From: Glandiceps talaboti
Taxonomy: Eukaryota > Hemichordata > Enteropneusta > Spengelidae
Assembly (NCBI RefSeq): GCF_964340395.1
Contig: NC_135556.1
Location: forward strand, 11,471,410-11,535,409
Reading direction: 5' to 3'
DNA length: 64,000 nt
How positions within the stretch are numbered: position 1 is the first letter of the stretch; every line of letters begins with the position of its first letter. The position numbers were made by a program, and so were the translations under genes. Of this stretch, positions 1-64,000 are shown in pieces. The notes under the pieces were generated by a model. The model was not told the origin of the DNA, searched no databases, and saw only the letters and a program-made list of their open reading frames with translations.

Positions 1-1328
<1,328 letters not shown>

Positions 1329-2043
1329 GATCTGTCTGTAATGTTCAAAGTCGTCCTTGCTTCCAATCAAAACAAATAATGATCTTCAGCGACGTTCCAC
1401 TGTGATGTTTCTCGTACTGCAACAATAGCTTAGCGAAATCAAAAAAAGCATGCGTAAAATTGATTCTTACTGACAGTGTTTGCCCTGCAACAACAGCAAT
1501 TATTTATTCTCGTTAAACTTTCTCTTTTCCTTTGCGATTATCATTAGTACATTTATGAAGCAGGATGTTGCTTTTAGCCTTTCCGTTTACGTCTATATAT
1601 TAATTCGTATCTCTGATTCATATTACACGTGGATGTCCCTCGCTTTATATCTTTGCATAATTTGGAGTCTGGCTTTGGCGATTAGAGAACCTAAAAGTCA
1701 TATTATATTCAGGCAGCTTTCGAGACTGTAACACTATAATTTCACTATAAACTTTGGATGTTAAGGAGTTGTACTTATGTAAGTGAAATATGCTGAAGAG
1801 TTTGCGGGAAGAGAAAGATGGAGAATAATAATTTATTGACAATGTTAGTTTTATGTGACGCTTTCCCAGACTACATTTAACTATGTTTGATAATATTTGG
1901 GGTTTTTTTTAATTACGGTACCCTTGCTATCTCTTCGTGTTTATGGATTGTGTTAGGAGCAAGACAAGAACTTTGGCGGATTGCTTTTAATTGTACACAA
2001 ATAATCAACCCGTGTACTAATTATGTTTTTGTTGTGCTTTGCA

Positions 2044-2045
2044 GA
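2044..2045 (+). other. 3' splice site upstream of the GPCR coding exon
   Basis: A T-rich tract (TTTTTGTTGTGCTTTGCAG) ends with AG at 2043-2044, with a possible branch point CTAAT near 2017. The exon would begin at 2045, 54 bp before the receptor ATG, so the upstream exon would be 5' UTR. That exon was not located. Confidence 0.6.
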
Positions 2046-2098
2046 GGGTTAGAGTTTGTCCATACACTGATTGGTATTTCCGGAACAAACTGAAAACC

Positions 2099-3109
2099 AT
2101 GAATTATACAAATACCACAAATGCCACCTTCAACGACGGTCAATCTGAAACATCAGCATCGGATACAGTTATGAACTCAATCATAGGGTTCATTGGCATC
2201 GTCGGCATCATTGGTAATGCACTGGTTTGCTTGGTATTCCTCAAGATTCGTCAACTTCGAACATTGACCAATTACTTGATAGTCCACCAAGCAGTCATCG
2301 ATTTTATAACGGCAGTCATAATGGTCGGTACCTACCTAGTTCCTCAGTTTGATTACACTTTTGATAGTGTTTTCGGTGAGATCGTCTGCCGTGTCTGGAA
2401 ATCAGCGTATCTGCTGTGGAGTTGTTTCTTGGCTTCAACGTTGAATCTGGTCGTGGTAACGTGCGAACGTTACTGTGCCATCGTCTACCCTCTGCACTAC
2501 CCTACAGTTTTCTCGGAGCTTAAGGTGAAAGTAATGCTGCTGTTCGTGTGGCTTATCTCGCTGCTTTTCAAGAGCTTCAAGGTTTACGTCCAATTCTTTG
2601 ACCAAGGCCATTGCATCCTGAAAAAGACATGGCCGTCTGCAGCCTACCGCTCGTTTGTTGGCATCGTGAATATTCTTATTCAATACTTCGTGCCTCTGGT
2701 GATGATGCTGTTCGCCTACATGCATATCTTCATGGTACTGAAAGCTAAATCGAAATCCCTGGTGTCAGCCCCTGGCGAGAATGGAGAAAATTCTAAAGCA
2801 GGCTCCATGATGCGTGCACGGAAAAACGTCCTGAAGATGTTGTTCATCGTGTTCCTGGCTTATGCTATCTGCTGGGGACCCAACCAGTTTTTGTTCCTGG
2901 CACAAAATTTAGGCGCGGAGATAGATTTTAGAAGCTTTTTCTATCACTTTACAGTATTATGGGGGTTCTTAAACACATCTATCAATCCTTTTATTTATGC
3001 GTTGAAATACAAACAATTTCAGAAGGGTGTTAGATTGGTATTTTGCCCCAAAAGTACTGCAGAAATCGGCGATTCCACTGTTGCCCGTACATCCCATAAT
3101 GGAACGTAG
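2099..3109 (+). CDS. Class A (rhodopsin-like) G-protein-coupled receptor, probably peptide-type orphan
   Basis: This is a seven-transmembrane receptor of the plasma membrane, 336 aa, coded in one exon. The ATG at 2099 is chosen because the frame upstream crosses a 3' splice site (AG at 2043-2044) and has no ATG before it. The N-terminus carries three N-glycosylation sequons (N2, N5, N8). Class A landmarks are all present: GN at 39-40 (N1.50), D68 in TM2, C97 and C172 for the extracellular disulfide, ERY at 123-125 (DRY variant), P199 in TM5, CWGP at 258-261 in TM6, NPFIY at 296-300 in TM7, helix 8 after it and C316 as a possible palmitoylation site. Length and motifs fit an intact receptor. 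The overall look resembles neuropeptide receptors (galanin/allatostatin/QRFP-like), but the ligand cannot be assigned. It is expected to couple to heterotrimeric G proteins through the third intracellular loop (about 216-243). Confidence 0.93.
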   Translation: MNYTNTTNATFNDGQSETSASDTVMNSIIGFIGIVGIIGNALVCLVFLKIRQLRTLTNYLIVHQAVIDFITAVIMVGTYLVPQFDYTFDSVFGEIVCRVWKSAYLLWSCFLASTLNLVVVTCERYCAIVYPLHYPTVFSELKVKVMLLFVWLISLLFKSFKVYVQFFDQGHCILKKTWPSAAYRSFVGIVNILIQYFVPLVMMLFAYMHIFMVLKAKSKSLVSAPGENGENSKAGSMMRARKNVLKMLFIVFLAYAICWGPNQFLFLAQNLGAEIDFRSFFYHFTVLWGFLNTSINPFIYALKYKQFQKGVRLVFCPKSTAEIGDSTVARTSHNGT

Positions 3110-4650
3110 TCATTTTTCATTTGTCGATAAATGGTCTATTATACAAAACACGATCAATGTACATGTACGTGTACCTGTTAAAAACAAACCATTTTGCCCC
3201 TCGGAGTACACCGGCAATAGCTTTCATTCATCAACCGCTCTAAAAGGGAATTTTTTCCAACTTTTTTTTTATGATCCACGATACCTTGGAAAACAGTCTA
3301 CAGTCTACAGTCAATAATGGTTGTTTTTTCTGAACAAAGAGTTACTTACAAAAAAACCTCCACGCTTTGATCTGTGGGTTATGGTTGCGAGCAAAATATA
3401 TAGTTCGAAGACGTTTGATAGCTGACGCTGATTACGGCTCAACTACATTTCAATTTCAGCAAAAGAGGGCGATTTTTTGGCATGGAAAATGAAGGTAATC
3501 AAGTAACGTGGCCCGTAGGGTGGGCTATGATGTTGTGAAAGAGACATACAATGAAAAATCCAAATAGTACATTGATACGGATGATGCATGAATTCGCGAA
3601 GAGCCTTGGAAAAAAACTTGACTTTGGGGGTCTTTACTCTCTACACAGACCCCAATTAGTGTGTGTATGTGAGCTCAGTCATTACTACAAGTACAAAACA
3701 AACGAAGATTATAACATTTAATATCGACATTCATTAATTATATAATATTTGTTATTTATTGACCGTAGTGAAGAGGTTCCTTTTCATATAATGTTTTGGA
3801 GGTTACCTGTTTTTTCCTGGAGAGAAATTTGTTGCAGAGGTTTGGAAATTAATGATGCGAGCGTTTTCATACGACACCAGAAACATCGGTTATTATAAAG
3901 TAGCATCTTATCTATCTCTTTTACAATGTGAAGACACAAATACAAATTGTTTTTTGGCACGACAAAAAATGAGGTAAAATTATTCATACTACGGCTAGAC
4001 CGCCTTGGCCAATCAGAGGCCTTGATTTCGGTTGGTTATATGGCACCATAACCCACTCTTTCTTAGGGGTGTGACCTATATTACGCTCAGCACTCAATTT
4101 GCATGCAACAAATTACACAAAATTTTGAAAAAGATCCGTTTTAGCCAATCACGCCGTAGTATAAGTAAGATAGACAAATCGTTCGGTAGGGTTATGTGCC
4201 AAAAATCGTGGGCTATGGCCCCTCGTTTATTACATTTTAATCTATTGACATGCTTGAAAAGAATACACATCGTTACGATGTATATTATTTGGCAACAGTA
4301 TACAAATACAATAGGTCACGCGAAGAAAATGTAGCAATGTTCGAAGTATTTTTTGTCCTGACAGACGATGAAAAAACCCAACATTTTTGTGGCGCCAGGC
4401 GATAAAAATAGTAATGTTAATAAAAAATGTGTTGAGTCAAACGAAATTTTGTTTCTATTCAACCGGCTTCATTGCACAATTGAAGACAGACGTAAGGACA
4501 CTAATTAAAAAGAGGTGATATTTGTACATAAAATTATAAAATTTTCCACTATATATTTTATGTATATACCCGTGGTTATTATATGAGCACGTATACAACG
4601 CATATAAAAGATAAAGTGTGATATGTTTACTTCGTACTATTTTTCTATTC
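3110..4650. other. 3' flank of GPCR; no gene seen
   Basis: Presumably 3' UTR followed by intergenic DNA. No convincing coding exon, RNA gene or repeat array is visible. The first clear AATAAA hexamer on the plus strand is far downstream (about 4419), so the polyadenylation site is not decided. Confidence 0.5.
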
Positions 4651-4694
4651 TATACTGGTAGATGTATTTGAGATATATATATATATATATATAT

Positions 4695-4880
4695 ATAGTT
4701 TTGGTAGTACTGGAACTCTTTCTTGGTTGTAACTCGGAGTTTCAAGCATTGCGCGATCATCAGAGCAGTTGCCTGATGATCGCGCAATGCGTGAAACTCC
4801 GAGTTACAACCAAGAAAGAGTTCCAGTACTACCAAAACTATTGCGCTCTGCTGCCACTGCGGTATAGAGCACTGTCTTAG
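4695..4880. mobile_element. Fold-back (hairpin) MITE, copy 1
   Basis: A near-perfect inverted repeat: left arm about 4697-4765, 5-9 nt loop, right arm about 4771-4841; key words AGTTTTGGTAGTACTGGAAC and its complement. The right side continues with a unique outer segment to CTGTCTTAG at 4880. The same element in reverse orientation lies at 49241-49428. The left end dissolves into an AT run. Reading frames through it are palindrome artefacts. Confidence 0.9.
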
Positions 4881-4907
4881 CAGATTGATACTGTTTGATT
4901 GATATTG

Positions 4908-4908
<1 letters not shown>

Positions 4909-4997
<89 letters not shown>
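4909..4997. repeat. (AT)n microsatellite
   Basis: Uninterrupted AT dinucleotides about 30 bp beyond the outer end of the hairpin MITE. Confidence 0.97.
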
Positions 4998-4999
<2 letters not shown>

Positions 5000-5267
5000 T
5001 TATAGTAAAATTGTTTTGATATACTTCATTACTGGAGAAACTGACATTATCTACCTTATTGTCTTTCAGATTATTTAGACATATTTATATGAATAGATAT
5101 ATTTCTAAAATTATGTCACAAAGTCACTGATTGCACATCGCTTTATTGTGAATTGAGCACCATTCTCAAATAACACACATGGCTAATGCAGTATTTCTTT
5201 ATTCGTGTAGAATCTATTGAATGTTCTTATACAATTTAAATCACGGCTCTGGTACCTGAAACAACAT

Positions 5268-5545
5268 GTCGTCTGGCTCGACAAAAATCTTACCAACAGA
5301 TATGTTTGTCAAGAAAAAGACGATACAATGTAGCAATGTTGGTAAGATTTTTTGTTGGGCCAGACCATAAAATGTAGCGCTATTGGAAAGATGATTTTTT
5401 TTTTGTCAAGGCTAATCAGACGATAGAATGTAGCCCTGTTGGTAAGATTGTTGTTGAGCCAGACGAAAAAATACAGGTTTTTTTTAGCCAGACGATAAAA
5501 TGTATAGCAGTGTTTCACAGCAAGATTTTAGTGAGCCAGAGCGTT
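5268..5545. repeat. Degenerate tandem repeat, about 60-bp units
   Basis: Repeated words CAGACGATAAAATGTAGC, TGTTGGTAAGATTTTTTGTT and GAGCCAGA recur four to five times. The first unit (near 5270, CTGGCTCGACAAAAATCTTA) is inverted relative to the others, so this may be a decayed fold-back element. Confidence 0.7.
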
Positions 5546-6589
5546 TTGTTTCTGATTTCGTGATTTTTATCTTCCCAAGGACATTATTGTACTTCAAGCC
5601 TATTTCAAGCATCTCGAAATACGATTTTGTGACAAATGTATATATTTGTAATCAGTGGTAATGGTAACTTTATGGTGTTGGGAGGTTACTTTTAATGTTT
5701 ATATAAATATACCACAAATTACGTCATGTATGGCAGTACCTGTTTATATGAATGCATTCGATGTATAGCCTTGACTTTCTACTCTTGGGTTTATCTTTTA
5801 TATTTGTCAAAACAAGTATTTCATGAAATCTAAACAAGATATCGGATATATTTCAATAATTCATATCATAATAAACCCTCACTGGGGGCTTTCATATTTA
5901 TAGTAATATTGATTAACAACACAAATGTTCAATAAGAAATTAGAATATTTAAAGACATTAGTACAAATATTTATTATCTGTATCTGTTTTAATACCACGT
6001 TACCCCTGACGCAAACAAACCACTCCGGGTGGTTTACATATATAACTGTATGTAAAAAATGGCATAAAAAATATATCAGTTTATGACACTAAGTTTTATG
6101 TAATATTTATAAAAGAAAACGGTTACATTTATTCATTTCGTTGTAGTTCATTTTCATGTCACTGGTTTGTTTTAAAACATTTCCAAGTTTTTGCAAACTG
6201 CTGATGTGGAAAATTTCTCTGAAGAACTTGAGGAGATGATATCATGAATTGTGTTGATTGAAAATATGACATTTTATGAGGTCTTCTTCACCAATGAAAG
6301 CTTAGTTCATAATACTTACATAAAATACATATTTTATCTTTATCAAAAAGTATTCAGCATTTTCTATATGTAGATTTTTTCTAAAATTAACTCATATTCT
6401 CTTAATTACATATAAATATGTAACATCGTGAACACTGATTTCATTTACATGTTATATACCACTGTGTCTTTGCATTACGTCATATGCTAATTAAAATACA
6501 TGTACTTCTCTCAGGAAAGCTTTTCTTGTGTGATTTATACTTTTTACCACTCGTAGGGAGAGATAATAGAGTGGGTATCAGAACGGTTT
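5546..6589. other. AT-rich intergenic stretch
   Basis: No coding exon, RNA gene or repeat array recognised. Confidence 0.5.
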
Positions 6590-6616
6590 TGTGTGTGTGT
6601 GTGTGTGTGTGTGTGT
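6590..6616. repeat. (GT)n microsatellite
   Basis: GT dinucleotides followed by three CCGT-type units. Confidence 0.9.
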
Positions 6617-6878
6617 CCGTCCGTCCATGTTTATACATGATAAAAATACCTATCAGCCAATAACGAAATTTAGTACCCATCTTTCATATTGTTACATTTA
6701 CCGCAACAGCTGATTAGATTTTGGCCAAGATCTAAGGAGTAAAATTTAGATACATTTCCAAAATTGTGTGTGCCGAGTCATCGTTTCTATACTCGAAGTC
6801 GTGTTTTCAATTCGGTCTATTGCATAAATTAAGGCACATAGCTAGCCCTTCCATACTATACTGTCATGAGCAGAATAG

Positions 6879-6879
<1 letters not shown>

Positions 6880-6961
<82 letters not shown>
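6880..6961. repeat. (AT)n microsatellite
   Basis: Pure AT run of about 80 bp. Confidence 0.97.
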
Positions 6962-6962
<1 letters not shown>

Positions 6963-7411
6963 AGCTTTCAAAACTGTTCCAAAACACATAGTTGCAATAC
7001 ACAGATACAATCACGAGCACATAAATTTTCATATTTTCATACATGAAAGGGTACGAGGACAAATTTTAAAACGACTAGTTGTCCATTGGTAATGAACCTA
7101 ACCTTTCGAGAACCATTCAGTTTTGTATCTAGTTTAATCATATACATATTGTGTGTAGCATGGAAAAGTTTGGAACACTTCACCTTGTCTGAAATTATAC
7201 TAACTATCTGTTCAGTCTTGAACCAAACGTTATGCATTGAAGCATGATATACTCACAGTTTATTGCTTGTATCGAACAAATATGGGGCTGATGTCTTTAT
7301 GCTAATAGGTCGGAAAGTACACACTACTCAATACCTCAATACGAACAGAAGAACTGAATTGATGATATTGATACGACCGGTTTAATAGAAATTGTTCTTT
7401 AACATTGCATT

Positions 7412-7430
7412 TTCTCCCTCCCTCCCTCCC

Positions 7431-7504
<74 letters not shown>

Positions 7505-7505
7505 A
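7412..7505. repeat. Compound microsatellite (CCCT)n-(GTCT)n-(CT)n
   Basis: Short CCCT run, then TGTC/GTCT units, then CT dinucleotides. Confidence 0.95.
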
Positions 7506-8288
7506 CTCATACACACATAAAACGCATACATTCTATTCAGTAAACCCTCAGATTGTCACTTGACAACGTCGGATTCAACGGTTACGTCACGTCCACACAG
7601 TAAACGATATAGCGTGTATACAATGTAAACCTGTAAGGGACGTTTAGATTGTTATCGGTACACCTTGAGGCCAAATTACCCAAGCTCCGTTTCATTTGAC
7701 GTAAAACACAATCATCTCCGCTTGACATTTACACAGTTTGTGCTCAAAAATAACCTCCTAGGTAGAGTATTCATCCATCTTTAACTTTAAATCGCAAAAA
7801 TCAACATTAACTTTTCAAAAGATGGCGGCCCATAGAAATATTGCGGGGTGAATTTTGATCTAAGGTTTGGAAAAAAAATCACATTTCAATAGGAAATGGT
7901 ATATTCGTCCTCGATTTCATTCGAATCGTAAAGTACACAACTAAGTTCAGTGCTATCAATACCTTGTCTTCTTCCTGTCTCAATATACAAATGAGATGAA
8001 CGTCTATAGCGTGCTACCAACTTTTGAAAAGTTTACTCAACTGTTATCATCTGATCAAACAAATGAATTACAGAGACTTGCAGCCTTTATTTATCACTCA
8101 TTAAAAATCAGGTCAGAAGGAAATAATTTAATGAACTTTAACATATATTTGGTTATGTAAGCTTGAAATTGAATTTTGGGCATATGGCCTTTGACTACAA
8201 TAAAGTGACTATGGTGAAGAAAATTAATATTAACAATTTAGTGGGCGAACAGGCACGAAGCAAACACATTTCCTAGATCTAGATATAA
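7506..8288. other. Intergenic; nothing recognised
   Basis: No gene or RNA recognised on either strand. Confidence 0.5.
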
Positions 8289-8289
8289 G

Positions 8290-8541
8290 GGTATATTAAA
8301 CAGTATTCCTGTAGGATTCAGTTCACGTGTCAAATACACAATTTATTCAGTGTTATATTGTACAAATCTAAAATGCAAAATCGAAATGCTGTCAGTTGTA
8401 CATTTCACTTGAAAAATTACAGGACAAATCTATCTTAATTTTGGTGCCCAACTGTATTGACACATACATACATACATACATACATACATACATACATACA
8501 TACATACATACATACATACATACATACATACATACATACAT

Positions 8542-8576
<35 letters not shown>

Positions 8577-8836
8577 CAGACACACACACAGACACACAGA
8601 CACACAGACACACACACACTATACCAGCATAAGATTGGTATATTAAACAATATTCCTGTAGGATTCAGTTCACGTGTCAAATACACAATTTATTCAGTGT
8701 TATATTGTACAAATTTAAAATGCAAAATCGAAATGCTGTCAGTTGTACATATCACATGAAAAATTACAGGACAAATCTATCTTAATTTTGGTGCCCAACT
8801 GTATTGACACATACATACATACATACATACATACAT

Positions 8837-8883
<47 letters not shown>

Positions 8884-8902
8884 CACACACACACACACAT
8901 AT
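8290..8902. repeat. 347-bp direct duplication, each copy ending in CATA/CAGA/CA microsatellites
   Basis: The sequence beginning GGTATATTAAACA at 8290 recurs at 8637 (offset 347) with only scattered changes for about 170 bp. Each copy runs into (CATA)n then (CAGA)n then CA-rich repeats (8461-8622 and 8812-8902). Between the copies sits ACTATACCAGCATAAGAT; almost the same border (ACTATACCAGCACAAGAT) follows the (CA)n tract at 59986, suggesting a dispersed element whose tail breeds microsatellites. Confidence 0.85.
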
Positions 8903-9742
<840 letters not shown>

Positions 9743-10447
9743 TGCCAAGGGGGCAGAAATATGTCTTGCACTTAGAATTTGGCAAGGTTGTTAATTTACA
9801 GAACTTTGCATGCAAATTACATTATATCTATTTTAGCAAACGTAATTACATATGACAGTCATGTAAATTGTAATGTAGTTTTGTAAAGTACCTGTCGAAA
9901 CGATACCACATTCAAAGGTAAAAAGAAACAGATTTAAACTGAGTGCCTAGCAAAGATATTTGGGCATATACACAGTGTTGGAATGAACACCTCTGAACTA
10001 TAGCTCTTATTAATGATGTACGTACCACTTAATTTGAAAATTTTATACGGAACTGTATGAAGTTTGAAGATTACATTGTTAACAAATTGTCTAATTATAA
10101 AAACATTAATTATGCAAATTAACTAAGTTTATACATTTCATCATCAAGCTTAAATGCCGCATGTACGTCTTTAGTATAAATGCATGTGCTAAATTGCCTG
10201 AAATTTAAAGTTTGCATTTAAAACATAATTAAAATCATTAAAAATGTGAATTACCCATTAAAGGTAATAAAAGCTACATCAAGAAACCTCAAGTGCGTAT
10301 TGTTATGATTGACATATGTACCAAATAATATGGAATTGCAGTTTAAATTCTTAAGATAAGGCTAATTACCGAAATCACTAAGTATACAAATTACTCATTA
10401 CAATTATAAACAAATATGCTGATAAGCTTTTTTGTTTCTCATAATTA

Positions 10448-11185
10448 TTTGTACTAATTTGAAACTTGAATATGCACTTATCAAGCCACCATGATAAATT
10501 AAATTCATAATTATCTGAGGTACAATGAATAAAAAAGAGTTGCCAAATTTCCTATGTTTATTAACATTTCCTCACCTGTTATGTTACAATATAATTTTTT
10601 ATCAAATCTGTACACTTTCTATCTAACTGTTGTCAAAATCCGAAATCAGCATGTAATATTAAAAATAACAGCCTGAGAGTCAATTGTTAATTTTAATAAG
10701 AAGGCTAGGAAGTCAAAATCACTCCCAAAATCCTTGGTTGGCCCCATTATCTGCTTAAAATGTTTCCAATTGTAAACATAATATGGTGAATTTGTAGATG
10801 TTACAGAGTTAATGGGCCAGTGTTGACACGTTCAGTACTGCAATGAAAGGAATTCCACTCCTGAATTGGGGTCAAAATAAATACACACACATGGGTTTTG
10901 CAACACACTCATATGGTATTCTTCTTTACGTGTAAATGAATGACCATCCTGACACTTCGTTATCATCATGGATCAAATGCAGCCTTTTGTAGAGGATAAC
11001 GCGTATAATAAGTAAACGATGTCGAGTTTAAGAGATGTCTTTCAAGCTATAATTTCAAATTAATCCATAGCATTAGTAACATTAAATTACATTGATTTTT
11101 GTATCAGTCTTATTTCTACAAAACAATAGTATACAATTACACAAATCCCAGCTGATTTTGGCTCCCCCACCCAGGTGTTGACAAA
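10448..11185. repeat. Dispersed repeat, copy 1
   Basis: This stretch matches 12898-13172 plus 14330-14915 in order. Shared words include TTAACATTTCCTCA, ACTCCTGAATTGG, GGCCAGTGTTGACA/GGACCAGTGTTGACA and TGTAGAGGAT. It ends in a CCACCC block followed by a G run. No coding capacity is recognised. Confidence 0.75.
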
Positions 11186-12897
11186 ACTGAAATGGGGGGG
11201 GGGGGGGTTTGTTAGACTGTATGATTGAAAAATTCGATTTGGTGGGGTTGAGGGGTATAATACTAAATAATTTAATTTTAGGTTATTATCTCTAAATTTT
11301 AGGATATATGCATGGCTCTACGTTGTGTTATCTTTTCTTTCTCAGAAATAAATTCTTATACATTTAATGTTTACTACTAACTGACATGTTAAGAATATTC
11401 TTGATACTGAAAGAATATGTGACAGAACATTATTAAATGCAGATATGAAAAAATGAATACGATTGTAGCATCGTGTGTACAAAGAAAATAATAATAAAAA
11501 AGGTTTGAGACCCAATATATCAGAATGCGACTATTATCTTTTTGAGAATTATTTTTCAAAGTATTTGTACATTGTAGAGAACTAGGGTTAAAAATCACCG
11601 AGTCAAAATCAAGCATAATTTTTCAGCGTTTGTCTTCACCTCTCTTCCTCTTAATGGATATGCAATTTGAACGGTTTTGAAACGTTTTGCAATATGATGT
11701 AACGAGCTTTACTTCATACTTTACTGCATGAGATGTATTGAAACACCTATGGGTATACATATTTGTGTTGATGTACACATATACTTTAATATGGAAAAGA
11801 AATCTAACTAAATTAATTTCTGGGTCCAAATGCGATTTCAGCATGACACTATACAATTTATGGATATTGCCGACGTCTAGTTTATTAACATGTACATGTC
11901 TAATTATCCGTATTTGAATAATTTTCAGTGAAAATATTGCTGATTGCCTGATCGAAAATGTAATACTCAAGTTACAGTTAGCGTAGTTTCATAACAGATC
12001 TTAAAGTAACCTCAAAGTCATGTATTGTTCAAGATTAACACAATTACTGACTTACTGCGATGGAATTCATTAGGTATACACAGAAATACATTTAAGAGAA
12101 TTCTGTCAGTGATGTTTGATGAAGTCCAGGTAGAGCGCATGCAAACAAGAACATTACTGCTATGACATTCAAGCCATTTAAATAATTAATTATACATTTG
12201 CAATTACTGATAAATACATCGTTTCCACTGACACGATGAAAAGAAAGGGTTTTTTAAAGACTTTATGTGTAACTCTCAACTTGTCAATACATTTAAAATA
12301 TATCGAGGATGGAAGATTCGGATTCCCATTAAATTTAAGGAGTGGATAAACTACACATTCCAATGTCTTGGTTTAGGTAATATAATATCAAATCCAGAAC
12401 AATTTATCTGTGCTTTCTGGGCTTCTGATGTGAAAGGTTTGTTACATATTGTTGACAAATATGATGTGCCACAGGATCGAACAAACACTATAACATTGAA
12501 TTTTGCCTATTTGTAGGGAAGGCAGGTTTCACCTGGAGACCATTGTCCTCATACTACATTACGTAGTGTGTGTCTTTCAATCCATTCATACTAGAGTATA
12601 CATGTAATGTGTTCACCTTTGTCTCAAACATGTACTAGCTAATTTCAACCAAACCTTCAATAGCCAATAACTTCATACTTTGCTGATTAACACCACAAAC
12701 CAAATAGATATATTCATTTGTCTAAATCCACGTCATCAATAATGAGCCTTCTATCTAATAATGAAATGACTTTTGACCCTGACCTTTATTTTCAAGTTCA
12801 AATTGGCATATAGCATAAACTTCATGTTTTGCCCACTAACCACTAAACGATTTACTTAGGCTTACATTTACAGGTTTAAACTAAAACCATGATTGTC
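11186..12897. other. AT-rich intergenic stretch
   Basis: Short open frames occur on both strands (for example 11623-11970 minus, 12265-12516 plus) but none has recognisable motifs, splice context or conserved copies. Confidence 0.45.
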
Positions 12898-14161
12898 TGT
12901 ATTAATTCATTTAAAACTTGGATATGCAGTTACAAAATGTAGCCTGCAATATTATAGAAATTAAATTCATAATACGTTGAAACACAATGTATAAAAGAGC
13001 TGCCAAATACCTTATGTTTGTTAACATTTCCTCATCAATTATGTTATAAGATTATTAGTAATTTATCAAATCTGTTCACTTTCTACCTAAGTGTGGCGAA
13101 CATCAGTTTGTAATATTAAAAATGACAGCATGAGAGTCAATTGCTTATTAACTTTAATAAGTAGGCAAGAAAATAGCGCCAATGGCGTTGTAGCACAACT
13201 GTACAGTTTATAAAAATATTTACACACATACTGATCCAAGCTATGTATACGTGTTCCTTTGCTGAATGATTATCCAGTTGCCTATCCAACCCTGTTGTTA
13301 TCTTTGCAATATGCGCATTTGGCTGTTGTTATGGGCGTGATCGTGTTGCTAGACATATTTGCATACATTTTTTGAATGTTCATTCACTTGTCTATGAATC
13401 TCTGATGTTATCTTTACGATATAGGTGATCATATGTCTGTTGCTATGGGCGTGGTCTGTTTCGAGGTATATTTACATACATTTTATGAATGTTTATATAT
13501 TTGTCTATTAATCCCTGTTGTTATTTTTGCAATATCTGTGATCATTTGGCTGTTGCCATGGGCGTGGTCTTGTTGCAATGCATATTTTCATACACATTTT
13601 GAATATTTGTTCACTTGTCTAAGAATCCCTGTTGTTATTTTTGGGAAATAGACACCGTTTCGTTGTTACTATGGGCATGGTCATGGTTGCTAGAAATCTG
13701 GAAACATCTCACCAACTTTCAGTCTCATTGACCAAGTACTTTTTGAGATATAAAGTTTTGACCAAAAGTCACATTTTTACACCTTATTTGCATATCACTG
13801 ATAAGTTGCTTCATCTATACACCCCAGCTGCATCCCCATTAAATGTCTGCCCAATCTGCTCAGCAGTTTTGGAATTAAGGATTTCCGACCAAAAAGACAC
13901 ATTTTAACCCAAATTTGCATATCACTTATGGGATCATCATGTCATGAACAATTCTTAATATCAACACGAATATTCCCACCAAATGTCAGACCAATCTGCC
14001 CAGTAGCTTTTGAGTTTAAACTTTTTTGACCGAAAATAAAATGTTTTGACCCAAATCACACGCCGGTGGTAAGATTTCCCAACTAGACACCCAAAGTAAT
14101 ATATCCACCAATTATCATGGCAATCGGTCCAGTGGTTTTTGACTTTAAGTTGTTTGCACAC

Positions 14162-14196
<35 letters not shown>

Positions 14197-14915
14197 CTTT
14201 GCCATGCCTATATCACTACTGAATCTAAGTAGTTCAGTTGTGCTAAAAAAAAAATGCCGGTATGCTGAATGGAAAATTACCCCACTCACATGGTTTTAGA
14301 AAGGAAATTAATCAACTTTAAAAAAAGTACATTTTGCGGAGTCCAAAGTCAAAATCACTCCCTGGCCTCTGCTTCCAATGTTTCAAAATGTTGACATAAG
14401 ATGGTGAAATGGTAGATGTCACAGGGTTAATGGACCAGTGTTGACAAGTACACAATAACAATGAGAGGAATTCAACTCCTGAATTGGAGTCACCAATATA
14501 AACACACAAGGCATCTGCAAGAAACTCATATGGTTAGGGTTCTGTGTCCTTTTTATAGCAGTGACCTTGCTGACACTTTGTTGATAGATTAGTTAGCTTT
14601 GTGTAGAGGATTCGTTTTTATCTATTTTGCTGTATCAGTGTGACCAACCTACATTTTAATATTTCAAGAGACTGTGAATTAGTGCTCTGCCAACAAAACT
14701 CACACTCCACAAAGAAAATCAGTTTGTACAAAAATGTCTTTCAAGCGATATTTTCAAATTAACCCCCAAAATGTCACAACATTTGCACAAAATGACATTG
14801 ATTACAATGATTGTATTAGTCGTATTTCTGCAAAAACAACAACATATAAAACAAAGAAAACAGCGGAAGGATCCCAAAGACTTCTTACCCCACCCCCACC
14901 CCTACAATTGACATA
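12898..14915. repeat. Dispersed repeat, copy 2, split by an inserted element
   Basis: Homologous to 10448-11185 at its left (to about 13172) and right (from about 14330) parts. The middle is replaced by the GCACAACTG-ended element at 13191-14245. The split dates that insertion after the duplication. Confidence 0.75.
13191..14245. mobile_element. Non-autonomous TIR element with TAGCACAACTG ends, copy 1
   Basis: The left end TAGCACAACTGTAC (13191) and the right end CAGTTGTGCTA (14235-14245) are inverted repeats bordered by TA, as in Tc1/mariner-like MITEs. The left half holds three to four degenerate units of about 115 bp (CCTGTTGTTATCTTTGCAAT ... GGGCGTGGTC). The right half holds units ending TTTGCATATCACT, and a (CAGA)n tract at about 14160-14195. 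No transposase is present. About 20 bp left of the TIR are also shared with the copy at 28274-29240, so the true border may be slightly further left. Confidence 0.75.
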
Positions 14916-16330
14916 AATACGATACTTTGGTATCAAAAATGCCGTCCGATGGCTATCGTAATCGCGTGACCTGTTGCGAGGTCAACCCTTACGTACCGTG
15001 CTGTGCTTTCTCCCTGGGGTTTCTCAACCAACATTATCGGTTATAACCTTGCGATGTACACGTAATAACAAATTTAGCTTTATAATGTAAGTAAACTTTG
15101 TCTGAATGCGATTTTTGTTCCATAATGTTTAACTATATTCGCTCTGGATGTGCAAGTTCGGAGCTCTGAGCTAGCTCAACAGAAAATCGGAAGTAAGTTT
15201 ACCGGCTGCTACTATATACAAATTGTCATCAATGATCTACAAATGTATTAAATGAAAATAAAAGATTACATCATTAGAAGATATGTTTATTAGACAATGG
15301 TTTGTATGACCGCAATTTATAGACGTATTTCTAGCTTTTCAAGACAATAACGACCATTTAAACAGTGTTTTGGATTACACTCTCCTACCATTTGCCTTAT
15401 AGTTTTAACTAATGTACCAAACCACTATAGCGAGAGGCCCTGTTTATGATTCATTTTTTCCCGCTTAGTTTTATGACACATATCACTAGTTGATTTACAT
15501 GGTGTATGCTTATGGAGGTGTCAAGTTTTCTATGAAAAAAATGTATTGCAGTCACTGACAACTAATGTTAGTACTTGACAGACTAATGTATTACTGCACA
15601 CAGGGAAACTGAATTGAGGGATAGGCACAAAAATTGACCAAATTAGAATAAATATTGGCATAAATTAAGTGTTCAGGATATCTACTATTTGTTGAACAAC
15701 ATAATATGTCAAAGACATGTGTTTTACCACTAAACCCTCTTTGGCAAAACTACAGTTAAATGTGTGACTGTACATGATTTCATCATCACAATGTAATAGC
15801 AGTGAGCATGAAATGTAATCCAATGTTGTGCATGCATCATGCATGTATCAGTATCACACTGGTCGTTCAGATATACTACTAGATATTATGTTTGTAAGCG
15901 CTTCCTAAAGATTTAGACCGACCGTATTAGCATAGACCGTATTAATTATGTAATTTCATCACCAATTATATTAATTTGAAAGGACATAGACATAGAGATG
16001 TGCAATTTCTCTGCATGTAATTAATAAGTTACTCAGCTTTTTGCCAAGCCTTTTGGCCTTCCAGGTGTACATGTGATTACATATATTTGACTAACAGACC
16101 AAGTGTATTCCATGTCATCACAAACAAGTAAGACTAGTCTGTGATGCTATATGTAATCATGTGTTGTGAGCGAATAACTTTGACATTGCACTTCGTGCAT
16201 TGACTGCTGTGTACAGTAAATTGACTGTGGTGTTAATTGGCCGGGTGTGTAAAAAGATGTAATTTAAAAAATTGTAACTTGTCAAAGGGCCCAGGCCAGG
16301 CAACCAAGCTCTCACTGAGGCAAATTATGA
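14916..16330. other. Intergenic; nothing recognised
   Basis: No gene or array recognised. Confidence 0.45.
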
Positions 16331-16359
16331 GGAGAATAAGCACTGTTTGAGCGTTGATT

Positions 16360-16975
16360 TCTAAAGAATCTATCCACATGCTAATCAAGCCCTGTTGCTA
16401 CCTATTCAAAATCCATCGTATCTTACTATTGGTATGGGTGTCTCTTAGTTGCTGGTTGACCATGTGCCAATATTTTGGAAGTATATCTACTTGCCTAACA
16501 AGGAACTATGTTGTTATCTTTGCCATATACACCGTTATTTCACTGTTGTTATGGGTGTGATCTAACTGCCAGAAATGTACATATTCTTTTTTAGGAATGT
16601 TTATCCATTTACTTTCTAGCACTGTTGTTATCTCTCTTATATACACTCCACCATTGGTCGTTGCTATGGGTATGGCCTTGTTGCTAGACATATGTGTGGA
16701 CATTTTATAACTGTTTATCCACTTGCCTTTTCATCTCTGTTATTGTCTTTGTAATGTATGCCATCATTTGGTTGTTGCTGTTGACATAGTCTTGTTGTTA
16801 TGCTTATATGTGATCATTTATTGGATGTTTAGCCACACGCTTACTCATCTCGGTTATCTTTGCAATACATACAGGCATTTCATTGTTGCTAGGGGCACAG
16901 TATTGATTAAAGGCATATTTACATATGGTTTTTTCACGCTTTCTCAACAAATACTCTTGTTACTTTCAAAATAAC
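16360..16975. repeat. Fragment of the same repeat family: degenerate 115-120-bp units
   Basis: Words such as TGTTGTTATCTTTGCCATAT, TTGCTATGGGTATGGCCTTG and TTGTTGCTAGACATAT recur four to five times and match the left half of the element at 13191. Confidence 0.65.
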
Positions 16976-17079
16976 ACTGACATTTACTTTATATGTGAAT
17001 GACAATAATCGTTTAAACCCATCTTCCTGAAACTAATTAGACGTTCTAATCACTAGAATGACTAGATACAAATATAGTA

Positions 17080-17760
17080 AGACAAGAATTGGTCTGTGTG
17101 CTCAGCTCCTGATACCATTCGAGATCGCTAACGTTATCTACCCGTTTTGGCATTCTTGACGTCCAGCTGGTACACATGCATAGCACAGACAGAAATGAAA
17201 AAGGGCAGTGAGAGAAATTAAAATCAAATGAATTGGTCTGTCTTGCAACTCTTTTTACCATTGAAGATGGCTAACGTTATGAATGGATATGTGCTATAAC
17301 TCTCTTTACCATTCAGGACGGCTAAAGTTATCTACCTGTTTTGTAATTCATGACGTCCAACTGGTAGACATGCATAGCACAGACAAATGAAAAAGGGCAG
17401 GGAAAGAAATTAAAATAAAATGAATTAGTATGTCTTGTAGTTCTTTTTACCATCAAGATGGCTAAAGTTATGAATGTTATAGCTCTGTTCACCATTCGAG
17501 AAGGCTAAAGTTATCTACCTGTTTTGACATTCGTGCCAACTGGTAAAATAAAATGAATGGGTCCATGATATACATGTAGCTCTTTTTACCATTGAGACGA
17601 CTAAAGTTATCTACCTATTTTGACATTTGTGACGTCCAACTGGCAGACATTCATATCACAGAAAGAAATGGAAAAGGATAGTGGAAATATTTAAAATGAA
17701 ATGAATGTCTGTGTTGGAGTTGTTCATGATTCAAGACGGCTAAAGTGAATATGGCTATTA
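17080..17760. repeat. Imperfect tandem repeat, about 190-bp units
   Basis: GACGTCCAGCTGGTACACAT (17158), GACGTCCAACTGGTAGACAT (17353) and GACGTCCAACTGGCAGACAT (17631) mark successive units, each with GCTAAAGTTATCTACCTGTT and an A-rich GAAAAAGGGCAG segment. A shortened unit lies at about 17480-17570. Confidence 0.75.
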
Positions 17761-20532
17761 AAGTGACTTACTTACTTTACACAAGCAGTAATGTGACACG
17801 CACCCTCTGATCTTTATTGAGTTCATTTGTTTTCACTAAATGTGATAAATTTTGCATCATACTCTACTGGGTTTGGATATCTCTTGCAAAACTTACACTC
17901 TACAATTGAAAGATCAGGAACGTTTTACATGAAATTATATGCATTTATGCACATTTAAGAGTCACACTAAATATGCTTTCAGGTGATACTAAAATTGTCC
18001 ATATTCATGGATTTCTATAAAGATCTATACATTTGCTATTTTACCATTTGAATTTATCAAACTATGCAGAATCTTTTACATTCAGATGTTTAGGACAAAT
18101 TCTTAATGTATCAACTACTATATGCATAACACAGAGCTTGGTACAAAGTATGTCATGTAATACATACACGATTCGAACTCAGTTTTGTTCTTGCAGACTA
18201 CAATGTACAGCATAGTGAGTATTGGGGAAAGTGTTTGTTCGTTTATTCAATCAATAAACTTTGGACACTCAAGACAGATGTGTTATTAACTGAACCAAAA
18301 AATTGTTTGGCCTCCTACATAAAAGTATTCCAAGTCCCATTCTTACTCCTACAAGCGAATTTGCTGACAAAATTATGGTTAAGATATGATTGGATTACAA
18401 AAGAAAACGCACACGATTGCCAGAAATGTGTCATGTTTTGAACAAAAGTAGGTCAACAACACCGACATTGGAACAGGAACTACTCGAAAGATGAAGTAAT
18501 GATTACCTCAAGAAATCGCCAACGTCCTCAATAGCTCATTTAACATAACTGATAGTTTGCCATACTTAAGTCCAATATCAAAGTATGATTTAAAAAAAGT
18601 TACATAAATGTATACAAAATTTTATGACAACATAGCCTAACGAAATAAATCTATACACATACGAATTACATGTTAGCATCGAATACATTTATCAAAAGAC
18701 AGCAACACGCTTTTGTAGTAAAACGTGTTATTTAGAAATTTAAATTTAAATTATACCTACAAAATTAAATTTAGATCAATAGGATTTTAGTATCCACAAA
18801 TAACAATCAAAATAATATCAATTCTTTATGGGCAAGGCAAATCTGGGCTATTCATTACCATGGTTATAAGGAATTTATAGTACAAGTAAAACATGTAGTA
18901 CATGTTTTGCGCACCTCATATCCATCGGTAATAACAATGCAAAATACAGTGCCAACAACCAAAAAATCTAAATAATATCCATTTTTGAGGGGTCACCATG
19001 TATCCACCTACTATATTGTATGGGGTTTGCAAGTGATGCACGTCGCACAACGATGCGATGTCAAAATCACACAGTGTTGCTAAGTTAGATAATACAGTTA
19101 AAAATATGGCTGAAATATGGCCCTCCCGTGACAACCGTTTTGTAAAAAGTAACCCCCCCCCCATTCCCCCGGCCCTCCCCCTGTAAATACTGAAGGCTCC
19201 CTTGACGTTACAAAAAAACATTACAACGTCAACCCATATATAAATCATTGTACAAAAGTTCGGTCAAACAATTTATTCTGGACAGCTATCACACATAGTC
19301 ATAGTTTATTTTCACACTTGCTGCCCTGTCTATTATAGTTAGGTTATTGTACTCACCAATTTGACGGACAGCAAACATCCACATATTAATTGCTTACTGT
19401 GTAATGCATGTACTATATTGTAGCTTTCAGTGATAGTTTTAGAGTATATAAATATCATAAACCTATCTTTAACTTCCATTTCTGTTCGGCGTTCACAATA
19501 GTTTGTCCTGATATACACCACACATGGTCTCTCACTCAGTTCAACTCTGTCAATTAATATGGTATCCGTGGGTAATAACATCCCTGTACTTCACATATGT
19601 CTTGGCAGCCACGTTCATTTTCATGGCATTTACTGTTTGACGATTACAACATTTGTTGGTAAACAGTTCAATGTATTTACAGTGCTGGATGTTATAAAGA
19701 ATTTCCTGGTATAAAGCCCATAGTTAGTGTGAGTAGATTTAGATTCTGCCAATGTGTTATACATGATGAAGCCAGCTGAATTGGACGGTCACACGAGTTG
19801 GAAGGTCAACATTTGTTGAAAGGCTCTCTTAATTCCCTAGACGATATCTGCTTGTTTTGCTAACTGAGTGAAGTTGGTTTCCATGACAACCATGTTTCAG
19901 AGTTCCATGGATTCTATTTTCGCTGTTTCCAACAAGTAACAAATCATTGTTATATAATCCCCGGTCACAACCTTTCTTATTGTAGAGCGCTTCAGGTTTT
20001 TCCATTGTATTTTAAGTTCACGTCTTGCCCGTGTATAGTGGGTTGTGGTAACCTTATCCATGGTGGTTACTTGTTTGTACAAAAAGAGCTCGAAGTCACG
20101 GTCACTAGCTAGCTTGTGAATATACACATCAAAGTCTCACAAATCTAATGCCACAGTGTGTAGTAAAGAGCTAAACTTTACATCGCCCGGGAGTTTCTAA
20201 AAATATTTTGTATAATTATAAGTATCACCAATAATTGACTAATCAAGACTCTCGTTAACCTTATAGTTTAGAATAGCACTTCTTGTCTAATTGAGAATTC
20301 TTGACTCCATCATGTTCTCCCAACGGCTGTGGTACCAATCTTTATGTTTGTGTTCTGTTGAATAAAAGTGTTTTGCACTGGAAAGTTTATACCACCGAGA
20401 TTCACTTTGTTTTACATTGCAGTTTTAATGATGGCGTAGGCAATACTTATATTGTCACACAAAAAACACTGAATACATCAGATAATGAGATACTGTCAGA
20501 TAATGAGAAATTATAGTACTTGGTGACAAATC
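17761..20532. other. Intergenic; no supported gene
   Basis: Only short open frames without motifs. A C-run block at 19150-19190 resembles the homopolymer-rich block at 240-370. Confidence 0.45.
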
Positions 20533-22825
20533 TATGAAAACCCGTTAGTGCCATCCACAAAAGCAAACAAATATATATATCTCATGCTCTCGACTTATTA
20601 TCTCGTGTGCACGAGATATTAACCCCCCCCCCAAAAAAAAAATAAATGAATAAATAAAATTTTTGTGGAAAATGAAGTTATCTCGTGCTCACAACTTATT
20701 ATCTTGTGCGCATGACTTATTATCTCATGCTCACGACTTATTATCTCGTGCACACGAGATATCAAAACAAAAAAAAATTGTGAAAAATGAAGTCATCTCG
20801 ACTCGTGCTCATGACTTATTATTTCGTGTGCACGACTTATTATTTCGTGCTCACAACTTATAATCTCATGCACACAACTTATTATCTTGTGCAAACGAGA
20901 TAACATCAAAAGCAAAAAAATAAAAAATGAAAATTTTAGGAAAGCGAAGTTATCTCGCGCTCACGATTTATTATCTTGTGCGCACGACTTACTATCTCAT
21001 GCTCACGACTTATTATCTTATGTGCAAGACTTATCTCATTTGCATGAGATATCAAAACAAAACAAAATTTCACGCAAAACAAAGTTATCTTGGGCTCAAG
21101 ACATATTAGCTCGTGCGCTCGACTTATTATCTCGTGCTCATGACATTATCTCGTGCACACGACTTGTTTTCCTTTTTTTTTGGTTTTGATATCGCTTGTG
21201 CACAAGATAATAAGTTGTAAGCACGAGATAATAAGTCATGTGCATGAGATAATAAGTCGTGAGCACGAGATAATGAAGTCCGGGACGGGGACTTATGGAT
21301 TTTGTTCTGACCGTCTGTCCGACCGGAACCGTTTCTTGAAGATGCCTGGACCGACTTTTTTCAAACTTGGTACAGGGGCAACATACTATGGCATACATAT
21401 GCACGTCAATATACGTCATGATACGATCCAATATGGCCGCCTAGCAGCCATTTGTTTGCGAATTTTCCATGTCCAAAGCCATAACTCAGACATGCTTGAA
21501 CAGATCCCATTCAAAGTTGGTATTAGGACAGTGTTCTATGACATACATGTGCATATTCATTGTTGTTGTGATACGATCCAATATGGCTGCCTGACACCCA
21601 TTTTGTTTGCGAATTTTCCATGTCCAAAGCCATAACTCAGACATGCTTGAACAGATCTCATTCAAAGTTGGTATTAGCACAGTGTTCTATGACATACATG
21701 TGCATATCCATTTTTGTCGTGATACAATCCGATATGGGTGCCTAGCAGCCATTTTGCTGGCGCAGTTTTCATGTCCAAAGCTATAACTCAGACATGCTTG
21801 ATCAGGTCCCCCCCCCCATACCCGACCCATCCTTTATTGTTGAATGGTTTATTCCATGATGTCATCTTGAAGAGTAGGCATGTCCCATGTCCAACGAGGA
21901 GACACAACATGAGTAGGCATGTGCAACGAACAGACACAGCATATCTAAGTCTGTTTGATTTAGGTTCACAAGTGTTGTTGTGTGATCAGAGTAGTGATAT
22001 CAAAAACAACCATATGAGGCCAAACAACATTAACCAGGTTTGAAAATGACAACATAAACTGCCAGTTCCTTAAAACCCAATCATAGCGGGACTATGTCAT
22101 TCTCAATGACTTGTTATCTTGTGCTCACAACTTATTATCTCGTGCTCACTACTTATTATCTCGTGTGCAGGATATAACATCAAAAGCAATAAAAAAATGT
22201 GGAAAACGAAGTTATCTCGGGCTCACAGCTTATTATCTCGTGCGCATGACTTATTACCTTGTACTCACGACTTATTATCTCGTGTGCACAACTTGTTTTC
22301 TGCAATTTTTTTCAGTTCTGATATCTCTTGCACATGAGATAATAAGTCGTGAGCACAAAATAATAAGTCATGCGCGTGAGATAATAAGTTGTGAGCACGA
22401 GATAACATCAAAACCAAGAAAAAAATGAAAGTTTGTGGAAAACAGAGTTATCCTGTATGCACGACTTATTATCTCAGGCTCTAAACTTATTATCTCATAC
22501 TCACGACTTATTATTTTGTGCTCATGACTTAACATCTCATGTGCACAACTTATTATCTCATATGCACTACTTATTATCTTGTGCGCACGACTTGTTATCT
22601 CATGTGCTTGACTTATTACCTCATGTGTACGACATATTATCTCGTGAGCATGAGGTAACATATCATGCGCACGAGATAATTAGTCGTGAGCACGAGATAA
22701 CTTCGTTTTCCACACAATATTTTTAGATATCTCATGCGCATGAGATAATAAGTCGAGATATCTATATATCTATATATATATATATATATATATGCTTTTG
22801 TAGATGGCACTAACAGGCTTTCATA
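20533..22825. mobile_element. 2.29-kb non-autonomous TIR element filled with 21-bp palindromic iterons
   Basis: Inverted termini of about 33 bp: TATGAAAACCCGTTAGTGCC at the left, and its near complement GGCACTAACAGGCTTTCATA at the right end. They are flanked by a perfect 6-bp direct repeat CAAATC (20527-20532 and 22826-22831), read as the target-site duplication. Inside, 21-bp units of the type CTCGTGCTCACGACTTATTA run forward (20580-21175, 22105-22300, 22440-22660) and inverted (21190-21275, 22325-22410, 22630-22755). A block of 151-bp tandem repeats lies in the middle. No transposase is visible. Translated, the units read SRAHDLL or REHEIIS, which is a period-7 artefact. Confidence 0.85.
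21350..21815. repeat. 151-bp tandem repeat inside the TIR element
   Basis: CATGTCCAAAGCCATAACTC occurs at about 21469 and again 151 and 302 bp later, with CAATATGGCCGCCTAGCAGC between. About three units. It may be a nested insertion because its composition differs from the surrounding 21-bp iterons. Confidence 0.8.
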
Positions 22826-22831
22826 CAAATC

Positions 22832-24031
22832 AGATTAGGAATACAGCAAAAATATTTGAAGCCGCCTTTTAAAAATGCCATGAAACTTTGTATCAGAGTT
22901 AATCTATTTTTTCTCACACTGAATGTACAATTACTTTTTTTCACTGTAACCTCTCTATATTGCCAATGTATCCTGTTTTTTGTTTAAGGTGACTTACAAG
23001 CCTGATAGGCTGGGATGTATTTTATATCATTAATTAATTGACAGTATACTTTTAAATGTGTAAAACTTCTATTAAATGGTGGAAAAGAAACAAAAGACCA
23101 TAGGCACATACAGCTAATAGTGCATGTTTCACCGTATTTTATTTTGATAACGACAGCATTAAATATAGTTTGTCTTACGTTAACGTTATACATGTAAATG
23201 TCACACTGATCGTGCTGAGATACATTACTAGAAATATATTTACACTTAGAGTAAATTCATAAAAATAAAAATATAAAAAAGCATTCCCAGTGGTCAAATC
23301 TAAATAAATAAAGCAAACAACTACCGGGAAGTACATTTAAAACATCTTGCAAAAACTAGTTTGGTTAAATACGTAAACGACAATAACTCTTTTATTTCTT
23401 TTTGATTTTTGTTTTATTTGATGAGTGAAGTAAACATTTCACTTCATTTCAACTTGTTTCTACCCCATTACGAGTTGCTTGCATAATTGATCATGTTCCA
23501 TAATTAGGCAATGTCTTACGAATGCATACTACAAATTAAGAGTCAACATTAATGATAACGACGTTATCAAACACCTAGTTAGCAGAAAGGAGAACTAAAT
23601 TAGGGAGGGGTACCATTTCAAGTTACAAATAAATTTAGTTAACAAGTTGCTGATTGGTAGTCGATATGGAGTACAATTCCACCACAGTTAGTAGGTAGAC
23701 ACACATCCATGGCCAAAAGTCAGATAATTTGCATGTATTTTTACATTTAACTCATACATGTTTTACATTTTTAACAGTAGTTAGAAATCATTTTCTTTTT
23801 TATATTCTATGACCGCACAGAATACATTCTAGGATCACCGCCCATGTATTAAATGTAGACACTCGCCCATGGCCAGAAGTCAGATAATTTGTCTGTGATT
23901 GATAGATGATGCAAACTTACAAATATTGTTACGCCTATTGTCAAAGGTGTCAATTGTCTGATATTTTCATGTTTCAGATGATAATGTCTCTAGAATGATA
24001 ACATCTTGCTCCCCTACTGTATTGAAGGTTA
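22832..24031. other. Intergenic; nothing recognised
   Basis: AT-rich, no supported coding or RNA feature. The phrase CCATGGCCAAAAGTCAGATAATTTG (in part) recurs near 23709 and 23870, a small diverged repeat. Confidence 0.45.
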
Positions 24032-24448
24032 TCATATAGTTTGCTTGTTCTCCATTTTGCGAAGCTTAAAGTTTAGCATTCTCCAATTGTAGAAACCATA
24101 AAGTAAAGGATCAGTGGGAAATAATTCTTCAATTGTCCTTTGTTTAGGTTCGTGGGAGATTGGAGTATGAACTTCCTCCTCAGATGATGATGAATCAAAT
24201 CGTGGCAACTCAGTTTGTAGATAAGATGAATGGTTAGAATCATGATCAGTCAGAAATACATCTTTCTGGGTCCTTTTCTTTGATTCACAGTATATAGGTG
24301 TATGAACTTGCTCCTCATATGATGAATCGAATGAAGGTAACGCAGTAAGCGGATGAGATGAATGTTTTTGCAACTTGTGAAGTTTTCTTTTTCTTTGTCT
24401 TCTAGCTTTACTACGTCTCTTTATGGATGCAGTGCTTCTTTTCCCCAT
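24032..24448 (-). CDS. Hypothetical basic protein or exon with an internal duplication (doubtful)
   Basis: An open frame of 138 codons with a true ATG at 24448 and purine-rich context. A plausible 3' splice site (TTATCATTTGTAG) lies just upstream of the ATG on this strand. The N-terminus is strongly basic (KRRSKARRQRKRK, about residues 10-25, a possible nuclear localisation signal). It is followed by two copies of a unit of about 40 aa, seen as LPSFDSSYEEQVHTPI and LPRFDSSSSEEEVHTPI. No known family is recognised. The internal repeat keeps its frame, which argues weakly for a real protein. It could equally be an open frame in an old repeat. Confidence 0.35.
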   Translation of the reverse strand: MGKRSTASIKRRSKARRQRKRKLHKLQKHSSHPLTALPSFDSSYEEQVHTPIYCESKKRTQKDVFLTDHDSNHSSYLQTELPRFDSSSSEEEVHTPISHEPKQRTIEELFPTDPLLYGFYNWRMLNFKLRKMENKQTI

Positions 24449-24848
24449 ACTCTGGTAGATCTACAAATGATAACTAAATTTAATGGCATATACATGCAGT
24501 TTCAATCTTTTTAAAAATCACCAGCACTACACATTAATTGCATTAGTTAGGTAGTTATTTATAGTGCTTTACTTTAAAAGCCCCTGTCCAGGTTATTTAA
24601 TAATCCTAACTTGTCAAATTTTCCCCCATTTCAATGACACAACTAAGAAAAACTATCAATACTGAGGCATATTTTTTTTTACTCACATGCTGTCCCAATT
24701 ATACGTACTTGACATGAATATGTATACATGTCACCTGTCGTCTCATCAATACATCTACATATGTAGAATATACTACACATTGACACTGCAATTACAACAT
24801 CATCTAACTTTTTAAATTAAAAGGCAATGAAGAACCAATAGTATTCAA

Positions 24849-27614
24849 GCTAAACTTGTGTTTTATCCCTACACAGTACATATTACAAAATGGCTGAGTT
24901 GTGTGGCCACACTCATCAGAGATCATTGACCGTCACACCACAAACCATCTAAACTTTGTTATCCCTACACAGTACATATTACAAAATGGCTGAGTTGTGT
25001 GGCCACACTCATCAGAGATCACTGACAGTCACACCACAAACCATGTAAACTTTGTTATCCCTACACAATACATATTACAAAAAGGCTGAGTTGTGTGGCC
25101 GCACTCACCAAAGATCATTGACCGTCACACCACGAACCATCTAAACTTTGTTATCCCTACACAGTACATATTTACAAAATGGCTGAGTTATGTGGCCACA
25201 ACCATCAGAGATCACTGACCGTCACACCACAAACCATCTAAACTTTGTTATCCCTACACAGTACATATTACAAAATGGCTGAGTTGTGTGGCCACACTCA
25301 TAAGAGATCACTGACCGTCACGCCACAAACCATCTACACTATTATCCTACACAGTACATATTGCAAAATGGCTGAGTTGTGTGGCCACACTCATCAGAGA
25401 TCATTGACCGTCACACCACAAACCATCTAAACTTTGTTATCCCTACACAGTACATATTATAAAATGGCTGAGTTGTGTAGCCACACTCATCAGAGATCAT
25501 TGACCGTCACACCACAAACCATCTAAACTTTGTTATCCCTGCACAGTACATATTACAAAATGGCTGAGTTGTGTGGCCATACTCATCAGAGATAATTGAC
25601 CGTCACACCACAAACCATCTAAACTTTGTTATCCCTGCACAGTACATATTACAAAATGGCTGAGTTGTGTGGCCACACTCATCAGAGATCACTGACCGTC
25701 ACACCACAAACCATCTAAACATTGTTATCCCTACACACTACATATTACAAAATGGCTGAGTTGTGTGGCCACACTCATAATAGATCATTGACCGTCACAC
25801 AACAAAACCATCTAAACTATTTTATCCCTACACAGTACATATTACAAAATGGCTGAGTTGTGTGGCCACACTCATCAGAGATCATTGACCGTCACACCAC
25901 AAAACCATCTAAACTATTTTATCCCTACACAGTACATATTACAAAATGGCAGAGTTGTGTGGCCATAATCATCAGAGATCACTGACCGTCACACCACAAA
26001 CCATGTAAACTTTGTTATCCCTACACAGTACATATTACAAAATGGCTGAGTTATGTGGCCACACTCATCAGAGATCATTGACCGTCACACCACAAACCAT
26101 CTAAACTTTGTTATCCCTACACAGTACAATATATTACAAAATGGCTGAGTTGTGTGGTCACACTTATCAGAGATCATTGACCGTCACACCACAAACCATC
26201 TAAACTTTGTTATCCCTACACAGTACATGTTACAAAATGGCTGAGTTGTGTGGCCATAATATTCAGAGATCATTGACCGTCACACCACAAACCATGTAAA
26301 CTATTTTATCCCTACACACTACATATTACAAAATGGCTGAGTTGTGTGGCCATACTCATCAGAGATCACTGACCGTCACACCACAAACCATGTAAACTTT
26401 GTTATCCCTACACAGTACATATTATAAAATGGCTGAGTTGTGTGGCCACACTCATCAGAGATCACTGACCGTCACACCACAAACCATCTAAACTTTGTTA
26501 TCCCTACACAGTACATATTTACAAAATGGCTGAGTTATGTGGCCACAACCATCAGAGATCACTGACCGTCACACCACAAACCATCTAAACTTTGTTATCC
26601 CTACACAGTACATATTACAAAATGGCTGAGTTGTGTGGCCACACTCATAAGAGATCACTGACCGTCACGCCACAAACCATCTACACTATTATCCTACACA
26701 GTACATATTGCAAAATGGCTGAGTTGTGTGGCCACACTCATCAGAGATCATTGACCGTCACACCACAAACCATCTAAACTTTGTTATCCCTACACAGTAC
26801 ATATTATAAAATGGCTGAGTTGTGTGGCCACACTCATCAGAGATCACTGACCGTCACACCACAAACCATCTAAACTTTGTTATCCCTACACAGTACATAT
26901 TTACAAAATGGCTGAGTTATGTGGCCACAACCATCAGAGATCACTGACCGTCACACCACAAACCATCTAAACTTTGTTATCCCTACACAGTACATATTAC
27001 AAAATGGCTGAGTTGTGTGGCCACACTCATAAGAGATCACTGACCGTCACGCCACAAACCATCTACACTATTATCCTACACAGTACATATTGCAAAATGG
27101 CTGAGTTGTGTGGCCACACTCATCAGAGATCATTGACCGTCACACCACAAACCATCTAAACTTTGTTATCCCTACACAGTACATATTACAAAATGGCTGA
27201 GTTGTGTGGCCACACTCATCAGAGATCACTGACCGTCACACCACAAACCATCTAAACTTTGTTATCCCTGCACAGTACATATTACAAAATGGCTGAGTTG
27301 TGTGGCCATACTCATCAGAGATAATTGACCGTCACACCACAAACCATCTAAACTTTGTTATCCCTGCACAGTACATATTACAAAATGGCTGAGTTGTGTG
27401 GCCACACTCATCAGAGATCACTGACCGTCACACCACAAACCATCTAAACATTGTTATCCCTACACACTACATATTACAAAATGGCTGAGTTGTGTGGCCA
27501 CACTCATAATAGATCATTGACCGTCACACAACAAAACCATCTAAACTATTTTATCCCTACACAGTACATATTACAAAATGGCTGAGTTGTGTGGCCACAC
27601 TCATCAGAGATCAT
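24849..27614. repeat. 96-bp satellite array, left half
   Basis: About 28-29 tandem monomers of 96 bp, each with TTATCCCTACACAGTACATA, ATGGCTGAGTTGTGTGGCCA and CACACCACAAACCAT. Higher-order repetition is evident. A 4-monomer block of 382 bp is directly repeated (26421 against 26803), a block recurs at 1347 bp (25245 against 26592), and an 18-monomer period of 1729 bp relates 25541 to 27270. The array stops inside a monomer after GAGATCAT at 27614, where the large transposon begins. Confidence 0.97.
27613..27614. other. Target-site dinucleotide AT, left of the giant transposon
   Basis: The satellite reads GAGATCAT before the element and ATTGACCGTC after it. The intact monomer is GAGATCATTGACCGTC, so AT is present twice (27613-27614 and 52000-52001). 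Confidence 0.85.
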
Positions 27615-27930
27615 CCCAGATAGCACACCTGTGGTGGGCCAACGTTGGCCCAACGAAAGTAGATCAGTTGGGCCAACGTCAGGAACTGAGGTTGGCCCAA
27701 CGTCGTTTTGTCCGTCGGCCCAACGTTGGCTCACTGGTGGCAAGAAATAGGTTGGTACAACGTTGGCCCAACTTTGGACACTGGCAAGGTTGGCCCAACG
27801 TTGGCCCAACAGTGGCAAGAAATAGGTAGGCACAACGTTGGCCCAACTTTGGCCCAACATTGCTAATTGGTGGTAAGGTTGGCCCAACGTTGGGCCACTG
27901 TTGGCCCAATGGTGCTTCACTGCATAATGG
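27615..27930. repeat. Left terminus and subterminal GTTGGCCCAACG repeats
   Basis: After the terminal CCCAGATAGCACAC come about ten copies of TTGGCCCAACGTTGGCCCAA-type words in both orientations (the core CCAACGTTGG is palindromic), interspersed with GGTGGCAAGAAATAGG. Subterminal arrays of this kind are the usual transposase-binding sites of CACTA elements; that role is inferred here. Confidence 0.85.
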
Positions 27931-28273
27931 CAAGCTGCCCACAGATCTATCAGAGATTCCATACAGGGCTGAATGTGATTCAAATACACTAAACAAGACA
28001 CAAAATATTGGATTTTATCAAATATTTATTACTAGTGTACAAGTAATGATATTACACAGTTCCCGCTTTTTTTTTCTTTTCTTTTTTTGAATATTTGGAA
28101 ATATCTAAAACTTATCTTAAATGTAATTGTGTGTGGAATGTATGACATCTTGCTAACAGAGTTCAAAGTAATAAAGGCTGTAGACATGGCAGAATTTATA
28201 ATAAAATGGTTGCCCTATGGACAATGTCTCCTCACACCAACTTTGAATGCTAAAAATACCACCAATGGTGTTG

Positions 28274-29240
28274 TAGCACAACTGTACAATGTACTGTTTT
28301 GAAAATATTTATTCGCATGGTGAGCATGCTAGGTATACATGTTCATTTGGTGAACCACACTTTCTTGACCCCAAAGACTGTATTATGTATGTAGCACAGA
28401 ATGAACCTGTTTAATCATAGAGAGTATTTTTAAAACAGTGTTTCCAAGCAACCTTAAACAGAGGGTAATCTTCATGCAATTGACATTGACATGTGAAGTA
28501 GCCCATAAAAGATTTAATGATTTTATTGCATCTATAAAACTATAACTTTTCATTTTGCATGAGTTTCACACCCAGAATCACATTTGTTGATGCAAAATGC
28601 ACATCTGTGATGCAATCATTTTGATTTTGTCCAAATGTTTTTGAAGAAAATCTGCAAGAATAACACTTTCAGAAACATCTCCCCAAGTTTCAGTCTCACT
28701 GACCAAGTTCTTTTTTAGATATAAGTTTTTGACCAAAAATGAACATTTTCCCACCTAATTTGCATATCACTCATGAAATCATAGTATGCTTAGTATTTCT
28801 TTGTCTATACACCCACAGATGCATCCCTGTTAAATTTCAGCCCAATCTGCTGAGTAGTTTTGGAATTATAGCGTTTTGACCAAAAAGACACATTTTTAGC
28901 CCTAATTTGCATATTACTGAGGGAATCATCATAATCTTAATTTACTCACCCCTAAGAATGTCCCCACCAAATTTCATGCCAATCTGCGTTGTAGTTTTGG
29001 AGTTTAAGTTTTTAGACCAAAAATCACATTTTTTGACCCAAAACCCATATCTGTGATACTATCATTTTCATTTGAACAATTTCCCAACTAGATACCAGAA
29101 GTAACATGACCACCAAATATCAAAGCCATCGGTCCAGCAGTTTTTTGACTTTAAGTTGTTTACAGACACACACAGACATACAGACAGACAGACACTTTGC
29201 CATCCCTATAGCACTACTGAACCTCAGTTCAGTTGTGCTA
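28274..29240. mobile_element. Nested TAGCACAACTG-ended element, copy 2
   Basis: The left end TAGCACAACTGTAC (28274) and right end CAGTTGTGCTA (29230-29240) match the element at 13191-14245, including internal TTTGCATATCACT units and a (CAGA)n tract near 29165-29195. It lies inside the giant transposon and ends 4 bp before the stop codon of the DUF4806-like gene, so it forms most of that gene's 3' UTR. Confidence 0.75.
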
Positions 29241-29244
29241 AAAA

Positions 29245-30731
29245 TCACTCTTGTTCATCATCACTTGAGTCAAGGTTCAGGTTAAGAGCCTTGAACTTCC
29301 TTGCTTGCTCTCTATCTCTTTCTGCAAATAAAGAAGTAAAATTTTAGGCAGTCATGTTTTGTTGATTTTAAATCATAGGTGTTTTCTCAGACTCCAGCAT
29401 GTGAGTCAAAATTAAGTCATTTACACATGTAAACTGCCAGATACTGAAAAAAGATAAAATTATTACCAATATTTTTAACTGTTACAGCATATCTTCATGG
29501 CTGACAAGGTAAAAATTAAATGTTTCTATGTCAAACACTTCACGAGACCTTCAATTATAGTTTCAATAGTAAAACATGAATTTCCTGAAAGCAGGGACAA
29601 CATTTTGGAGGCTGGTTTCAACACACTTCCTCTTTCACAGTTACAACTTACAAAGTGACAAGTCAACTGATTGGAAAAATATATATGCACCATAAAGAAA
29701 TGAGTATTTTGAAGTCAGGCTGACATCTGTGATCTTGATTTAGTTCACTGAGGTCATGAATATTTTTTGATATGACACTATAATTGTACCTTTTTGCTTT
29801 TCTGCCCTCTTTTTTCGACCCCCATCCCGGTCGCTGGCATACTTCAGCCAGTTCTTGATGGCTGCCTCACAGTCAGCCTCCTTTACATTAGACTGTTTGG
29901 CTGCATCTGGAATGGCAAATGTTGCATGAGATTTCGATTCATTACTGATTTTTTTTTTTTTTTTATTTCTTTGATCCCTGGCTAGTGCCACTTTTTTGAG
30001 ACATATCATAATTTGGATGGTATAATTTTTATGAATATCACTCTAAAAGCTTTTGTCAAATTATTTGGCACCATGAGAGAATATAGAAGTCCATCACTTG
30101 TGCCTCTTACAATCCTGGGGTTAATTAGGATTATTTATAATGTACTGCATTACTCTGGTATACTCATTTCATTACCTTGGTTAATAAACTAATAAAGTAA
30201 AACTGAATATCAATGTGAGCAGCACTGTGAAAAATAAATAATAATACAGAATTCGCCTTGCAGAGACATTATCCCTCTGTTAGGATACATGCAAAATCTT
30301 AATTGAGAAATTACCTTTGATAATTGTTGCAATACTCAGTTGTGAAAGGGCATGTTTTTTTAGTTTCCCTTTTCCCAGCCAGTTGTAGATCGTGGATAAT
30401 GATTGAGAGAACATGGCCACCATTATCCTCTCCACCACATCCTTGGAAGAAACACCTCCCAAGGTACTGAGATGGCGTACCTGGAATATATAATTGAAAG
30501 AGTGTACAGGAAACATATAAGTAGCAGAAGACTTTAACCATGTTATCATGTTATCATAACACTGCAGGGTTGCAGAAGACTTTAACCATGTTATCATAAC
30601 ATTGCAGGGTTAAGTTTTATGTTGGAAATACCCCAGTATATAATTTTTTTCATTTATTTGTTGATTTATATATTTATTTTTATAGCAGTACGGTGATAAA
30701 GAGGTCCATTCATTTATTCAAAAAATGCAAG

Positions 30732-30827
<96 letters not shown>

Positions 30828-33800
30828 TATATACTTAATTTAGTCCCAGACAAGAGGGGGAGGGGGGGGGGGGTTTAGGGCTGGGGTAAAAGATAAGCCG
30901 ACATAAACTATTTTGAATGTGAATGGTTCAACCGACTTTAGGACGTCCTCGGTGTTTGACTTCAGCATAGAAGCACTGAACACGCACACACAACCCATTC
31001 TGTATCATTCAATTTCTACGTCCCTAAAGTAACCCCTTCCTACCATACCCTACGGTGTTGTCCACTCCAAAGGGCACTTTCATGAACATCGATATTAAGT
31101 ATGTGTTCTTTTCGACTGTTCTCCCTGGTCGTCTTGATCTATTCTGTATAATTTGTTCATTATTTTCTTCACTTGAGTTTCTAAGTTTATTAAAATGGCC
31201 CTGGTTTACAAAGTTCAACCTTCTTGAGCAACAAATGTAGGAATGGTAGAAAGAGAGAGAATATGGCTTGTTTGATGGTTTGAGTGGAGTGAGGGCACTT
31301 TGGCTTTGGATCAAAAGCCTTACCACCTTTCGTGTATGAACCCGAACTAACTCCAAGCCGTGATTTGTTTTGGCTTAACAGATTAATCCTTATGTCGGCC
31401 CTGGGCCACTTTGGTTTTGAGTGTGAACGAGGTATAAGTAAAAAACAAAAACCCAGAGTACGACTACGTTCACACTCAAATCCAAAAGTGGCCCAGGGCC
31501 GACATAAGGATTAGCCTGATAAGCCAAAAAATGTTACGACTCGACTTACATTCATGAAAGGTTTTTGCGTTTGACCCGACCTAACATTCCAAAGTCATAG
31601 CACCCTCATTCCAACGTAATGGCGGCCGTCGGACAACCACAAGCAAGGTTGTTCTCTCTCTTTCTTTTATTCTTACGCTTTTTACACTCAAGAAGGTCGA
31701 ACTCTGTTAAACAGGTCATTTCGCTAGATTCAGAAACTTCAGTGAAGAAAATGACGGACAGATTACATTAAACAGGTCAAGACGAGCGCGATATCAACGA
31801 CAAAGGAGGAGAACAGTTGAAACAAACACATAACCTTGTGGATGTTCATGAACGTGCCTTCAACCATAACAGTGAATCACACCCTTTCGAGTTGACAATG
31901 CAGCAGGGTCTGGTGGGAAGAGGTTGCTTTAGCAACTTGGAATGACTTTTAAGTTGGGTTTAGGTCAGGTTAACCATGCACACTCAACTTATGTTATGTC
32001 GACTTAACTTTAAGTCGGTTTGAGACCGGGCCTAAACCCACCCTTTGTCTGGGACTAAATTAAGTCGGCCCTGGGCTGACATAGTGCGTTCACATTAGAA
32101 ATGTTTAAGTTGACTTAAAGTTAAGTAGGCCCGACACCGGTTTAACTGCCTAAGTGTGAACGTAGTATACACCTACCACCAAAGCAAGATATCTATAGTT
32201 AACTTGATAAACACTGCAAAGCACAGCAGGTATAAAAGGGGAAATATTTACATTACTTGGTATGACAGATAAGCACACATACCACACACACTTTTGCCAG
32301 TGCAGATAAAATTCTATGATATCCCACGCCCAAGAACCATGGCTTCCACCAATTATGGGAATTCCAATAATGGTTACATGATAATAATTTAGATGCACAT
32401 AGTATGTGGCAACAACACAGAAAGCAGTCTTCTTAAAGTTAAGCACAATGATCCTAAGTACAATACCTGGAACCCTTAACCAAGATACATACCTAGTACT
32501 AGTATATCACTTAAAAAACCTTCTGAAAGGAATTCAGGAGTCCTTTAATTATAGTGATAGCCAGTCTGGATCACTAGGGATTTGAAGCCTTTTGATCAAA
32601 ACATGTTTAATAGTCACGTAAAAATTAAAAAGAAAAGTTAACATTAAAAATCTTAAGCATTTCTAAACAGGTTTTCATTGGAATAAATTTCTGCCCAATC
32701 TGATTAAAATCCGATGTGGTGAAAGCGGCTAGATGTACTTATTTACCTCTATTCATCGTGTTGTGTCGTTTGTTTTGTTCGGAGTGATCGCCGCCTTCCC
32801 ACATCTGAACCGGTGTAATCTACAATCCCGTTTAAATCTCGCGCTTTTGAATAGCCAATTAGGACGAGTGTTACGTTGGCAGCTTCAAACACTGGAGAAA
32901 TTGATGGATGTTTTGCAAACAGCAGGACACCACTTCCCATTAAAGGCCATTCCAAAGATTAGATCGGATGAAGTAACCATTTTCACTGGGTCGCAACATT
33001 GCAATTCAAATTGTAAAACATTTAACTGTCTCTGCAAAACATAGTTTCAACTAGAAATTGTATTTACCAGTTCTCATGCGTTTTAGCCTTCAAGTTGTTT
33101 ATGTCGAGTCTATATATTCGCACGCTTCCGTAATTTATACAATTTGATTTTGACTGTGACATCGCACCGCGACAGTGATGAACACGTTGACCACGCCTTT
33201 GACATAAATGTTTCAACTATCATCTACAAACATCTACAAATCCGTTTGGAATTACTAAACTATTGCTGAATAATTATTTCAGGCGACCGAACTTTTGATT
33301 TTCACGTTAATAGAAGGATTGAATCAACATCAGTCGAACGAGCAACTTGTTGCTAGTGTCGAAATAAACATTCGCAATACCACGCTATCTACGACAATTT
33401 AGTCCAAGTTTAGAGGTCACTTCACGTCATGTCAAACATGTGACATCTCATCGGTAATTTCCGGATTTACATTCGTATTAGTTTCACGTTATACCCCAAC
33501 ATGGCCTAACTTAGAACCTTCGTGTAGGTGGATTTTGGCAACTTCCTCCCCACATAGACTATTCAAATCAATTATCATGAAGGTACGTCCTTTAAAAGTT
33601 GCGACTACGATTGAACGATCGGCTCTGATCATGTGCACGTACCTACTGTGCCTTCGTTAACTTTCGTTGACAGACAAGATCACATGACGTTATAATTACC
33701 TACGTATATGTAGTGGAGTGCCGTATTCAATTGTGTACTATGAATCGCATCGTGTCTAAACAGCTACCCGTCTAGTCTAGAATTTGGCATTAGGTAATCC

Positions 33801-36800
33801 TAAAACTTAAAGCTATATAGGACGTTTTAAAAACCAAGAGTTGTCGTACAAGTAAATCCTAGTCGCACGAAATTGGTTGACACGTGCGTTCGTCACGTAC
33901 CATCATTTATAGTTGTGATGACCGAACAAACAGAAAAACAGTCTCTTGAATTCAGGAACTTCTGTTTAGGTGTGGGTGAATAGTAAAATCATGTTTTCGT
34001 AGCATTCATGTGGTTGTTTTTGTCATTCATTAATTGTACACCACTCCCTTGTCAGCTGGGTTACTTGGCCATACGGTTATTTTAGAACAACATGCATCTC
34101 ACTCCGTGTATTATGTCGGCAAAGTTTCTGACTGTCATTTTCAAGAGTAGTAAAATAGCATTGCCTCTTTTGATTCCATCTTACATATTCTTAGTATGAA
34201 TTAAATATCCCTGTAGGCTGTAGTGATTTTGACGCACGCGAAAAACGACAATCTTACCCCCCCCCCCCTTCAAGGAATTACGTTTGTATAATAAAATAAA
34301 ATGTATGAAAACCATGTATAATAAAATAAGTAGTTGACTCGCTCATACACACATGGTGCCATTTCCTTCAAGTCGAAAGTCTACCTCAGGATCAAATACA
34401 CATGATGCTACAAAGAGTAACTACGGCCCGGCTGGGTGCCTACTAAAGGCTTCACTGTGTATATGACAAGAATCCCCCTGCCTGTTAGACTAAACATGAT
34501 AACTTTAATTTGACGATGCGTCGGTGGTGGCAACTGTATCTCTAAATGATTTTGAAAGAAATGTGCTGATTGGTTGAAAAATCCTTACAATATTGTCCAC
34601 GTTCAATGGGATTGTAGATTACACCGGTTCAGATGTGGGAAGGCGGCGATCACTCCGAACAAAACAAACGACACAACACGATGAATAGAGGTAAATAAGT
34701 TCATCTAGCCGCTTTCACCACATCGGATTTTAATCAGATTGATTTCTGCCCTGCTAATACATTCAATAACCTATGCTCTTGCATTAAGAGCATTAAGACA
34801 GTAACGCAATATCTAATATTTTTATCTCCATTCTAACTTAAGCTGTAAATCTGTTTCTGAAAATTATCCCTGAAAACTAAATGATCCAAAATGTTCAAAT
34901 GCATCAACTTACTAGTCGCTTTGATTTTTCTTTATCTTGGAGGGTCTCCTCCACAGCAGTCACATCGGCTTCTGATTCCATCGGAAGACGGAAGTCCTCA
35001 CTGATGTCAATGTCTACATTGACCTGTTGCTGCTGCCTCACCTTAAGGGACTTTAGCAGCAGAGTATTCTGCTTGACCTGCTGCCTAATCTCACTGAGCA
35101 CCAGCAGTACTGTTTTCAAAGTTCTACAAGGAAAATATTTTAAGTTACACCACCTTAATCAAAATATATCAGGTTATATCATCTACGGCCAAAAAAGATC
35201 ACTTAGCCTTGTTAAAGGTTATTAAGGATATACATGTAGACTACAACTAATAAGAACTGCAGACTGTTATGGTTCAGTTGAAAATAAAAACATGTTATAT
35301 ATACCCAATAAACTATATATTATCTTGAAGCTTTGGATCTCCTCTATTCACTTCTGTATTGAATATGTTTAATTAAAAAGTGAAAGTGGTCAGTGTGAAT
35401 GGGAGAAAATCAAAGGTGGTCGAATATCTTATCATCTTTTATTTACACAATACAGAGAGCACCTGAAAATGAAACATATACCACTCAATTCATGCTGCAC
35501 AGGCCCAAAAAACCGTGTCTCTGATTTTTGTTTACACTCTCCGTTTTTACTGTACATCATTTTATTCCAGACACCCAATGTAAACAAACTTGTTTTTATC
35601 ATAGCTTATCAACCAGGTCAGTAAAACAAAATCCCAGACACAGTTTTGGGGGCAGTGGCAGGCCAGATCGAAATTATTTTCACGAGTGATGTGGTTTCTT
35701 CACTCGTGAAAATAATTTCGATCTGGCCTGCCTGCCACTTGGAGGCTGTGGGGTTCTGTCATATTCTTTACATTGAAAACTCCAAATAAAAGTCTTGAGG
35801 CAGCAGATTTATGAAGGGATGGGCCAGGACAATACACAAAGGATGAATTTAGTCTGGTCTTTCATTATCTTTTCTTAATGTTAAACCTTTTTGCAGCTGC
35901 AGACCCTGTTTGTGCCTCAAGAGCTCCCTGTAATGTGGCAGATAGTTTTGCAATAGCAAATTTGTAAAGAGAAATGGTAAGGGGTTGGTTACTGGACCAG
36001 TTGAGAATAAAATTTCTCAATATGCTGATGATACTAATTTTCCTATTCAACCTACACTTGGTTCACTTAATGCTTTGATTGATATTCTAGACAAGTTTTC
36101 TTCGATCTCAGGGCTAAAGCCTAATTATAAAAAGTGTAAAGTATTGCGTGTTGGTTCATTAAAGTATAGTAATTTCAAAATAAATACAACACATCCCCTA
36201 GAATGGACTGATGGGGCAGTAGATGTCTTGGGTGTACATATCCCTGTTGATTTATCATATTTAATCGATGTAAATTTTTACTCTCGGCTTGAAAAGGCGA
36301 GGAAAATATTGCAGCCATGGCAGGGCCGGGGTCTAACCCTATACGAGAAAGTGTCTCTCATAAAATCTTTGGTTGTTTCACAGTTTACATATTTGTTTGT
36401 CTCTTCCATCTCCAACGCTTAATTTTTTTAAAGATTACAACTCCTTGGTTTTTAAATTTCTTTGGGAAGGTAAGCGAGAATGGATAAGGAGAAATAGTAT
36501 ATATAAAGAGTACGAAAATGGCGGTCTTAATCTGACTAACCTTGAAGTTTTTAATAAATCTTTGAAAGCTTCATGGTTCCTTAGAATTATAAAAAATGAT
36601 AGTTTATTTTGTAGTAAATGGTATAACTCAATTCTTGATGAGATGGGAGACCCCTTTTTAAAGTATGCTAATCTTGACAGCCAAGACTATAATACCCTTA
36701 ACCGTGTCCACTCAGTTTTTTTAAAGGAAATTATTTTATCATGGCTGCAATATAATCATACATCTGTTAATAACTTTAGAGACATTTGTTGTCAATAAAT

Positions 36801-38377
36801 AAAAATTTAAAAAAAAGAAAGAAGAGAAATGATAAATTATTGATGGAGTTTTATTATACTGAGCTAAAAGATACCCACCACCTAAATGCATAAACATCAT
36901 ATTGTTGCAGTATTTATACATAGTAAGTATTAAATGTAACTAATAATTGTAATCTTACTTACCTTTCTGTTGAATCTGTTGGATATTGATCTTGTCCAAA
37001 ACCATCATTCAGCCTCTCATCCATATCAAGAGTCCTGTCAATTGAAAGTTTTTTTATTGTTTAGTTGTAGGATTTTTTTTCATAAGACATTTCTGTTCAT
37101 ATACAAGTAATAGTCATTCAACTGTATGCAAAATTGACAGACTGTGATACACTCTTAGAAAAAATAACCTTGGTCTAAAACCTCTATCAAAGAAATATAA
37201 TATCCCTATGGGTGTGCGAAATACTAACAATATTATGGACAAATATACAGACATAAGTGGCCAAGCATAAAGATGGTGCACACACATGATACTTGTTTGC
37301 TACAATGATGCAGTTTCATTCAAGACTTGCTGACAATATATGTTATTAGCTTTGTTTTCCTTTCCATACCTTGGAGGGAGGGGAGACAGTGACCTGGAAG
37401 ACCCAGGAGTTGGTGGTGGAGACCTTCCATTGCAGATGTTGCTGGTACTGTTGGTCACCTCTTTGTTCGAGTTTGCTCTTTCTTTTCCAAAACTTGGAGG
37501 GAGGGGAGACATTGACCGGGAACACCCAGGACTTGGTGAAGGAGTCCTTCCCTTGCTGTTACTGTTGGCACTGCTGCCTTTCCCCCAGGAAGGTACCAGT
37601 GGCCTTGTTTTTTCGCTGCAAATTAAAAAAATCAGTATGAGGTAATGATGCTCTTTGCACATATTAACCCTTACAGTGCTGGATTATGGTGCTGATCCTG
37701 GACTACAACTTTTGTTCAAATATTTTTGTTGGAGCAAATCCTTGATAGGATTTGCTCCTACAAAAAAATATTTGAACAAAAGTTGTAGACTGGACCGGAT
37801 AAAAGTTGCCAAAGTCAATATTTCCATTGAAATTTGAAATAAATGAAAACATGTAAGGCATAAAAATGGTGAGAAATTCAAAATTAGGAATGGATATATA
37901 CGGGATATGAACTGTAAGGGTTAAAGTCCTCCATTCAAAATTAGGAATGGATATATACGGGATATGAACTGTAAGGGTTAAAGTCCTCCATTCAAAATTA
38001 GGAATGGATATATACGGGATATGAACTGTAAGGGTTAAAGTCCTCCATTCAAAATTAGGAATGGATATATACGGGATATGAACTGTAAGGGTATAAGTCC
38101 TCCATTCAAAATTAGGAATGGATATATACGGGATATGAACTGTAAGGGTTAAAGTCCTCCAGATCTGTTTGAAATGCAAAGGAATGTGAAATTTCTTCAA
38201 CCACACATATCCTTGAATAAATGCAAATTTTCACCCTTGATTTTTATGTGTTATATCTGCAGCATTTCATGATGTCTGATTTTCTAGCCAGTTCTTAATT
38301 TTGCAATACCAACGATGATAATTCAGAGGTATTTTTGGTTCTTTTAATTTCTTCCTATTTGAACTGCATTCTCTTTG

Positions 38378-38431
<54 letters not shown>

Positions 38432-41194
38432 TAACAATAATAACAATAACTTTGTGCATAAAATATTACATATATACATATAAGATACCCTACCAGGCGT
38501 GAAAGCTGTCTGTATGGCTTTCTTAATTCAGTGCCATGAATACATGGTATTTTTTTAATTATTTCATAAATACAGCCATATTCTCCACAGTGTGACGTAA
38601 TACAGGACAAAAAGAAACACCCGTATACCCCCTGTTCTACAGGAACTACTTTGAGAGTGCATATATTTCGCCGAGATATTTCGTAATACATGTACTCAAA
38701 TCACTGCCGGTACAGTGTAGTTTATGTTTTTCTTGCAAACAGTGGCATGTCGGCAATATTTTATTTAGATTGGGTAGAACATTATCAATGTTATAAAATT
38801 TTATTGAGTCTAGAAGTGCATAGGACATTCGTTTTGGCTGCCGGATTCAGTTGACGGTACGGAACCCAGCTGACGCAGTGACAGCACTGCACTGTAAATT
38901 TCTGATATGCGCTGTCGTTTAGATGTCAATATCTAATAATTTAGACCGAGAGTAATGATTCTACGAACTATCAATATAAATATCTCAAGAAATTTTCTTG
39001 TGACGTACTTGCGATGATTTGTTTGTAATCAAAACATCGGAAGTCGGAGACCAAACGAAAAGTGAGCAGCTGTATCAGCGCGAGACGGTCAGGTCATCAC
39101 ACTAATTTGTATATGACCTCATAATGTTTTTGTTTTTTCGCTGACACAAATATAGTTCGATAAAACATCCCAATTATAATTTGTGATCTAGTTTCAAAAA
39201 AATATTGTTATATTTATCGCTTTGTTTATGAGATAAATATATAATCCCATGGTACCCACGTTAGTGTTACGTCATAATTCTACTCGTAGGATGGGCAGAC
39301 TTTTATAAATTCTCGCCTACGGCTCGAGTTTATATCAGTCCGCCCATCCTAATCGTAGAATTATGACGTAACACTAACTTGGATATCATGGGATTATATA
39401 TAAATAGGTGTGCAAATACTGGGTTGATTTTACCTGTTTCCTGACACCTTGAACAGCTTTTGTTTTTTTCTTTCCTCCAAGTCTTTCCTACCGACTTCAT
39501 CATCACCCCCGTCACTGGAGTCGTGATCACTGGGAAAATGCTTTGGTCGTTTACGCCTGTTGAAACAAAAGTTTTGTATGTGAAAAGTAAATTATCATTC
39601 ACTAGGCTTGCGAAATCTGGATAAGATGAGGTCTTGTGGTGCAGGATGCCTATGTATTTGATTTAAAAAAAAGGCCAACCCAACTTTTCATTAGTAGAAA
39701 TGTGTAGAGGAAATTTTTCAAGGATTTTTTTTTTCATGCTTGCATCGATCTCTTTTATTTACTGGATCTATGATTCAACAAAGAAATCAAATTGACATGG
39801 CCCTAGTCAACACTTCATTTCAATTATTGTATATGATGCTCAACCTGTGCATCATTTTGTTTTCCCCTATGGGCATCACCTAATAATACTGTAACAATGT
39901 ACACATGTTGGTTGACTGACACTGAGAGCAATACGGTACGTTTGTTCCCTCAGGACTAGCCAGTCACACCAAAACAGTCTCGTTTCCTCCGAGGGCATAG
40001 CCCAAGGGGAAACAAGACTGTTTTGGTGTGACTGGCTAGTCCTGAGGGGAACAAACATACAACGTTGCATGAATAATGTCAGTCGACATGTGTTTTATAA
40101 CACACCAAACAAGAATCAGAAGTTTCGCTGCCAATACTGGTTGCGGCTGCAGACAAGAAAGCCATTGTTTACAAACAATTGTTGGGCTATGCAAATGTCG
40201 TCTGCATGCACACGCATGAGATGACGTTGTTACCAGGCAACAATCGATGGTCATGTTTCCCTTGGGGAACATTACCACGTACTTTTTGACTGGTACGTCA
40301 TTGATCGTGGAACAGCGCGATATGATTCTGATCACGTGGTGTGTCATTGACCAATAGCAATGCATATTAGATATGATCATGAGGACTGGATAGGATGACA
40401 TCTTGTGTTATAAGATAAGTTGTAGACTGCCTAAGATTCCTATGTTTGTGATAAGGCCCAGCTAAAAATTCATGATTGACATTTTTTGTACAATACATAA
40501 AGTTGGCTTTACAGCTCTATACCTCCGTCTTTGGTCCTCTTCAGAGGTGGCAAGGTCACTGAGGCCATCTTCTGCCTTTTTACAGGCCTTGCGTGCCCGC
40601 TCAAAGCTCTCTATATTGACAGGAAAGATACATATCATGTCTCAAAGAAGTCACAAAAAGGGTACTTCAGGAATATATTTCATAAATGTATATTATCAGT
40701 CTAAGAGTAAAATCTCCACACCAATTAAGATATGTCTCTTTCCTAATTTTTAGGGTTTTAATGTTTTCTCACATTATTGATTTAAAGATAACTTCTAACA
40801 GATAAAATGACAGAATAATCTTGGGATGGTCCAGTCATTGTCAGAGGGAGCACAGAAGACACCATCAACTTGAGAATAAACAGTTAGTTACTGCTGTCCT
40901 TCAGATGATCAAATACATAGCTAGTAATACATCCTTTACCTCTAACTCTAAATGTTCCAAATTTCAATAAAATACTGCAACTACTTATAACACACACCAA
41001 CCTGTTTCTTTTAAGAGCTGCACGTCATAGCTTTCCCAGCCTGGTTGGGAGGGTTCCAAGTTCATGATCATATTGGTAAACTTCAGGCCTTTGTGTGGTG
41101 GCCACCAACACTGTTTGAGGTCCTTGCCATAAAGCCAGGATCTTGGCACAACATCAACTGTGTTGTCAGTTGGAAAAAGGACGACTGCGTACAT
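29245..41194 (-). CDS. DUF4806-like accessory protein of the transposon, 9 exons, 430 codons
   Basis: Coding exons (minus strand, 5' to 3'): 41194-41002, 40610-40523, 39556-39434, 37615-37370, 37034-36963, 35123-34913, 30480-30315, 29906-29790, 29321-29245. Every intron is GT-AG and all eight junctions keep one frame to TGA at 29245-29247. The N-terminus (about 3-63) has a compact domain with VVPRSW and CWWPP motifs. It is followed by a charged and Ser/Pro-rich linker (about 94-240; RKRPK, then two repeats ending SPLPP). A helical stretch (about 243-280) comes next, then a DUF4806-like region (about 290-400; [42 protein letters not shown]), ending in [11 protein letters not shown] and an acidic tail. 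Proteins of this kind occur with animal CACTA transposases; the role is unknown, perhaps DNA binding or regulation. A 3' splice site precedes the ATG (exon from 41200), so further N-terminal sequence from an upstream exon is possible. Confidence 0.85.
30524..30611. repeat. Short direct duplication in intron
   Basis: GCAGAAGACTTTAACCATGT occurs twice about 48 bp apart, just upstream of the main DUF4806 exon. Confidence 0.8.
30737..30831. repeat. (AT)n microsatellite with AAAT interruptions
   Basis: AT dinucleotides broken by several TAAATAT steps, in the intron between the sixth and seventh exons of the DUF4806-like gene. Confidence 0.95.
30833..32170. mobile_element. Nested fold-back elements with ACTTAATTTAGTCCC ends
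   Basis: ACTTAATTTAGTCCCAGACA at 30833 is matched by its complement ending at 32065, giving a 1.23-kb inverted-repeat element. Inside is a tight hairpin with arms 31384-31429 and 31467-31513 (ATCCTTATGTCGGCCCTGGG and complement). Related GTCGACTTAAAGTTAAGT words continue to about 32170. No coding region is recognised. It lies wholly in an intron. Confidence 0.7.
32696..34741. mobile_element. MULE-like non-autonomous element, 134-bp TIRs, 9-bp TSD
   Basis: Arms 32696-32829 and 34608-34741 are inverted repeats of about 134 bp with roughly one mismatch, starting CAATCTGATTAAAATCCGAT. The 9-bp word ATTTCTGCC flanks both sides (32687-32695 and 34742-34750). Long TIRs with a 9-bp duplication are the hallmark of Mutator-like elements. 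No transposase is recognised in the 1.8-kb interior; an open frame at 32733-33044 begins inside the TIR and has no known motif. It lies in the intron between exons 6 and 7 of the DUF4806-like gene. Confidence 0.88.
35655..35738. repeat. Near-perfect 35-bp hairpin
   Basis: Arms 35655-35689 and 35701-35738 (CAGATCGAAATTATTTTCAC and complement) separated by an 11-nt loop; right arm has a 3-4-bp insertion. Intronic fold-back. Confidence 0.9.
35977..36821 (+). pseudogene. 5'-truncated LINE with frameshifted reverse transcriptase C-terminal part
   Basis: The plus strand encodes the end of a non-LTR retrotransposon reverse transcriptase. QYADDTNF near 36020 is the catalytic YADD box, followed by [12 protein letters not shown]. 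The frame shifts near 36405-36420 and resumes as [13 protein letters not shown] and [20 protein letters not shown], typical of L1/Tx1-like elements, to a stop at 36798. An A-rich tail follows. The 10-bp word AAGAGAAATG flanks both sides (35967-35976 and 36822-36831), a target-site duplication. The 5' truncation and frameshift make it inactive. It sits in the intron between exons 5 and 6 of the DUF4806-like gene, in the opposite orientation. Confidence 0.85.
37703..37788. repeat. Near-perfect 40-bp hairpin
   Basis: Arms 37703-37742 and 37748-37788 (CTACAACTTTTGTTCAAATA and complement), 5-nt loop, about 90 bp upstream of exon 4 of the DUF4806-like gene. Confidence 0.9.
37876..38160. repeat. 57-bp tandem repeat, five units
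   Basis: AAAATTAGGAATGGATATAT recurs at exact 57-bp steps (37880, 37937, 37994, 38051, 38108). Units are almost identical, so the expansion is recent. Because 57 is a multiple of three, long open frames appear on the minus strand; they are not supported as coding. Confidence 0.95.
38381..38429. repeat. (TAA)n microsatellite
   Basis: About 16 AAT/TAA units within an intron. Confidence 0.95.
39236..39401. mobile_element. Fold-back MITE
   Basis: Arms about 39240-39298 and 39340-39399 (GTTAGTGTTACGTCATAATT and complement), loop about 40 nt. Intronic, about 30 bp from exon 3 of the DUF4806-like gene. Confidence 0.85.
39901..40094. mobile_element. Fold-back MITE
   Basis: Arms about 39902-39992 and 40006-40093. 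The inner 55 bp are almost perfect (CCTCAGGACTAGCCAGTCAC and complement). Intronic, between exons 2 and 3 of the DUF4806-like gene. Confidence 0.88.
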
Positions 41195-41256
41195 GATAAC
41201 CTAAGACAAGAAATAGTACATGACTTTTTAGCTACATCAATATATATAATCCAGGG

Positions 41257-42372
41257 GCAGTCTCAGTCATTATTAAGAATCATCAATGTGGTGACTAGAG
41301 TAAGAGACACTCATTTACACATCATTGCAAATAGCGTATATTAAAAAATTGTGAAAAAACACCAGCGTACTCAGTGATGTAGATAATAGCCGGTTACCGG
41401 TTACAACACCCGGCTATAACAGCTGTGTGACCGGCTATAAATGTCAACCTGACAATCTAGTATTACCAGTATTATGTAACTTTGTCCTATGTTCAGAAAA
41501 TCCCAGTGTTTCACAGGTAGTTTTACAGCTTTGCATGTAACCATCTTAGTGATCTACTTCTACAAAATGAGGGAAAATTATGATGCATACGTTTATTTCC
41601 ATGTTTAAGGCCAAGGCATCTGAATCTGAATCAACAGCAAACATGGTCTTCGTCCAGGAACATTTTGGGTTGTTATAGGTAGAGTAAAAAGAGTCCAGAC
41701 ACAACCAATGCATAGGTGCACTTCTTGTACATCAGTAGAGTCCTGCAATTTATTTGTATATTCATTCAAGCAGCTTCATGCATTGGAATCGACACAAATC
41801 CATCCTCATATGGCAGTCTCAGTCATTATTAAGAATCATCAATGTGGTGACTAGAGTAAGAGACACTCATTTACACATCATTGCAAATAGCGTATATTAA
41901 AAAATTGTGAAAAAACACCAGCGTACTCAGTGATGTAGATAATAGCCGGTTACCGGTTACAACACCCGGCTATAACAGCTGTGTGACCGGCTATAAATGT
42001 CAACCTGACAATCTAGTATTACCAGTATTATGTAACTTTGTCCTATGTTCAGAAAATCCCAGTGTTTCACAGGTAGTTTTACAGCTTTGCATGTAACCAT
42101 CTTAGTGATCTACTTCTACAAAATGAGGGAAAATTATGATGCATACGTTTATTTCCATGTTTAAGGCCAAGGCATCTGAATCTGAATCAACAGCAAACAT
42201 GGTCTTCGTCCAGGAACATTTTGGGTTGTTATAGGTAGAGTAAAAAGAGTCCAGACACAACCAATGCATAGGTGCACTTCTTGTACATCAGTAGAGTCCT
42301 GCAATTTATTTGTATATTCATTCAAGCAGCTTCATGCATTGGAATCGACACAAATCCATCCTCATATGGCAG
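41257..42372. repeat. 556-bp tandem duplication, copies apparently identical
   Basis: 41257-41812 and 41813-42368 read the same at an exact 556-bp offset, with GGCAG at each junction. The second copy includes the last codons and stop of the transposase gene; the first repeats that tail out of context. Identity means a very recent event or an assembly artefact. Confidence 0.92.
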
Positions 42373-44346
42373 AAGCACAACTTTGGCAGAAATATCATCC
42401 GGATCAACCAGAAATACGTTTTGTCTTGCATTAGCCACAACAGCAATATCCAGGTTACATGAATCTAGTGGGTACTCAAAAAAGGACTCCTGTCTTCGGA
42501 ACTTCTGACAAACAAGTTTCCTTGAGTTGTTGTAAACCAAAATGTTCTTGACAACATATGTTTTGTGGCCAACAAGGATAGCATTATCTGGTGACTTTGA
42601 GGACAACAAATAATTTGGCATTTGAAGCTGTTCAAACTGTTCACAAATGTCAACTTCATCTGGTAAAGGGCCACGCTGGTGTTTCTTTTTACAGAAAGTG
42701 CCTGTTTCTTTTTGGGGTTTAGCTGCATCCATCCTTTCGTCTAGGCGACGGATAACCTGCTGCAGTGGTGATTTGGGTTTACGCACAAGCTTTTTTATGG
42801 TCTGCAGAAAATTTTCAAAAGGGAATCCACAGAAATTGTGCATAGGTCCATACAGCTTGCACTGTGATGCTAAGTGGGTAATACCATGGACATTATAAAT
42901 AACTGCCTGCCTCCCATAAAGGTCACTAACATTTGTGACCCAGACATTGAGAAGCTCTTTAACATAGTCACAGTAATCATAACAAAACTTTGCATTAGAT
43001 AAAACAGTGACACCTACAAACAACATCATAAAGTTGTTATACAGAGCTTGTGAAAGCCTGCCTCGAAGCACAACTGGTCCAACATACAACAAAAAAGTCC
43101 TGAATTCTGTAGCCTTCCACCTTTCTACCTCACAGAGTGGCCTTCCTTTGCGTGCAAATTCACGAGGTAGAAATGATTTTAGATTTAAAATACATTCTGA
43201 GATCAGTTTAATCACATTGTTGGTCACACGAACATTCAGGGGTCCAGACATCCACATAGAAATTAGTTTCTTCACTACCCCCAAGCAGACAAGGTGCATG
43301 TAGTCATGGGGGAATTGTGAGACTAGCCCAATGTTAAGTTGTCTCAATATTGTTTCTCCGGTTTGGTTGGAGTCATCATACTGCATTTCATGAAATGCAA
43401 TATCAGTTCTTTCTGGTGCATCATATTCAGGGAAGGTCATTCTATGCATGAAATGAACTCCATGTTGTACACAAAAATCACACCCATCATAACCACAGTG
43501 GCCCTTGGTTTTTTTAACAAATGCACGTGCTGGAGTATCACAGATAAAGTTTACAATTTTGACGGTATAATTCTTGTCATTGAACACTATCCCATGGACT
43601 TCAATGTCTTTCATTTCAGAAACAAACTTCTCTAAAAACTCATTTGAGTCTTTAGGCTTTGATTTACCAACCCACAGGGCGACGATAAATGGAACCTGGT
43701 CAGGGTCTTTAATCAAAGCTAGGATAGGCCAGAAGCTTTCGGTGGTACTTTTAAACAATGGAAGGCCATCAATATTAATCTGTAATGTGAGTTCATCATG
43801 TGCAGATAGGCGTTCGTGGTTACTTATTTTTCTCTTCAGACCTTCACTTATGCCAAAATAAAAAAACTGACCCCCAGATAGCTCTTCAATGTCGTATGTA
43901 CGAGGTGTTTTAAGCAGAGTACGTGCATCTTTTGGCAAAGTTGGAAAATGTGGTTTGAGGATTTCCAGAAGAGTGTTGGTATGGCAGAGGGGGGTGTTGC
44001 TATTAAGCACCCATTGCCTCAGGCTATCTTTAATGTCAGCTGGTGCCTCATTATTTTCCATGTCACTGTTTTCATCTGTGCTGTCCTCATCTGTGCTAGC
44101 CTGAGCCAGGTCACTGTCATAGTCCAGCTGTTCATTGTCATCTTGGCCATGAGGACCTACATGCATAGCATCATCAGATGAAGAATCACTGCCATTATCC
44201 ATCAGATCTTCTTGAGGATGTGCAACATTATGCTCAGGAACTTGTTCCTGCACCTCCTCAGAATTGTCTAAAGTTGCTGTAACTATGCTTGCTGCATCTG
44301 CTACTGCCCGCCGTCGTATAGTCCTGTCACTCACAATTTTCTCCAT
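42322..44346 (-). CDS. CACTA/EnSpm-like transposase
   Basis: A 674-aa DDE-type transposase that should cut and paste the surrounding element in the nucleus. The ATG at 44346 is the first in frame. A 3' splice site (GATATTTTCAG) lies 20 bp upstream, so a leader exon exists further up. The N-terminal 110 residues are acidic and Ser-rich (about 45-100). The core follows: INIDGLPLF with D193, FWPILALI, NFICDTPARAF with D270, a zinc-like CGYDGCDFC cluster at 284-292, FPHDYMHLVCLGVVKK with D348, VHGITHLASQ and PFENFLQTIKKL with E511. D193, D270 or D348, and E511 are candidate catalytic residues. No stop or frameshift interrupts 2 kb. AATAAA for the minus strand lies at 42305-42310, 12 bp past the stop. 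The next gene on this strand is the DUF4806-like partner. Confidence 0.9.
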   Translation of the reverse strand: MEKIVSDRTIRRRAVADAASIVTATLDNSEEVQEQVPEHNVAHPQEDLMDNGSDSSSDDAMHVGPHGQDDNEQLDYDSDLAQASTDEDSTDENSDMENNEAPADIKDSLRQWVLNSNTPLCHTNTLLEILKPHFPTLPKDARTLLKTPRTYDIEELSGGQFFYFGISEGLKRKISNHERLSAHDELTLQINIDGLPLFKSTTESFWPILALIKDPDQVPFIVALWVGKSKPKDSNEFLEKFVSEMKDIEVHGIVFNDKNYTVKIVNFICDTPARAFVKKTKGHCGYDGCDFCVQHGVHFMHRMTFPEYDAPERTDIAFHEMQYDDSNQTGETILRQLNIGLVSQFPHDYMHLVCLGVVKKLISMWMSGPLNVRVTNNVIKLISECILNLKSFLPREFARKGRPLCEVERWKATEFRTFLLYVGPVVLRGRLSQALYNNFMMLFVGVTVLSNAKFCYDYCDYVKELLNVWVTNVSDLYGRQAVIYNVHGITHLASQCKLYGPMHNFCGFPFENFLQTIKKLVRKPKSPLQQVIRRLDERMDAAKPQKETGTFCKKKHQRGPLPDEVDICEQFEQLQMPNYLLSSKSPDNAILVGHKTYVVKNILVYNNSRKLVCQKFRRQESFFEYPLDSCNLDIAVVANARQNVFLVDPDDISAKVVLLPYEDGFVSIPMHEAA

Positions 44347-44364
44347 TTCCAAGGTTACTGTAGA

Positions 44365-44366
44365 AC
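44365..44366 (-). other. 3' splice site before the transposase ATG
   Basis: On the minus strand GGCTTGATATTTTCAG ends at 44366, so the exon starts at 44365. The upstream exon was not found. Confidence 0.6.
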
Positions 44367-44732
44367 TGAAAATATCAAGCCAAAATAGAGCCTTGAGACT
44401 CACTTGAAAAATTTGAAAATCTGATGCTCGACATTCAAGTTTGGAAAATCTGACAGACAGTCAGACACCAAAATATGAAATTATGAAAAAAAAAATTGTG
44501 AAAATTTGACAACACCAGACTGACACTCTTGGACTCACAAAATATCTAAGCCATCAAAGTACATCTAACACCATCCGGAAAAGTTTCGGAAATTCCAATG
44601 CACTTCGGAAAGGTATCTTTCTATGACTGATTGCGGGTTAATATATATGCTACTCATAGTAGACATATCAAATCATGACCTAAACTTTCATTTGACACTT
44701 TCATTTTCAGGACTAACCCACTTAATAAATTG

Positions 44733-44945
44733 CCATTTGGCCAAAATATTGGCAAATTATTTTTAACTTCCCAAAATATTGGCCAAAATTTTGAGACTTC
44801 CCAAAATATTGGCCAATATTTTGTGAGTTTGCAAATATATTGGCCAATATTTTGGGAAGTTAAAAAAAATTGGGCAATATATTTTCAACTCTCAAATAAA
44901 CTGCCAAATATATTGTTCCTTACCAATTGTATTGGCCATATATTG
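44733..44945. repeat. Iterons with CCAAAATATTGGCCAA cores, upstream of the transposase
   Basis: The word AAAATATTGGCCAA or its complement occurs about six times in 210 bp, with TTCCC/GGGAA spacers. The core TTGGCCAATATTTTGG is close to palindromic. The block lies about 390 bp before the transposase ATG, where a promoter or protein-binding cluster could be; this role is a guess. Confidence 0.65.
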
Positions 44946-45406
44946 ATTTTCTTTCTAAGAATTATGGGAAATTTTTTATCACATTTTCAATCCCAAAAAG
45001 TTTGATACCAAATGTTGTATCCATTGTAAACATTTATTTTTACACACTACCTATCATTTCCCCTATCCATACCTTGTTATTGCCAATTTAGATAGATATA
45101 TAGTTGCACATTATGGATTAGGACAACAGAAATGAACACAGTATATAGCTATAACACTGTTTTCATGACATTGAAAATTGAATTTCAGTGCAGACCTGTT
45201 ACTATTCTTTTGTCAACAATAAAAATGACCATTACATACATATATAAGGTATTTTTACAAGCCAAATACTGAGCAATTTGACCTGTGCCCATTTTTGATA
45301 TATCACGTGCTGATGTAATGTCCAAAATTTGGGGTTTTGACCCAGCCATTGTGAAGAGATAAGAATGAATAACAAAGATAAACCAATGTGACCATGGCTT
45401 TTGTCT

Positions 45407-45455
45407 TACCTTGGAGGAATTATACTGACAGTATAATTCCTTCAAGGTCTTACAC
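45407..45455. repeat. Small hairpin
   Basis: ACCTTGGAGGAATTATACTG faces CAGTATAATTCCTTCAAGGT with almost no loop. Confidence 0.8.
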
Positions 45456-45524
45456 TATCCATTACTGATAATACTTCAACAGCAAACACAGGCAAAGAGT
45501 TGGGTTATCAGCCACTGCACAAAC

Positions 45525-46496
45525 CACAGGGGCCATAGCGAGCATGTAATCGATCGATCGATTGATTGATTGATTATTTGGTCGAATGATTGATTGATTG
45601 TTTTTTCCTTCTATCCCTGGCTACTTTTCGGGCTACAGATGGTATAGCCGATAATGACATGCAAATCATATGCAAGTCTACCAAGTTCCAACTCCCTAAT
45701 GTGGAGTTATGAACCTGTATCACCCATGTTGTCTCTCAGCACACAGTCTCTATACAGAGGGACTGTGCTCAGCAGAACTACTTCTGAAACATTGAATGGG
45801 TCAATCAGAACAAGTTACTGCCTTCTAGCCCAAGGCCTAACTTGGTAACTAAGTAAGTTGGTAACTTGGAATGGGCCACCTTCTACCTTAGATTAGAGAT
45901 CAAACCCTAACTTGGTAACTAAGTAAGTTGGTAACTTGGAATGGGCCACCTTCTACCTTAGAGATCAAACCCTAACTTGGTAACTAAGTAAGTTGGTAAC
46001 TTGGAATAGGCCATGGCACCCCTACCTTAGATGCCAAGCCCTAACTTGGTAACTCCAGAAGTAAGTTGATAACTTGGAATGGGCCACCCCCTACCTTACA
46101 GCCCACGCAGTAAGTTCATCATACCCCCCCCCCCCCCCATGATTTTTTTCTTTTTTTCGTGTACCCTATTTTCGTGTCGGCTACACTGTCTATATGCCTA
46201 CTTTTCTCTCTTTCAACTGTATCTTTACTATATAAATAAAGACACCTTGTCAATTGTTCTCTTCTTATCTAAATTAAAACACCCCTAATCCCATGATCGG
46301 TTACAGTGAAAATGTTCATTATGCCTAATCTTTTGGCGGATAACACCCTATACAAACAATCGATCATGCATAAACTAGTATCATATACTAGTTGAAAGAG
46401 AGAAAAGTAGCCAGGGAGAGAAGGAAAAAATAATCAATCAATCATTCGACCAAATAATCAATCAATCAATCGATTACATGCTCGCTGTCCCCTGTG
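45525..46496. mobile_element. 972-bp TIR element with 7-bp TSD
   Basis: The ends CACAGGGGCCATAGCGAGCA (45525) and the complement of CACAGGGGACAGCGAGCATG (to 46496) are inverted repeats extending over about 100 bp with GATT/ATTG repeats. The 7-bp word CACAAAC flanks both sides (45518-45524 and 46497-46503). CAGGGG-type ends recall hAT elements, though those duplicate 8 bp. The interior has no transposase. It lies in the 5' region of the giant element. Confidence 0.8.
45830..46100. repeat. Tandem repeat of about 70 bp inside the TIR element
   Basis: Four units containing CTAACTTGGTAACTAAGTAA and TAACTTGGAATGGGCCACC. Confidence 0.85.
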
Positions 46497-46503
46497 CACA
46501 AAC

Positions 46504-49240
46504 TTTACTATTAGCTCCAGTAGCGGACTGCTAATCATGCACATCTCAAACACTGAGCATGAAAGAAGGGTTATACTTCCATGAACTTAGTCAACATTTT
46601 GACAGTTAATAAAGGGCATAATTAGAGTTATCTAGTGGAATACACAATGTATATACATCTATCAATGTTCTCATGACTAAGTTACTAACTGTTCCCATGA
46701 CTATACAATAGACATGTATGGGGTACAGGAATTCTGTAGATTTAAAATGTAATGTTGCCTAGGAGAAAACAAACTTTTCCTCTCTGACTGAACTTGGTGG
46801 AGTTGTGAGGAACACATACTAGTATAGAATGGTTATGCAGAAAGTTTGAATCATGCAGCATTTAGTACAATAAACCCAGGATGAATTTATACCAGTACCT
46901 CATAAATATGGTACAACATAATAGCGCGAGATCTATATATTTTGGAACCAGTGTCTGAAAATTAATGTATTGTTTCAATGTATGTGCAATTATTGCAGGA
47001 AATTTGTCTTGCTTGTAGAACACATGCATGTAACTGAATCAGATATATATCACACACAAAAACAAACTACAATGTCAAATTGCAGATCCAGAAAATATAG
47101 CCTGGTACTAGCGGTAGCCTGAATCCATCACACACAAAAACAAACTGCAATGTCAAATTGCAGATCCAGAAAATATAGCCCAGTAGCCTGAATCCATATT
47201 ACATTAATCAACAGACAGAGGAAGTGACTACATACACTCTCAAACCACTATAAACCACTAGTCTGAGATACAGCGTGTCTTTTTTGGATCTACAAATCCC
47301 AAACTCAGTTTATAATGGGTAAAACAGGGTACAAAATTGTCAGCACAAAGACTATTAAATTCAACTATCATTGGGAAATTTCAGGAATATCCACAGAGTA
47401 CATTTTTTATCTAAACACAAATTATCATTATTTTTATGCCGATGCACCTATTTGTAGGTAAAAATAATGATGTAAGATAAAAAAATGTAACTGTTTTTGT
47501 TAATTTGAGATGGGATTGACCAAAATGATATTTACCTTTCTTTTTAGGAACAATAATATTTTTGTGTAAAAACTCTGATTGTCATATGCACTATGTATGT
47601 GCCGACTCTGCAACTCAGACCTTGTTTGGTTCTTGCTACATGTGTACATCTGTATCACTGGGCAGTGTGCATACTTTGTACAAACACAAAACACATATAA
47701 TATTGTGTCACTGTTTTGTATACTCATTGTTACATGCTTATTGGTTGAAAGAGTGGAAAGGCCAGAGGTCAATTTTAGCATAATTCTGCTGAAGTTGTAC
47801 GTACCACATACAACAACTGGTAAAAGTACGGTGCCACACATTGATACATAGTTTTAGCCAAGTTTTCACTTATTTTCACATTGGCATGTAGCAAGTTACC
47901 TAGCTATAGCAGCCTTTGCAAAGGAGATCTCTTTTCTGCCATTTTTGGTGTAATTTTAACCGAAGATGATCTCATGTCTACGTCTACTGATGGTTCCACA
48001 ATAGTGGTTTCTCTGTTTGACCATGGCTGATATTACTTCCATGATCTGATCAACTTTTGGTCAAAATCAAGTTCACTGGAACAACAAAGGTAAGAGTGAC
48101 AATTTTTATCATTATTCTTGACATGTGGCAGATTGTGCTAGGGCTATATTTCTAGTTCAAGTACTGTTTTTTGAAACTTTTCAAACTCTTTAATATATGC
48201 AGCAAATCCATGCATTTCTTCAATAGTGACTAAATACTTGGTGGTAGAACTGATTCCAAACTTTCCATATGTGACCCCAGTATGTCTGTGATGTTACAAA
48301 TGTTTATTAAGATCTTGGCATTGCCATGTGTTGTTTCAGGATATTTTGAATAGACCATGGTAATTTATCCCAAAAACAGTGGAGAGGCCTACTAGCTATT
48401 GTCTATGTTTATCTTTAGATAGATGTTGTCACACATTGCCTGAATAGACAATGAGATACTTATTACTTCAGTGCATCTTTTGTCCTTGCAACTTGACTGT
48501 ACAAGAGAAACAAAAGAAAAGGTGTAAAATACTAAATATGCATTTTATAGTTGAGAAGACAGACAGAACAGCTGTTACTGGTATCTTTCTTGATGCTGTA
48601 ATGAACCCGTTTTTCCATGAGTCCCAGCTGACTTGAGATCCTCATGTAAATATTAGATAAACAATCAGGTTGTTTGCTGAAAACAAATCTTTTAGTATGA
48701 CCATATCGAAATCACACTTGTAAATTTTATCCATTATCAGATACTCATCTGGTTGATCAATACATTTGATGCAATTGTTGTAATGTTCAATAACAAACTT
48801 TTTACACCATTCATTTTTTGTAATTTTTGCAGTCACTGAGTTACAAACACAGACTTAGTCAAATTGTTTTGCATTGATTTTCCAAATAGGAAGCAATGAT
48901 AAAAATGTTTTATAAATGAAAAATCCAATATAAATGCCCGGTCCTCATTCATATGGCCACTTTTAATTAATTGACCATTTATTTGAATATTCATTATGAA
49001 GACTTGGGGTTTCAAATGATATTCTTGAGTTAGAATTGAAATCAATCCAGGATTACTTACAGTGCTACAAAACTTTATTGCAATAAATTAATGAATTGAA
49101 GCAGTTCATCAATTGTCACTTTTACCTTTGCTCCTAACATGGCAGTATTACTTCAATGCTCATACATATGAAATCTTACGTATCACTACAAACACCATTT
49201 ATTTGTAGAGATGCTGTAACTTATATAGCTTATATATCTG
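46504..49240. other. Transposon 5' region; no gene recognised
   Basis: Holds a direct duplication of about 80 bp at 47050-47195 (CACACACAAAAACAAACTAC) and an imperfect AT-rich hairpin at 47398-47492. Two minus-strand open frames (48642-48836, 49045-48833) show no motif. A leader exon for the transposase could lie here but was not identified. Confidence 0.45.
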
Positions 49241-49422
49241 CTAAGACAGTGCTCTATACCGCAGTGGCAGAGCGCAATAGTTTTGGTAGTACTGGAACTC
49301 TTTCTTGGTTGTAACTCGGAGTTTCACGCATAGTGCGTGATGCGTGATGATAGTGTTGTCTGATGATCGCACTATGCGTGAAACTCCGAGTTACAACCAA
49401 GAAAGAGTTCCAGTACTACCAA

Positions 49423-49428
<6 letters not shown>
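49241..49428. mobile_element. Fold-back (hairpin) MITE, copy 2
   Basis: The same element as 4695-4880 in the opposite orientation: CTAAGACAGTGCTCTATACC at 49241, then the arm GTTTTGGTAGTACTGGAACT, a 40-nt loop and the complementary arm to 49427. Its inner end runs straight into AT repeats. Two short echoes of TAGTTTTGGTAGTA follow at 49484 and 49514. Confidence 0.9.
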
Positions 49429-49488
<60 letters not shown>

Positions 49489-49524
49489 TTGGTAGTACAA
49501 AGATCTATATATATAGTTTTGGTA

Positions 49525-49583
<59 letters not shown>
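49426..49583. repeat. (AT)n microsatellites interleaved with MITE-end fragments
   Basis: AT runs at 49426-49485 and 49524-49583 are separated by two copies of the MITE terminal word TAGTTTTGGTAGTA. Confidence 0.95.
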
Positions 49584-49585
<2 letters not shown>

Positions 49586-49599
49586 GAAATGAACCAGTA

Positions 49600-51437
49600 C
49601 ATCTATGAAACTGAGTAATCCCATTTTTCACATGAATATTTCAATACTTCAATAATCTGAAGAGAGTATCATCCCTCCCCTTCTTACCAATCATTTAGTG
49701 TTAATGTAGTTAGCATATTGAGATATCAGCACTGGCTCTAAATACATGTCCTATCAATTTATTTAATAACATACTCTTCAAGAGTCAAACATCATGTGGA
49801 GGAAGCTCAAAGCTATCCGTAACGTTATAACACAACAACACAAGTCAGATGCATCTTTAAAATATTTGTATTCTTATGGATATTCTTTGGCCTTCAACAG
49901 AAGTAAAATAACCTTTAAAGATTTTTAAGTTTTAACCAATCATTTCCTTTACTGCAGTTGAAGAAGCAAAATGAGAAAGAGAGAAAATCCACAGAAGAGT
50001 TTTAAGCACAGTTGCACTGATATGATGTCGGAGAAGAAACCATGGTGTGTGTAATTAAGAACCCATGAGTTCAGTCATTTATCCAAGACTTGAAATGGAA
50101 AATCTAATCAAGAGCAATATGAAGAGCACAACTTTTGGAAAGAGATCACAGGACTATTAGTCTAGAAGAACATTGGAGGAACATTACTCCCTCCCTGTGG
50201 ATATTCAGTCATCATAATGGATATAATTCTTAATTAGTAAATTAATTTTTAAAAACTGGAATGTACTAATATTCAATTTTCAGCATTAGTAAATTTTACA
50301 TAAGAATATAAAAGAAAATGTCAAATGTTGGCATATTTTTACAGAGTTTTGCTGTTTTACTAATAAATTTTAAAACCCAGAGAAAACCCAGCAAATCTCT
50401 TGATTTATCACACTAAAGTGACCGGTGGTTTATGGAACCTTCCCATATATATCATTGCATTTGGAGGATAGCCTTTTTGTGGAAAAAAAAAACCCAACCT
50501 CTCCCCTACCCCTCCAAATAAAATAAAATAAATACAGGATCCACCATACTAATAAATAATGATTGTCCCCTTATAGTTTTAACAACAACCACACTCAATG
50601 ATTACTTGACCCCATACTGCCCACACACATTGCACAAGTGGGTAAACGTCACACACAGGTATGCAACATATACAACATAAATTGTTCCATTACACATATT
50701 TATACCCCCAATCATACATATACTTCAAGTACAAAAACTTCACAAGTGCAAAAAACATACATTTTTCTGAACACCAGTCGTTCAGGTGGAAACGTCCATG
50801 CCTTCACATCGAAAATGCCATGTTATGTTATTGTTCCGAGTATAGAATTGGAGCTCACAATCTGGTGCAAATGATGGCAACAATGTTACATTTGTATGAC
50901 GTAAAGGATCGCGCGGAAACAAAATTTAAACACGAGGAGGGTGAATGGAACAGACACGGTTATTTCGTGTCCATTTCCATGGTGACCCCCATACGCGTTC
51001 CGAGACAGCGGGATCACATACAATCGGCTCTGTAAGACGAACGCATCAAGTTATACCTTACCCAATCACATAGAAATTTAGTTTATTGTATTGGTATTAC
51101 TATTTGGTATGTTTTTGTTTCGTGATAATTGAAAATATTTATGAAAAAGGCATTAATAATTGTGTATTGTACGCTACTGATCACAGTGCGATCATTCTCG
51201 CGCCCATGCTAACAAATGTGCACGTTGAACTATACATACCATGTTTCGCAATTTCTGTCGTCTTATTTAACAATCTAGACAATAAAACATATTCATGGTC
51301 ATTTTGACAGTAATTATGTAAGATAAATATACTCACCAAGATGAAAACAAATCCTAAAACGCTTAGTAAACGAGATGACGAGTTGGCGGCAGTCAACCAG
51401 AAGACACTTCTTATCTTGAGGGCGTGCTATACATTCG
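49600..51437. other. Transposon 5' region; no gene recognised
   Basis: No exon is convincing. An open frame at 50661-51035 has no known motif. Confidence 0.45.
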
Positions 51438-51999
51438 CATCGTAACAATCACGTGATCACCCAGTCGACAGCGCAGGTTTATAGCTCCATGATATGGTTG
51501 AGCTGACGGTGGCATTCGGCAAGTTAAAACGATTGTTTTAGACGTTATTCTTGTGAAATAAAGCCTCATTGATGCTTCCCAAGTACGGCAAGTATTGAAA
51601 AATGACAACACAACGCATTTTATATGCTTTCAATTATCAACGTCATGCATGTGCCGACGTCGGGAAAACGTTGACACACCGACCCAATATTCACACATTC
51701 ATATCGTGACAATCACGTGAGCACCAAGTCGCAGGGTATGTTGCATGGTTGAGCTAACGTTGGCCCGACGGTGGCATTCGGCAAGTTAACACGGTTGTTT
51801 TAGTCGTTATTCTTGTGAAATAAAGCCTCACTGGTGCTTCCCAACTACGGCAAGTATTGAAAAATGACAACACAACACATTTTATATGCTTTCAATTATC
51901 AACGTCATGCATGTGCCGACCTTCTGCCGACGTCGGGAAAACGTTGACACACCGACCCAATTTTGCCGACGTCGGGCCGTCAGTGTGGTGTTATCTGGG
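51438..51999. repeat. Right terminus of the giant transposon, with a 262-bp tandem duplication
   Basis: Two copies of about 262 bp (for example GTGAAATAAAGCCTCA at 51553 and 51815) each hold TGCCGACGTCGGGAAAACG. The end carries GCCGACGTCGG palindromes and the terminal complement of CCCAGATAACACC. The left end uses CCAACGTTGG instead. Confidence 0.85.
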
Positions 52000-54900
52000 A
52001 TTGACCGTCACACCACAAAACCATCTAAACTATTTTATCCCTACACAGTACATATTACAAAATGGCAGAGTTGTGTGGCCATAATCATCAGAGATCACTG
52101 ACCGTCACACCACAAACCATGTAAACTTTGTTATCCCTACACAGTACATATTACAAAATGGCTGAGTTATGTGGCCACACTCATCAGAGATCATTGACCG
52201 TCACACCACAAACCATCTAAACTTTGTTATCCCTACACAGTACAATATATTACAAAATGGCTGAGTTGTGTGGTCACACTTATCAGAGATCATTGACCGT
52301 CACACCACAAACCATCTAAACTTTGTTATCCCTACACAGTACATGTTACAAAATGGCTGAGTTGTGTGGCCATAATATTCAGAGATCATTGACCGTCACA
52401 CCACAAACCATGTAAACTGTGTTATCCCTACACAGTACATATTTACAAAATGGCTGAGTTGTGTGGCCACACTCATCAGAGATCACTGGCCGTCACACCA
52501 CAAATCCATCTAAACTATTTTATCCCTACACACTACATATTACAAAATGGCTGAGTTGTGTGGCCATACTCATCAGAGATCACTGACCGTCACACCACAA
52601 ACCATGTAAACTTTGTTATCCCTACACAGTACATATTACAAAATGGCTGAGTTGTGTGGCCACACTCATCAGAGATCATTGACCGTCACACCACAAACCA
52701 TGTAAACTTTGTTATCCCTACACAGTACATATTACAAAATGGCTGAGTTAAGTAGCCACAATCAGAGATCATTGACCATCACACCACAAACCATCTAAAC
52801 TTTGTTATCCCTACACACTACATATTACAAAATGGCTGAGTTGTGTGGCCATACTCATCAGAGATCACTGACCGTCACACCACAAACCATCTAAACTTTG
52901 TTATCCCTACACAGTACAATATATTACAAAATGGCTGAGTTGTGTGGCCACACTCATCATAGATCATTGACCGTCACACCACAAAACCATCTAAACTATT
53001 TTATCCCTACACAGTACATATTACAAAATGGCAGAGTTGTGTGGCCATAATCATCAGAGATCACTGACCGTCACACCACAAACCATGTAAACTTTGTTAT
53101 CCCTACACAGTACATATTACAAAATGGCTGAGTTATGTGGCCACACTCATCAGAGATAATTGACCGTCACACCACAAACCATCTAAACTTTGTTATCCCT
53201 ACACAGTACAATATATTACAAAGTGGCTGAGTTGTGTGGTCACACTCATCAGAGATCATTGACCGTCACACCACAAACCATCTAAACTTTGTTATCCCTA
53301 CACAGTACAATATATTACAAAATGGCTGAGTTGTGTGGTCACACTCATCAGAGATCATTGACCGTCACACCACAAACCATCTAAACTTTGTTATCCCTAC
53401 ACAGTACATGTTACAAAATGGCTGAGTTGTGTGGCCATAATCATCAGAGATCATTGACCGTCACACCACAAACCATGTAAACTGTGTTATCCCTACACAG
53501 TACATATTTACAAAATGGCTGAGTTGTGTGGCCATACTCATCAGAGATCACTGACCGTCACACCACAAACCATGTAAACTTTGTTATCCCTACACAGTAC
53601 ATATTACAAAATGGCTGAGTTGTGTTGCCACACTCATCAGAGATCATTGATAGTCACACCACAAACCATGTAAACTGTGTTATCCCTACACAGTACATAT
53701 TTACAAAATGGCTGAGTTGTGTGGCCACACTCATCAGAGATCACTGGCCGTCACACCACAAATCCATCTAAACTATTTTATCCCTACACACTACATATTA
53801 CAAAATGGCTGAGTTGTGTGGCCATACTCATCAGAGATCACTGACCGTCACACCACAAACCATGTAAACTTTGTTATCCCTACACAGTACATATTACAAA
53901 ATGGCTGAGTTGTGTGGCCACACTCATCAGAGATCATTGACCGTCACACCACAAACCATGTAAACTTTGTTATCCCTACACAGTACATATTACAAAATGG
54001 CTGAGTTAAGTAGCCACAATCAGAGATCATTGACCATCACACCACAAACCATCTAAACTTTGTTATCCCTACACACTACATATTACAAAATGGCTGAGTT
54101 GTGTGGCCATACTCATCAGAGATCACTGACCGTCACACCACAAACCATCTAAACTTTGTTATCCCTACACAGTACAATATATTACAAAATGGCTGAGTTG
54201 TGTGGCCATAATCATCAGAGATCATTGACCGTCACACCACAAACCATGTAAACTGTGTTATCCCTACACAGTACATATTTACAAAATGGCTGAGTTGTGT
54301 GGCCATACTCATCAGAGATCACTGACCGTCACACCACAAACCATGTAAACTTTGTTATCCCTACACAGTACATATTACAAAATGGCTGAGTTGTGTTGCC
54401 ACACTCATCAGAGATCATTGATAGTCACACCACAAACCATGTAAACTGTGTTATCCCTACACAGTACATATTTACAAAATGGCTGAGTTGTGTGGCCACA
54501 CTCATCAGAGATCACTGGCCGTCACACCACAAATCCATCTAAACTATTTTATCCCTACACACTACATATTACAAAATGGCTGAGTTGTGTGGCCATACTC
54601 ATCAGAGATCACTGACCGTCACACCACAAACCATGTAAACTTTGTTATCCCTACACAGTACATATTACAAAATGGCTGAGTTGTGTGGCCACACTCATCA
54701 GAGATCATTGACCGTCACACCACAAACCATGTAAACTTTGTTATCCCTACACAGTACATATTACAAAATGGCTGAGTTAAGTAGCCACAATCAGAGATCA
54801 TTGACCATCACACCACAAACCATCTAAACTTTGTTATCCCTACACACTACATATTACAAAATGGCTGAGTTGTGTGGCCATACTCATCAGAGATCACTGA

Positions 54901-55978
54901 CCGTCACACCACAAACCATCTAAACTTTGTTATCCCTACACAGTACAATATATTACAAAATGGCTGAGTTGTGTGGCCACACTCATCATAGATCATTGAC
55001 CGTCACACCACAAAACCATCTAAACTATTTTATCCCTACACAGTACATATTACAAAATGGCAGAGTTGTGTGGCCATAATCATCAGAGATCACTGACCGT
55101 CACACCACAAACCATGTAAACTTTGTTATCCCTACACAGTACATATTACAAAATGGCTGAGTTATGTGGCCACACTCATCAGAGATAATTGACCGTCACA
55201 CCACAAACCATCTAAACTTTGTTATCCCTACACAGTACAATATATTACAAAGTGGCTGAGTTGTGTGGTCACACTCATCAGAGATCATTGACCGTCACAC
55301 CACAAACCATCTAAACTTTGTTATCCCTACACAGTACAATATATTACAAAATGGCTGAGTTGTGTGGTCACACTCATCAGAGATCATTGACCGTCACACC
55401 ACAAACCATCTAAACTTTGTTATCCCTACACAGTACATGTTACAAAATGGCTGAGTTGTGTGGCCATAATCATCAGAGATCATTGACCGTCACACCACAA
55501 ACCATGTAAACTGTGTTATCCCTACACAGTACATATTTACAAAATGGCTGAGTTGTGTGGCCATACTCATCAGAGATCACTGACCGTCACACCACAAACC
55601 ATGTAAACTTTGTTATCCCTACACAGTACATATTACAAAATGGCTGAGTTGTGTTGCCACACTCATCAGAGATCATTGATAGTCACACCACAAACCATGT
55701 AAACTTTGTTATCCCTACACAGTACATATTACAAAATGGCTGAGTTTTGTGGCCACACTCATCATAGATCATTGACTGTCACACCACAAACCATCTAAAC
55801 TTTATTATCCCTACACAGTACATATTACAAAATGGCTGAGTTGTGTGGCCACACTCATCAGAGATCATTGACCGTCACACCACAAACCATGTAAACTTTG
55901 TTATCCCTACACAGTACATATTACAAAATGGCTTAATAGTTGTGTGGCAACTCTCTAGGTCCCTACAGAGTACATATT
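52000..55978. repeat. 96-bp satellite array, right half
   Basis: Resumes in the exact monomer phase lost at 27614. About 41 monomers. Higher-order blocks recur at 771 bp (8 monomers: 53621 to 54392, 54009 to 54780) and 1258 bp (13 monomers: 52751 to 54009, 54392 to 55650). The first 450 bp match 25886-26330 of the left half. The last one to two monomers (from about 55930) are degenerate. Confidence 0.97.
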
Positions 55979-56690
55979 TGCATACTTTATTTGTCAATTT
56001 TTATTTTTTTGCCAATTAATCGCTGTTATTATCTTTGCAATATACATGTACATCATCATCACTTAGTGGGCATATAGTCTTGTTGCTCGTTGTATTTGAA
56101 TCCATCATTTACATTACTATTTATTTGCTTATCTTAAAACCATCCTGGTTTTATTGTTGCACCATCATTTGCATTTGGCAGGTGCTATGTGCATGGTCTT
56201 GTTGCTAGGCACATTTTCGATTCATACTTTGAGTCTTTAATTAGTTACCTACATGTTGTCTTTGTAACACACATCATTTATTTCACTGTTGCTAAGGACA
56301 TGATCATTATAGCTAGAGTCAGTTTGTTCTGAACAATATAACACCCAAAGATATCCCACCAAATGTCATCCCTATTCACCATGTAGCTTTTCAGATTTTC
56401 AGATCTAATTTGCATATCACCAATGGGATTATTAATTTATATCATAAACAAATCTTAATCTATACACAAAGAACGTTCAGTTTAGAAGTTAGTCACACAC
56501 ATTTTGCTTTGAATAATTTTCAAACTCGAAAAAAAAACTCAAAAGTAGTATCATCACCAAATAAATAAATACAAAGTTGACTGGTCTTGCAATGTTTGAC
56601 TTCAAGTTGTTTACAAACAGAGAGAGACACTTTACAATACCTACAGCACTACAGAACCAATGTTCAAATATGCTAAGTATCAAGTATTCA
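55979..56690. mobile_element. Decayed copy of the TAGCACAACTG-family repeat
   Basis: Shares CGCTGTTATTATCTTTGCAA, TTTGCATATCACCAATGGGA and TTGACTTCAAGTTGTTTACA with the elements at 13191 and 28274. The (CAGA)n tract is reduced. Its termini are not recognisable. Confidence 0.65.
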
Positions 56691-57158
56691 TTTGATGACA
56701 TGCAATTCATTCAGGTCAGTCCTACCTTATTTAATCCTATTCATTATGTGCATGATACCTCCATAATATCACATCCATAATATCGTTCCCATGTCCATAG
56801 CATAATTCCTGGCAGATGACAAACATATACATTACCTGCAATGTAATTGTTAATATCTGTTGTCAAACACCATCCATTGACACTGGCCAAGCATACTGCA
56901 TTTCTAATAATTGGGCAATTTCAATCATTTAACATTCACGTTTTTTAGAATTGGGCAACATAAATAATTATTCATGTTTGGTTCCAGTTACCCGACCCCA
57001 TCTTGATTTTCATAAAATCGCAAAAAAATACCACCTAATTTCAAATTTTACTTATGGTACTACTTTGGGAATAAGCTGCATTCATTGTTACCCTTCCTCT
57101 TGAAATATGCTACATTCATAACGTTATATGGAAATTCAAAATAAAAAGTTTGATATTG

Positions 57159-57190
<32 letters not shown>

Positions 57191-58012
57191 TGTATGTATG
57201 TATGTATGTATGCATATGTATACATGTGTGCGAGTGTGTATGTGCATGTGGTGTTTCAATGGAACACTCAACCTCAATTTGTATAATTCAGTACAGCACA
57301 GAGCTATCCACACAAGTTTGGAATTTGTAGGGAGGGAACCAACCATACAATGTCAAAGGGGATGAAAACTACCACTGTACCAGAGTGATTGCCTTGGCAT
57401 TTGGCAAGAACGTTACTCAAGGATGTGTAGATTGGAAATACTCAAAAAGAAAGTGATTACAACATAGTTGTGTGATTTAGCTCAAAAATAGTGACTACAG
57501 TTGTATCTTCAACGCCAAAAAAGAAACTAACTGGCATTCCAAAAACAAAATTTGTCTCGGTGTCCTTTATATAATCATCAACATAATCTATAATTAAGGC
57601 ATCACAGGAATTCTTGTGACTGGTTCCTGGATAGGAATCAATCGATATGAAAATGTCCCCTAACTCACTGCATCTCTTTCATGTTAAAGCTTTTAAAGTG
57701 AAACTTACCTAGTTAATTGATTTACAGCAAAACGTATGATGTTCTTCAAGGGAACCAGATTTTGTCCATTAATATTTCAGAAGAATGTCTTTCCGACCGA
57801 GCCTCTGAGCAACGCGCACCCGTCTGAGTTGAGTGCTTTTGCCGCGTTTTCTCCACGCATGCGTCTGTCATGGGCATCAAATTAACGTGATTGATGGATT
57901 CCAATGTCGAAAGGTTAAACACGCATTCGAATTTGAGAGGGAAGATAAGTGAAAGAACAATGCATAATCTTAAACATGTATATAGATTGAGAGTTTACAC
58001 AATTCGCTGTAT

Positions 58013-58057
<45 letters not shown>

Positions 58058-59910
58058 ATAATTTTAAATATTAGATTATTTTATTATTATTTTCATCATG
58101 CAATTAAAAGATTAGTTTTACAAACTAAGGAAAATCACGTAAACCATAAATCGTTTAACTTATCACTTTGTATGGACACAGGCTAATAAATGGTGATAAG
58201 CTATTCGAGTATATCAATCATCCCATACTGATAAAACCACTATCAGCATAAATTACAATTGTTACATTGCATAGAAAAGTGCATATCAAGCATGCAAATA
58301 ACCCTAATAAAAATAGTCGTGACCATCACGTAAATCAAGGAGAAATCAACCGCTCCAAGACTGCCAACTTTTTTAGGTTGGAAAGGCGGGAATCACACGT
58401 ATATGATCACAGCTTAAGCGTTTGTAATTTAAGTAGCTTTTGTAAACGTATATATGAACTAGCCAAGTGACAAAAATGTGTTCGACCAACTTTGTCCAAA
58501 CAGTGGGATTCCAATTTAGTAATGACAGACACGGAACATCTTTGAACTGTTATCGCGCATACTCACACGAGGAATAGATATACCGCGCTCAAACTGTCTC
58601 TTTTCGTGCAAAACTGTCCGCGATAGGTACTTCAGTGTTATGATATTCGAAGCGCATTGTACAAGCAATTATTTGGGGCGGTGGGGTTATTATCAAAGTG
58701 CTTGCTCCTTGTCAAGCTTTCCCACAATTTATTTGTGTTGAAGCCATACAGGAAGGCAACGTCTGAACAAATAGGACCAACTCATCTAGAATATCACATG
58801 TGTAGAATATATGTCAGTCAGTGAAAATATACTACATACTTGGATGATACTGACTTGAAAACCTCTGACAGGTTTCATTGCACAAATATTTATAACTGTT
58901 AATACTGATTATAAATATTAAATACATATTGAAAACAAAGAATATTGTAATGTTGCGACGAGAACTAGTGTCGGATGGGTTGTATCCCATTTTCTTTCTA
59001 TATCAGCACTCCAGCGCTCGCACCATCAAATGTACGTACTGCAATCGACTTGGTCCATAGTTTGAAATTTTATGCCATTAAATGGCCTCCTACATGTCCT
59101 TAAACGGGGAGAAGAATAATCCCGGACTTGAAGTAAAGAGGAAGGGTAGTCCACCCTGATCTCCTAGATATTAATTTAAATGCATTTCAAACTGTTTGTA
59201 GACAGCAACAGATGTAATACGCATATGTGCTAGTAGTCTGGATGCAGAATTTAGTTCCAAGTATACATTTTTAACTATACATATCGTAATGATATTGTAT
59301 AGGAATTAGACTAGTGAATTTGCTTATGAAAAACTCATTTCACTGGTCACATCAACGCCCTACTTAAGTGACTGAAACTTGAACTGAAATACCCTGAAAA
59401 ATTGATGAAAAACTCCCGAAAAGCAGTACTTACACTTATATAGTTGTAAGTTGTAATTTTACTGTAACATAGAGTATGGTCTCAACAGCAGTTAAAATTC
59501 GTGTAGATCATGATATATGTATGATTTTTTAGCTTCTGAAACAAGTAGAATATGTACAAGTAGAGCGGTATTAAAATTGAATAGAAGTAGCATATGTAAA
59601 TATGTACAAGTAGAACGGTTAGCCTGCATTCCAACATATACTGATTGACTTTGATATGACAAATACTCATTGCAGAGGAAATTAAACGATCCAAATTATG
59701 CGTTGTCTGTGACAAATAATGTAGCATAATGAACGGTAAAAATACCCCATATAGCTGTTTACTGGTTTTACACAGAAAATAAAAACATACTTAATATTCA
59801 TTATCCTTCGATCCCACAAGGAAGGAATAGAGAGTGTCCCCATATATACTATCTGCAGACAACAGGGTTTCCCCATAAACTTGTACCCCAAGATCAGGTT
59901 TTGTGCATAT

Positions 59911-59987
<77 letters not shown>

Positions 59988-60958
59988 TACCAGCACAAGA
60001 TAAGTTATTGACTTTGAAAAGAAAATGTGGATTAATATACCCTGGTCGTCCTACCTCACGACAACCCATTTCTACGTAACTGGTTCTGTGGTACCCGGAA
60101 ATATGAGTCAAAACGTTCCAAGTCGCCGTTATTTCTCCCCAATTTCATAAATCATGCTTGAGAACAATAATTAAGCTTAAATACTCTTCACCAATTTTTT
60201 TCTTAATTCAGATGGAAAATACTCATGACTGACCTAGGGGTTTGTCACTACTCTCGTAGTGATTCGCAGTGACACGGTCCCTTGGGTCACTCGTATTGTC
60301 CTTGCCTGACCGAAGACAACTATTGAGGAATAATATCTAAATATCCCCTCTTCGTTGTGCTTAACACTGCATGGTAAAGGTGGCTGGGAAAACGAAGGAC
60401 TGCTAACTCACCAATAACAATGTGTAGAGGGCGATATTTCTGTTGACTTCAGAGGATGTACACACTCGCTCATTACATCATTTTCACATGCGGACACAGC
60501 ATACACAGATACACATACACAAACACAAACAAACATAGTGAATTTTAATATATTTTAAACAATCACACATAGATTGTATGTCGTGTTCGTCTTTTAGTTG
60601 ACCGAATGACGTGATCGAAACTTTGTAAGATTGTTTGTTTATTTGTACGTAAAATCATTAAACCATAGCAGATAATTTTCGCTGCACAATACACGTACGC
60701 TATAGCACCTTTTTGAAACAAATTTAATAAAAAAGATATTTTAAAACTAAAAAAAATATCAGTTAATCTTATTATCATATTTACTTTGTTTTTAGTCAAG
60801 ACAAATTTTGGATAATTTGCTGGTTACTTGAAATAACTTACTTTCATATTACCATACGTAACATTTTTCCTGGAAAAAAAAAAGTGCTCTCAAAATAGCG
60901 TCATGTCAAAGTACAATTCTCAAGGTCAAACAGGGTCACAGCAGTAGTAGGTGGGAAA
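56691..60958. other. Intergenic with three microsatellites
   Basis: (GTAT)n at 57158-57212, (TTG)n at 58014-58058 and (CA)n at 59912-59986; the last is followed by ACTATACCAGCACAAGAT, the border seen at 8619. No supported gene; some of the last kilobase is presumably the promoter of the TRIM-like gene. Confidence 0.6.
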
Positions 60959-63900
60959 ATGGCGGCTGTCGACGCGCTCGATAGAATTGACGAAGATTTT
61001 CTGACGTGTCCAATATGCCATGACAGAATTTCAAACCCCAAGATATTGGATTGTTTGCATTCATACTGTGGGGAGTGTTTGGTAGACTACGAGAAGAAGA
61101 ACAAAGGTTTCCGAAAGGCTCCTAGTTGTCCGGTTTGTCGGTCGACGTTCCAGTTGCCCGAAGATGGCGTCATCGGGTTGAAAGGCAACTTTTTCCTGTC
61201 TGGGATCTGTGAAGTGCTGGATGCGCACGATAGAGCTAAAGACAAAGCAGACAAAATCAAATGTTTCAGCTGCGAGAAAGACGACATCAATTCGTCAGCA
61301 TCGTACTGTCTCCAGTGTGGCGACTTTATGTGTTTGGAATGTGCCAATCATCACAAGCGCATGAAAACCACGAAAGAGCATGAAGTCCTGACCGGGAAAG
61401 AGCTACATGAAAAGAAAGATTGGACCAATGCTCGATCCAAGACCGGTACAGCATGCAAGAAACACCCTGATGAAATCCTGAAGCTTTACTGCAAGCAATG
61501 CGAGCTTCCAGTATGTGTTTTGTGTTCCCTGCAAGACCATACGAGTTCAAGCAAAGGTCATGAAGTTATCAATATCGGCGAGGCTGCTGCTAGATGCAGG
61601 GAAGATATCGGTGTTCTGTTGACGGTAGCCGAGGAGAAGGTATCCGAAATCCAGTTTGAACTTGACGAAGCAGACAGAATCGGAAAATTCTTAGACGGGA
61701 ACAAAAAGAAGGCGGAGGATGAGATAGATCAGAAGGCGGTGCAGTTAATCGAGCGGTTGACGCTTCAGGTGAATCAACACGCTGCTAGTCTGAAAGAAGA
61801 GGTGAACAACCGCTACACTAGAAAACACGAAGATGTGACAGTCTACAACAAGAGAATGAATAACGAGTTGAAGGGTGCAAGCGATGCGTGTGATTACTCT
61901 AGAAAGGTAGTCAGGTATGGGAACAGCGCCGAAGTACTTGCAATGAAAAAACAAGTCTTCGCCAAATTGATGAAAGTTGACAACCTGGATGTTAACAAGA
62001 TTGGATGTACAGGGAGCTTGAAATTAGGGGCAGCTGATCGTGAACCGGTTGTTGTGGTTACTGATATTGGTAGAGTTGTGTGGGTGAGTTGTCTATGGTT
62101 TTGACCAAAGTTTTGCCGTGCTGATAGTAGTTCAAAGCCAATCACATCAATCAGGGTTAGGTGAACGGCAAAAGTCGTCAAATTGCCAAACATGGGCGTT
62201 GGGTCCCACTCTACGAAAACCAAGCTGGTAACTAGGGACGCGCGGTTTGTGCATAAATTAAATTTGCATGATATAATAGACTTTTCCCCAAGTGAACTTT
62301 GGCCTCAGGCAAATAAGTTAAATTTAACACATGGTGGTTGGAACTTTGGATCGGTAAACTGCCTACATCGTTTCTGTCAACAAACAGAATACATTTGATC
62401 CGGAAAAGTGTATCGGATGATCCTAAACTTTTTGCATCGTATTAAATTACTATAGTATTTCCAACCGTTATATGATTTACCCTTTTCTTATCTTTGAAAA
62501 CACATGTTAACACATTTTTGGATGTAGTATAAATATCATTGCGGATTTTCGTAGTGTGAATTTGAATCTACCAGAGCAATGAATAATACAGACACAGCTA
62601 GATGAGATCACATTACGGTACTAGTTACCTTAGATAGCATGAACATGTAAGAGAGTACAATTACAATTCATTCACACCGAGCAGCTGACTAATCATTTGA
62701 GAACACTATAGACTTTCAAAAATGTTGTCTACTCTTGTTTTACAGATGTTATTTAACACCAACATATTTACTTGCAGAAATTGGGAGGACCAGCACTGAC
62801 AGCAAAACTGAATATTGGAGACAGGGTAGAACGTGGAAATGACTGGACTTGGGGGAATCAGGTAAAGTTGAATTTTATTATATTACATGATAATCCGTTT
62901 GATTTCTTTTACCCATCCTGTATGCAAAATTGGTATTACAGACCATAGACCATATGGTATGTTACTCTAAGGTAACATTCAGGTTTAAATGTTATGGGGG
63001 GGGGGGGGGCGGAACTCGTTTCACCAAGGGGAGAGGTCGTTACTTTTTAATTTTTAGGGAGTCAGCTTTTTTGTGTATATTTTAGGAGGATAATTCAATA
63101 CACTTCAGAGTTAAACAATTGGCTGATGTTATGGACAGTAATAACTGCCTTGACGGTTCTCCATGAACAATTCTAACAGCTGTGACATTTTTCTCTCATT
63201 TCTATGTCATGAACACAGCATCATGTCAAAGCTATTGTTTTTGAAGATAGAAAGAGAATATTAATAATCAAAACTTTTCTATAACTATGACATTAATGTG
63301 TTTACATTCCAAATGATGTATATACAGTGTCAGTGCAATATGAATGTTTTCATTTTTCGTGTTTATGTCTTCTTCTTTTTTTTTGGGGGGGGGGGGGTTA
63401 TAGGGGGGAGTTGTTGGGGTTTGGGTGAGGCTGCAAGGGATCAGATAAATTTAGGTAGCAGCACTGAAGCTAACATACATACATTTAACTATAATGTCTA
63501 CAATAAGAGCAAACAGTTTCACTTTCACTTTAGTGGACAATATAAGTTCTCATACATCTATATCAGTTGCTTTATCTCACATGCTTACCTCCTCAATCAC
63601 ATGGTGACAATTAACCCAAAGAGAAAGTAGGTGTCTACAGGATTCCTTAATTTGTACCTTTTTTAAAGAATTGTGCATAGATTATGAAAAAGTTCGTCTT
63701 AAAATAAAAAAATGGTGTAATTTATCAAAAAAGTCACTCCCTGCTATCTATCTTAAAGTGAACAAGACTGCCAGTTTGCAATGTAAGGTCCTCAACCTGT
63801 CCAATTATGCTGTATGTGTTGGTTAAAGCTGTAATTCCAAGTCCTGTGTTTTTTTTAAAAAGATCTTTTACAACATTGCATGTTTTCTATTTTGTTGAAG

Positions 63901-64000
63901 GATGGTGGCATTAACAACAAAGGTACAGTCATGTCCACTGTCCAGGATGGATTAATGGTGAAGGTCAAATGGGATAATGGATATGAAAACTTGTACAGGG
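60959..64000 (+). CDS. TRIM-like E3 ubiquitin ligase with MIB/HERC2 domain (3' end outside window)
   Basis: Exons 60959-62083, 62778-62861 and 63901 onward; all junctions are GT-AG and in phase 0. The ATG has a good context (AAAATGGCGG). The RING finger uses C17, C20, C32, H34, C37, C40, C57 and C60 (CPIC ... CPVC). A first B-box follows at about 100-145 (KCFSCEKDD, YCLQCGDFMC) and a second at about 166-205 (CKKHPDEILKLYCKQC, CVLCSLQDH). A coiled coil spans about 207-320. The small later exons give GDRVERGNDWTWGNQDGG and VKVKWDNGYENLYR, the pattern of a MIB/HERC2 domain. RING and B-boxes predict a cytoplasmic ubiquitin ligase; MIB/HERC2 domains bind partner proteins in Mindbomb and HERC2. The substrate is unknown. 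Reading past 62083 meets a stop at 62102-62104, an intronic read-through that would give a 381-aa short form. Confidence 0.9.
62990..63060. repeat. G-run block in intron 2
   Basis: A run of about 14 G followed by GGGAGAGGTCGTTACTTTTT; a similar G/C homopolymer block occurs at 240-370 and 19150-19190. Another G run lies at 63385-63415. Confidence 0.6.

Follow-up and report, generated by a model that had tools for sequence, protein, structure and literature searches.

A 24.4-kb CACTA-type transposon with two genes in satellite DNA of the acorn worm Glandiceps talaboti and its internally deleted relatives

Results

The element and its empty site in satellite DNA

The window analyzed here is the whole 64,000-nucleotide stretch of contig NC_135556.1 of Glandiceps talaboti, which contains no N. 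Within it lies a CACTA-type element of 24,385 bp that starts with CCCAGATA and ends with TATCTGGG, and whose minus strand holds two genes, a single-exon transposase gene with a predicted RAG1/Transib-like catalytic fold and a nine-exon DUF4806 gene, here called gene 2 (Table 1). Both junctions were read directly, as ...GAGATCAT / CCCAGATAGCACACC on the left and ...GTGGTGTTATCTGGG / ATTGACC on the right, confirming the claim of an earlier note on this DNA that the element interrupts a satellite whose monomer is restored with AT duplicated.

Table 1. Features of the element and its flanks (window positions)
Feature	Position	Strand	Basis or remark
96-bp satellite array, left part	24863..27614		empty-site copy at 25876-25885, with 802-bp exact duplicate around it
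Target-site duplication AT, left	27613..27614		junction reading, empty-site comparison
Complete CACTA-type (TRC) transposon, 24,385 bp	27615..51999		shared ends, 2-bp duplication, empty site
5' terminal inverted repeat (first 8 bp exact; imperfect to 35 bp)	27615..27649	+	end comparison
5' subterminal repeats	27626..27919		four exact CCAACGTTGG palindromes
Gene 2 last exon with stop	29245..29321	-	from NCBI model
Gene 2 exon 8	29790..29906	-	end is donor of NCBI model
Gene 2 exon 7, encoding most of DUF4806	30315..30480	-	
Nested element, gene 2 intron	32696..34741		140-bp inverted repeats, ~9-bp terminal direct repeats
Gene 2 exon 6	34913..35123	-	
LINE reverse transcriptase relic, gene 2 intron region	35946..36795	+	weak RVT_1 (E 0.0023); two derivatives have a further 1,925 bp
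Gene 2 exon 5	36963..37034	-	from NCBI model
Gene 2 exon 4, Pro/Ser-rich	37370..37615	-	
Gene 2 exon 3	39434..39556	-	
Gene 2 exon 2	40523..40610	-	
Gene 2 exon 1, start codon	41002..41194	-	
Transposase ORF, 674 aa from ATG 44346 (693 aa if from GTG 44403)	42322..44346	-	
3' subterminal duplicated block, ~270 bp x 2	51431..51975		three exact CCGACGTCGG palindromes
3' terminal inverted repeat	51965..51999	-	end comparison
Target-site duplication AT, right	52000..52001		junction reading, empty-site comparison
96-bp satellite array, right part	52000..55933		

An empty version of the insertion site is found in the same array. The block at 25876 is identical to the left flank over 385 bp and to the right flank over 419 bp (AT included in each), and the other sites of the 15-mer CAGAGATCATTGACC, which occurs 26 times in the window, match over at most 66 bp on the left and 20 bp on the right. 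When the element was removed and the flanks were joined in a script, the joined sequence showed an exact duplicate of 802 bp at a shift of 1729 that spans the insertion point, and a 40-mer over the empty junction occurs a single time in the window, at 25866. This duplicate confirms the 1,729-bp satellite period described previously, and, as it spans the restored site, it supports the claim that insertion was later than the satellite duplication. The empty satellite block placed at 25838-25990 is likewise real, but its 153 bp underestimates a duplicate of 802 bp. The element entered one unit of the 96-bp satellite array after the 1,729-bp block had been duplicated, generating the AT duplication.

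Terminal and subterminal repeats

The terminal inverted repeat is exact for 8 bp (CCCAGATA) and imperfect beyond this, up to 35 bp. The longest exact match among 2,000 random interior pairs is also 8 bp, and since the repeat is weak on length alone, the ends were fixed by being common to other copies. CCCAGATA is present at both termini of the window element and of 10 further complete copies, giving the CCC-starting inverted repeat that characterizes animal TRC elements. The ends read CCCAG, and the CACTA of plant CACTA elements sensu stricto was not found, so that the proposed CACTA-type identity is supported with the refinement that the termini are CCC..GGG as in animal TRC. Subterminal repeats, a feature of the CACTA superfamily, occur at both ends, with seven exact CCRACGTYGG palindromes in the two 600-bp element ends and none in the remaining 62.8 kb of the window.

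Transposase

The transposase carries D212, D289, C308-x2-C311, H506-x3-H510 and E530 (693-aa numbering), including the C(2)C/H(3)H signature of the CACTA-Mirage-Chapaev group. In a 30-sequence alignment, D289, C308, C311, H506 and H510 are invariant and D212 and E530 are present in at least 90% of sequences, the latter two being the putative further members of the acidic set. Pfam Transposase_21 did not match the window protein, and DUF4218 matched it with an E of 3.1e-5 at a score of 24.2, below the cut-off of 27; among the 30 aligned proteins at E <=0.01, DUF4218 was found in 25 and Transposase_21 in one. A sequence search of the PDB with the transposase alignment returned 0 matches. The predicted fold matched 24 PDB chains at E <=0.001, all of them RAG1 or Transib, although these matches are distant (TM-scores of 0.26-0.42 by query length, 8-12% identity). 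This modeled fold would place the window transposase on the RAG/Transib branch.

Transib elements have a target-site duplication of 5 bp, and membership in Transib itself is excluded by the 2-bp duplication found here, as is Zisupton (KDZ), which needs 8 bp. When the transposase protein was searched against the assembly, one full match was found and the next had 31% identity over half of the protein; none of the 40 candidates scored (of 53) was a second DNA copy. Pattern searches for relatives gave 17 matches among genome contigs and 6 among viral contigs, none of which was confirmed. The stretch at about 41568-44752, which the aligned pieces of shorter copies leave uncovered, is the transposase region, and its first part repeats 41256-41567.

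The spliced DUF4806 gene

Two intact genes had been claimed for this element, and the claim is supported, with the second gene being spliced and hence invisible as a single open frame; the view from single open reading frames that this gene is absent is overturned. Gene 2 consists of nine exons on the minus strand, in agreement with NCBI LOC144438893 isoform X2 (27.5-Mb contig), and its product matches Pfam DUF4806 with 33.6 bits against a cut-off of 25. In the assembly search, the window copy was the only one in which all nine exon pieces were found. With 98 of 103 candidates scored, the 94 exon matches listed for the DUF4806 protein at E <=0.1 fall within or next to members of this element family, with no separate divergent host DUF4806 gene among them. 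One paper, in the part available, classes DUF4806 as a BEN subtype; no BEN family was among the Pfam matches of gene 2 at E <=1. Its predicted structure has a pLDDT of 40.7, below use for a fold search.

A whole-genome profile search with PF16064 was silent, even in the window and for 14 controls, which we think was caused by introns splitting the domain. At seven loci with other CMC transposase matches, adjacent DUF4806 peptides scored no better than an E of 1.3, but these loci span only 3.4-4.1 kb, too little sequence for such a comparison. No description linking gene 2 to such a transposon was found in the literature searched, which lies outside Repbase, where the gene may be recorded, and terms pairing CACTA with the BEN domain and related terms gave no match. 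DUF4806 is rarely named in this literature.

Further copies and deletion derivatives

The genome search covered one haploid 590-Mb assembly of Glandiceps talaboti, and the copy counts are lower bounds. At the 5' end, at least 17 further high-identity matches were found (27 short matches of 70-72% are left out of this count), and 17 of 17 start at query letters 11-16, corresponding to window positions 27610-27615. At the 3' end, 11 of at least 12 further matches stop at letters 580-582 (51999-52001), and the twelfth, which reached letter 591 in the search, was placed by direct comparison at a locus end of 51999. Genomic copies ending elsewhere, which the earlier note had named as evidence against its reading, were sought, and the further copies keep the same boundaries at both ends. 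A 2-bp duplication flanks nine of the 10 complete copies (TA in four, AT in two, and AC, GC and AA in one each); the exception, copy C14, has mismatched AT/AC flanks adjoining a run of N.

The 10 complete copies retrieved, with lengths of 12.5-17.0 kb, all correspond to the window element with internal parts deleted, and all lack the transposase. Four more copies were found: in three of them, partly read, deletion junctions remove the transposase, and the fourth has the exons expected of a class of this kind. Counting the partly read copies, seven deletion classes can be distinguished, and the deletion junctions show overlaps of 1-6 bp or filler of 2-3 bp. Divergence among copies is below 1% in the shared ends (0.12-0.87% over 4.2 kb). 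C14 is nearest to the window copy in these ends (0.29%), yet has the same deletion as C12, a pattern that may be read as recombination or conversion. Two derivatives hold 1,925 bp more of the intronic LINE relic than the window copy, which puts the probable size of the ancestor at about 26 kb and means that the window copy is not its exact likeness. The description of the element as complete is to be qualified accordingly.

Discussion

A likely two-gene source and its derivatives

Taken together, the segment at 27615-51999 is very probably a full-length CACTA (En/Spm) transposon of the animal TRC type and the likely source of a family with deletion derivatives. No other copy with a complete version of either gene was found in the assembly, so the family transposase likely comes from this element or from a close sibling that has been lost or is missing from this haplotype. 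Movement by cut and paste is suggested by the family. The other complete copies would have been derived from full-length elements by internal deletion, such as interrupted gap repair after excision would give, and, as several derivatives multiplied, they presumably needed the transposase in trans.

It could be argued that the size of 24.4 kb is a recent accident, in which a transposon of 12-17 kb became swollen by nested insertions and the shorter copies represent the true element, given that all 10 other complete copies measure 12.5-17.0 kb and that the window copy carries both the LINE relic and the nested element with inverted repeats. However, the shorter copies lack differing, overlapping parts of the interior, with short overlaps at the junctions, their aligned pieces jointly cover the window element save for approximately 41568-44752 and 44843-45073, and gene 2 exons fall in stretches absent from one or another copy. 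This deletion map refutes nested insertion for nearly the whole interior, and we consider such an accident very improbable. Even less credence is due to a misplaced contig joining two separate satellite arrays. Satellite arrays are difficult to assemble, but at the level of assembly sequence a misassembly is rejected because the exact duplicate of 802 bp runs through the restored site; moreover, the ends common to other copies coincide exactly with the join, in a window free of N.

A weightier alternative, though still an unlikely one, is that the DUF4806 gene was taken up from the host as cargo and stands outside the transposition machinery. An NCBI model on a 21.4-Mb contig joins a methyltransferase to DUF4806 exons, and zebrafish and Hydra papers, in the portions available, name DUF4806 genes with no mention of CACTA or EnSpm. 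Against this, the listed exon matches sit in or beside family copies with no divergent host gene, and gene 2 extends across 12 kb of the element. In addition, a single gene of the soybean element Tgmt* encodes both a transposase and a subterminal-repeat binder, according to the accessible part of its description (PMC2613891).

We favor a role for gene 2 within the transposon itself. In maize, the autonomous En/Spm is the source of internally deleted dSpm derivatives; it has CACTA ends and encodes the transposase TNPD and the protein TNPA, a binder of subterminal repeats. The acorn-worm family likewise combines a likely autonomous source with internally deleted derivatives, and by analogy with TNPA the DUF4806 protein is most likely an accessory protein and a candidate binder of the CCRACGTYGG palindromes near both ends. 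More tentatively, and with the odds somewhat against it, animal CACTA transposases may have their TNPA-like partner in DUF4806, which would bind the CpG-centered CCRACGTYGG, with the acorn-worm family run by one surviving two-gene source in satellite DNA. If this is true, many of the "DUF4806 genes" in animals, those of fish and Hydra included, would belong to transposons. The element combines precisely defined ends and an empty site with an intact transposase, a candidate second protein and its candidate binding sites, and its family shows seven deletion classes within the same genome. This makes the one-source model, the origin of the derivatives and the role of DUF4806 directly testable.

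Comparison with known systems

In the PDB, the predicted transposase is matched best by RAG1 and Transib, but with the low identity and the different target-site duplication given above. SmTRC1 and the animal TRC elements (DeMarco et al. 2006, PMC1636069), in the sections available, have CCC-starting inverted repeats, a CACTA-related transposase, 2-bp duplications in seven of 14 SmTRC1 copies, truncated copies with a broken ORF and empty sites in repeats. That description gives sizes of 4.5, 5.2 and 9.2 kb, an inverted repeat of 54 bp for SmTRC1 and, in the text available, no DUF4806 gene, in contrast to the 24.4 kb, 8-bp exact repeat and DUF4806 gene found here. Tgmt*, a 20.5-kb putative autonomous CACTA element (PMC2613891, in part), resembles the window element in its very large size, subterminal repeats, transposase and DNA-binding function, and defective deletion derivatives, but is a plant element with one bifunctional gene instead of two separate genes. 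En/Spm measures 8.3 kb (PMC1636069, in the same sections) and has CACTA ends, unlike the 24.4-kb element with CCC..GGG termini. The largest animal CACTA-type size in the literature covered being 9.2 kb, the window element is unusually large.

Insertion site and shared ends

The element interrupts the 96-bp satellite array after 27614, and the satellite picks up again at 52000 with AT duplicated, as an earlier note had claimed; both junctions can be read directly. The empty-site copy that the note placed nearby was also recovered, as only 25876, among 26 window sites with the target 15-mer, matches both flanks far past the monomer (385 bp on the left and 419 bp on the right, exact). With the insert removed and the flanks joined, an exact 802-bp repeat at a shift of 1729 bp crosses the restored insertion point, and the insertion therefore postdates that duplication, the order of events proposed in the note. 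Zero differences have accumulated in this repeat since the insertion.

Copies were searched for in one 590-Mb assembly of 47 contigs, in which the window is C9:11471410-11535409. The first 600 bp of the element gave 18 genomic matches at 91-100% identity and the last 580 bp gave 13 at 98-100% with a common end, the window being included in each count. All 17 other 5' matches start at window letters 27610-27615. A search for copies sharing both termini had been suggested in the note. Ten complete copies, 12.5-17.0 kb in length, were fetched, nine of which have equal 2-bp flanks; the exception, on contig C14, has flanks AT/AC and adjoins Ns. Divergence between copies across 4.2 kb of shared ends is 0.12-0.87%. 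Passages of DeMarco et al. (PMC1636069) describe animal CACTA-related elements with ends starting CCC and 2-bp duplications. The window element is a real animal CACTA element, with exact bounds and of very large size.

At four places on contig C20 (about 3.93-3.95, 4.55-4.56, 5.98 and 7.52-7.53 Mb), the 5' end alone was found; of gene 2, exons 4-9 are seen in two of these copies and exons 5-9 in a third, and the fourth shows none.

Deletion derivatives

Aligned to the window element, all ten complete copies correspond to it less internal portions, and copies sharing deletions were grouped into classes. In addition, the C2 copy belongs to class A, the class C junction is present in the 3' part of a C12 copy, and a second C14 copy resembles class F, as judged from exon content. 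Among nine deletion junctions examined, seven have an overlap of 1-6 bp and two a filler of 2-3 bp. Insertions of 1.1-3.8 kb are present in some copies, and the LINE relic, a passenger in the gene 2 intron region, is 1,925 bp longer in C14 and C12 than in the window copy, where this portion is missing at 36796. Within what is a young family, the window element is the probable source copy. The element class is already known; this member of it is set apart by its size, its two-gene make-up and this picture of a probable source with its derivatives.

Deletion classes (intervals missing relative to the window element) and other features of the window
Feature	Copies	Position	Remark
Class A	C17, C23, C20a	32394-40626, 41567-45313	missing
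Class B	C1b	35201-45962	missing
Class C	C14, C12	40756-50160	missing
Class D	C11	35787-44753	missing, with one short piece
Class E	C1a	32763-47881	missing
Class F	C20b, C22	31720-38537, 41190-45358	missing
Class G	further copy on C1	35821-45308	missing
GPCR gene		2039-3109	self-match to database protein P0121, 100%
21-bp tandem repeat clusters		20678-22701	TTATCTCGTGCTCACGACTTA and inverted forms
RING/B-box (TRIM-like) ORF		60959-62104	381 aa

A nested element carried within the transposon (32696-34741) has 140-bp inverted repeats that are 98% identical and flanking direct repeats of about 9 bp. An exact tandem duplication at 41256-42372, with a shift of 556 bp, extends into the transposase reading frame and covers its final 51 bp. 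In the class A derivatives, just one unit has an aligned counterpart.

Transposase

The transposase open reading frame runs from an ATG at 44346 to 42322 on the minus strand. Its protein has one full-length genomic match, the window itself, with seven other partial matches at 23-31% identity. With 40 of 53 candidates scored, the DNA of 42124-44752 matches itself and its neighbouring duplication, and no second transposase copy was found, the other 40 matches (84-86%) being confined to a stretch of some 197 bp that precedes the gene and is part of another repeat. This stretch, 44555-44751, directly upstream of the transposase, has at least 40 genomic matches at 84-86%, many of which form pairs on opposite strands with a spacing of about 5.5-6.8 kb. 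It probably represents one terminus of a different inverted-repeat element and lies near the likely promoter.

From 8,000 candidates, 2,099 proteins match the transposase at E up to 0.001, and the 120 matches listed, among them proteins from molluscs, tunicates, fish, sea cucumbers and brachiopods, are 36-65% identical. Residues D212, D289, C308-x2-C311, H506-x3-H510 and E530 agree with the published CACTA-Mirage-Chapaev signature. The predicted structure has a mean pLDDT of 82, and all 24 PDB chains matching it with E up to 0.001 are RAG1 or HzTransib, with low TM-scores of 0.26-0.42 by query length.

Gene 2 and subterminal palindromes

The minus-strand exons of gene 2 have GT/AG sites and consistent phases that yield a single open protein, in which DUF4806 scores above the Pfam cut-off. 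Isoform X2 of NCBI LOC144438893 is the same gene with one extra internal exon and a different last exon compared to our model. Genome-wide, at least 94 exon matches at 61-100% identity were detected (98 of 103 candidates scored), and among the matches listed all nine pieces occur together in the window copy only. Three exons have an aligned counterpart in the fish protein P0168: exon 1, the exon with DUF4806 and the one that follows it.

Across the 64 kb of the window, the palindrome CCRACGTYGG has seven exact sites, each no more than 600 bp from an end of the element, four on the left (CCAACGTTGG) and three on the right (CCGACGTCGG), compared to an average of 0.002 and a maximum of 1 in 500 mononucleotide shuffles of both ends. 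Allowing up to one mismatch, the two ends (1.2 kb in total) contain 15 sites and the remaining 62.8 kb contains 3. Excerpts of published work describe binding of CCAATTGG by a dimer of the Drosophila BEN protein Insensitive and, in one paper, DUF4806 as a BEN subtype. Our Pfam scans gave no BEN match, and the structure model of gene 2 was too low in quality for use. We hypothesize that the DUF4806 protein could bind the candidate CCRACGTYGG sites in the element ends.

Two NCBI protein models, P0166 and P0167, whose contig is taken as C20, include DUF4806 exons. In P0166 these are fused to a methyltransferase (NNMT/PNMT), and this model may possibly represent a host-transposon chimeric gene.
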